35,603 nucleotides of DNA. Origin: Oscillospiraceae bacterium (GTDB taxonomy: Bacteria > Bacillota > Clostridia > Oscillospirales > Oscillospiraceae). How positions within the stretch are numbered: position 1 is the first letter of the stretch; every line of letters begins with the position of its first letter. Of the stretch, positions 1-35,603 are shown in pieces. Below the pieces are notes generated by a model. It searched no databases. It saw nothing but the letters and a program-made list of their open reading frames with translations, and was not told where the DNA came from. The stretch lies in contig JAFVMW010000056.1 of assembly GCA_017506735.1 (NCBI GenBank), positions 1 to 35,603 on the forward strand, given 5' to 3'. A program made the position numbers and the translations under genes.

Positions 1-19
1 AGCCTGACGCTCACCGGCC

Positions 20-97
20 TAAATTGCACCAGAATGCGTTCTCCTCCTAGGTGGGCGACAGCCCACCGTCGTCGTCGGCCTTTTCTGGCACAATTTA
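20..97. repeat. Nested inverted-repeat element
   Basis: The arms at 20-34 and 83-97 are inverted repeats matching at 13 of 15 positions. Inside them, 50-56 and 61-67 form a perfect 7-bp hairpin with a GACA loop. No coding sequence is evident in 1-137. The structure could be a small non-autonomous mobile element, a REP-like intergenic palindrome, or a folded end of a transcript. It lies just downstream of the diguanylate cyclase gene, but it lacks a clean T tract, so a plain intrinsic terminator is less likely. Confidence 0.5.
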
Positions 98-137
98 TCC
101 TCGCTGAGCATCTAGGCCGTTCTATCAAGAATTAGTA

Positions 138-1745
138 TTATTTTCTGGTGTACCACTCCTGTTTGCTGCGGTACATATCCTCGTCTGCCAGCCCGAACAG
201 ATCGGTACGGGAAATGCCGGGGTGTTCCGCGGACAGGGCCGCGCCCACGGCGAAGTGGATGGGAAGCTCCGGGTGGTCGGCGTTGTAAGCTGCCCCTGCC
301 GCCAGAAGGGCTTGGATCTGCTGGTCCAGCATCGGGCGATTCACTCCGGTCAGCAGCGCGGCGAATTCATCACCGCCCCAGCGGCAGATCACGCTGTTTC
401 GGGGCAGGGTGTTCCGCAGAATGCTGGAGAGCTGGAAAATCATCTGATCTCCGGCTTCGTGGCCCAGGGTGTCGTTTACCTGCTTCAATCCATTCAGATC
501 GACCACCAGAATGCTGTAGGGCTCTGTCAGGGCAATATCGCTGTTCATCAGCTCGTTCCAACGGGTACGGTTTTCCAGTCCGGTGCGGCTGTCGGTATAG
601 GCCTTCCGGGAGGATTCCAGAACGCTTCCGATGAATACGATCAAGGTATAGACGATGAAGCCCATGATGGAAAAGCTCATCAGTCCGTTTCCGTTGTTCC
701 GGTAATAGAACAGCAGATCCAGCCCGATGCCCACAAACAGAAGCAAAAGCAGCCGCCAGGACCGGTGGATGCCCCACCGTTTGTATACGATTCTGTTAAA
801 CACCGCTGTCAGCGGCACCGACACAGCCGAGGCAACCAGCAGTCCGTGGCTGAATATCAGATTCTGCCGGATTTCCGCGATGCCCAATACCTGCAATGCC
901 AAAACACACAGACAGACCAGGGAAGCCCCGGAGGAAAGAAGAAGGGGAAGCTTCTGCTTCTGCTGTACAAAAAGGGTGCTGAAATACATCAAAAGGCACA
1001 GTCCGGTCAGAAACAGGGAAGCAACGCTGATATATCCGAAGGCCATGGAGGCTTCCGGGAAGAGCAGGGGCATACAGCGCAGATCGGCGAGCTTCCATAA
1101 ACCTATGGCGCAGGAGAAGAAGCCCAGATAAAGGATTCCGCCGTTTCCGGTTTTCAGAACCAGATTGAAATACGCGGATACGGCAACCACAAACAGACCC
1201 AACAGAACACACAGGGAAGAAAGAACCAACAGAGGAAGTTCTCCTGTGAGAACATCCATGGCAATGGCATAGTGGGAGCCAAGCAGGAACTGTGGCTCCT
1301 TGCTGATGGCGGCTTCAAACAGAGGGGTGAGCACAACGGTTACGGTTTTCCCGGCGTGGGTCTGTCCCACGTGAACGGAGCACCAGTTGCTGCTGACATT
1401 TTTGCCGATGCGGTTTCCTTCCGCGCCGGTGAGGCTGTAGACCAGCACATCGTCAAAAAACACTTCGATATTGTGGTGGGCGATGTTGAAGCAAAGGCAG
1501 CTTTCCTGGGACAGCTCCGGGTCCAGAATGCCCCGGTATACCTTTACCACACCGGCAGGAGCGGCGTCATCATACTGAAGCTCTGTCTGGAGGTCGGAGA
1601 GCGTGCTGTAATGGTGGGTCTGCTCAAGCTGGAACACAGTTACCCGTTCGCTGGTGAACATATACCCTCCAAACGCAAAAAACAGGAAAAGGGTCAGTGC
1701 GAATAAAAGAACAGCAGTGCGGTACTGCCAGGGGGTGTGTTTCAT
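138..1745 (-). CDS. Membrane-bound GGDEF diguanylate cyclase
   Basis: The protein is predicted to make cyclic di-GMP from two GTP at the cytoplasmic face of the membrane. One N-terminal membrane helix (about residues 8-25) is followed by an extracytoplasmic sensory region to about residue 160. A block of hydrophobic helices resembling 7TMR sensors covers about 170-385, and a C-terminal GGDEF domain follows. The catalytic GGDEF motif is intact at about residue 457 within RWGGDEFAALL. The RxxD inhibitory site that normally precedes it by five residues is not visible, so product inhibition may be absent. An upstream in-frame TTG at 1766 exists, but the ATG at 1745 has an AGGA-type ribosome binding site and is preferred (535 residues). 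The gene is monocistronic and shows no link to its neighbours. The ligand sensed is unknown. Confidence 0.9.
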   Translation of the reverse strand: MKHTPWQYRTAVLLFALTLFLFFAFGGYMFTSERVTVFQLEQTHHYSTLSDLQTELQYDDAAPAGVVKVYRGILDPELSQESCLCFNIAHHNIEVFFDDVLVYSLTGAEGNRIGKNVSSNWCSVHVGQTHAGKTVTVVLTPLFEAAISKEPQFLLGSHYAIAMDVLTGELPLLVLSSLCVLLGLFVVAVSAYFNLVLKTGNGGILYLGFFSCAIGLWKLADLRCMPLLFPEASMAFGYISVASLFLTGLCLLMYFSTLFVQQKQKLPLLLSSGASLVCLCVLALQVLGIAEIRQNLIFSHGLLVASAVSVPLTAVFNRIVYKRWGIHRSWRLLLLLFVGIGLDLLFYYRNNGNGLMSFSIMGFIVYTLIVFIGSVLESSRKAYTDSRTGLENRTRWNELMNSDIALTEPYSILVVDLNGLKQVNDTLGHEAGDQMIFQLSSILRNTLPRNSVICRWGGDEFAALLTGVNRPMLDQQIQALLAAGAAYNADHPELPIHFAVGAALSAEHPGISRTDLFGLADEDMYRSKQEWYTRK

Positions 1746-1863
1746 AATAACGGTCCTTTTGGTCAAAAGTGCGCATCTTTCAGTATAATGGAATGATTGT
1801 TTTTATCTTATCACCGCGCGCAGAGAATTGCAACCGAAAATCCACCGGCAGCTTCCCCTTCTG

Positions 1864-2925
1864 TCATGGCATCGCGTTTTCAATCAGGCTCTGATACAGT
1901 TCCTCCGTAAGATCACAGCCGTAGAACAGCCTGTAATACGCAGTAACCTCTTCCTGAAGATCGTATTCGGTGTATTCAGGATACAGCAGCTCCCCCAGCC
2001 ACAGCATTCCCAGATACCGCTGCACCGCCGGGGGCGAGGACAGCCAGCCGTAGGGGCCATAGGGTGTTTTGTAATACTGCTCCTGAGAAATGGCAGCAAT
2101 GCTCTGCCACTGAGGCGCCTCAGCGACGGTATCATAGCAGCTGTCCGGGGCGAAGATGATGACATCGGGATTCCAGACCAGAATCTGCTCCAGATCCACC
2201 TCATTGCCTGTGCCGGTGGAAACCACGTCATCCACAACCGCAACATTGCGGCTCATCATGTTCACTGTTTCCGCGTGGAAGGAGCCCTCTGCCAGAACAA
2301 AGGTTCCGGTATCGCCCAGGCAATACAGTAAGGATTTCCGGGCGTTGTCCGCATCCACCCGGGCCATCATTTCCCCGATCATGGAGTAGGTTCTTTCACA
2401 CCAGGCGGCCAGCTCCTCCGCTTTTTCTTCACGGCCCAGCAATTTGCCGAGGGTGCGGTAAGCGTCAGGTGCGGTAGCCACGGTAGCGTCAATGTGAACA
2501 AAGGGAATTCCTGTCTGCTCCGTCAGGGCATCCAGGTCGTCGGCGGTGGAGGCCTTCGGCTCGCCGATGTCAATGACCAGATCCGGTGCCGCTGAGAGCA
2601 GCGCTTCCAGATCCATCTCTCCCTTGCCGCCGTAGAGCTGACCGATTTCCGTTTTTTCCAGAATGTAAGCAGGCAGATACAGCTCCGCGTCCTCTGCATA
2701 GGCGTTGCTGACGCCAACCAGCATATCACCGGCAAGGGGCAGAATATAGACTTGGGAGAGCGGTCCGGTGATGGCGATCCGTTCAATTTTGGCCGGGACT
2801 GGAACGGCGCGGCCAGTGGAATCCACAAAGGCTTCTGTGGGCTGAGGTGCGTCCTCAGAATTTCCTGCGCAGCCGCACAGCAGCAGGGCAAGCATCAGAA
2901 CAATACATAAAAGTTTTCTGTTCAT
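1864..2925 (-). CDS. ABC importer substrate-binding lipoprotein, FecB/BtuF class
   Basis: This is a periplasmic-binding-protein-like lipoprotein (Peripla_BP_2 type) that captures a metal, metal complex or oxyanion outside the membrane for the importer encoded just upstream. A lipoprotein signal peptide ends at Cys19 (LLLCGC followed by AGNSED). The mature part has the two-lobed class III look, with segments such as APDLVIDIGEP and WNPDVIIFAP near the lobe junctions. The start is supported by GGAGG 7-8 bases upstream, and the gene begins 12 bp after the ATPase stop. It is the last gene of the minus-strand operon. Substrate cannot be read from sequence. The molybdoenzyme context makes molybdate or tungstate plausible, as in the Haemophilus MolABC system of the same family, but iron-siderophore or cobalamin remain possible. 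Confidence 0.88.
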   Translation of the reverse strand: MNRKLLCIVLMLALLLCGCAGNSEDAPQPTEAFVDSTGRAVPVPAKIERIAITGPLSQVYILPLAGDMLVGVSNAYAEDAELYLPAYILEKTEIGQLYGGKGEMDLEALLSAAPDLVIDIGEPKASTADDLDALTEQTGIPFVHIDATVATAPDAYRTLGKLLGREEKAEELAAWCERTYSMIGEMMARVDADNARKSLLYCLGDTGTFVLAEGSFHAETVNMMSRNVAVVDDVVSTGTGNEVDLEQILVWNPDVIIFAPDSCYDTVAEAPQWQSIAAISQEQYYKTPYGPYGWLSSPPAVQRYLGMLWLGELLYPEYTEYDLQEEVTAYYRLFYGCDLTEELYQSLIENAMP

Positions 2926-2937
2926 ACTTTCGCCTCC

Positions 2938-3717
2938 TTATGCGATGATATGTGTGGGAATACAAATCCGGGCGTTGTCGTTATACAGGCTGACCACATT
3001 TACATCCACGCCGTAAAGAGCGCGCATGGTATCTTCCGTCAGCACCTGCTCCGGTGTGCCCTCTGTCAACACCCGACCTTTTTGGATCGCCAGAATCCGG
3101 TCAGAATACATATAGCTCTGCTCCGGGTGATGGGTGGTCTGGATGACGGTATAGCCTTCTCTGGCCAGATTCCGGGCCTGCTCCAGCACCAGCAGCTGAT
3201 TGCCGAAGTCCAGATTGGCGGTGGGCTCGTCCAGCATGAGAATGGGCGCGTTCTGCACCAAGGCCCGGGCGATGAGCACCAGTTGCTGTTCGCCGCCGGA
3301 GAGCCGGTGGAAGCACCGGTCAGCCAAATGGGAGATGCCCACTTTATCCATCGCCCAAAGGCAGCTTTCCGCATCCTTCTTTTTCGGGCTGCGGAAGGTG
3401 GAAAGACCGGAGGTTCTGCCCATGAGGACGATGTCAAAAACGCTGTAATTGAAAATGGGGCGGCAGGACTGGGGGATGTAGGCGATATGCTTGGCCGCTT
3501 CCCGGACGGAATAGCTGCGGCTGTCGATGCCGTCCACCAGAACCTGCCCTGTGTAGCCGGAAAGCAGTCCCAGCACACAGCGGAACAGGGTGCTTTTGCC
3601 CACGCCGTTGGGGCCCAGGATGGAGAGAAATTCCCCCTTTTCCACCTGGAAGCTGATGTCATGCAGCACCGGACGGTCGCCGTAGGAAAAGCTCAGATGT
3701 TTGACTTCAATGCTCAT
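2938..3717 (-). CDS. ABC importer ATP-binding protein, FecE/BtuD class
   Basis: This is the cytoplasmic ATPase that powers the FecCD-type importer. Walker A (GPNGVGKST) is at about residues 35-43, the ABC signature (LSGGEQQL) near 138, and Walker B with the catalytic Glu (ILMLDEPTANLD) near 160-170, all intact. The length of 259 residues is normal for the family. The open frame extends 38 codons further upstream, but the ATG at 3717 overlaps the permease stop by 11 bp and is preceded by GGGGGA, so it is the likely start. It is translationally coupled to the permease before it and followed at 12 bp by the binding lipoprotein. Its substrate follows from the transporter as a whole and is not determined. 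Confidence 0.93.
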   Translation of the reverse strand: MSIEVKHLSFSYGDRPVLHDISFQVEKGEFLSILGPNGVGKSTLFRCVLGLLSGYTGQVLVDGIDSRSYSVREAAKHIAYIPQSCRPIFNYSVFDIVLMGRTSGLSTFRSPKKKDAESCLWAMDKVGISHLADRCFHRLSGGEQQLVLIARALVQNAPILMLDEPTANLDFGNQLLVLEQARNLAREGYTVIQTTHHPEQSYMYSDRILAIQKGRVLTEGTPEQVLTEDTMRALYGVDVNVVSLYNDNARICIPTHIIA

Positions 3718-4732
3718 AATGATCCCCCTTTCCCGTAATGAGCCACAGAAAGAAGGGCGCGCCGATGAAGGCAGTGAGAATTCCGATGGGAATTCCGGAG
3801 GTGGTTGCGTTCCGGGAAACATTGTCCACAATCAGCAGGAAGATGCCGCCGCCCAGCATGGAGGCAGGCATGAGGAACCGGTAATCGCTTCCCACCAGCC
3901 GCCGCATCATGTGGGGAATCACCAGTCCCACCCAGCCGATCATGCCGCTGACAGACACGGCAGAGGCAGTAACCAGCGTGGAGCAGATGACGATTCCCAG
4001 CCGCACCCTGGGGGCGTTGACACCCATGGCCCGGGCCTCGTCGTCGCCCATGGTAATCACATTCAGCTGCCAGCGCATCAGAAGCAGCGGAATCAGACCG
4101 ATCAGTACCGGCAAAAGAACAAAGCCAAGATCAGACCATTTGGCACCGCTGAGGCTGCCCATGAGCCAGTAGGTGATCTGGGGCAGCTGATTGTTGGGGT
4201 CTGCCACCAGTTTCAGGAAGGAGGTTCCCGACTGGAACAGGGAAGACACCATGATGCCAGCCAGCACCAGTCCCAGCACCCGGTCTCCCCGGGCGTGGCG
4301 GCTGACGGTGAATACCAAAGCAACCGTGACCAGACTGGCGGCAAAGGCACCGATGGTGATGCCCACACTGGATGCCCCCAGCAGGATGGCCAGTGCCGCG
4401 CCGAAGCCGGCGCCGGCGGAAGCTCCCAGAATGTCGGGAGAGGCCATGGGATTCTGGAACACACCCTGATAGCTTGCGCCTGCGGAAGCAAGGCAGGCTC
4501 CCACCAGCACGCTCATGATTACCCGGGGAAGCCGGATGTTCCAGACCGCGGCTTCCATCTGATCTGTCCAGAATTTCCCGATGGGCAGTCCCAGCTTGCT
4601 GCCTAAGATCCCCAGCAATTCTCCAAACGGCACGGGATATCGCCCCAGCAGGAAGGAGGCAAGGATGCACACAATCAGCGCAACGCCCATGATCAGCACC
4701 GTTCGGCGGTGCTTTTTTTCGATCTCATTCAT
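3707..4732 (-). CDS. FecCD-family ABC importer permease
   Basis: This is the transmembrane subunit of a type II ABC importer (FecCD/BtuC family), 341 residues with about ten hydrophobic helices. Family landmarks seen are RLPRVIMSVLVGACLASAGASYQGVFQNPMASPDILG in pieces near residues 49-85 and GMIGWVGLVIPHMMRRLVG near 250-270, the latter being the coupling-helix region that contacts the ATPase. Its ATG overlaps the stop of the DUF364 gene by four bases (ATGA), and its own stop overlaps the ATPase start, so the three are translationally coupled. A single permease gene suggests a homodimeric channel. Neighbours suggest a metal or oxyanion tied to molybdenum enzymes, which is an inference only. 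Confidence 0.92.
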   Translation of the reverse strand: MNEIEKKHRRTVLIMGVALIVCILASFLLGRYPVPFGELLGILGSKLGLPIGKFWTDQMEAAVWNIRLPRVIMSVLVGACLASAGASYQGVFQNPMASPDILGASAGAGFGAALAILLGASSVGITIGAFAASLVTVALVFTVSRHARGDRVLGLVLAGIMVSSLFQSGTSFLKLVADPNNQLPQITYWLMGSLSGAKWSDLGFVLLPVLIGLIPLLLMRWQLNVITMGDDEARAMGVNAPRVRLGIVICSTLVTASAVSVSGMIGWVGLVIPHMMRRLVGSDYRFLMPASMLGGGIFLLIVDNVSRNATTSGIPIGILTAFIGAPFFLWLITGKGDHYEH

Positions 4733-5472
4733 AGGCGTTCCCTCGTCAGCAGGAAAGGCTTGCCCATGGGATAGGGTGGGCCGGAGATTTCCCGGCGTAT
4801 TTTGTCTTTCATTCCTTCCGTATCCGTAATGACCAGACCGGCGACCCGGTCAATGCCCAGCTCCAGAAGCCCCGGACAAAGGGGTGCGCTGGGGCCTGCC
4901 AGAATGGTATAGGCGTTTTTGCAGAGGTCCAGCAGGTGCGGCAGAGTCTTGTTCACCAGGGTGCTGGCGGTGATAATCACCACATCGCACTGAGGGAGAA
5001 TCCAATCGCAGGCAGAATCCGGGTAATCTCCCGGCCGGGGATTCCGCTCCAGAATCAGCACCTCTTTGGCCTGGTCATAGACAGACCGGGGCATATTCAG
5101 ATGCCCGATGACACCGATTCGCTTACCCCACAAATCCAGACCGTCGGTGCAGTAATTGTCGAAAGGCTCATAAGCGCCCAGAGCCTCCAAACGGGCCGGT
5201 GTGTTGTAAAACGCGTTGATGGCAGCCATGCCGAAGCCTGCTTCTGTCAGATTCCAGCTTTTTGCCGCCGGTGCCAGCTTGCCCAGGGGCATTCCGATAT
5301 GGTCGCCGTTCAGCATCCGGGGAGCCGTATCCACCGGGGTGGTCATGGCCATGCCGAAATGCTCCGCCGTTTCCACAGCCGTCCAGCACTGGCCCAGGAA
5401 GGTGCTGGTTACCACGGTGTCAGCATCAATCCCATCGAGGAGAAGGTCGTAAAGTGTAAAAAAATCCTTCAT
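4729..5472 (-). CDS. DUF4213/DUF364 putative metal-chelation protein
   Basis: The 247-residue protein matches the pattern of the DUF4213 (N-terminal, enolase-N-like) plus DUF364 (C-terminal, Rossmann-like) family, often called putative heavy-metal chelation proteins. Seen features are an N-terminal segment with the VVTSTFLGQCWTAVETAEHFG stretch in parts, the central LDLWGKRIGVIGHL strand-turn, CDWILPQCDVVIITASTLVNKTLPHLL, and a C-terminal YTILAGPSAPLCP motif. No signal peptide or membrane helix is seen, so it should act in the cytoplasm. It sits between xdhC (4 bp gap) and the permease (ATGA overlap). Family members commonly neighbour FecCD-type importers, which fits a role in handling the imported metal. 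No enzymatic activity is established for the family as far as I know. Confidence 0.8.
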   Translation of the reverse strand: MKDFFTLYDLLLDGIDADTVVTSTFLGQCWTAVETAEHFGMAMTTPVDTAPRMLNGDHIGMPLGKLAPAAKSWNLTEAGFGMAAINAFYNTPARLEALGAYEPFDNYCTDGLDLWGKRIGVIGHLNMPRSVYDQAKEVLILERNPRPGDYPDSACDWILPQCDVVIITASTLVNKTLPHLLDLCKNAYTILAGPSAPLCPGLLELGIDRVAGLVITDTEGMKDKIRREISGPPYPMGKPFLLTRERL

Positions 5473-5476
5473 GATA

Positions 5477-6475
5477 TCACAATCCGTTCCTCTCTGCCCG
5501 GTGGAGGATCATCTGGGCGGCGATGGAGATGGCGATCTCCGCCGGAGTCTCGCCCTTGATGGGCAGGCCGATGGGAGTGGTGACAAGATCCAGCTCATCA
5601 TCCGACAGCCCGTATTCTTCCTTTAAGGTTTTGCGGACACCGGCTGCCTTGAAGGGGCTGCCGATGACACCGCAGTAGGTGGGGCGGCAGCGGAGCACCT
5701 GGGCCTGGATCACCGTGTCGTAGGCGTGGCCCCGGGTCATGACGCAGACATAATCCTCATTCCCGATGGTCATGTATTCCCCGATGTTTTGCAGATCGCC
5801 GCAGATCACTTCCTCCGCGCCGGGGAACAATTCCTTCCTTGTAAACTCCTCCCGGTCATCCATGACCACGCACCGGAAGCCTACATGGGAAAGTACCGGC
5901 ACCAGCTCCTGTGCCACATGGCCGCCGCCGAAAATGTAAACCCTGCCGGATACATTGATCTGCTCGGCGAAAATGCTGCCCAGCCGTTCCGGGTGACGGG
6001 ACAGCTTCAATTCCTCAGAAACCGGAATCCCCCAGAAGCCTGAGGCCTCGGAATACAGGCCCATCCGGCCCTTCTCGCCCAGCTCTGTCAGCAGCCACAG
6101 ATTGCTTCCCTTTCGGAACTGTGCTTCCGCCTCCTCACAGAGCGAAATGGTATGGGCATCCCCGGCAGGAAGGTAATGGAAGAACACATCGCAGGCGCCG
6201 CCGCAGATCATGCCCAGGTTCTGCACATCATCCTTGGTCAGCGTGAAGTCGTGGCCCATGGAGGTCTTTTCTTCCAGAACCCTGGCGGCGATTTGCTCGC
6301 TTCGATATTCCACGGCGCCGCCGCCGATGGTGCCGCAGATGCGGCCCTGGCTGCCGATCAGCATCCGGGCACCGGCACCCCGGGGGGTAGCGCCGGAGGA
6401 GGCGATGACGGTAACCAGTACCAGGGCTTCACCCTGCTCCAGTCTGGTTTGAATGGTTTTCAGCATATTACGCAT
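5477..6475 (-). CDS. xdhC: XdhC/CoxI family molybdoenzyme maturation factor
   Basis: XdhC proteins bind molybdenum cofactor, promote its sulfuration and deliver it to molybdenum hydroxylases such as xanthine or aldehyde oxidoreductases. The N-terminal XdhC domain shows VTVIASSGATPRGAGARM and the glycine-rich GTIGGGAVEYRSE motif within the first 60 residues. A C-terminal Rossmann domain begins at VYIFGGGHVAQEL (about residue 198) and continues through MTRGHAYD and GVIGSPFKA. Length 332 is normal. The start has AGGAGG eight bases upstream, and the ATG directly abuts the stop of the phosphatase gene. The obvious client is the Mop-type oxidoreductase at 9.5-12.3 kb, transcribed divergently. Confidence 0.92.
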   Translation of the reverse strand: MRNMLKTIQTRLEQGEALVLVTVIASSGATPRGAGARMLIGSQGRICGTIGGGAVEYRSEQIAARVLEEKTSMGHDFTLTKDDVQNLGMICGGACDVFFHYLPAGDAHTISLCEEAEAQFRKGSNLWLLTELGEKGRMGLYSEASGFWGIPVSEELKLSRHPERLGSIFAEQINVSGRVYIFGGGHVAQELVPVLSHVGFRCVVMDDREEFTRKELFPGAEEVICGDLQNIGEYMTIGNEDYVCVMTRGHAYDTVIQAQVLRCRPTYCGVIGSPFKAAGVRKTLKEEYGLSDDELDLVTTPIGLPIKGETPAEIAISIAAQMILHRAERNGL

Positions 6476-7024
6476 TTATAGTTCCTCCTGTAATTCAAAA
6501 TGTCCGTCCTTCCGGGTGAGGGGAATGACCTGGGCATAGCCTGGCTTTCTCCACACACCGCTGATATCCTGCAGGAATTGGGCGATGATGCCTCCGTGGG
6601 CCACCACCGCGAAATCACCGGGACTTTTCTCAGCGGCTTCCTCCATGGCCCGTTTGAACCGGGCAAGACCTGCCGCGTGGTCCTCGGCCCCAGGCAGTGG
6701 GAGGGTAAGATCCCTGGCCCGGGCGGCGTAAAGCTCCGGGTAACGGCTGCGGATTTCATCAAAGGTCAGCCCGTCCCATTCTCCTGCGTACATCTCCCGG
6801 AGATCATCGATGACGGTGACGCTCAGGCCGATGGCCTGGGCTGTCTGCACTGCCCGGGTCAGGGGGCTGGAAAATACCGCTGTCACGGGCGGCAGGCCTT
6901 TCGCCATTTCCGCTGCCTGCTGCCGTCCCTGCTCGCCCAGGGGAATGTCTGTGGTGCCGATGCACATTCCCTTTCCCCCGGGGAAATCCGGCAGGCCGTG
7001 ACGGATGAGATAGACCTTTTTCAT
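6476..7024 (-). CDS. Histidine phosphatase (phosphoglycerate-mutase-like) family protein
   Basis: This is a 182-residue branch-1 histidine phosphatase. The catalytic RHG motif is at residues 8-10 (YLIRHGLPDF), followed by the usual TDIPLGEQGRQQA segment, SSPLTRAVQTA, and a second conserved His in VVAHGGIIAQFL. All expected catalytic residues are visible, so it is probably active on a small phosphate ester. Related enzymes include the alpha-ribazole phosphatase CobC, but no cobalamin genes lie nearby. It overlaps the upstream nucleotidyltransferase gene by four bases and abuts xdhC, so it belongs to the molybdenum operon. A role in removing a phosphate from a cofactor precursor or nucleotide is possible but not shown. 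Confidence 0.85.
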   Translation of the reverse strand: MKKVYLIRHGLPDFPGGKGMCIGTTDIPLGEQGRQQAAEMAKGLPPVTAVFSSPLTRAVQTAQAIGLSVTVIDDLREMYAGEWDGLTFDEIRSRYPELYAARARDLTLPLPGAEDHAAGLARFKRAMEEAAEKSPGDFAVVAHGGIIAQFLQDISGVWRKPGYAQVIPLTRKDGHFELQEEL

Positions 7025-7947
7025 TCAAACAGACCTCCAAAATACGTATCGTACAAATTGTTTGCCTGCTCCTTCAGTGCCTGTTCGTATGCGGTGTACC
7101 GGGCCAGAAGCTGCCGCCCCCGGTCTGTCAGCACGCTGGTGCTGCCGCCGGCACCGCCCTGGCTGCGTTCGATGAGGGTATAGTTCAGCTGGCTTTCCAG
7201 AGTGCGGATGATGTTCCAGCAGCTGGAATAACTCAGCTGCATCCGCTGACCGGCGGCCCGGACGGATTTGGTTTCGTCAACGAGCATCAGCAGCATGGCG
7301 ATTTTGCTGTCGAAGAAGGGCTTTTCCTTGTTCAGGGAAACACTGACCACAGGCCGGACAAGCTGGGAATTGTGATAGTCCACCAATGCGGAGAAATCCT
7401 CCGGCGTGTCCGCGTCATGGATGGTTCCGGGGTCATCCACATCGACGCGCAGCAGCGGCACCGAGCACCGGTCCATGGCTCCCTTCAGCCCCATTTCGCC
7501 GCAGTCCGACAGGATTTCCGGGATCAGCGAATTCGCGATCATGATGGGATGTCCCTGCTTCCCGTCGCACATGGGGCAGGCGAGGGGGGCACCGGAATCT
7601 AAGATGGCCTTCACGGTCTTTGCGGTAAACAGGGGCACATCCACCGGGGTAAACAGAAGCTTATCGCACTTATCCTGCAAATACCGAAGTCCGATCTTCA
7701 CAGAGTCAAACATCTGGGTAGTCTCATACTGCTCATTTCTCAGAAAAATAATGCCGTTGCCGGATAAGTGCCGCTCCAGAATGGTGGCGTTGTAGCCTGT
7801 GACCATGACGATCTTGCTCACGCCGGACTGGCTCAGGGTGGCAATGATCCGCTGGGCCACGGAGATGGAGCCAATGTTCATCATGGGCTTGAACTGCCCC
7901 ATTCTGCTGGACATTCCGGCGGCAACGATCAGCGCGCCGATCTGCAT
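7021..7947 (-). CDS. MocA-like nucleotidyltransferase fused to ModE-type HTH
   Basis: The N-terminal domain (about residues 1-190) is a MobA/MocA-type NTP transferase with an intact LIVAAGMSSRMGQFKP signature and an FTPVDVP metal-site segment. Such enzymes add CMP or GMP to molybdopterin, and MocA (CMP) serves xanthine/aldehyde oxidoreductases. The C-terminal part (about 210-300) matches the ModE/LysR-like winged helix: SVRAAGQRMQLSYSSCWNII, then a glycine-rich wing GGAGGSTSVLTDRGRQLL. The fusion suggests an enzyme that also regulates transcription in response to cofactor or metal status. It is the first gene of the minus operon, with an AAGGAGG site before the ATG. A paralogue with a degenerate active site lies at 18550. 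DNA targets are unknown; candidate palindromes are in its own leader. Confidence 0.87.
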   Translation of the reverse strand: MQIGALIVAAGMSSRMGQFKPMMNIGSISVAQRIIATLSQSGVSKIVMVTGYNATILERHLSGNGIIFLRNEQYETTQMFDSVKIGLRYLQDKCDKLLFTPVDVPLFTAKTVKAILDSGAPLACPMCDGKQGHPIMIANSLIPEILSDCGEMGLKGAMDRCSVPLLRVDVDDPGTIHDADTPEDFSALVDYHNSQLVRPVVSVSLNKEKPFFDSKIAMLLMLVDETKSVRAAGQRMQLSYSSCWNIIRTLESQLNYTLIERSQGGAGGSTSVLTDRGRQLLARYTAYEQALKEQANNLYDTYFGGLFE

Positions 7948-7963
7948 AGGGATTCCTCCTTGT

Positions 7964-7988
7964 TTGTAATCAATAACAAGTTGTATTC
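7964..7988. promoter_or_regulatory. Candidate shared operator motif (copy 1)
   Basis: This 25-base stretch matches 9150-9174, upstream of the aldehyde oxidoreductase genes, at 17 of 25 positions. It shares an opening TTGTAA and a later TTGTA. It lies in the 5' leader of the minus-strand operon. A common regulator, perhaps one of the NTP transferase-HTH fusions, could bind both copies. This is inferred from two copies only. Confidence 0.3.
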
Positions 7989-8000
7989 ATTTGCGAATAC
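7983..8000. promoter_or_regulatory. Candidate operator palindrome in operon leader
   Basis: GTATTC (7983-7988) and GAATAC (7995-8000) form a perfect 6-bp inverted repeat separated by six bases. It lies just downstream of the predicted minus-strand -10 element, where a bound repressor would block transcription start. The first gene of the operon encodes a ModE-type HTH, so autoregulation is an obvious possibility. The site does not match the known E. coli ModE box closely. Confidence 0.4.
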
Positions 8001-8009
8001 CATAAATTT

Positions 8010-8038
8010 AATATATGCTAATTTGATGATAATGTAAA
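8010..8038 (-). promoter_or_regulatory. Sigma-A type promoter for the minus-strand operon
   Basis: Reading the minus strand, TTTACA (8038-8033) and TATATT (8015-8010) are separated by 17 bases, a near-consensus vegetative promoter. The predicted start lies about 55 bases before the ATG at 7947. It would drive the whole nucleotidyltransferase-to-lipoprotein operon. Confidence 0.6.
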
Positions 8039-8056
8039 GAAAAAGCTGATGCGGTA

Positions 8057-8084
8057 TTGAAATTTTGTGCAACTTTGATATAAT
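8057..8084 (+). promoter_or_regulatory. Sigma-A type promoter for the methyltransferase gene
   Basis: TTGAAA (8057-8062) and a consensus TATAAT (8079-8084) are separated by 16 bases, about 33 bases before the ATG at 8117. It is divergent from the minus-strand promoter. The octamer TGCAACTT inside the spacer (8067-8074) also occurs at the aldehyde oxidoreductase promoter. Confidence 0.65.
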
Positions 8085-8116
8085 AGACACAGCTTTTTTC
8101 AGCGGGGGGTACATTT

Positions 8117-9064
8117 ATGGGCATTTGTGTGTGGGGGACCGGCTGCGGCGCGTCGGAGCTGATCGGTCAGGGACTCAGCCTGGAGCGCGTTTCTGCCTTT
8201 GTGGACAGCTATCCCAGTGGGGATGCCTTTCTGGGCAAGCCGGTTCTGCTGCCGGAGCAGCTGGCTCCGGAGGACTGTGAGCTGCTGATCATCACCACCC
8301 GTCATGCCGACGCGGTGGCGGAAAAATGCGCCCGGCTGGGGATTCCGGGGGAGAAGCTGCTGTTTCTGAAGAACAATCACCACTTGTCCGACCGGAACGA
8401 TGGCTGCTCCGCCGCCCGGGAGCTGCTTGGAGAAGAACTGCTGGGCAGGCTTCTGCCGAAGCAGCGGATTGTGCCCACTCCGGCCCGGTTGGCCGATTCC
8501 GTTCTGCCGGAGCAGGAGCTGAGCAACGATTATGTGCGCCTTGCCACCCTGGAGCTGCTGTGCCGCCGGTTGGAGGGGGTTCCCGGCGCGGCGGCAGAGC
8601 TGGGGGTGTACAAGGGCTTCTTCGCCCGGTGTATCAACCTGCTTCTGCCTGAGCGGAGGCTTTATCTGTTCGACAGCTTCGAGGGCTTTGACCCGGAGGC
8701 CGGGGCATCCGAAGCCTTTCAGGCGGCCCATGCCAACACCGCCGTGGGAAAGGTTCTTGCAATCATGCCCCACCCGGAAAACGTAACGGTGAAACCCGGG
8801 TTTTTCCCCGGTTCCCTGAACGGGCTGGAGGAGAAATTCTGTCTGGTTTCTCTGGATGTGGATTTTGAGCGGACCACCCTGGATGGCCTGCGGTACTTCT
8901 GGCCAAGGCTTGAAAAGGGCGGCTACCTGCTGCTCCACGACTGGGGAAGCCCCAGTCTGCCCGGTGTGGCACAGGCACTGAAGGCCTACGAAGAGGAAAT
9001 CGGGGAGCCGATTCCCGGGGTGCCGCTGTGCGATGTGGGCGGCACGCTGGTGTTATGTAAATAA
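8117..9064 (+). CDS. TylF/MycF-like SAM O-methyltransferase with N-terminal Rossmann-like domain
   Basis: The C-terminal part (about residues 140-315) matches the TylF/MycF/NovP methyltransferase family: AELGVYKGFFARCINLLLP binds SAM, LYLFDSFEGFD is the family hallmark, and LVSLDVDFE followed by GGYLLLHDWG supplies the metal-binding acidic and His-Asp residues. The first 110 residues look like a short Rossmann-like nucleotide-binding module (ICVWGTGCGASELI, then LLIITTRHADAV) of the kind found ahead of sugar-modifying enzymes. A GGGGGGT ribosome binding site precedes the ATG, and a strong promoter and a terminator bracket the gene, so it is its own transcription unit. Family members methylate hydroxyls of sugars or antibiotics; the substrate here is unknown. 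It sits between the two divergent molybdenum operons without an evident functional tie. Confidence 0.82.
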   Translation: MGICVWGTGCGASELIGQGLSLERVSAFVDSYPSGDAFLGKPVLLPEQLAPEDCELLIITTRHADAVAEKCARLGIPGEKLLFLKNNHHLSDRNDGCSAARELLGEELLGRLLPKQRIVPTPARLADSVLPEQELSNDYVRLATLELLCRRLEGVPGAAAELGVYKGFFARCINLLLPERRLYLFDSFEGFDPEAGASEAFQAAHANTAVGKVLAIMPHPENVTVKPGFFPGSLNGLEEKFCLVSLDVDFERTTLDGLRYFWPRLEKGGYLLLHDWGSPSLPGVAQALKAYEEEIGEPIPGVPLCDVGGTLVLCK

Positions 9065-9102
9065 ACTGAGCATTTTGCAGAAATAAATAGATTCTTTGTC
9101 TG

Positions 9103-9143
9103 CGCCGCTTGTGAATTTCGCACAAGCGGCGTTGCTCTTTTTC
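9103..9143 (+). terminator. Intrinsic terminator after the methyltransferase
   Basis: An 11-bp perfect stem (9103-9113 with 9121-9131) and a 7-base loop are followed by a T-rich tract ending near 9142. Confidence 0.75.
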
Positions 9144-9149
9144 TGCAAA

Positions 9150-9174
9150 TTGTAAACAGTTGCAACTTGTAAAT
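9150..9174. promoter_or_regulatory. Candidate shared operator motif (copy 2)
   Basis: This stretch matches 7964-7988 at 17 of 25 positions. It contains the perfect palindrome GTTGCAAC (9159-9166) and overlaps the predicted -35 element, a position suited to repression. See the copy 1 entry for the caveat. Confidence 0.3.
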
Positions 9175-9196
9175 TATTTCAAGCTTAAGATACAAT
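9167..9196 (+). promoter_or_regulatory. Promoter for the aldehyde oxidoreductase unit
   Basis: TTGTAA (9167-9172) and TACAAT (9191-9196) are separated by 18 bases, about 53 bases before the ATG at 9249. It is the best promoter candidate for the small gene and the oxidoreductase that follows. Confidence 0.5.
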
Positions 9197-9248
9197 AAAA
9201 ATGTGGCAAAGTATGCCCGGAGTGCGAAAAGGACAGAAGGTGTGATAC

Positions 9249-9506
9249 ATGGAAGAAAAGATTTTCGAGATTTCCGCAAAGGAAGTAACCATTGAAGTTG
9301 TGGACGAGGCCACGGGAAAAACTTACCGCCGTACCCTCCCCATTGACTACTACGAGACCGCAAACGGTCTGGTGCTTCGGGGAGAAAATCTGGACGGCAG
9401 TATTTCCCAGCTGGTATTCTATACGCCCCGGGGCATGCAGCGAATGCAGGACCTGACGGGCAAGGGCCCTGACGAGGACCCCTGCGGCGGCCACAGCCAC
9501 AAGTAA
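9249..9506 (+). CDS. Small conserved-looking protein of unknown function
   Basis: I do not recognise this 85-residue protein. It is acidic and mostly predicted beta strand, with alternating patterns such as VTIEVVDEATGKTYRRTL and GLVLRGENLDGSISQLVFY. There is no signal peptide or membrane helix. The tail DEDPCGGHSHK holds one Cys and two His and could bind a metal. The start is supported by GAAGGTG eight to ten bases upstream and by the promoter just before it. It ends 44 bp before the aldehyde oxidoreductase gene with no terminator between, so the two are probably cotranscribed. A regulatory or cofactor-handling role for the oxidoreductase is a guess from position. Confidence 0.72.
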   Translation: MEEKIFEISAKEVTIEVVDEATGKTYRRTLPIDYYETANGLVLRGENLDGSISQLVFYTPRGMQRMQDLTGKGPDEDPCGGHSHK

Positions 9507-9550
9507 GAAATCCCCAAACTGATTATAACATTAAGGGAGGAAACGGTATT

Positions 9551-12304
9551 ATGATTAAAAAGACACTTATCATCAACGGCGTATCCCGTACCATGCTGGT
9601 GAACGAGAATGAAACCCTCGCCACCTTCCTGCGTGAGCGTCTGCTGCTGACCGGCTGTAAGATCGGCTGCGGCGAGGGCCACTGCGGTGCATGTAATGTC
9701 ATTGTGGACGGCAAGGTCACCCGCTCCTGTGTTGTGAAGATGGGTAAGGTCAAGGATGGCGCTGAGATCACCACCATCGAAGGCATCGGTACCATTTCCG
9801 ACATGCATCCCCTGCAGGTGGCCTGGATGGCCCATGGCTGCGCCCAGTGCGGCTTCTGCTCCCCCGGCTTCATCATGTCCGCCAAGGTTCTGCTGGACAA
9901 CAACAACGCCCCCACCCGTGAAGAGGTTCGTGACTGGTTCCAGAAGAACCGGAACCTGTGCCGCTGCACCGGCTATAAGCCCCTGGTGGACGCTGTCATG
10001 GACGCTGCCCGTGTCTATCGCGGAGAGATCACCAAGGAGGATCTGATTTTCAAGCCCACCGGTGACTCCATCATCGGCACCAAGTATGTCCGTCCCTCTG
10101 CTGCCCAGAAGGTCACCGGTACCTGGGACTTCGGCGCTGATGACGCTCTGAAGATGCCCGAGGGCACCCTGCGTCTGGCTCTGGTGCAGGCCAAGGTCAG
10201 CCACGCTCTGATCAAGGGTGTTGACACCTCCGAGGCTCTGAAGATGCCCGGCGTTGAGCGGATTATCACCGCTGAGGACATCGTTGCCGCCGGCGGCAAG
10301 AACCGGATCAACGGCCTGGTCATGCTGCCCCTGAACAACAAGTGTGACGGCTGGGACCGTCCCGTCCTGTGTGACGAGAAGATCTTCCAGTTCGGCGATG
10401 CCATTGCCATCGTTGCCGCTGACACCGAGGCCCACGCCCGTGCCGCCGCTGACGCTGTCAAGGTGGACATCGAGCTGCTGCCTGCCTACATGAACGCCAT
10501 GGATGCCATTGCCGAGGACGCAATCGAGATCCATCCCGGTGTTCCCAATGCCTACTACGAGACCAACTGTATCAAGGGTCCCGACTTCGACTTCGATTCC
10601 GCTCCCAATGTGGTTGAGATCGAGTCCTACTGCTCCCGTCAGCCCCACCTGCATCTGGAGCCCGACTGCGGCTACGCCTACATCGACGAGGACGGCATGG
10701 TCACTGTCCACTCCAAGTCCATCGGTATCCATCTGCATATGCCCATGATCGCTGACGGCATCGGCGTTCCCATGGACAAGCTGCGCATCGTCCAGAACCA
10801 CGCCGGCGGTACCTTCGGCTACAAGTTCTCCCCCACCAACGAGGCCATTCTGGGCGCTGCCGCCAAGATCATCGGCAAGCCCGTGTCCCTGGTATTCAAC
10901 CAGTTCCAGAACATCACCTACACCGGCAAGCGCTCCCCCGGCTTCATGAACATCAAGCTGGCCGCTGACGAGAACGGCAAGATTCTGGGCCTGTGGGGCA
11001 ACAACTACATCGACCATGGTCCTTACTCCGAGTTCGGCGACCTGCTGACCCACCGTCTGAGCCAGTTCGTGGGCGCAGGCTACGACATTCCCACCATCCG
11101 CAACAAGTCCCAGACCGTATTTACCAACCATGCATGGGGCTCTGCCTTCCGTGCTTACGGTTCTCCCCAGTCCTTCATGGGCTCCGAAATCGCCATCGAC
11201 GTGCTGGCAGCCAAGATGGGCATGGATCCCTTCGACATCCGCGAGCTGAACTGCTACAAGGAGTCCGCCAAGTCCACCATCCCCACCGGCTACGCTCCCG
11301 ACGTCTACTGCCTGGAAGAGATGTACAAGATGGCCCGTCCTCTGTACGAGGCAGGCAAGAAGAGAGTTGCAGAGAAGAACGCAGCTTCCGATGGCCGCTA
11401 CAAGTACGGCATCGGCGTCGCCTCCGGCGTTTACGGCTGTGGTCTGGACGGCGTTGACTCCTCCCAGGCTTACGCTGAGCTGAATCCCGACGGCACCGTC
11501 ACCATGTACGCTTCCTGGGAAGATCACGGTCAGGGCGCTGATATGGGCGTGCTCCAGTCCGCTCACGAGACCCTGCGTCAGATCGGCATCAAGCCCGAGC
11601 AGATCAAGCTGGTCATGAACGACACCAAGATCACCCCCAACTCCGGCCCTGCCGGCGGTTCCCGTTCCCAGGTCATGTCCGGCAACGCCTGCCGTCTGGC
11701 CGCTGAGAACCTGATCGCCGCCATGAAGCGTGAGGACGGCACCCTGCGCACCTACGAAGAGATGAAGGCAGAGGGCATCGAGACCAAGGTTCTGGGCAAC
11801 TGGGTCACTGACTACTGCGCCGAGCATCCCGTGGATCAGGCTACCTCTCAGGGCGATCCCTTCGCAACCTATATGTACACCCTGTTCCTGCCCGAGGTCT
11901 GTGTTGACACCCAGACCGGTAAGGTCAAGGTAGAGAAGTTCACCTGTGTTGCTGACGTGGGCACCATTATGAATAAGCTGCTGGTAGACGGCAACTTCTA
12001 CGGCGGTCTGGCACAGGGCATCGGCCTGGCACTGACTGAGGACTTCGAGGACCTGACCAAGCACACCAGCCTGAAGAACTGCGGTATTCCTTATCCCAAG
12101 GATATCCCCGATGACATCGAGCTGCACTACCTCCAGACCTACCGTCCCAACGGTCCTTACGGCGCAGCCGGCTGCGGCGAGGCTCCTCTGGATGCTCCTC
12201 ACCCCGCAATCCTGAACGCCATCTACAACGCCACCGGCGCACGGATCACCCGTGTTCCCGCTCTGCCCGAAGTCGTTCTGGCTGCCCTGGCTGAGCTGAA
12301 GTAA
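9551..12304 (+). CDS. mop: Mop-type molybdopterin-dependent aldehyde oxidoreductase
   Basis: This is a single-chain molybdenum hydroxylase of the xanthine oxidase family that likely oxidises aldehydes to acids. It is 917 residues, close to the 907-residue Desulfovibrio gigas Mop, and lacks the FAD domain of xanthine dehydrogenases. The first [2Fe-2S] ferredoxin domain carries C40, C45, C48 and C60; the second carries C100, C103, C137 and C139, the same numbers as I recall for D. gigas Mop. The Moco part shows GGTFGYK, AFRAYGSPQ and GCGEAPL, whose E877 aligns with the catalytic base. The cofactor is probably molybdopterin cytosine dinucleotide. A GGGAGG site precedes the ATG. Codon use is strongly biased toward a small set (CGT, GCT, AAC, GAG), unlike the flanking genes, which suggests very high expression. 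Substrate is unknown. Confidence 0.93.
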   Translation: MIKKTLIINGVSRTMLVNENETLATFLRERLLLTGCKIGCGEGHCGACNVIVDGKVTRSCVVKMGKVKDGAEITTIEGIGTISDMHPLQVAWMAHGCAQCGFCSPGFIMSAKVLLDNNNAPTREEVRDWFQKNRNLCRCTGYKPLVDAVMDAARVYRGEITKEDLIFKPTGDSIIGTKYVRPSAAQKVTGTWDFGADDALKMPEGTLRLALVQAKVSHALIKGVDTSEALKMPGVERIITAEDIVAAGGKNRINGLVMLPLNNKCDGWDRPVLCDEKIFQFGDAIAIVAADTEAHARAAADAVKVDIELLPAYMNAMDAIAEDAIEIHPGVPNAYYETNCIKGPDFDFDSAPNVVEIESYCSRQPHLHLEPDCGYAYIDEDGMVTVHSKSIGIHLHMPMIADGIGVPMDKLRIVQNHAGGTFGYKFSPTNEAILGAAAKIIGKPVSLVFNQFQNITYTGKRSPGFMNIKLAADENGKILGLWGNNYIDHGPYSEFGDLLTHRLSQFVGAGYDIPTIRNKSQTVFTNHAWGSAFRAYGSPQSFMGSEIAIDVLAAKMGMDPFDIRELNCYKESAKSTIPTGYAPDVYCLEEMYKMARPLYEAGKKRVAEKNAASDGRYKYGIGVASGVYGCGLDGVDSSQAYAELNPDGTVTMYASWEDHGQGADMGVLQSAHETLRQIGIKPEQIKLVMNDTKITPNSGPAGGSRSQVMSGNACRLAAENLIAAMKREDGTLRTYEEMKAEGIETKVLGNWVTDYCAEHPVDQATSQGDPFATYMYTLFLPEVCVDTQTGKVKVEKFTCVADVGTIMNKLLVDGNFYGGLAQGIGLALTEDFEDLTKHTSLKNCGIPYPKDIPDDIELHYLQTYRPNGPYGAAGCGEAPLDAPHPAILNAIYNATGARITRVPALPEVVLAALAELK

Positions 12305-12308
12305 GGTG

Positions 12309-12337
12309 TTTCAAAAGTAAGTAAGCTATGCTACAAT
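12309..12337 (+). promoter_or_regulatory. Weak internal promoter candidate
   Basis: TTTCAA (12309-12314) and TACAAT (12332-12337) are 17 bases apart, in the 87-bp gap after the oxidoreductase. It could give the downstream accessory genes separate, lower expression. Confidence 0.3.
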
Positions 12338-12340
12338 GGA

Positions 12341-12360
12341 GAGGCGGCCCCGGCCGCCTC
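12341..12360 (+). other. GC-rich hairpin between the enzyme and accessory genes
   Basis: GAGGCGGCC and GGCCGCCTC form a self-complementary 20-base block. It is followed by TTCTCC rather than a T run, so it is not a convincing terminator. It could instead stabilise the 3' end of the oxidoreductase message or reduce read-through, giving unequal expression of the enzyme and its accessory genes. Confidence 0.45.
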
Positions 12361-12391
12361 TTCTCCATATCATCGCAAAGGAGGAAACTCC

Positions 12392-14650
12392 ATGATCATC
12401 GAAGAACGGCAATCTACCCATGTCTACCGCCAGAAGCGGCTGTTCACCAAGGAAGAGCTGGAAGCGAGAGAGTCCCTCTGCGTCCATGAGCAGCCTGCCT
12501 ACTGCAACGCCGCCTGTCCCCTGAAGCTGGACACCAAAGCGCTGACCGCGGCCATTGCCGCAGGGGATTTCAATAAAGCCCTGGCGCTGTATGAAAAAAT
12601 CACCCCCTTCCCTCATATTCTGTCTGCCGGCTGTGAGGCTCCCTGTGAAGGAAGGTGTAAGCTGTGTTCCCTTGGGGAGGGCATTGCCATCCGGGAGCTG
12701 GAAGCGGCTGCGGTTTCCTACGGGGAATCTCCCCGAAAAAGGGGCCTGCTTCGGAAGAAAACCAAAAAGGCCGTAATATTCGGCCTGGATTTGTTTTCCC
12801 TGTTCCTTGCCGGTGAGCTGGCGAAGAAAATGTACCCTGTTACGGTGTACTGCGCCGAAAGCGATCAAGATTCTCTGATCCGTGCCGCTGTGCCCAATCT
12901 GCCTGCCCGGGTGCAGGAGACTGTGGCGGCAGATCTGAAGAAAATCGACATTCAATTTGAATACAGCGCAGATCCGGTGGCAAGCTACACCGGTGCTGCG
13001 AAGAAATATGACCTGATTTGTGCTTCCTATGAAGTGGCAAAAGCGCTGTATCCCGGACTGGAAATTGACGAGGCCGTCATGGTCTGCCGGGAGCATAACC
13101 TGATCACCGGCAAAACTGAAGGCGTGCTGGGCGCGGCCTTCGGTGCGAAAAAAGCCGCCCTGTCTGCCGACCGGCTGGCCCAAAAGCTGGACCCCAGCAA
13201 CACCCGGGGCGAAGAGGGCAGTGTGGAAACCAGACTCTACACCAATCTGGATGGGGTGGAGCCAAGCAGCCGCATTCCCTGCGACAGCCGTGACAATGCC
13301 ATCGCAGAAGCGTCCCGGTGCATCCAGTGCAAGTGCGACGAGTGCATCAAGGGCTGCGCTTACCTGCAGCACTACAACAAATTTCCCCGGATTCTCACCC
13401 GGGAAATATACAACAATGTGTCCATCATCATGGGCGACCATATGATGAACAAGCCCATCAACGCCTGCTCCCTCTGCGGTCAGTGCAGCGTCCTCTGCCC
13501 CAATGGCTATGACATGGCAGAAATCTGCAAGCTGGCCCGGGAAAACATGGTCTACACCGGCAAAATGAGCCTTGCGCCCCATGAGTTTGCCTTGATGGAC
13601 ATGGTGTTCTCCAACGACGAGGCATTCCTGTGCCGTCCCCAGCCGGGCTTTGACAACTGCAAATATGTGTTCTTCCCCGGCTGTCAGGCAACCGCCATTG
13701 CTCCGGCCACCGTCCGGGCAGCGTATCTGGATCTGTGCAGCCGTCTGGAGGGCGGCGTGGCCCTGATGCTGGGCTGCTGCGGCGCGATCTGCGACTGGGC
13801 AGGACGGTATGAGATGTATGAGGATACCGTGAAATTCCTGGACGAAAAGCTGGAGAGCCTGGGAAATCCCACTGTCATCGCCGGATGCCCCACCTGCAAA
13901 AAGCAGCTGTCCCGGCACAAAACCCTTGGCATCTGGGAGGTTTTGGAGAATATTGGATTGCCGGAAAAGGCAAAACGGACAGATAAACCAATCGCCATCC
14001 ATGATGCCTGCGGCGCAAGAGGAGATTCCGCAACACAGGATTCGATCCGCCGTATTGCAGAAAGTCTGGGCTGTGTCGTGGAGGATACGCCCTACAGTGG
14101 CGACAAATCCCCCTGCTGCGGCTACGGCGGCCTGACCCAGTTCACCAACCGGGAAGTGGCGAAGAAGATGACGGACAAATGCCTGGAGCGGTCGGAGCTG
14201 CCATACCTGAGCTACTGCATGGCCTGCCGGGACCGGTTTGCCAGAGAGGGCCGGGAAAGTATGCACCTGCTGGAGCTGGTGTACGGCACGTCTGCAGATC
14301 ACTGTCCCGATATCAGCGCCAAGCGGTATAACCGGCTGGGCCTGAAAAACGAATTATTGGAAAAAGTTTGGAATGAGGAGGTAAACGCCGTGGAGCTTGG
14401 CTTTACCCTGGAATATACTCCCGAAGCAGAGCTTATGATGGATGACCGGATGATTCTGAAAACCGACGTGATCCGGGTTTTGCAGAATCTTCGCCAGACC
14501 GGCGAGGCCATTCTGGATGAGGAGACCGGCCTGACCGTCACCCGTGCAAGGCTTGGCAATGTGACCTTCTGGGTCAAGTTCACCGAAACGGAAACCGGCT
14601 ATCTGGTTCACCGGGCCTACAGCCACCGGATGACCATTCAGCCGAGATAA
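12392..14650 (+). CDS. Multi-Fe-S electron-transfer protein (GltD-like N-terminus fused to HdrC/HdrB-like domains)
   Basis: This 752-residue protein resembles the family I recall as pyridine nucleotide-disulfide oxidoreductase/dicluster-binding protein. A GltD-type N-terminal Fe-S segment has C38/C42 (CNAACP) and C80, C84, C88, C91. A short Rossmann-like region follows (about 125-290), but its first loop reads VIFGLDLFSLFLAG and lacks GxGxxG, and the region is much shorter than a full FAD/NAD module. Next come two ferredoxin-like clusters (CIQCKCDECIKGC and CSLCGQCSVLCP), then two HdrB-type CCG motifs (GCCGAICDWAG and PCCGYGG) with further GCPTC and CMACRD cysteines. A unique 110-residue domain ends the protein. 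It probably takes electrons from the oxidoreductase and passes them to another carrier. The start has AAAGGAGG upstream. Confidence 0.82.
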   Translation: MIIEERQSTHVYRQKRLFTKEELEARESLCVHEQPAYCNAACPLKLDTKALTAAIAAGDFNKALALYEKITPFPHILSAGCEAPCEGRCKLCSLGEGIAIRELEAAAVSYGESPRKRGLLRKKTKKAVIFGLDLFSLFLAGELAKKMYPVTVYCAESDQDSLIRAAVPNLPARVQETVAADLKKIDIQFEYSADPVASYTGAAKKYDLICASYEVAKALYPGLEIDEAVMVCREHNLITGKTEGVLGAAFGAKKAALSADRLAQKLDPSNTRGEEGSVETRLYTNLDGVEPSSRIPCDSRDNAIAEASRCIQCKCDECIKGCAYLQHYNKFPRILTREIYNNVSIIMGDHMMNKPINACSLCGQCSVLCPNGYDMAEICKLARENMVYTGKMSLAPHEFALMDMVFSNDEAFLCRPQPGFDNCKYVFFPGCQATAIAPATVRAAYLDLCSRLEGGVALMLGCCGAICDWAGRYEMYEDTVKFLDEKLESLGNPTVIAGCPTCKKQLSRHKTLGIWEVLENIGLPEKAKRTDKPIAIHDACGARGDSATQDSIRRIAESLGCVVEDTPYSGDKSPCCGYGGLTQFTNREVAKKMTDKCLERSELPYLSYCMACRDRFAREGRESMHLLELVYGTSADHCPDISAKRYNRLGLKNELLEKVWNEEVNAVELGFTLEYTPEAELMMDDRMILKTDVIRVLQNLRQTGEAILDEETGLTVTRARLGNVTFWVKFTETETGYLVHRAYSHRMTIQPR

Positions 14651-14660
14651 GGAGTGCGCT

Positions 14661-14882
14661 ATGGCAACCGAAAAAAACTACTACACCATTGACCCGGAAG
14701 GAAAGCTGACCTGCATGAAGTGCCGTGTCAAGCTCGTCAAGGGCAAGGCAAAGTTCATGTACCTGGACAATGGCTTCCCGGTGGAGCTGCCGGTGTGTCC
14801 CAAGTGCGGCTTCGTCTACGTTCCGGAGGAACTGGCCCTGGGTAAGGTGCTTTCCGTGGAGAAAGCCCTGGAGGACAAGTGA
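14661..14882 (+). CDS. Small two-CxxC redox or zinc-ribbon protein (DVU_1557-like)
   Basis: The 73-residue protein carries two Cys pairs, CMKC at 18-21 and CPKC at about 46-49, in a rubredoxin/zinc-ribbon spacing. It could bind iron or zinc and act as a small electron carrier or structural partner. It starts 10 bp after the Fe-S protein with AAGGAG upstream, and its stop overlaps the start of the methyltransferase (TGATG). The constant position in this gene set, as I remember it from Desulfovibrio, supports a shared function. No activity is known. Confidence 0.75.
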   Translation: MATEKNYYTIDPEGKLTCMKCRVKLVKGKAKFMYLDNGFPVELPVCPKCGFVYVPEELALGKVLSVEKALEDK

Positions 14883-15397
14883 TGCTGGGCCACCCGGGCG
14901 GCGAACAGCACAGCCGCTACCTCATTGAACTTGCCTTTCTGGATACACCCTGTAAATGGCTGGACATGGGAGCCGGGGACGGTGAAACCGTCAGATTGCT
15001 CCGCAGCCTTGGTTATGAAGCGGAGGGCATCGACCTTGCGCCCCGTGGGGCGGAAGTGAAGCAGGGAGATTATCTCCACGCGCCCTACGCCGACCAAGCC
15101 TTCGACGGCATCATTTCCCAGTGCAGCTTCTATACCTGCGGCGATGTGCCCAAAGCCCTGACGGAAGCGGCCCGGATGCTTCGCAGGGGCGGCAAGCTGG
15201 TGTTCTCCGATGTGACGGAGAATGTGGTGCAGCTTTTGAACCACTGCCGCCAGGCAGGCTTCGCCGTCCGGCATCTGGAGGATCTGACAGAGGCGTGGAA
15301 GGAATACTATCTGGAAGCCCTGTGGACACAGGACAATGTGTGCCTGCCCCAGGGGAAGAAGGTTACATACGTCCTGTTTGTGTGCGAAAGGATGTGA
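14882..15397 (+). CDS. Class I SAM-dependent methyltransferase (DVU_1556-like)
   Basis: The 171-residue protein is a compact class I methyltransferase. Motif I is LDMGAGDGE at residues 27-35, with an acidic residue in GIDLAPRG ending strand 2 and DGIISQCSFYTCGDVP and GGKLVFSDV as later strands. The ATG at 14882 overlaps the previous stop; a GTG one codon earlier is possible but less likely. Substrate is unknown. It lies directly before a C-GCAxxG-C-C protein and a radical SAM protein, which suggests it acts in the same modification pathway rather than on general metabolites. Confidence 0.82.
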   Translation: MLGHPGGEQHSRYLIELAFLDTPCKWLDMGAGDGETVRLLRSLGYEAEGIDLAPRGAEVKQGDYLHAPYADQAFDGIISQCSFYTCGDVPKALTEAARMLRRGGKLVFSDVTENVVQLLNHCRQAGFAVRHLEDLTEAWKEYYLEALWTQDNVCLPQGKKVTYVLFVCERM

Positions 15398-15401
15398 AGC
15401 A

Positions 15402-15827
15402 ATGGATCTTGACGAGAGAATTATGGAACTGAGCCGCTATGGCTATGCCTGCGGCCAGATCTTGGCCATTCTGCTGCTGGACACCATCGGGGAGGAAAAC
15501 CCGGCACTGGTCCGGTGTATGCAGGGGCTGAACGGCGGCATTGGTTCTTCCGGTGATGTCTGCGGCTGCATGGCGGCTGGCTGTTGTCTGATCTCCTATT
15601 TCACCGGCAAGCCCGGGGATACGGAGTTCGACAGCCCCCATCACAAGGGGGCCATGGCCGAGTTTACTGGGTGGTTCCAGAATGAAATGGAGCTGGAGTA
15701 TATGAGCATCGACTGCTCCGGAATTGTGGGAACCAATCCTGCGAAAAAGGTGCAGTATTGCCCCAATATCATCGCTTCCACCTATGAAAAATGTATGGAA
15801 ATCTTGGAAAGCAGAGGACTTTTGTAA
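15402..15827 (+). CDS. C-GCAxxG-C-C family protein (DVU_1555-like)
   Basis: The protein is 141 residues with a cysteine-rich core: CGQ at 17-19, C39, then GDVCGCMAAGCC at about 52-62, and further cysteines near 106, 122 and 134. This matches the C-GCAxxG-C-C family, here with Met in place of the usual Ala (GCMAAG). Family members are small redox or metal-binding proteins of unknown function, sometimes thought to be metallocofactor or electron carriers. The ATG at 15402 follows AAAGGA and the methyltransferase stop by four bases. The next gene begins immediately after its TAA. Confidence 0.82.
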   Translation: MDLDERIMELSRYGYACGQILAILLLDTIGEENPALVRCMQGLNGGIGSSGDVCGCMAAGCCLISYFTGKPGDTEFDSPHHKGAMAEFTGWFQNEMELEYMSIDCSGIVGTNPAKKVQYCPNIIASTYEKCMEILESRGLL

Positions 15828-17144
15828 ATGATTATCGGAAAAACCATGTCTGTCTGCCCGGTCTGCCTTTCAAAAATTCCTGCCCGAAAGGTGGTTGGGG
15901 CGGATGGCAATCTCTATATGGAAAAGGAATGCTGGGAGCATGGCCCATTCCGCACCCTGATCTGGGAGGGGGATCTGGAAAGCTACCGCGCCTGGGCCGC
16001 TGGGGATGCCGGCGGCACCGTGATTCCTGTCCGGGCCCAGCCGGTGGAGAAGGGCTGCCCCTATGACTGCGGCCTTTGTCAGAACCACGAACGGGATGGC
16101 TGCTGCGTGCTGCTGGAGCTGACCAACCGGTGCAATCTGAGATGCCCCGTGTGCTTCGCCAGCGCCGGGGAGCAGAAGCCCCGGGATCTGTCTCTGGAGG
16201 AAATCGGCAAGCAGTATGATCTGCTGATGGAGCGCGGCGGCCCCTTCAATATCCAGCTCTCCGGCGGCGAACCCACCATGCGGAATGATCTGGATCAAAT
16301 CATTGCCCTGGGCCGGGAAAAGGGCTTTACCTTCTTCCAGCTGAACACCAATGGCCTTCGCATTGCCCAGGAGGAGGGGTATGCGGAGCATCTGGTGAAA
16401 GCAGGCGTCAGCGTGGCGTTTTTGCAGTTTGACGGTCTGGAGGATGACATTTATCTTGCCCTTCGGGGAGCGCCTCTGACCGAAATAAAAATCAAAGCCA
16501 TCGACAACTGCAAGGCCGCCGGACTGCCTGTGGTTCTGGTTCCCACTGTGGCGCCCGGGGTCAATGACCATGCTCTGGGGGACATTCTGCGCTTCGCGCT
16601 GAGCCGGGCACCCCATATCCGGGGCGTGCATATCCAGCCCATCTCCTACTTTGGCCGGTGCGGTCTGGAGGCACCGGAGGTCCGTCTGACAATTCCTGCG
16701 GTTCTGCGGCGGATTGAAGCGCAGACCGAGGGACTGATGAAGATCACCGACTTCGGCGGCGGCGGTGCGGAGAGTCCCTACTGCTCCTTCCATGCAAGCT
16801 ACATGAGAAAGCCGGACGGCACCGTCAAAGCGCTGCCCCGGCGGCGGAGCCAGTGCTGCTGCGTCAAGTCCAGTGATGCCCGGGATTTTGTATCCCAGCA
16901 GTGGAGCGGCAAGGCGGCCTGCTGTGACGGGGATGCTGCAACCTCCTCCCTGGACGAGTTCCTGCAAAAAACCGTAGAGAATACCTTTACCGTGTCCGGA
17001 ATGGTGTTCCAGGATGCCTATAATCTGGATCTTGACCGGCTGCGCCGGTGCTATATCTGCGAGGTGGACGCAGGACACGGCATGGTGCCCTTCTGCGCCT
17101 ACAATCTGACGGACATCCACGGACGGGCTCTGTATCGAAAATGA
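15828..17144 (+). CDS. trsS: Radical SAM protein of the TrsS type
   Basis: This is a 438-residue radical SAM enzyme. The SAM cluster cysteines are C102, C106 and C109 (TNRCNLRCPVCFAS). The N-terminus has a zinc-ribbon-like segment (CPVC at 10-13, C35) and more cysteines at 77, 81 and 84 (CPYDCGLC), as in tetraether-synthase-like radical SAM proteins. The C-terminal part holds QCCCVKSS, AACCDG and RCYICEV, enough for auxiliary clusters. I recall that members of this family can be selenoproteins; here only Cys codons are present and no in-frame TGA occurs. The reaction is unknown. The gene abuts the C-GCAxxG-C-C gene and overlaps the CoA ligase start (ATGA). Family naming is from memory. Confidence 0.83.
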   Translation: MIIGKTMSVCPVCLSKIPARKVVGADGNLYMEKECWEHGPFRTLIWEGDLESYRAWAAGDAGGTVIPVRAQPVEKGCPYDCGLCQNHERDGCCVLLELTNRCNLRCPVCFASAGEQKPRDLSLEEIGKQYDLLMERGGPFNIQLSGGEPTMRNDLDQIIALGREKGFTFFQLNTNGLRIAQEEGYAEHLVKAGVSVAFLQFDGLEDDIYLALRGAPLTEIKIKAIDNCKAAGLPVVLVPTVAPGVNDHALGDILRFALSRAPHIRGVHIQPISYFGRCGLEAPEVRLTIPAVLRRIEAQTEGLMKITDFGGGGAESPYCSFHASYMRKPDGTVKALPRRRSQCCCVKSSDARDFVSQQWSGKAACCDGDAATSSLDEFLQKTVENTFTVSGMVFQDAYNLDLDRLRRCYICEVDAGHGMVPFCAYNLTDIHGRALYRK

Positions 17145-18349
17145 AACGAACGAATTTGGAAACCTGGATCGAAGCCATCGAAGCCCTCCCGAAGCTGACC
17201 CGGGAGGGCTTGGAAGAACTGCAATTAACGCGGCTTAACGAAACGCTGGCAAGACTGAAGGCAAGGGGCGGCTTTTACAGGGACTATCCGGAACGCATAG
17301 AATCCCTTTCTGATTTGCGGAAGCTGCCCTTTACCACGGCGCAAATGCTTTCGGAGCATCCGGGGAGATTTCTGCTTACCTCCCAGTCAGAGGTAAGCCG
17401 GGTGATTTCCGGAGCCACCTCCGGCACCACCGGGCCTGCAAAACGGGTGTTTTATACAGCCAATGATACGGCGCATACCGTGGGCTTTTTCGCCGCGGGC
17501 ATTTCGGAAATGCTCTGGCCAGGAGAAAAGTGTCTCATTGCGTTCCCCTTTACCGGCCCCTTTGGCCTTGGCGATCTGATTGCCCAGGCGGTGGAGCGAT
17601 TGGGCGGCATACCCATCAAGGCAGGCTTTGGTCAGACCTGGGAAGAACTGACTGCCCTGGTGAGAGAAACCCGGCCAGAAGCCTTCATCGGCTTCCCGGT
17701 GACGCTGCTGGGCCTTGTCCGGATGTATGGGGCTGGGTTTCCGGTCAGAAGAGCTCTGGTCTCCGGGGATGCCTGCCCGGTGGGCGTTATGGAAGAACTG
17801 GAAAAGGCATTGGGGAGCAGGCTCTATCCCCACTACGGCAGCCGGGAATGCGGCCTTGGAGGCGCGGTGACCTGCCCGGCCTTTGCCGGGATGCACATCC
17901 GGGAGAATCACATCATTCCGGAAATCATCGACGAACAGGGGAATGTACTGCCGGACGGCGAATACGGCGAGCTGGTCATCACCACCATCGGCGCGGAGGC
18001 CATGCCCCTGATCCGCTACCGTACCGGAGATTTTACCCGGCTTCTGCCGGATTGCCCCTGCGGCGGTGTGACAAAACGGCTGGACACCGTTTGCCGCCGG
18101 GAGGGGAGCGTTTCCATTGAGAAATTGGACAGCGTGCTGTTCCGAATTCCGGATCTGGTGGATTATCGGGCATCCTTTGACGGGGGCCTGCGCATCGAAG
18201 CGTACACGCTTTGCCCAGGGCTGGAAACGCAGATTTCCGCCGCGGCAAAGCGGCTGTATCCTGCTTTGAACATCGAGGTTCATACCGCTCTGTGCCAGCC
18301 TTTCCACCGCCCCATGTACCTGGGAAAGCGGTATGCTGTACTGGAATAG
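17141..18349 (+). CDS. AMP-dependent CoA ligase-like enzyme (DVU_1553-like)
   Basis: The 402-residue protein belongs to the adenylate-forming superfamily, closest in length and layout to phenylacetate-CoA ligase. The ATP loop SGATSGTTGPAKR is at about residues 90-102, and the later GEYGELVITTIGAEAMPLIRYRTGD block carries the adenylate-binding YRTGD. It should activate a carboxylate as an acyl-AMP or acyl-CoA. The longer open frame starts at 17048, but the ATG at 17141 overlaps the radical SAM stop by four bases and keeps the typical N-terminus (LPFTTAQML). An enzyme turning the acid product of the aldehyde oxidoreductase into a thioester is one possibility; activation of a substrate for the modification module is another. 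Confidence 0.83.
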   Translation: MKRTNLETWIEAIEALPKLTREGLEELQLTRLNETLARLKARGGFYRDYPERIESLSDLRKLPFTTAQMLSEHPGRFLLTSQSEVSRVISGATSGTTGPAKRVFYTANDTAHTVGFFAAGISEMLWPGEKCLIAFPFTGPFGLGDLIAQAVERLGGIPIKAGFGQTWEELTALVRETRPEAFIGFPVTLLGLVRMYGAGFPVRRALVSGDACPVGVMEELEKALGSRLYPHYGSRECGLGGAVTCPAFAGMHIRENHIIPEIIDEQGNVLPDGEYGELVITTIGAEAMPLIRYRTGDFTRLLPDCPCGGVTKRLDTVCRREGSVSIEKLDSVLFRIPDLVDYRASFDGGLRIEAYTLCPGLETQISAAAKRLYPALNIEVHTALCQPFHRPMYLGKRYAVLE

Positions 18350-18385
18350 ACTATGTGTAATTTGGGCCTTTTTCGTGTGGTTTCG

Positions 18386-18413
18386 CACGGAAGTGTTTCG
18401 GCAAACTTGCGTG
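18386..18413. promoter_or_regulatory. Candidate operator dyad over the -35 element
   Basis: A 28-base imperfect palindrome, CACGGAAGT matching ACTTGCGTG in inverted orientation (8 of 9), overlaps the predicted -35 hexamer of the next promoter. A regulator bound here would repress. The downstream gene encodes a protein with a ModE-type HTH, so autoregulation is possible. Confidence 0.4.
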
Positions 18414-18434
18414 GAAACGATTTTGGACTATAAT
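18407..18434 (+). promoter_or_regulatory. Promoter for the second nucleotidyltransferase-HTH gene
   Basis: TTGCGT (18407-18412) and TATAAT (18429-18434) are 16 bases apart. The predicted start near 18441 leaves a leader of about 110 nucleotides before the ATG at 18550. Confidence 0.6.
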
Positions 18435-18504
18435 AATAGGCGTCTACATGAGGAAGACAAAATTAACCCAGGCCTTCCCCACAGATATCATCGTAAGCGA
18501 ACGG

Positions 18505-18536
18505 GAGGGATTCAGGCGAATCCCTCTTTTTGTTTT
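18505..18536 (+). terminator. Terminator-like hairpin in a 5' leader (candidate attenuator)
   Basis: GAGGGATTC (18505-18513) and GAATCCCTC (18518-18526) form a perfect 9-bp stem with an AGGC loop, followed by TTTTTGTTTT. It sits between a promoter and the ribosome binding site GGAGGTG (18537-18543) of the next gene, the layout of a transcription attenuator. About 65 nucleotides of leader precede it. I do not recognise a known riboswitch class. Confidence 0.6.
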
Positions 18537-18549
18537 GGAGGTGACCGGA

Positions 18550-19455
18550 ATGATGTATATCGGCGCAGTTATTATCGCAGCAGGCTGCGGAAGCGCACCC
18601 ATGCTTCCAGCAGGAGGAATCTCCGTTGCCCAGAGAATGGTGGCGGCTTTCCAGAAAGCCGGTGTGGATCTCATTGCACTGGTCACCGGCCCGGAGGATA
18701 AAAAACTGGAAAAGCAGCTTGCCCAGCCGGGGCTGGTTTTCCTCCACAACGAAACACCGGAAGACCGGCTTGCTTCCAGAAGGCTGGGCCTTGAATATCT
18801 CCGCGGAAAATGCCAGCGGATCTTTCTGACCCCGGCGGACCGGCCTCTGATCGCACCGGAAACCGTGTCGGAAATGCTGGAAGCGGCCGGCGATGTGATC
18901 ATCCCCACCTGCGAGGGTGCGCCAGGACAGCCCATCCTGCTTTCCGGTGCCGGAATCGATTGTTTTGAAGCCCAGAGCGAGGATCGGCTCTGTGTACCGG
19001 TTCTTCACAGAAACGGGTTGGTGGTGGACTATATCAGCGTGGAGGATCCGGGAATCCTGTTATCTGCCGAAGCAGGCTGCAGCCAGACAGAAGCCCTTTC
19101 CGAGCATGACCGGAAGCTGACCCGTCCGGTGCTGGAATTTGCCGTTAGCAGAGGAAGAAATCTGCTGGACCGGAAGCTGATGGTGCTGCTGTACCTGATC
19201 CGGGACACCCAGTCCGTCCGGGATGCCTGCAGCCGGATGCAGATTTCCTATTCCACCGCCTGGAATATGCTCAACGCCGCGGAAAACGAGCTGGGCTATC
19301 CGCTGCTTCTCCGCAACAAAGGCGGCCCCTCCGGCACAGGAAGCCTCTTGACCCGGAAGGGACAGGCACTGCTCAATGCCTATGAGCAGTTTGAAAGCGC
19401 CGCAAAAATGAATATGGAAAAGCTGTACGATACCTACCTCCGGGATCTGCTGTAA
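18550..19455 (+). CDS. Degenerate nucleotidyltransferase fused to ModE-type HTH (DVU_1551-like)
   Basis: This is a paralogue of the protein at 7021-7947 with the same two-domain layout. The N-terminal domain keeps the fold (VIIAAGCGS, then ISVAQRMVAAFQKAG, FLTPADRPLI) but the catalytic signature is lost: where the paralogue has SSRMGQFKP, this one has GSAPMLPAG, without the Arg and Lys that contact the nucleotide. The C-terminal HTH is well kept (SVRDACSRMQISYSTAWNML, wing GGPSGTGSLLTRKGQALL). It is therefore probably a sensor-regulator rather than an enzyme. The open frame begins at 18448, but that ATG is only about seven bases after the predicted transcription start; ATG 18550 or 18553 with GGAGGTG upstream is far better. 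Confidence 0.83.
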   Translation: MMYIGAVIIAAGCGSAPMLPAGGISVAQRMVAAFQKAGVDLIALVTGPEDKKLEKQLAQPGLVFLHNETPEDRLASRRLGLEYLRGKCQRIFLTPADRPLIAPETVSEMLEAAGDVIIPTCEGAPGQPILLSGAGIDCFEAQSEDRLCVPVLHRNGLVVDYISVEDPGILLSAEAGCSQTEALSEHDRKLTRPVLEFAVSRGRNLLDRKLMVLLYLIRDTQSVRDACSRMQISYSTAWNMLNAAENELGYPLLLRNKGGPSGTGSLLTRKGQALLNAYEQFESAAKMNMEKLYDTYLRDLL

Positions 19456-19463
19456 AACAATCA

Positions 19464-19494
19464 GGGGCTGTCCTAGACAGTCCCGATGTTTTTT
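19464..19494 (+). terminator. First of two tandem terminators
   Basis: An 8-bp stem with one G-T pair (19464-19471 with 19477-19484) is followed by GATGTTTTTT. Its 5' arm could also pair with GACAGCCCC at 19519-19527, giving an alternative fold with the second hairpin. Confidence 0.6.
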
Positions 19495-19495
19495 A

Positions 19496-19532
19496 GGGCT
19501 GCCTCACCTCCTTGGTGAGACAGCCCCTTTTT
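19496..19532 (+). terminator. Second of two tandem terminators
   Basis: A 13-bp stem with one mismatch (19496-19508 with 19514-19526) and a 5-base loop precedes CTTTTTG. It ends the molybdenum locus and separates it from the CRISPR-Cas genes. Confidence 0.75.
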
Positions 19533-19582
19533 GCGGCTTCCATAGACAAACGCTGCTTGTGGTGTCGATACCGTGAAATAGA

Positions 19583-19611
19583 TTGAAAACACGGAAGGAA
19601 TATGAAATAAT
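19583..19611 (+). promoter_or_regulatory. Promoter candidate for the cas operon
   Basis: TTGAAA (19583-19588) and AATAAT (19606-19611) are 17 bases apart. No other promoter-like sequence was seen before cas3, and the cas genes are close-packed, so this could drive the whole operon. Confidence 0.4.
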
Positions 19612-19638
19612 GACTCCAAACAATAGGAAGGAATCACC

Positions 19639-19746
19639 ATGGCAAGCTGCATCATCAGCGCTGCGGCAGCGGAAGGAAGTATCAATATTTCTGTGGAGAA
19701 AAAGCAGCAAATGATGTCACGTTTTGACCGGTGCATACATAAATAA
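19639..19746 (+). CDS. Possible 35-residue small protein upstream of cas3
   Basis: A short frame begins with ATG 19639 after a good GGAAGG site and ends at TAA 19744-19746. The product starts MASCIISAAAAEG and ends in a basic tail. It matches no family I know. It lies between the predicted cas promoter and cas3. It may be a real small gene, a leader peptide, or chance; coding evidence is weak. The rest of the 19456-19784 gap holds the two terminators and the promoter candidate. Confidence 0.3.
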   Translation: MASCIISAAAAEGSINISVEKKQQMMSRFDRCIHK

Positions 19747-19784
19747 GCGTAAGTATATGAAAGATTGCGGAAGCAGGTGCGTTT

Positions 19785-22328
19785 ATGGAATTGACGGAAT
19801 TTTGGGCCAAGACGGAGCCGTTTCAATCGGTCAAAACACATGGAATCGTCAGTGGGTGTGTATGCAGATACCTGATGCGGCATTACCTGTCGGAGGGAAG
19901 CCGGAGTCTGGCGGCAAAGCTTCTGGGTATGACCGAGACAGAACTGCTGGATTTTATGGCATATCTGACTTCCCTTCACGACATCGGAAAAATCGAGTAC
20001 CATTTCCAATGCAGGGATTTGGAAATGAAAACCAAGCTGAAGGAGCTTGGTGTGGACAGACACTATCTGGGAACGGAATCCTTTCGCCACGAAAGGACCG
20101 GCGAAAAGGTGATCGGCCGCATTTGGAAACGGCAAGCGCAGGATGAGGATTCTGCGGATGTATTCGCTGCGCTGATCGGTGCGCACCATCAGAAGAATCA
20201 TGGTGTCGGGTCCGGAAGCAAGGACTCCTTTTTTGCAGCGCATTATGAAAAGCTTGAATCAATCATGGGCAGCAGGTTCCTTTCCGGTTCCGGCGGAGCA
20301 TTGCCGGAGATTCCGGACAAGCTCGAAGGTGTTTTTGAATCGCTTCTGCTTGGCATGCTGATCCTGTCTGACTGGATTGCGTCCGGCTCCGGGTTTGCCG
20401 ATGCAGAGGACTGGATTGACCAGGAGGACAGTGAAAACCAGATCATCCGAAAAACAGAAGCATTTCTGGATAAGAGCGGTCTGAAGAAGTTACCGGTAAA
20501 CTGGGAGCAGGATTTCACCGATGTGTGGCCCTGGATTCCCCGGGAGGGAATGAGGTCGCTGCAGCAGGGAGCGGAGAAGCTGATGACCTCCGGCAAACGC
20601 CACAGGCTGATCCTGATGGAAGCCCCCATGGGCGAGGGTAAGACGGAAGCCGGCATGTATTGTGCCGTGCAGATGCTCCGCCAGTGGAAAAAGGACGGCT
20701 TCTATGTGGCGCTTCCCACGGCGGCCACCTCCAATCAGATGGTTTCCAGAATGGAGGATTGGTTCCAGACAATGGACATTCAGAAGAAGGTCCGGCTTCT
20801 GCATGGTATGGCCTGGATGGTGGATGAATGTACCTCAGAGGATACAGCAAATTCTGAAGACCATGACGAGATATCCAGATGGCTGGCCCCTCTGCGCCGG
20901 GGACTGCTGGGACAATTCTCTGTGGGCACCATCGATCAGGCGATGTTGGCCGTGACCAAGGCGAAATACGGCGTTCTTCGATTGTTGGGACTGAGCAACA
21001 AAGTCCTGGTGATCGACGAGATCCACTCCTACGATGTGTACATGGGCGAGTTTATCCTGAGGCTTCTGGAGTGGTGCAGAGCTATGGAGGTCCCTGTGGT
21101 CATGCTGTCTGCAACGTTGCCGCCGAAGCTGAAGGCAAAGCTGCTGGCACCCTACACAAAGCAGCCTCTGTCCGGAGGCTACCCTCTGATCACGGCGGTC
21201 TGCGAGGATGGAATGGTGGAGGAGGTTCCCATTGAAAAAACCGTAAAGAATATGACGGTTTCTGTGGAATTGCTGCCGATTCTGAATGACCCGGAGCAAA
21301 TCGCCCGGAAGGCAGCGGAGCTGACAGATCAGGGCGGCTGTGTCTGTGTGCTGATGAACACGGTCAGACAGGCACAGAAGGTTTATTCTGTGCTGGAAAG
21401 CTGTTTTGACGGGGATTTGATGCTGTTTCATGGGCAGTTTCCGGCTGAACAGCGAAAGAAGATCGAAATAGACTGCATCGCAAAATTCGGTAAGGACAAG
21501 TCTGGTCGTCCGCCAAGGGCGATCCTTGTGGCGACCCAGGTGGTCGAGCAGTCGCTGGATGTGGATTTTGACGCCATGCTGACGGCGGTGGCCCCCATCG
21601 ACCTGGTATTGCAGCGCATGGGCCGCATTTTCCGGCATGAGGATACGGTTCGCCCGGCCCATTTGCAAAGCCCTTCGCAATTCATCCTGATCCCGGAGGG
21701 GAATGACTTCGGTGTGGATGGATATGTCTATCCGGAGGTGCTGCTGCAGCAGACCATTCAGGTTTTGAAGGATCGGGATGCGGTCAGGATTCCGGAGGAT
21801 CTGGCGCCTCTGGTTGCCGATGGTTACGCTGAGCGCAAGGTGCCGCCGGAGGCATTTGCAAAGTGGTTGGAGCACATGGTCGGCGAGCAGGTAGAAGCCG
21901 GACAAAGCCGGAAATATCTGATCGGAAATCCAAACATGACATATTCTGCCCTCGGTGCATCGAATCATTTCTTTGATGACGAGGGCGAAAACAAGTATCT
22001 GACGGTTCAGACCCGTCTGGGGGAACCGTCTGTCCGGATCGCTCTTTTGGAGCCGGAGCTGTACCGGCAGGTGGAAGCCTGCGCAGACAAGGACGGCACC
22101 GCAAAGGTTCGTGATAAAGAGCTGGCACGGCAAGTGCAGATGCAGAGTGTTTCTGTCACAGAACGACGATTGATGTTCGATAAGTCCGAATTATCGTACA
22201 TAAAAGGTGATAATCTGTTGGCAGGAGTCAGAGTGTATCCGGCCCAAAATGGAATTTGTAAGCTGCGGGGCGGAAGGATCCGCTTTGACGGAAAACTCGG
22301 AGTGATCATAGAGGAGGATAAAGCATGA
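19785..22328 (+). CDS. cas3: CRISPR-associated helicase-nuclease Cas3, type I-E
   Basis: Cas3 is recruited by Cascade after target recognition and unwinds and degrades the invading DNA. The 847-residue protein has an N-terminal HD nuclease domain, with H19, H65-D66 (LTSLHDIGK) and H133-H134 (GAHHQKNHG), and a superfamily 2 helicase: Walker A APMGEGKTE at about 280-288, DEIH at 411-414, SAT at 442-444, and the motif VI region QRMGRIFRH near 605. All expected motifs are present, so it should be active. The start has only a modest AGGTG site. Its stop overlaps casA by four bases (ATGA). Confidence 0.96.
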   Translation: MELTEFWAKTEPFQSVKTHGIVSGCVCRYLMRHYLSEGSRSLAAKLLGMTETELLDFMAYLTSLHDIGKIEYHFQCRDLEMKTKLKELGVDRHYLGTESFRHERTGEKVIGRIWKRQAQDEDSADVFAALIGAHHQKNHGVGSGSKDSFFAAHYEKLESIMGSRFLSGSGGALPEIPDKLEGVFESLLLGMLILSDWIASGSGFADAEDWIDQEDSENQIIRKTEAFLDKSGLKKLPVNWEQDFTDVWPWIPREGMRSLQQGAEKLMTSGKRHRLILMEAPMGEGKTEAGMYCAVQMLRQWKKDGFYVALPTAATSNQMVSRMEDWFQTMDIQKKVRLLHGMAWMVDECTSEDTANSEDHDEISRWLAPLRRGLLGQFSVGTIDQAMLAVTKAKYGVLRLLGLSNKVLVIDEIHSYDVYMGEFILRLLEWCRAMEVPVVMLSATLPPKLKAKLLAPYTKQPLSGGYPLITAVCEDGMVEEVPIEKTVKNMTVSVELLPILNDPEQIARKAAELTDQGGCVCVLMNTVRQAQKVYSVLESCFDGDLMLFHGQFPAEQRKKIEIDCIAKFGKDKSGRPPRAILVATQVVEQSLDVDFDAMLTAVAPIDLVLQRMGRIFRHEDTVRPAHLQSPSQFILIPEGNDFGVDGYVYPEVLLQQTIQVLKDRDAVRIPEDLAPLVADGYAERKVPPEAFAKWLEHMVGEQVEAGQSRKYLIGNPNMTYSALGASNHFFDDEGENKYLTVQTRLGEPSVRIALLEPELYRQVEACADKDGTAKVRDKELARQVQMQSVSVTERRLMFDKSELSYIKGDNLLAGVRVYPAQNGICKLRGGRIRFDGKLGVIIEEDKA

Positions 22329-23761
22329 GGCCATCATTCAATGTGCTGAATGACCCCTGGATTCCGGTGGTGGCTTTGGACGGCGCAAAAGAGCTGCTGG
22401 GCATTCGGGAAACCCTGCGGCGGTCTCCGGAGCTGAAGGAGATATCCCTGGTTTCCCCCCTGGAGGAATTCAGTGTTTACCGGTTTCTCAGTGTGTTCCT
22501 GATGGATGCCCTGCGTCCAAAGCGGAGCTCCACGATCAACAAACTGCTCAGACAGGGCTCCTTCCACATGGGGCAGATTGAGGAATATATCTCCCTCTGC
22601 GAAGGTGAGGGGGTATCCTTTGACCTGTTCGATGAAAAGCGGCCGTTTATGCAGGCGGCTTATGTGAAGGCGTGGGATAAGGAGCCGAAGCCGATCAGTG
22701 CCATCGACTGTACCTTGCCCAGCGGCAATAATCATTTGCATTTTGAGCATGGACAGGCACAAACAAGAACTGTATCCGTAAGCAAGGCTGTGCGGCTTCT
22801 GCTGACCATTCAGCAATTCTGTACCGCCGGAGCCCAGGGGTATCCGTCCGGGGTCAATGCATCACCGCCTTATTTTGGAGTGGTGAAGGGTGAAAATCTG
22901 TTTGAAACATTGGTATATAGTCTGCTGCCTCTGCAGATGATTGAGATTCCCTTTGATGAACCGCCGGTGATATGGCGTTCGGCTTCTGCTGTTGTGCCGA
23001 AAGAAACAGTGGGTCAGACATCCTGGCTCCGGGGAATGCTGTTTCCGGCACGGCGAGTATGTTTGGTCCCACCGAATGAGAAGGGCGAAATTACAGAGGT
23101 CTATTTATCCCAGGGTGAAAACTTTGTCAACAAGGAAACATGGACAGATCCATATGTGACATATCGGATGCTGGACACCGGGCGTGTTCCCCTTCGACCC
23201 AAGGGAGAAAAGCCGGTATGGCGGAGTATGTATGAGATCACAGGCCACACCGGGCGTTCGCAGCTTTTGCAGCAGTATCTGGATTTGTCAGATCAGTCTT
23301 ACGCCCATATCACATTATATGGCGTGGAAACCAATCAGGCCAGTTACCTGAATATTATGCGGCACGATATCCGATTCCGGCGTGAGATTACAGAACAGGA
23401 GGAGCTTGTCAGATTGCTGAAAAAGGTGATCACTGCATCGGAACGTCTTGCACGGAAGCTGCACCACTGCCTGAGGGATGAGAATACCGTTCCGGAAGCG
23501 GCAGCCAATGATGCGGTTACCAGCTTCTACGGAAAATGTGAGACAAAATTCTGGGATCTGTGCGAGCATTGTGCCGGAACGAGTACCATTCAGGAGTACT
23601 ACCGGGATTGGTGCCAGTCTATCGGACAGCTGGCACAGGACGCATTTACGAAAGCACTGCAAAATGTGAATCTCCGCGGTAAAGACCTTGGAAGGGCTGC
23701 CGGACAGCAAAAGTGGCTGTCTGTGGAGATCAAAAAGATCAAGGAGGATGCGCAGGTATGA
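22325..23761 (+). CDS. casA: Cascade large subunit CasA (Cse1/Cas8e)
   Basis: CasA is the large subunit of the type I-E Cascade complex; it reads the PAM and recruits Cas3. The 478-residue length and the start FNVLNDPWIPVV match the family, as does the GVNASPPYFGVVKG region in the middle. It overlaps cas3 and casB by four bases each. Without alignment, the PAM-reading loop cannot be assigned to exact residues. Confidence 0.94.
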   Translation: MRPSFNVLNDPWIPVVALDGAKELLGIRETLRRSPELKEISLVSPLEEFSVYRFLSVFLMDALRPKRSSTINKLLRQGSFHMGQIEEYISLCEGEGVSFDLFDEKRPFMQAAYVKAWDKEPKPISAIDCTLPSGNNHLHFEHGQAQTRTVSVSKAVRLLLTIQQFCTAGAQGYPSGVNASPPYFGVVKGENLFETLVYSLLPLQMIEIPFDEPPVIWRSASAVVPKETVGQTSWLRGMLFPARRVCLVPPNEKGEITEVYLSQGENFVNKETWTDPYVTYRMLDTGRVPLRPKGEKPVWRSMYEITGHTGRSQLLQQYLDLSDQSYAHITLYGVETNQASYLNIMRHDIRFRREITEQEELVRLLKKVITASERLARKLHHCLRDENTVPEAAANDAVTSFYGKCETKFWDLCEHCAGTSTIQEYYRDWCQSIGQLAQDAFTKALQNVNLRGKDLGRAAGQQKWLSVEIKKIKEDAQV

Positions 23762-24255
23762 CAGAAGAATATCAAGTCTTCCTGGGGAGGTTGTGCGCCC
23801 TGGGCAGCGGCGACCGTGCTGCTCTGAAGCGGGCCGCCGGAATCATGCTTTCTGATGCAGATGGGAAAGCTGTCGCGGCATTCTACCGCTGTCTGCCCTA
23901 TGGAACGTCCCAGTGGCAGGAGGAACGCTGGTTCGCCGTGGCCTGTCTGCGGTGTCTGTGGGACGCGGATATGGAGGGCGGTGAGCCGGTTGAACAGATC
24001 ATCGGACAGCTGATCCGTGAGGAAAAGCTGTCTGAAAGCACCCTGCACCGGGCTGAGGTGCTGCTGGATACCGCCTGGGATGAGGACGGCTATATGCTGA
24101 CCAAGCTGACCCGGCTGGTCAAGCTTATTCGTCAGAAATCCGACCGCGCGCCCATTGATTTCACGGCCCTTCTGGAGGATCTGCTCGATTGGAATGCCGA
24201 AAACCAGTATGTCCAGAGAAAATGGGCCAGAGCCATCTTTACCAACGAGAACTGA
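23758..24255 (+). CDS. casB: Cascade small subunit CasB (Cse2)
   Basis: CasB is the helical small subunit, present as a dimer in Cascade, that stabilises the R-loop. The product is 165 residues, all-alpha in appearance, with RAALKRAAG near the N-terminus as is typical, and conserved basic residues. The open frame extends upstream to 23713, but ATG 23758 overlaps the casA stop (ATGA) and is the likely start. It ends 21 bp before cas7. Confidence 0.92.
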   Translation: MTEEYQVFLGRLCALGSGDRAALKRAAGIMLSDADGKAVAAFYRCLPYGTSQWQEERWFAVACLRCLWDADMEGGEPVEQIIGQLIREEKLSESTLHRAEVLLDTAWDEDGYMLTKLTRLVKLIRQKSDRAPIDFTALLEDLLDWNAENQYVQRKWARAIFTNEN

Positions 24256-24276
24256 TGCCTGAAAGGAGAACATAAA

Positions 24277-25404
24277 ATGCTGTACGAGATCCATATGCTG
24301 AAGAATTATCCCCCCACAAACCTGAACCGGGATGATACCGGTGCCCCCAAAACCTGCCTGTTCGGCGGCACCATGCGCGGCCGGGTGTCCAGCCAGTGCC
24401 TGAAGCGGAGCTGGAGAACCGCTCCTTCCTTCCGGTCGGAGATCGGTGATGAGAATCTGGGCATCCGTACCCGGAAGCTGCCGGTGCTGGTGGCGGAAAA
24501 GCTGGTCGGGATGGGCGTATCCCAGGAATTCGCAGACGCAATTCAGCCCCGTCTGACGGGCATCGGCAACAAGGAAGGCAAGGAGACGAAGGACGGTAAC
24601 GCCACCGCCCAGGTGATCTTCTATGCAAAGGAAGACATTACTGCCGTGGCAGAAACCGTAAAAGAATTGTTGGACAAGTGCAAGAGCGTAAAGGATGTGC
24701 AGAAGCTGAAGGCCAAGGATATCCAGGCAGCAGTATCCGGTGCAGATGTGCGCCCGGTCACTCTGGACATTGCCTTGTTCGGCCGGATGGTTACCAGCGA
24801 TGCTTTCCGGGATGTGGAAGCCTCCATGCAGGTGGCCCACGCCATCTCCACCAACAAGGTTTCTGTGGAGTCCGACTACTTCACAGCCATGGACGATATG
24901 CTCTCTGGCAGTTCCATGGACGAGCTGGGCGCGGCTATGATCGGTGATGTGGACTTCAATTCCTCCTGCTACTATGTCTATGCCTCCATCGATACGGATG
25001 CACTGGCGGAGAATCTCAAGTATGCGGAAAACGCAGATGAGATCCTCTGCAAAGCAATCCCGGCTCTGCTTCGTGCCATGGCCTTCACCGACCCCAGCGG
25101 CAAGCAGAATTCCTTTGCAGGTCATGTACTGCCCAGTGTGGTCATGGTCGAGTGCAAGGAGAAGAAGATCCCCACCAGCATGGTCAACGCCTTTGTGGAG
25201 CCCGTGGGCAAGGGCGGCGATCTGGTGAAGCAGAGCGCACGGAAGCTGGCGGATGAGGTTGATATGACCGCCCGGAACTTCGGGCTGGAGGTCAGGGAGC
25301 GGCTGTGGTTCTGCGTGGACAAGTACGATGTCAAGCCCGAAACGGCCACGAAGGTCTGTGCCACCTTCCCCGAACTGGTGGAGGCGGTGGCCGCCTCCCT
25401 GTGA
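24277..25404 (+). CDS. cas7e: Cascade backbone subunit Cas7e (CasC/Cse4)
   Basis: Cas7e forms the six-copy backbone that coats the crRNA. The 375-residue product begins with MLYEIHMLKNYPPTNLNRDD and GGTMRGRVSSQCLKRSWR, the characteristic N-terminus of the family, and later has ALFGRMVTSD and DSFDRA-type segments typical of Cas7e. AAGGAG lies 9 bases before the ATG. The slight gap and strong ribosome binding site before this gene fit the higher copy number of Cas7 in the complex. Confidence 0.95.
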   Translation: MLYEIHMLKNYPPTNLNRDDTGAPKTCLFGGTMRGRVSSQCLKRSWRTAPSFRSEIGDENLGIRTRKLPVLVAEKLVGMGVSQEFADAIQPRLTGIGNKEGKETKDGNATAQVIFYAKEDITAVAETVKELLDKCKSVKDVQKLKAKDIQAAVSGADVRPVTLDIALFGRMVTSDAFRDVEASMQVAHAISTNKVSVESDYFTAMDDMLSGSSMDELGAAMIGDVDFNSSCYYVYASIDTDALAENLKYAENADEILCKAIPALLRAMAFTDPSGKQNSFAGHVLPSVVMVECKEKKIPTSMVNAFVEPVGKGGDLVKQSARKLADEVDMTARNFGLEVRERLWFCVDKYDVKPETATKVCATFPELVEAVAASL

Positions 25405-25414
25405 GGAAGCAGCC

Positions 25415-26089
25415 ATGGCAGAAAGAAAAACAGTTCTGATCCTGCGCCTGGAGGGGCCGCTGCAATCCTGGGGCGAGAATGCCAAGTGGGATTTCCGGGA
25501 CAGCAGCACCATGCCCACCAAATCCGGCATCGTGGGCCTGCTCGGCTGCGCCATGGGCGAGGAACGGAACAGTCCGATGCTGGTGGAACTGGCCCAGAGC
25601 ATCACGGTCGCTGTCCGGGCAGACCGTCCCGGTGTGAAATTCGTGGATTTCCAGACGGTACAGGGAAATCCCCTCAGAACGGCAGATGGAGGAAAACGAA
25701 GTAATAATACGTTTTTGTCTCCCCATGCCTATCTTCAGGATGCCAGCTTCACGATCTTCATCGACACCACACCCGAATGGCAGCAGCGGATCGTTTCCGC
25801 ACTGGAAAACCCCAAATGGTGTATGTACCTGGGGCGGAAAAACTGTGTCCCCAGCAGACCGATCCTGGCAGAGCGTATGGAGGCTGCTGACCTGATGGAA
25901 GCCTTGAAAGAATATCCTGCCGCTGCTCGGGCGGAGAAAACCATGACCTATGAATGCGAGATCCCCGACAGCACGGCCGCAAGCATCCAGCGCCCTGACG
26001 ATCTGATCGGTGCAAACCGTCAGTTCCGGCTGCGGAGGGTCTGGCGTGGGACGGTACAGAGAAGGGAGGAACAGAATGTATCTGATTAA
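25415..26089 (+). CDS. cas5e: Cascade subunit Cas5e (CasD)
   Basis: Cas5e caps the 5' handle of the crRNA in Cascade. The 224-residue product has the family start LILRLEGPLQSWG and the TMPTKSGIVGLLGCAMG helix. The open frame extends upstream to 25328, but ATG 25415, ten bases after the cas7 stop with GAGGAAG upstream, gives the correct N-terminus. It overlaps cas6e by 14 bp. Confidence 0.94.
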   Translation: MAERKTVLILRLEGPLQSWGENAKWDFRDSSTMPTKSGIVGLLGCAMGEERNSPMLVELAQSITVAVRADRPGVKFVDFQTVQGNPLRTADGGKRSNNTFLSPHAYLQDASFTIFIDTTPEWQQRIVSALENPKWCMYLGRKNCVPSRPILAERMEAADLMEALKEYPAAARAEKTMTYECEIPDSTAASIQRPDDLIGANRQFRLRRVWRGTVQRREEQNVSD

Positions 26090-26678
26090 AGCGGAACTGG
26101 ATCGGCGGCAGGCCAGAGGTCTGCTGGCCGACTGCCAGCAGATGCATCGATTCATCACGGGCTTTTTCGGTACGAACCGTCAAGACGGACAGATCCTCTA
26201 CCGGACCAATTTGATTCAGAATAAGCTCTGTATCTACATTTATTCCCAAATGCCTGCGGCGCATATTCCGGACAACTGCGCCCTTCAGCAGCGGGATGTC
26301 ACACTCTGGCTCGATGGCATGGAGGCCGGACAGCTCTGGAGCTTTGACCTCATCGCCGCCCCCACCAAAAAGGTGATTTCCGAAGGGAAAAAGAATTCCC
26401 GGCGGCGCATTCTCCGGCAGCCCCAGGAGCGGCAGGAATGGCTGGAGCGGAAGGCAGAGCAGAATGGCTTTGTCATCCTCCACGCACAGGAGCAGGAGCA
26501 GCTTCACGTTTCCGGCAGACATCAGACAGACAAAGGCGGCGTGATGTATCATGATGCCTATCACTACCAGGGCGTTCTGCAGATCACTGCTCCGGAAGCC
26601 TTCCGCAGAGCGATGCAAACCGGTATCGGCTCCGGCAAGGCCTACGGCTTCGGTATGATGATGGTGAAACGGGTATGA
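26076..26678 (+). CDS. cas6e: CRISPR RNA endonuclease Cas6e (CasE)
   Basis: Cas6e cuts the array transcript inside each repeat and stays bound to the 3' hairpin. The 200-residue product starts at ATG 26076 (GGGAGGA upstream), not at the longer frame's 26010. H24 in QMHRFITGFF is the likely catalytic His, and the C-terminal glycine-rich loop GIGSGKAYGFGMM is intact. Its substrate would be the CCCCAC/GTGGGG hairpin of the array next door. It overlaps cas1 by four bases. Confidence 0.94.
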   Translation: MYLIKAELDRRQARGLLADCQQMHRFITGFFGTNRQDGQILYRTNLIQNKLCIYIYSQMPAAHIPDNCALQQRDVTLWLDGMEAGQLWSFDLIAAPTKKVISEGKKNSRRRILRQPQERQEWLERKAEQNGFVILHAQEQEQLHVSGRHQTDKGGVMYHDAYHYQGVLQITAPEAFRRAMQTGIGSGKAYGFGMMMVKRV

Positions 26679-27580
26679 AGGACTTGCAGGAGCTTCCGAA
26701 GCTGGGGGACAGCATTTCGTATCTCTATCTGGAGCACGCCATCATTGAGCAGGATGATCTGTCCATTGTGGCGATCCGGAAGGATGGCAGGATCCCGATC
26801 CCGGTGGCAGCGACTACCTGTCTGCTTCTGGGACCGGGGACCAGCATCACCCATGCAGCGATCCGAACCATCGGAGAAAATGGCTGCATGGTCATCTGGT
26901 GCGGAGAAAAAGCCACAAGGTTTTACGCCTCCGGTATGGGCGAAACAAGAAGCGCAAAAAATTTGCTGCGCCAGGCCCAGTGCTGCATGGATGAGGAAAA
27001 GCATATGCAGGTGGTGCGGAGGATGTACGCTCTCCGCTTTCCGGGCATCGACACCAGCGGCATGACGCTGCGGCAGGTCCGGGGCATGGAGGGCATCCGG
27101 GTTCGTAAGACCTATGAGCTTTTTGGTAAGACCACCGGTGTCAAATGGAAGAAGCGTACCTATAAGACAGACTCCTGGGAGGCATCAGATACAATCAACC
27201 AGGCACTGTCCGAGGCCAACGCCATGCTTTATGGCGTCTGTCACGCGGCCATTGTATCCATGGGCTTTTCTCCCGGCCTGGGCTTCATCCATACGGGAAA
27301 GCAGCTCTCCTTTGTCTATGACATTGCGGATCTGTATAAGACAGAAACCACGATTCCGGCGGCCTTCGAGGCTGTGGCGAAGGGCGGAGATGTCCACAAG
27401 GAGCTGCGGAGTCTGTGCAGAAAATACTTCGGCACTGCTCGTCTGATGGAGCGCATTCCAAGGGATCTGGCGGAACTGTTTGACGGCATCGAGGGTGGTG
27501 TGAATGCCCTCGCAGCCGGAACACTCTGGTCAGAGGAGGGCGAATTGGATGGCGGAAAGAATTACGGTGGAGGCGCATAG
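26675..27580 (+). CDS. cas1: CRISPR adaptation integrase Cas1, type I-E
   Basis: Cas1 with Cas2 integrates new spacers. The 301-residue product has the expected metal ligands: E139 (RGMEG), H206 (GFIHTGK), D216 and D219 (YDIADLYK), matching the E. coli pattern of E141, H208, D218 and D221. It should be catalytically competent. It overlaps cas6e (ATGA) and is followed two bases later by cas2. Confidence 0.96.
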   Translation: MKDLQELPKLGDSISYLYLEHAIIEQDDLSIVAIRKDGRIPIPVAATTCLLLGPGTSITHAAIRTIGENGCMVIWCGEKATRFYASGMGETRSAKNLLRQAQCCMDEEKHMQVVRRMYALRFPGIDTSGMTLRQVRGMEGIRVRKTYELFGKTTGVKWKKRTYKTDSWEASDTINQALSEANAMLYGVCHAAIVSMGFSPGLGFIHTGKQLSFVYDIADLYKTETTIPAAFEAVAKGGDVHKELRSLCRKYFGTARLMERIPRDLAELFDGIEGGVNALAAGTLWSEEGELDGGKNYGGGA

Positions 27581-27582
27581 GC

Positions 27583-27855
27583 ATGGTTGTGATAGCAATG
27601 GACAATGCGCCCAGGAACATCCGGGGCGAGTTAACGAAGTGGTTTCTGGAACTGAAGCCAGGTGTATTTGTGGGCAATGTCAACACCCGAATCCGGGAAC
27701 TGTTATGGGAACGGGTCTGCACCACGCCGTCTGCAGATGGCGCAGTGATGATCTATTCCTGCAATAATGAGCAGGGGTTCGCCATGATACTGGCTGGTAC
27801 GCCAAAACGGTCAATTGTTGATCTGGACGGCATCCAGCTGGTAAAAATCGAATAA
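27583..27855 (+). CDS. cas2: CRISPR adaptation protein Cas2, type I-E
   Basis: Cas2 is the dimeric scaffold between two Cas1 dimers. The 90-residue product starts VVIAMDNAPRNIRGELTKWF and has the GVFVGNVNTRIRELLW segment typical of Cas2e. GGAGGC precedes the ATG. The gene ends only 19 bp before the first CRISPR repeat. Confidence 0.95.
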   Translation: MVVIAMDNAPRNIRGELTKWFLELKPGVFVGNVNTRIRELLWERVCTTPSADGAVMIYSCNNEQGFAMILAGTPKRSIVDLDGIQLVKIE

Positions 27856-27874
27856 TGTTTGCTGTTTTTCCAGT
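27856..27874 (+). other. 19-bp gap between cas2 and the first repeat
   Basis: The leader side of the array must lie here, since the degenerate repeat is at the far end. Nineteen bases cannot hold a normal leader with promoter and integration signals, so such signals must overlap the 3' end of cas2 or be absent. Confidence 0.6.
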
Positions 27875-29491
27875 ATTAACCCCACACACGTGGGGATGAA
27901 CCGGAAATTGTGCCACCCCAGGCCAACGGCAGTTTATTAACCCCACACACGTGGGGATGAACCGGGGTGAGGGGCGAATTCAGGCGTACAAGATCGATTA
28001 ACCCCACACACGTGGGGATGAACCGCGGATCGTGGTGCCTCAGGCCAAGGTCACTGCATTAACCCCACACACGTGGGGATGAACCGGAATCCCTCTTTGC
28101 CGGTGCTGATCTCCAGCAATTAACCCCACACACGTGGGGATGAACCGTCGCTTCTGCCGGGGGAACGCCCATCCTAATAATTAACCCCACACACGTGGGG
28201 ATGAACCGCAGGTGGACAGCATTTTTCCAAGCCACACCAAATTAACCCCACACACGTGGGGATGAACCGCCCGAACAGAACGCAGACAGGCACAGACAAC
28301 CATTAACCCCACACACGTGGGGATGAACCGTATGGTCTGTATCCGGCTGGAATGGAAGTTACATTAACCCCACACACGTGGGGATGAACCGGAAAGGCCG
28401 TCGGTGTCCACATCGTCCAGGGCATTAACCCCACACACGTGGGGATGAACCGCCCTCCGGGGTCTGTTCCCTGGCCCGATCCAGATTAACCCCACACACG
28501 TGGGGATGAACCGGAGTTCCTTATAGCGGTTGCTTCTCGGTGATCATTAACCCCACACACGTGGGGATGAACCGATGCCCCTGTCAACCATGCAGGTATG
28601 GGCGCAATTAACCCCACACACGTGGGGATGAACCGGCAAGAGTGCCGGCGTAAAGCGGGTGCTCAATATTAACCCCACACACGTGGGGATGAACCGGATA
28701 TGGGCTGGAACCACGAAGAAGATGACGACATTAACCCCACACACGTGGGGATGAACCGCTCCATGTTTTCCTTCATGTTGTTTTTCCTCCATTAACCCCA
28801 CACACGTGGGGATGAACCGGTCACCGGCGACGTGGTTGCCGACGATGTGGCATTAACCCCACACACGTGGGGATGAACCGAAGAAATACAAGGTCATGCG
28901 GAAATGGGCCGGAATTAACCCCACGCACGTGGGGATGAACCGGTTCTGGTAAACAGATTCTTGCTCTTGCGCAGATTAACCCCACGCACGTGGGGATGAA
29001 CCGAATGCCTGGATAGATTCCAGGTTCAGACCACGATTAACCCCACATACGTGGGGATGAACCGATGGGATATTCGGAGTATTGCCGCGTGGCGTCATTA
29101 ACCCCACACACGTGGGGATGAACCGGTACTGATGCTGTGTTAACCCTTCCTGCCCTGATTAACCCCACACACGTGGGGATGAACCGCTCGGCGAGCTTTG
29201 CTTGTTTTCCACACCCAGATTAACCCCACACACGTGGGGATGAACCGTACAGATCCGATGCAGGATGGAATATTGCACGATTAACCCCACACACGTGGGG
29301 ATGAACCGGCCAACTACACCATGCTGGATAACCTGAAGCTATTAACCCCACGCACGTGGGGATGAACCGTAGCTGAACGCATTCAGCGCACCCTCGTTGG
29401 GATTAACCCCACACACGTGGGGATGAACCGTACGGAAAGCCCTGCACCGCCTAGGAGCTGACATTAACCCCACACACGTGGGGATGAACTG
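27875..29491 (+). CRISPR. Type I-E CRISPR array, 27 repeats and 26 spacers
   Basis: Repeats of 29 bp start at 27875 and recur every 61 bp, with two 62-bp steps. The consensus begins ATTAACCCCAC and ends GTGGGGATGAACCG, like E. coli I-E repeats in orientation and 3' end. The stem CCCCAC/GTGGGG with an ACAC loop is the Cas6e substrate. Spacers are 32 bp, except spacers 14 (28697-28729) and 17 (28881-28913), which are 33 bp. Variant repeats at 28914, 28975 and 29341 (loop GCAC) and 29036 (loop ATAC) change only the loop. The last repeat (29463-29491) ends ACTG instead of ACCG, marking the old end. Newest spacers therefore adjoin cas2. With all cas genes intact, the array should be functional. 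Confidence 0.98.
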
Positions 29492-29596
29492 TTTTCTTTG
29501 TCAGGGTGCATGGGTATCCGGCTGTAAGGTGCCGCTGATTTTGCCCACGGATTTGGGCGAAGTCCATGGAGTAATACACAAACCGGATAATTTGAG

Positions 29597-29634
29597 AACC
29601 GGGCTTCCACGATTGGTGCGAAGCCCGGTTTTTC
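29597..29634 (+). terminator. Intrinsic terminator after the CRISPR array
   Basis: AACCGGGCTTC (29597-29607) and GAAGCCCGGTT (29620-29630) form a perfect 11-bp stem with a 12-base loop, followed by TTTC. The 29492-29596 stretch before it shows no gene, only a weak GCCCA/TGGGC hairpin at 29543-29558. The terminator would end the array transcript. Confidence 0.7.
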
Positions 29635-29642
29635 GTTACAAT
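29613..29642 (+). promoter_or_regulatory. Weak promoter candidate for the recombinase
   Basis: TTGGTG (29613-29618) and TACAAT (29637-29642) are 18 bases apart and overlap the terminator hairpin. The -35 match is poor. Confidence 0.3.
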
Positions 29643-29673
29643 TGACCTATCACTTTTTCAGGAGGTCAATGAT

Positions 29674-30312
29674 ATGGACTATGGTTACATCCGGGTATCC
29701 ACCCGGGAACAGAACGAGGACCGGCAGCGCAATGCGCTTCGGGAATTCGGGATCGGCGACGGGCAGCTCTACATGGACAAGCAGTCGGGCAAGGATTTTC
29801 AGCGGCCTGCTTACAGGCGGCTGCTCCGGAAGCTGAAAAACGGCGATACCCTTGTCATCAAGAGCATCGACCGTCTGGGGCGCAATTATGAGGAGATTCT
29901 GGAGCAGTGGCGCGTCATCACCAAGGAAAAACAGGCCGCCATTGTGGTGCTGGATATGCCCCTTTTGGACACCCGGCAGAACCGGGATCTGACCGGCACG
30001 CTGATTGCGGACATTGTATTGCAGCTTCTGTCCTATGTGGCGCAGACCGAACGGGAGTTCATCCACCAGCGGCAGGCGGAGGGCATCGCCGCGGCCAAGG
30101 CCCGGGGAGTGAAATTTGGACGGCCACCCAAGTCCCGGCATGCGGAATTTGCCGCTGTTAAGGCCCGGTGGGAAGGGGGAGGAGTTTCCGCCCGGGAAGC
30201 TGCCCGGCAAATGGGGGTCAGCCACCCCACATTTCTTCGATGGATCAGAGAAACTGAGGAAAAAAGTACACTTTTATTTCCACATTACTATTGTAATAGT
30301 AGAATTATATAG
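29674..30312 (+). CDS. Small serine recombinase, resolvase/invertase family
   Basis: The 212-residue protein is a resolvase/DNA-invertase-type serine recombinase. The N-terminal catalytic domain starts GYIRVSTREQNEDRQ, whose Ser9 is the nucleophile, and includes IKSIDRLGRNYEE with the conserved Arg-rich segment and QLLSYVAQTEREFIHQRQAEGI for the long helix. A C-terminal HTH (ARQMGVSHPTFLRWI, about 180-195) would bind the recombination site. AGGAGG precedes the ATG. It could invert a nearby segment, resolve cointegrates of a lost transposon, or be a stray. A 16-bp palindrome overlaps its 3' end. No paired recombination sites were identified. Confidence 0.9.
   Translation: MDYGYIRVSTREQNEDRQRNALREFGIGDGQLYMDKQSGKDFQRPAYRRLLRKLKNGDTLVIKSIDRLGRNYEEILEQWRVITKEKQAAIVVLDMPLLDTRQNRDLTGTLIADIVLQLLSYVAQTEREFIHQRQAEGIAAAKARGVKFGRPPKSRHAEFAAVKARWEGGGVSAREAARQMGVSHPTFLRWIRETEEKSTLLFPHYYCNSRII
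30286..30301. repeat. 16-bp palindrome at the recombinase 3' end
   Basis: TACTATT and AATAGTA flank a GT centre. The palindrome lies inside the last codons of the recombinase gene and overlaps the -35 region of the next promoter, so it could be a recombinase or regulator binding site, or a small hairpin. Confidence 0.45.
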
Positions 30313-30318
30313 TATAAT
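30291..30318 (+). promoter_or_regulatory. Promoter for the surface protein gene
   Basis: TTGTAA (30291-30296) and a consensus TATAAT (30313-30318) are 16 bases apart. The leader to the ATG at 30408 is about 80 bases and ends with AAGGAGGT (30393-30400). Confidence 0.65.
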
Positions 30319-30407
30319 AAAATTTGAGAAAATGGTACGGATGTCCCCTGGTAATTATTGCGTACATAATTTGCCAAAATCTGCCATTTTACAAGGAGGT
30401 AATCTGA

Positions 30408-33400
30408 ATGAGGAAAACAACCCAAAAACTGTGGGCAGTGCTTTTGGCGCTGTGCATGATTGTTCCGCTGCTGCCTGTGCCCGTTCGGGCGGAGGAGCAC
30501 ACCCACTCCTATACCGCAACGGTCTACGACCCCACCTGTACCGAGGAGGGCTATACCGAATATACCTGCGAAGAATGCGGTGACTGGTATGTGGATGACT
30601 ATGTGGACGCGCTGGGCCACGATTATGTCCCCACGGTCTACGACCCCACCTGTACCGAGCAGGGCTATACCGACTATACCTGCTCTGTCTGCGGTGACAG
30701 CTATGTGGATGACTATGTGGACATGGTGGATCACAACTATGTTCCCACGGTCTACGACCCCACCTGCACCGAGCAGGGCTATACCGAGTATTACTGCACG
30801 GAGTGCGCCGACTGGTACGAGGGTGACTATGTGGATGCCTTGGGGCACAATTTCAAGGACGGCTACTGCATCCGGTGCGGCGCGGAGGATACAGGCTCCG
30901 ACACGCCCGACAATCCCGGTGTAACCCCGGGCGTGGATCTGTCTGACCCGAACAACAGCCCTTACGGGGAGGAGTCCTATACCCAGGAGATCCCCGAGGA
31001 TCTGAGCTGGTCCGTGGAGAACGGCGTGCTGACCATCACCGGCACCGGCAATATCCCCTTTGGCTGGGATCCCTATCGGGATTCCACCTTTACCAAGGTG
31101 GTCATCGGCGAGGGCATCACCGGTATCGCACCTCAAATGTTCCAGCATGATTATGGCCTTTACAGCAAGCTGACGGAAGTGGTTCTGCCCTCCACCGTCA
31201 AGTACATTGGCTACCGGGCATTTGCGGGCTGTACCGGCCTGCGCACGATCAACCTGCCCGAGGGCCTGGTGGAAATCGGCGATGCTGCCTTTGAGTACTG
31301 CGGCCTTCAGAATCTGACCGTCCCCGAGGGTGTGACCTGGATCGGTAATCGGGCCTTCTATGCCTGCTCCTCCCTGTCCACCCTGACCCTGCCGGAGAGC
31401 CTGATCCGCCTGGGCGATGGAGCCCTTTCCTGTTGCTCCAGCCTGAAGCAGGTCGTGATTCCTGAGGCGGTGCAGTATTTTGGTGGCAGACAGTTCACAG
31501 GCTGTTCCGCCCTGACCACCGTGACTCTGGGCGGCAGCTTTGCGGAGATTCCGGAGGAAGCCTTTATGGAGTGCGCCAGCCTCCGGAATGTGACCATCCG
31601 GGAGGGCGTGACCAAGCTCGCAGCCAAGGCTTTTGACTGCTGCGAATCGCTGGAAACGGTCAGCCTGCCCTCCACCCTGCGGGAAATCGGGGATGAAGCC
31701 TTTTCTTCCTGCTGGGCCCTGAAGTCCATCGTGATTCCCGAGGGCGTGACCTCCATCGGAGCCGATGCCTTTAACGGTGACACTGTTCTCACCTCCGTGG
31801 TGCTGCCCTCCACCCTGACCTTCCTGGGCGATCAGGCTTTCTATTACTGCGAAAACCTGCAGGAGATCACCATTCCCGAAAGCCTGGAGTCCATCGGCTA
31901 TGAAACCTTTGCCTTATGCAAGTCCCTGCGGACAGTGAATATGCCCCAGACCATGGTGCGCATCGGCGAATGGGCATTCAATAGCTGTGAAAAGCTGACC
32001 CGGATCGATATTCCCGAGGGCGTGACCCGGATTGAACAAGGAGCCTTTAACGGGTGCACCATGCTCAGCGAGATCACCTTCCCCAGCACCCTGGAGGTCA
32101 TCGATGCCGGGGCCTTCGCCGGGAGCGGCCTGAAGGAGGTCGTGCTCCCCGAGGGACTGACCGAGGTGAAGGAAAAAGCGTTCTACCACAACGGTATGCT
32201 GGAGAAAGTAACCCTGCCCAGCACCCTTCAGATCATTGGCGACAGCGCGTTCTCTTTGTCCGGAATCAAGGAGATTGTACTCCCCGAGGGTGTCACGAAT
32301 GTCGGCTTGGGTGCATTCGCAGACTGCCGTGATCTGACCCGGGCCGTGCTGCCCGGCACTCTGGACCGGGTGAGTGACACCATGTTCGGCGGCTGTGGAG
32401 CCCTGAAGGAAGTCATTCTGGCCGAGGGCATCGAAGTCATCGAGATGGGTGCATTCTATAACTGTACCGCTCTGCAGAATCTGGAGCTTCCCTCCACCCT
32501 GACTGCCATTGGTGATTCTGCCTTCAGCGGTTGTAAATCCATCACCAGCTTCACCATTCCCGAGGGCATCAACAGATTGGGCAACAGTCTGTTCCTGGAC
32601 TGTGTCTCTCTGGAGCAGGTGAACCTGCCCGACAGCCTGACCTATATTGACGGCTGGGCCTTCGGCAACTGCACCTCCCTGAAGGAAATCGACATTCCCG
32701 ACGGCGTGAACACCATCAACTACGCCGCCTTCAGCGGCTGTGCCGCGCTGGAATCCCTGATTCTCCCCGGCGCGCTGAATGTGCTGGGCCAGGGCGTCTT
32801 TGGCGGCTGCGACAGCCTCCGCTATCTGGAATTCGCCGAGGGCATTCTGGTGATTCCGGAGTCCGCCTTCGCATTCTGTTCCGCGCTGGAGACTGTGGTA
32901 TTCCCCACCTCCCTGCGCACCATCGAATTCCATGCCTTTGACGGCTGCACCTCCCTGAAGGAGGTCATCCTCCCCGAGGGCGTGGAGACCATCCAGAGCT
33001 GGGCCTTCCGCGATTGTACCTCTATGACGAAGCTGGTGCTCCCCGAGTCCCTCCGCGTTCTGGAGGGTGATGTCTTTAAGAACTGCACCTCCCTGACGGA
33101 TGTGACCTGGCCCACTGGCATCGGCTACATCGGCGGTCTGGCAGGCTGTACCGCCCTGCAAACCATCGTCATCCCCGAGGGCATCACCGCCATCGGTGCC
33201 TGTGCCTTCGACGGCGATTATTCCCTTGCCAATGTGACCATCCCCTCCACCTGTGAGACCATCTACGGCGCTGCCTTCCGGGGCTGCGATGCGCTGGAAT
33301 ACCTGCTGGTTCCGGAGACGGTGAAGTGGTTTGAGCCCTACGTGGAGCAAGTTAAGGATGACTTCGGTATCGCGACAGAATTTACGTTTTATCCCTTCAG

Positions 33401-35201
33401 CAGCTGCAACGTGACCCTGATGGTCTACCCCGATTCTCCTGCCCTGGCCCACGCCATTGAGCATAACATCCCCTACATCATCCTGGGCGAGGGAGAGCAT
33501 ACCTGCGACTATCTGACCACAGTGGTGCCCCCCAGCTGCGAGGCCGAGGGCTATACCCTCTACACCTGCAAGCTCTGCGGCAGCACCTATACCGACAACG
33601 TCCAGCCTGCAACCGGCCACATCTGGAGCGAATGGGAGCCCACCGGCAATTTCATCTGCGGTCAGCCCCACCAGGAAGCCCGTTACTGCACGGCCTGCTT
33701 CAAAACCGAGGAGCGCTGGAATGAAACCGGCGATCACCTGTGGAGTGAATGGTTCGTGGATGTGGAGCCCACCGAGGACCAGGAGGGCAAGGAGGTCCGC
33801 TACTGCAATTACTGCGGACTGGAAGAAAGCCGCGCCATCCCGAAGCTGGAACCGGATCACACCCACAGCTACACCGCCGTTGTGACCGACCCCACCTGTA
33901 CCGAGGGTGGCTACACCACCTATACCTGCGAATGCGGCGACAGCTACCAAGATGACTACACCGAAGCCCTGGGCCATGAATATGAGGACGGCTTCTGCAT
34001 CCGCTGCAATGAAGAAGATCCGGACTACACTGCCCCCACCGAGCCCACGGAGCATGAGCATCAGATGGGCGCCTGGTATGTGATCACCGACCCCACCTGC
34101 ACCACCGAGGGTGAGGAGCGCAGCGAATGCGCCCTCTGCGACTACTACGAAAGCAAGGTCGTCCCCGTCCGGGAGCACAGCTTCCATGACACCGTCACCG
34201 CTCCCACCTGTACCGAGCAGGGCTTCACCACCGCCGTCTGTGAATTCTGCGGTTATACCGAGAAGAAGGATTACGTGGATGCCGCCGGTCATCAGATGGG
34301 CGCCTGGTATGTGATCACCGACCCCACCTGCACCACCGAGGGCGAGGAGCGCAGCGAATGCACCGTCTGTGACTACTACGAAAGCAAGGTAGTCCCCGTC
34401 CGGGAGCACAGCTTCCACGACACCGTCACCGCCCCCACCTGTACCGAGCAGGGCTTCACCACCTCCACCTGTGAATTCTGTGGCTATGCCGAAAAGAAGG
34501 ACTATGTGGATGCCCTGGGCCACGACTGGGACGAGGGCGTGATCGACGAGGAGGCAAAGCAGATCTGCTACACCTGCCGCAACTGCGGTGAAAGCTACTA
34601 TGAGGAGTACAACCCCAATCCCTTCATCGATGTGGAGGAGGGCGCGTACTACTACGATGCCGTTCTCTGGGCTGTGGAGGAGAAGATCACCTCCGGCATC
34701 AGCAAGGACAAGTTCGGCCCCCTGAACAACTGTACCCGTGGACAGGTGGTTACCTTCCTGTGGCGTTTCTCCGGCCAGCCCCAGCCCACCAACGACCAGA
34801 CGCCCTTCACCGATGTGAACCCCGGCGAGTATTTCTATGACAGCATCCTCTGGGCGGTGGAGAACAAGATCACCCAGGGCGTCAGCGCTACCAGCTTCGC
34901 CCCCAGTGCCATGATCACCCGGAACCAGTTCGTCACCTTCCTGTGGCGTCTGGCCGGTGAGCCTGAGGCGGATGTGGACAATCTGCCCTTCACCGATGTT
35001 CCCGAGGACAGCTATTATGCCAAGGCTGTGGCCTGGTGTCTGGAACTGGGCATCACCGCCGGTGTTTCCGCCGATCGGTTCGGCCCCAATGACTTCTGTA
35101 CCAGAGGTCAGGTAGTTACCTTCCTGTACCGGTATCACAACTATCTGGCCGGCCAGGAGGAATCCAACGGCACCTCCGACGCCGAGGGCAGCTTCCAGTA
35201 A
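30408..35201 (+). CDS. Secreted BspA-type leucine-rich-repeat surface protein with SLH anchor
   Basis: The 1597-residue protein begins with a signal peptide (about residues 1-28, ending VRAEE). Three repeats of about 37 residues follow, each with DPTCTE, GYTEYTC and CG pairs (about 31-165). Residues about 200-1015 are a long run of roughly 23-residue BspA-type (LRR_5) repeats with patterns like LPSTLREIGDEAF and IPEGVTSIG. More Cys-pair repeats cover about 1025-1400, including a near-identical 77-residue duplication. Three SLH domains (near 1405, 1466 and 1527; FTDV, ITAGVS, TRGQVVTFLYR) anchor it to the cell wall. The product should be displayed on the surface and may bind host or microbial ligands. 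The Cys pairs could bind zinc or form disulfides. It is preceded by its own promoter and followed by a terminator. Confidence 0.92.
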   Translation: MRKTTQKLWAVLLALCMIVPLLPVPVRAEEHTHSYTATVYDPTCTEEGYTEYTCEECGDWYVDDYVDALGHDYVPTVYDPTCTEQGYTDYTCSVCGDSYVDDYVDMVDHNYVPTVYDPTCTEQGYTEYYCTECADWYEGDYVDALGHNFKDGYCIRCGAEDTGSDTPDNPGVTPGVDLSDPNNSPYGEESYTQEIPEDLSWSVENGVLTITGTGNIPFGWDPYRDSTFTKVVIGEGITGIAPQMFQHDYGLYSKLTEVVLPSTVKYIGYRAFAGCTGLRTINLPEGLVEIGDAAFEYCGLQNLTVPEGVTWIGNRAFYACSSLSTLTLPESLIRLGDGALSCCSSLKQVVIPEAVQYFGGRQFTGCSALTTVTLGGSFAEIPEEAFMECASLRNVTIREGVTKLAAKAFDCCESLETVSLPSTLREIGDEAFSSCWALKSIVIPEGVTSIGADAFNGDTVLTSVVLPSTLTFLGDQAFYYCENLQEITIPESLESIGYETFALCKSLRTVNMPQTMVRIGEWAFNSCEKLTRIDIPEGVTRIEQGAFNGCTMLSEITFPSTLEVIDAGAFAGSGLKEVVLPEGLTEVKEKAFYHNGMLEKVTLPSTLQIIGDSAFSLSGIKEIVLPEGVTNVGLGAFADCRDLTRAVLPGTLDRVSDTMFGGCGALKEVILAEGIEVIEMGAFYNCTALQNLELPSTLTAIGDSAFSGCKSITSFTIPEGINRLGNSLFLDCVSLEQVNLPDSLTYIDGWAFGNCTSLKEIDIPDGVNTINYAAFSGCAALESLILPGALNVLGQGVFGGCDSLRYLEFAEGILVIPESAFAFCSALETVVFPTSLRTIEFHAFDGCTSLKEVILPEGVETIQSWAFRDCTSMTKLVLPESLRVLEGDVFKNCTSLTDVTWPTGIGYIGGLAGCTALQTIVIPEGITAIGACAFDGDYSLANVTIPSTCETIYGAAFRGCDALEYLLVPETVKWFEPYVEQVKDDFGIATEFTFYPFSSCNVTLMVYPDSPALAHAIEHNIPYIILGEGEHTCDYLTTVVPPSCEAEGYTLYTCKLCGSTYTDNVQPATGHIWSEWEPTGNFICGQPHQEARYCTACFKTEERWNETGDHLWSEWFVDVEPTEDQEGKEVRYCNYCGLEESRAIPKLEPDHTHSYTAVVTDPTCTEGGYTTYTCECGDSYQDDYTEALGHEYEDGFCIRCNEEDPDYTAPTEPTEHEHQMGAWYVITDPTCTTEGEERSECALCDYYESKVVPVREHSFHDTVTAPTCTEQGFTTAVCEFCGYTEKKDYVDAAGHQMGAWYVITDPTCTTEGEERSECTVCDYYESKVVPVREHSFHDTVTAPTCTEQGFTTSTCEFCGYAEKKDYVDALGHDWDEGVIDEEAKQICYTCRNCGESYYEEYNPNPFIDVEEGAYYYDAVLWAVEEKITSGISKDKFGPLNNCTRGQVVTFLWRFSGQPQPTNDQTPFTDVNPGEYFYDSILWAVENKITQGVSATSFAPSAMITRNQFVTFLWRLAGEPEADVDNLPFTDVPEDSYYAKAVAWCLELGITAGVSADRFGPNDFCTRGQVVTFLYRYHNYLAGQEESNGTSDAEGSFQ
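34059..34520 (+). repeat. Tandem 231-bp direct duplication inside the surface protein
   Basis: Units 34059-34289 and 34290-34520 are nearly identical and encode 77 residues each, starting HQMGAWYVITDPTCTTEG. The high DNA identity indicates a recent duplication or gene conversion and gives scope for copy-number change. Confidence 0.8.
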
Positions 35202-35219
35202 ACAGATAATACTCCAAAG

Positions 35220-35252
35220 GAGGGCCGCAATTTTGCGGCCCTCTGTTGTTTT
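35220..35252 (+). terminator. Intrinsic terminator after the surface protein gene
   Basis: GAGGGCCGCAA (35220-35230) and TTGCGGCCCTC (35233-35243) form a strong stem followed by TGTTGTTTT. Confidence 0.8.
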
Positions 35253-35335
35253 GAAGGTGATCACACATGGGCGGCCTGTTGTTTTTTGGAATGAAATAAT
35301 ATGTTTTTGCAGAACAAAATGCAGACTCATTTGGG

Positions 35336-35363
35336 TTGAATATTACAAAAAACATGCTACAAT
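35336..35363 (+). promoter_or_regulatory. Promoter-like sequence ahead of a long hairpin
   Basis: TTGAAT (35336-35341) and TACAAT (35358-35363) are 16 bases apart. A transcript would start near 35370, just before the inverted repeat at 35380-35466. No gene is visible in 35253-35603. Confidence 0.45.
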
Positions 35364-35379
35364 TATTTCAAATCAAGAT

Positions 35380-35466
35380 TTAGGCTATCGGCTTTACTCA
35401 GCTTGGCTCTCCCTCTGGGAGAGGCAAGAAGAAGTATTTGATTGCTTAATAAAGCCGATAACCTAA
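35380..35466. repeat. Long nested inverted repeat
   Basis: The outer arms 35380-35396 and 35450-35466 match at 16 of 17 positions. An inner hairpin (35402-35413 with 35417-35428) pairs 11 of 12 positions. The element could be a small structured RNA behind the promoter at 35336, or a non-autonomous mobile element. No protein is suggested. Confidence 0.6.
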
Positions 35467-35603
35467 GGAACCTCTGAATAAATCGTCTGCGGCAGCTGAC
35501 GGATCTTTTGACCCAACTTATCCGTTTGAAAACCGGGAAATACACAAAGTATTCCTCCGCTTTCCAAACTTCAATTTGGGCCAAAATCTCTCGCCATCTG
35601 CTC
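35467..35603. mobile_element. Possible terminal part of an insertion sequence, cut by the window edge
   Basis: The stretch starts GGAACCTCTGAATAA, which looks to me like the terminal repeats of IS5/IS1182-type elements, and no gene is obvious in the remainder. The far end and any transposase lie outside the window, so this rests on resemblance alone. Confidence 0.25.

Follow-up and report, generated by a model that had tools for sequence, protein, structure and literature searches.

What do a radical SAM enzyme, a methyltransferase and an AMP-forming ligase contribute when their genes stand beside a molybdenum aldehyde oxidase? The question is raised by a stretch of 35,603 nucleotides from an Oscillospiraceae bacterium (the window, contig JAFVMW010000056.1), which carries the molybdenum aldehyde oxidase of a gut bacterium and a conserved set of helper genes. 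The gene set is already named in NCBIfam, by names without function, and the window is one instance of that catalogued set; the interest therefore lies more in the sharpened question than in finding the genes. If this type of enzyme (Mop) needs the radical SAM/methyltransferase/ligase set, an assembly step beyond present understanding would be involved, and heterologous expression of these enzymes may fail without the helpers. We infer, at a probability of roughly 0.45, that the helpers make or activate something required by molybdoenzymes of this type, for maturation or as a cofactor, rather than process its product; the maturation role and every chemical step given below belong to that inference.

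The genes of the locus

The Mop-type aldehyde oxidoreductase (positions 9551 to 12304, plus strand) scored 1513.6 bits against NF045668 (cut-off 1100). It is a single chain with two [2Fe-2S] domains, molybdopterin domains and no FAD domain (Pfam Fer2, Fer2_2, Ald_Xan_dh_C, MoCoBD_1 and MoCoBD_2). The Desulfovibrio aldehyde oxidoreductases (AOR) are alike over the full length, with the same family and domains and likewise no FAD domain: PDB 1dgj (1168 bits), which we take to be the D. desulfuricans enzyme, and 1sij (1150 bits), presumably, with 1vlb, the D. gigas AOR. Systems of selenium-dependent molybdenum hydroxylases also have XdhC/MocA-type helpers, and this they share with the window; its Mop falls under the cut-offs of both families, selenium-dependent xanthine dehydrogenase (TIGR03311, 423 bits, cut-off 830) and selenium-dependent molybdenum hydroxylase (TIGR03313, 217 bits, cut-off 1102), and both assignments were rejected. 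The D. gigas AOR, for decades a model molybdenum hydroxylase, is set apart from xanthine oxidase by its activation and its missing sulfido ligand (PMC10223205, in the parts available to us). The excerpts of the literature on the Desulfovibrio AOR that we consulted treat it as a lone enzyme and mention neither helpers nor the two partner proteins described next.

Downstream on the plus strand lie the genes for the multi-Fe-S diclust protein (12392 to 14650; NF045663, 794 bits, cut-off 530), which has GltD-like 4Fe-4S, dicluster and CCG domains in Pfam, and, after 10 nt, for a CxxC...CPxC protein of 73 residues (14661 to 14882; DVU_1557/DUF7479, 94.6 bits, cut-off 60). A TrsM-type class I SAM methyltransferase follows (14879 to 15397), then a C-GCAxxG-C-C redox protein (15402 to 15827; DVU_1555 family, 140 bits, cut-off 103), the radical SAM enzyme TrsS (15828 to 17144; NF045646, 575.5 bits, cut-off 490) and a PaaK-like, AMP-forming ligase (17141 to 18349; NF045666, the DVU_1553 family, 322 bits, cut-off 300). 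The first-pass annotation had the last six plus-strand genes overlapping or abutting. This holds from the CxxC-protein gene through the ligase gene, with a 4-nt overlap of the CxxC-protein and methyltransferase genes, a gap of 4 nt to the C-GCAxxG-C-C gene (start placed at 15402), direct abutment by TrsS at 15828 and a 4-nt overlap of TrsS and ligase if the latter starts at 17141. It does not extend to the second MocA-HTH gene (18550 to 19455, plus strand), which lies outside the block because its reading frame opens, at 18448, 98 nt after the ligase (200 nt with the uncertain start at 18550). That copy (NF045665, 82 bits; TIGR00637, 53 bits) is degenerate, as had been claimed: it lacks the catalytic motif kept by the first (AAGMSSRMGQFK against AAGCGSAPMLPAG), and is probably a regulator.

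On the minus strand are a MocA-type NTP transferase fused to a ModE/LysR-type HTH (7021 to 7947; Pfam NTP_transf_3 and HTH_1; TIGR03310, 108 bits; TIGR00637, 61 bits), a CobC-like histidine phosphatase (6476 to 7024; PF00300, 127 bits) and an XdhC-type maturation factor (5477 to 6475; Pfam XdhC_CoxI and XdhC_C), for which NF045664 is the best NCBIfam match (286 bits, under the cut-off of 350). The first MocA-HTH reached 182 bits over its N-terminus and was rejected as a full-length DVU_1551 NTP transferase (NF045665, cut-off 315): a ModE-type HTH replaces the C-terminal HD part of that family, whose cut-off the MocA of locus L107 passes (451 bits). In relatives the phosphatase is fused to HD or MocA-HD (L029:1182-2327, L127:6688-8523). 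Next come a DUF4213/DUF364 protein (4729 to 5472, both in Pfam) and an ABC importer, made up of a FecCD-type permease (3707 to 4732, Pfam FecCD), an ATPase (about 2938 to 3717, ABC_tran) and a binding protein (1864 to 2925, Peripla_BP_2). The DUF364 and importer genes, already described as part of the locus, are indeed present, but they are rarely kept (of 110 compared stretches, the window counted in, 7 have FecCD and 3 have DUF364) and are lineage-specific neighbours.

Every gene named in the first-pass annotation is an intact open reading frame with an NCBIfam or Pfam match, except that the 85-residue protein (9249 to 9506, plus strand) matched no family in either. Six window proteins, Mop included, pass their NCBIfam cut-offs. 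The NCBIfam set of DVU_1551, DVU_1553, DVU_1555 to DVU_1557, NF045663 and TrsS is the same gene set as in the window, whose methyltransferase, MocA-HTH and XdhC score under the cut-offs. The methyltransferase (NF045667, 102 bits, cut-off 155) was kept as a DVU_1556 relative because of its position and synteny. The proposed match to D. vulgaris DVU_1551-1559 stands at the level of names, by which alone the two were compared: families bear the names DVU_1551, 1553, 1555, 1556 and 1557, and DVU_1559 is given as an aldehyde oxidoreductase in the part of PMC10920352 that we had.

The ligase keeps Ser94-Gly95 of SGTTG, Tyr293 and Gly296-Asp297 of YRTGD, and Lys396 in at least 96% of 81 sequences; it scored 113 bits against 4r1l and was rejected as phenylacetate-CoA ligase PaaK (TIGR02155, 118.6 bits, cut-off 646). 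In the methyltransferase D29, G31, G33, G35, C82, D111 and Y164 are conserved in at least 96% of 78 sequences. The CxxC protein ends in LEDK; the pattern E-[D/G/E]-K closes all 86 sequences of a first set and 11 more, and its terminal Lys is invariant in 31 of 31 at <72% identity. LysW-type amino-group carriers end in EDWGE, and the CxxC protein was rejected as one of them; LysW was not found among the 60 of 75 PDB matches listed.

An enzyme unit and a movable helper unit

The gene set from Mop to the ligase was found again in most related loci, more than chance would give. In 55 loci 8.3 kb or more was available downstream of Mop, and all 55 have both diclust and the CxxC protein no more than 10 kb from it; TrsS is that close in 53, the methyltransferase and the ligase in 52 each and the C-GCAxxG-C-C protein in 50. 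The TrsS count is biased upward because 30 of the 55 loci were fetched through TrsS. In L126 and L136 diclust was not found near Mop within the stretch available. From its domains and this constant proximity, Mop probably oxidises an aldehyde and hands the electrons to diclust, its presumed electron outlet.

The helpers can be elsewhere. Beside four Mops (L112, L124, L134 and L135) stand diclust and the CxxC protein alone, XdhC and MocA being absent as well, and the helpers stand elsewhere in each genome. Three genomes (G294, G345 and G363) hold a Mop-ligase operon without TrsS, which is found at another place. Two Mop types, A and B, one at 43-45% and the other at 58-59% identity to the window Mop in the genomes that hold both, occur together in five genomes of the class; module genes stand beside both in four, and the type B Mop of G345 has diclust and the CxxC protein only. 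In G107 and in G345 a single ligase over the cut-off accompanies two Mops. Thus the locus divides into Mop, diclust and the CxxC protein, fixed together, and TrsS, ligase, methyltransferase and C-GCAxxG-C-C protein, which are movable; one helper set can be the sole set in a two-Mop genome, and the movable helpers, like XdhC and MocA, can serve a second Mop.

Besides the module, the profiled families found repeatedly near Mop in 23 nonredundant loci are MocA (16), XdhC (15), MoeA (11), the phosphatase (11), the 85-residue protein (7), cysteine desulfurase (4) and ABC ATPases (4), and no short-chain dehydrogenase was among them; neighbours outside these families were read by eye. The 85-residue protein is encoded at most 10 kb from Mop in 32 of the 55 loci and has conserved positions, C79 among them, in 40 sequences. 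A TylF/FkbM-like methyltransferase (8117 to 9064, plus strand; PF05711, 46 bits; PF13578, 34 bits), absent from the earlier gene list, lies between the divergent MocA-HTH gene and that of the 85-residue protein, and is found at most 10 kb from Mop in 13 of the 55 loci and 1 of the 23.

TrsS, its relatives and their molybdoenzymes

In 391 genomes of the class, many of them incomplete, as throughout the profile samples, TrsS over its cut-off and NF045668 Mop each occur in 15, and these are the identical 15, from 8 families. In a sample of 199, all 12 TrsS genomes have Mop (in G483 as a fragment, where the contig breaks off). Among the 71 of 371 genomes with a molybdenum hydroxylase, TrsS is present in 15 of the 16 with NF045668 Mop (these Mops being 15 over the cut-off and the G118 fragment) and in none of 55 without (Fisher 1.7e-14, kinship ignored). 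The tabulation that had been proposed thus upholds one conserved gene unit tied to this Mop type and, in the 391 and 199 genomes tallied, a module that is not widespread without Mop. The exceptions are G764, outside these two tallies, where a tandem TrsS-TrsS-ligase cassette occurs without any NF045668 Mop; G118, with Mop and the ligase module and no TrsS over the cut-off; G480, whose Mop is truncated and which lacks TrsS; and G490, with only a TrsS relative of the kind described next.

A sister clade of TrsS adjoins a DMSO-reductase-family molybdoenzyme of 726-727 residues in four of four loci; in L174 it shares an operon with MoeA and genes resembling other Moco-synthesis genes. Three of the four were in our tree, on the TrsS side and apart from the lipid-linked relatives, which form a separate, well supported branch. 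In two genomes (L039 and L044) an operon that includes a tungsten-type AOR begins with TrsS-ligase genes, and these two TrsS relatives nest inside the Mop-linked clade. Window TrsS is the cysteine form (no in-frame TGA, hence not the selenocysteine of some members), and its cysteines 10, 13, 35, 77, 81, 84, 92, 102, 106, 109, 319, 408 and 423, which include the radical SAM CxxxCxxC and auxiliary-cluster cysteines, are kept in 38 of 38 sequences. Cys319, Cys408 and Cys423 are kept in the three DMSO-reductase-linked relatives; they mark no molybdoenzyme role, because by our reading of the alignment two of the three are also in the tetraether lipid synthase Tes. With Tes (7tol, 272.6 bits) TrsS is homologous over residues 5-309 and 387-427 and shares the Cys-rich N-terminus and the auxiliary-cluster motif, whereas the gene neighbours differ; TrsS was rejected as Tes itself (NF045702, 326 bits, cut-off 450).

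What the helpers may make

We propose an enzyme unit of Mop, diclust and the CxxC protein, served by a helper unit of MocA, phosphatase and XdhC (with MoeA in relatives) together with the methyltransferase, C-GCAxxG-C-C protein, TrsS and AMP ligase. TrsS and the methyltransferase would build a small group, the ligase would activate it as an acyl-adenylate, and the group might finally sit at the Mo-pterin site or be carried by a dedicated partner, for example the CxxC protein. The matched profiles of TrsS and Mop, the two units, the relatives linked to other molybdoenzymes, the two Mop types and the recurring neighbour families favour this maturation or cofactor role. The exceptional genomes and the two loci with no diclust near Mop stand against it; moreover, the DMSO-reductase link comes from four loci and the tungsten link from two relatives inside the Mop-linked clade, and the nearest characterised relative of TrsS is a lipid maker. 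The earlier idea of a stable new group on Mop is weakened, as is, to that extent, the maturation role: the D. gigas AOR, linked to the window Mop by enzyme family only, is described with the ordinary cytosine-dinucleotide pterin in crystals and as oxidising aldehydes, and with no extra group, in the parts of PMC10223205 available to us.

The chief competitor, which we regard as possible though rather unlikely, is a metabolic pathway in which Mop turns a particular aldehyde into an acid, the ligase converts that acid to an acyl-CoA, and further reactions of the same substrate or a precursor fall to TrsS, the methyltransferase and the redox proteins. AMP ligases of this kind usually yield CoA thioesters, which suits such a pathway, as do the acyl-CoA synthetase motifs of the ligase, the operon structure, and the ligase operon of L039 and L044, whose tungsten-type AOR and short-chain dehydrogenase could both plausibly act on the same substrate; the observed co-occurrence could also arise for a pathway from operon co-inheritance alone. 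Yet none of the 55 loci has a short-chain dehydrogenase or a tungsten AOR at 10 kb or less from Mop (few catabolic families were among the profiles), and the helpers are separable from Mop, occur with either of two Mop types and can be shared. The TrsS sister clade, besides, stands by a different molybdoenzyme family, with no ligase or methyltransferase match at L174, L177 or L184. For these reasons the maturation or cofactor role is preferred, and the suggestion that the module converts the product of Mop loses ground.

The genes for PQQ and mycofactocin are a precedent for the synthesis of small redox cofactors. A diffusible carrier of this sort, receiving electrons from Mop by way of diclust and the CxxC protein, would fit helpers that act in trans, the radical SAM, methyltransferase and ligase chemistry typical of small-molecule synthesis, and the fixing near Mop of just the presumed electron-transfer genes; in L106 a pyridine nucleotide-disulfide oxidoreductase stands beside tandem TrsS and ligase. 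We consider it improbable, since flavodoxin and cytochrome c3 accept electrons from the D. gigas AOR in vitro with no special carrier (PMC10223205, as far as available to us). Very unlikely indeed is lipid or acyl chemistry, with TrsS joining or altering acyl chains like Tes, the ligase supplying acyl-adenylates and Mop handling a fatty aldehyde. Tes is the nearest solved relative, with two C-terminal cysteines in common, and other TrsS relatives adjoin, by eye, genes resembling Lgt or fatty-acid synthesis; but those lipid-linked relatives mostly lack Cys319 (Val in 4 of 6), Cys408 and Cys423, no lipid gene was noticed by eye as recurring in Mop loci, and TrsS co-occurs with one molybdoenzyme type.

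The maturation or cofactor role admits a bolder form, which we think improbable. A Tes-class clade of TrsS and its sister may install or supply a labile group to several molybdopterin superfamilies (Mop, the DMSO-reductase-family enzyme and perhaps the tungsten AOR), the ligase may load it, in lipoyl fashion, on the terminal Lys of the CxxC protein, and it may be lost or left behind in the purified D. gigas AOR, which has long counted as an exception because it lacks the sulfido ligand. The likeness to lipoyl and biotinyl ligation and to LysW-type carriers lies in the chemistry of acyl-adenylates and in a small protein whose C-terminus is strictly conserved; the window ligase belongs to a different fold family from the lipoyl and biotinyl ligases.

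Gene content of the locus and prior cataloguing

The gene set that the first-pass annotation had read from the window (contig 69 in a draft genome of 2.3 Mb) was borne out on both strands. The minus strand encodes a MocA-HTH protein, a CobC-like phosphatase, XdhC, a DUF4213/DUF364 protein and a FecCD-type importer. The plus strand encodes a TylF-like methyltransferase, an 85-residue protein, the molybdenum aldehyde oxidoreductase Mop (NF045668), the multi-Fe-S protein diclust (NF045663) and the CxxC protein (DVU_1557/DUF7479); the rest of the set is a further methyltransferase, a C-GCAxxG-C-C protein, the radical SAM enzyme TrsS (NF045646), an AMP-forming ligase and a degenerate MocA-HTH protein. 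All of the plus-strand genes named earlier are present, but the TylF/FkbM-like methyltransferase (8117-9064), located between the divergent MocA-HTH gene and the gene of the 85-residue protein, had been omitted; 13 of 55 Mop loci have a methyltransferase of this type within 10 kb. The importer and the DUF4213/DUF364 protein were considered as possible parts of the module and are not retained as such, as FecCD-type importers were found in 7 and DUF364 in 3 of 110 stretches. The window TrsS has its nearest relatives within Oscillospiraceae and further Clostridia; to judge by the record titles, many come from animal guts. The window was also searched for Rfam structured RNAs (at gathering scores) and tRNAs, and none was found. 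A CRISPR system with Cas3 and Cse1 genes occupies 19785-29500, its array comprising at least 24 repeats with a spacing of mostly 61 nt.

The set is already catalogued in NCBIfam, with no function given, and the genes are not new. This is evident because several of the proteins match NCBIfam families named after DVU_1551-1557 and because DVU_1559 is an aldehyde oxidoreductase of Desulfovibrio vulgaris (PMC10920352), a designation given in two papers. The earlier likening of the locus to DVU_1551-1559 is upheld to that extent. DVU1558 is mentioned in PMC3114432, and further spellings of the names retrieved no paper in our literature search. TrsS appears as a row in a table of one review (PMC13188914), which cites Haft and Tolstoy 2025; the latter may be a prior description of the TrsS neighbourhood. 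With the reservation of this possible overlap, what the present analysis contributes is the specific two-way co-occurrence of TrsS and Mop, the separation of an enzyme unit from a helper unit that can be shared, a molybdoenzyme-linked sister clade of TrsS, and the unvarying C-terminal tail found in the CxxC protein.

Co-occurrence of TrsS and Mop across genomes

Tabulation across genomes bore out the expected coincidence of TrsS with Mop. Among 391 sampled genomes of the class Clostridia, 15 have TrsS above its cut-off; the identical 15, which represent eight families, have a Mop-family match above cut-off. The lowest accepted genome scores 492 bits for TrsS, the next group being at 365; for Mop the corresponding values are 1146 bits and 520 for the next full-length match. 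In genome G118 the Mop is truncated at a contig end (793 bits) and TrsS is missing; this genome also holds diclust, the CxxC protein, the methyltransferase, the C-GCAxxG-C-C protein and the ligase. In the phylum of genome G003 (199 genomes), TrsS is above cut-off in 12, and all 12 have Mop, one of these being cut by the contig end. Conversely, Mop is present in 15 genomes of this phylum (13 over cut-off, two cut), 12 of which have TrsS above cut-off. Both tallies count TrsS above cut-off only, G479 being told apart with a contig-end-cut TrsS of 469.5 bits; G490 has Mop with a TrsS-like gene that is solely a relative linked to a DMSO-reductase-family molybdoenzyme (DMSOR), and G480 has Mop without TrsS.

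As a control, we considered molybdenum hydroxylase domains of any kind, which were found in 71 of 371 class genomes, 16 with the NF045668 type of Mop (the above 15 and G118) and 55 without. TrsS is present in 15 of the 16 versus none of the 55 (Fisher 1.7e-14, uncorrected for kinship), and its candidacy as a general partner of molybdenum hydroxylases was rejected on this ground. The claimed tie of the module to Mop holds in both tallies but not in G764, a genome outside them, whose locus L189 has a tandem TrsS-TrsS-ligase cassette and no NF045668 Mop. The genome-wide Mop search that covered G764 comprised five chosen genomes, and the ligase search 11. Similar tandem cassettes, likewise in stretches without Mop, are seen at L106:6885-10859 and L119:2646-6601. 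Seventeen genomes were picked from 53 loci, mainly for a Mop that was absent or cut in the fetched stretch. Mop matches were found in 16 of them, over cut-off in 11, with none in G008; the sole match to the Mop type in G004 is a fragment of 204.8 bits.

Enzyme unit, helper unit and relatives of TrsS

The neighbourhood count started from 70 Mop ORFs of at least 1300 bits to our own profile, of which the 55 with at least 8.3 kb downstream were kept. Left out were Mop rows below 1300 bits (14 of them at 300-1300 bits), most of which are either cut by contig ends or less closely related, the 15 ORFs with shorter downstream sequence, and the later stretches L184-L195; two of the 15 (L126 and L136) have no diclust in the available stretch. 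Within 10 kb of Mop in the 55 loci (with the count for 23 loci nonredundant at 85% in parentheses), diclust and the CxxC protein are both found in 55 (23), TrsS in 53 (21), the methyltransferase and the ligase each in 52 (20), the C-GCAxxG-C-C protein in 50 (19), MocA in 41 (16), XdhC in 29 (15) and the phosphatase in 29 (11). The 55-locus counts overstate TrsS because 30 of the loci were fetched via TrsS, the remaining 25 having been fetched around TrsS or Mop matches; the genome tallies are free of this fault. Presence of the CxxC and C-GCAxxG-C-C genes was counted by profiles, since ORF picking had missed plain ORFs of both. Selenocysteine was considered for loci apparently lacking these genes and was rejected, as the genes are plain ORFs in the stretches examined.

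The locus divides into an enzyme unit, made up of Mop, diclust and the CxxC protein, and helpers that can be shared. In L112, L124, L134 and L135, Mop is accompanied by diclust and the CxxC protein alone, and the helpers are elsewhere in each genome. A Mop-ligase operon without TrsS is found in G294, G345 and G363, with TrsS elsewhere in the genome. G107 and G345 each hold two Mops and a single ligase over cut-off, and five class genomes (G128, G174, G313, G345 and G363) possess both Mop subtypes, A and B. Of 75 TrsS genes flanked on each side by 1.5 kb or more, 68 have the ligase on their own strand no further than 700 nt away, and 56 the methyltransferase. Separable from Mop, and in some two-Mop genomes present as a single set, the helpers resemble in their behavior the often co-located XdhC and MocA. 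A triple fusion of NTP transferase, HD and histidine phosphatase (L127:6688-8523) links the counterparts of the window's MocA and CobC-like genes within one protein. A cupin gene at L105:4500-4832, resembling pyrimidine/purine nucleoside phosphorylase (PF06865), separates the ligase gene from MocA in an operon of a type B Mop, and ORFs of similar appearance are present in L110, L117 and L121.

A tree of 57 rows, constructed without Tes (tetraether lipid synthase) itself, places TrsS, its tandem variant, a DMSOR-linked group and two haloarchaeal proteins on one side (100/99); the other side holds relatives beside Lgt-like or fatty-acid genes and a mycobacterial plasmid protein. Identity of TrsS with Tes was rejected, as the window TrsS scores below the Tes cut-off. 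The DMSOR-linked group consists of four loci (L172, L174, L177 and L184) from 4 of 398 genomes, and in all four a DMSO-reductase-family enzyme of 726-727 amino acids directly adjoins the TrsS-like gene. The L174 operon also encodes a second enzyme of this family, a ferredoxin, an NrfD-like protein, MoeA-type proteins and a protein resembling diclust's C-terminal half (131 bits); MobA-, MobB-, MoaC- and MogA-like proteins were recognized by reading the sequence, the profile matches being to MoeA and MOSC only. Cys319, Cys408 and Cys423 are common to TrsS (38/38) and the DMSOR-linked members (3/3 examined) and are mostly missing from the Lgt-linked group; two of the three are present in Tes too. 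Operons at L039:8194-16624 and L044:2195-10395 are headed by methyltransferase, MocA, TrsS and ligase genes and then run on into genes for HAD phosphatase, ferredoxin, tungsten-type aldehyde oxidoreductase (with AFOR domains in L044) and short-chain dehydrogenase. Their TrsS falls inside the Mop-linked clade, and their genomes hold Mop, diclust and the CxxC protein elsewhere. A search of plasmids for Mop gave no match at E 1e-150. Plasmid relatives of TrsS (10 records) are 29.5-34.5% identical to it; of four such stretches looked at, three carry annotation (L139, L140 and L141, haloarchaeal and mycobacterial), and in these a methyltransferase gene directly follows the Tes/TrsS-like gene, and the annotation lists no molybdenum enzyme. 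Two tandem Tes-class genes occur at L179:7007-9816 in an apparent fatty-acid or polyene synthesis cluster (roles assigned by eye).

The CxxC protein and the role of the helpers

The CxxC protein (14661-14882 in the window) ends in E-[D/G/E]-K in all 86 sequences of at least 80 bits. Eleven more end likewise, namely 10 of 10 later finds and the one row below this score, L106, which was left out of the 86 and ends in EGK. Invariant among 31 sequences sharing less than 72% identity are the cysteines, a tyrosine, Glu-7, Glu-3 and the lysine at the very end. Other module proteins have more variable C-termini. A free C-terminus conserved to the same degree as the metal ligands suggests a putative docking tail or attachment site. 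The protein goes along with Mop and diclust, and it also occurs beside TrsS in stretches without Mop, namely at L187 (73 bits) and in the tandem cassette of L106 (64 bits), both from genomes with Mop elsewhere. Because of its invariant tail, its association with Mop and diclust and its occurrence with TrsS away from Mop, the CxxC protein may be the target of the shared helpers; it may instead be a plain rubredoxin-like electron carrier. Kinship to LysW was rejected, no LysW being among the best 60 of 75 PDB matches. The best among the matches listed are LIM zinc ribbons and MasE (9o8u; E 0.0064).

TrsS retains all of its cluster cysteines, and the ligase has kept residues of the AMP-forming motifs, Lys396 among them. 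Acting with the methyltransferase and the redox proteins, these two enzymes could produce a small acid and activate it. We tentatively favor maturation or cofactor supply as the role of the helpers, with a probability of about 0.45. A substrate pathway, which would include the suggested conversion of the Mop product by the helpers, ranks below this reading and is rather doubtful. Synthesis of a diffusible redox carrier is unlikely, and lipid chemistry, the province of Tes, is very improbable. Several observations cut both ways: the fetching bias, the cysteines in Tes and the CxxC protein away from Mop.

The first-pass interpretation is partly supported: a maturation or cofactor role is the favored reading, and a stable group on Mop fares less well. 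The strongest point against such a group is the cofactor of the Desulfovibrio gigas aldehyde oxidoreductase, described in PMC10223205 as an ordinary pterin cytosine dinucleotide. This enzyme is nearest to type A Mop (1274 bits with the type A query versus 813 with type B). That source treats the enzyme as exceptional in lacking a sulfido ligand and as activated unlike desulfo-xanthine oxidase, and for these two reasons the loss of something during its purification is conceivable. Residues specific to 27 Mop sequences versus 12 fused relatives below the NF045668 cut-off (neighbourhood examined for L176 only) include K389, K791, K837, W129 and H884, among others; they serve as a lead only, since K389, K791 and K837 are present in 1dgj too, by alignment. 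At L175:442-7609, a Mop-like gene of greater divergence (800 bits to NF045668) is accompanied by genes for a cysteine desulfurase, a phosphatase, a methyltransferase and a ligase, though not by TrsS.
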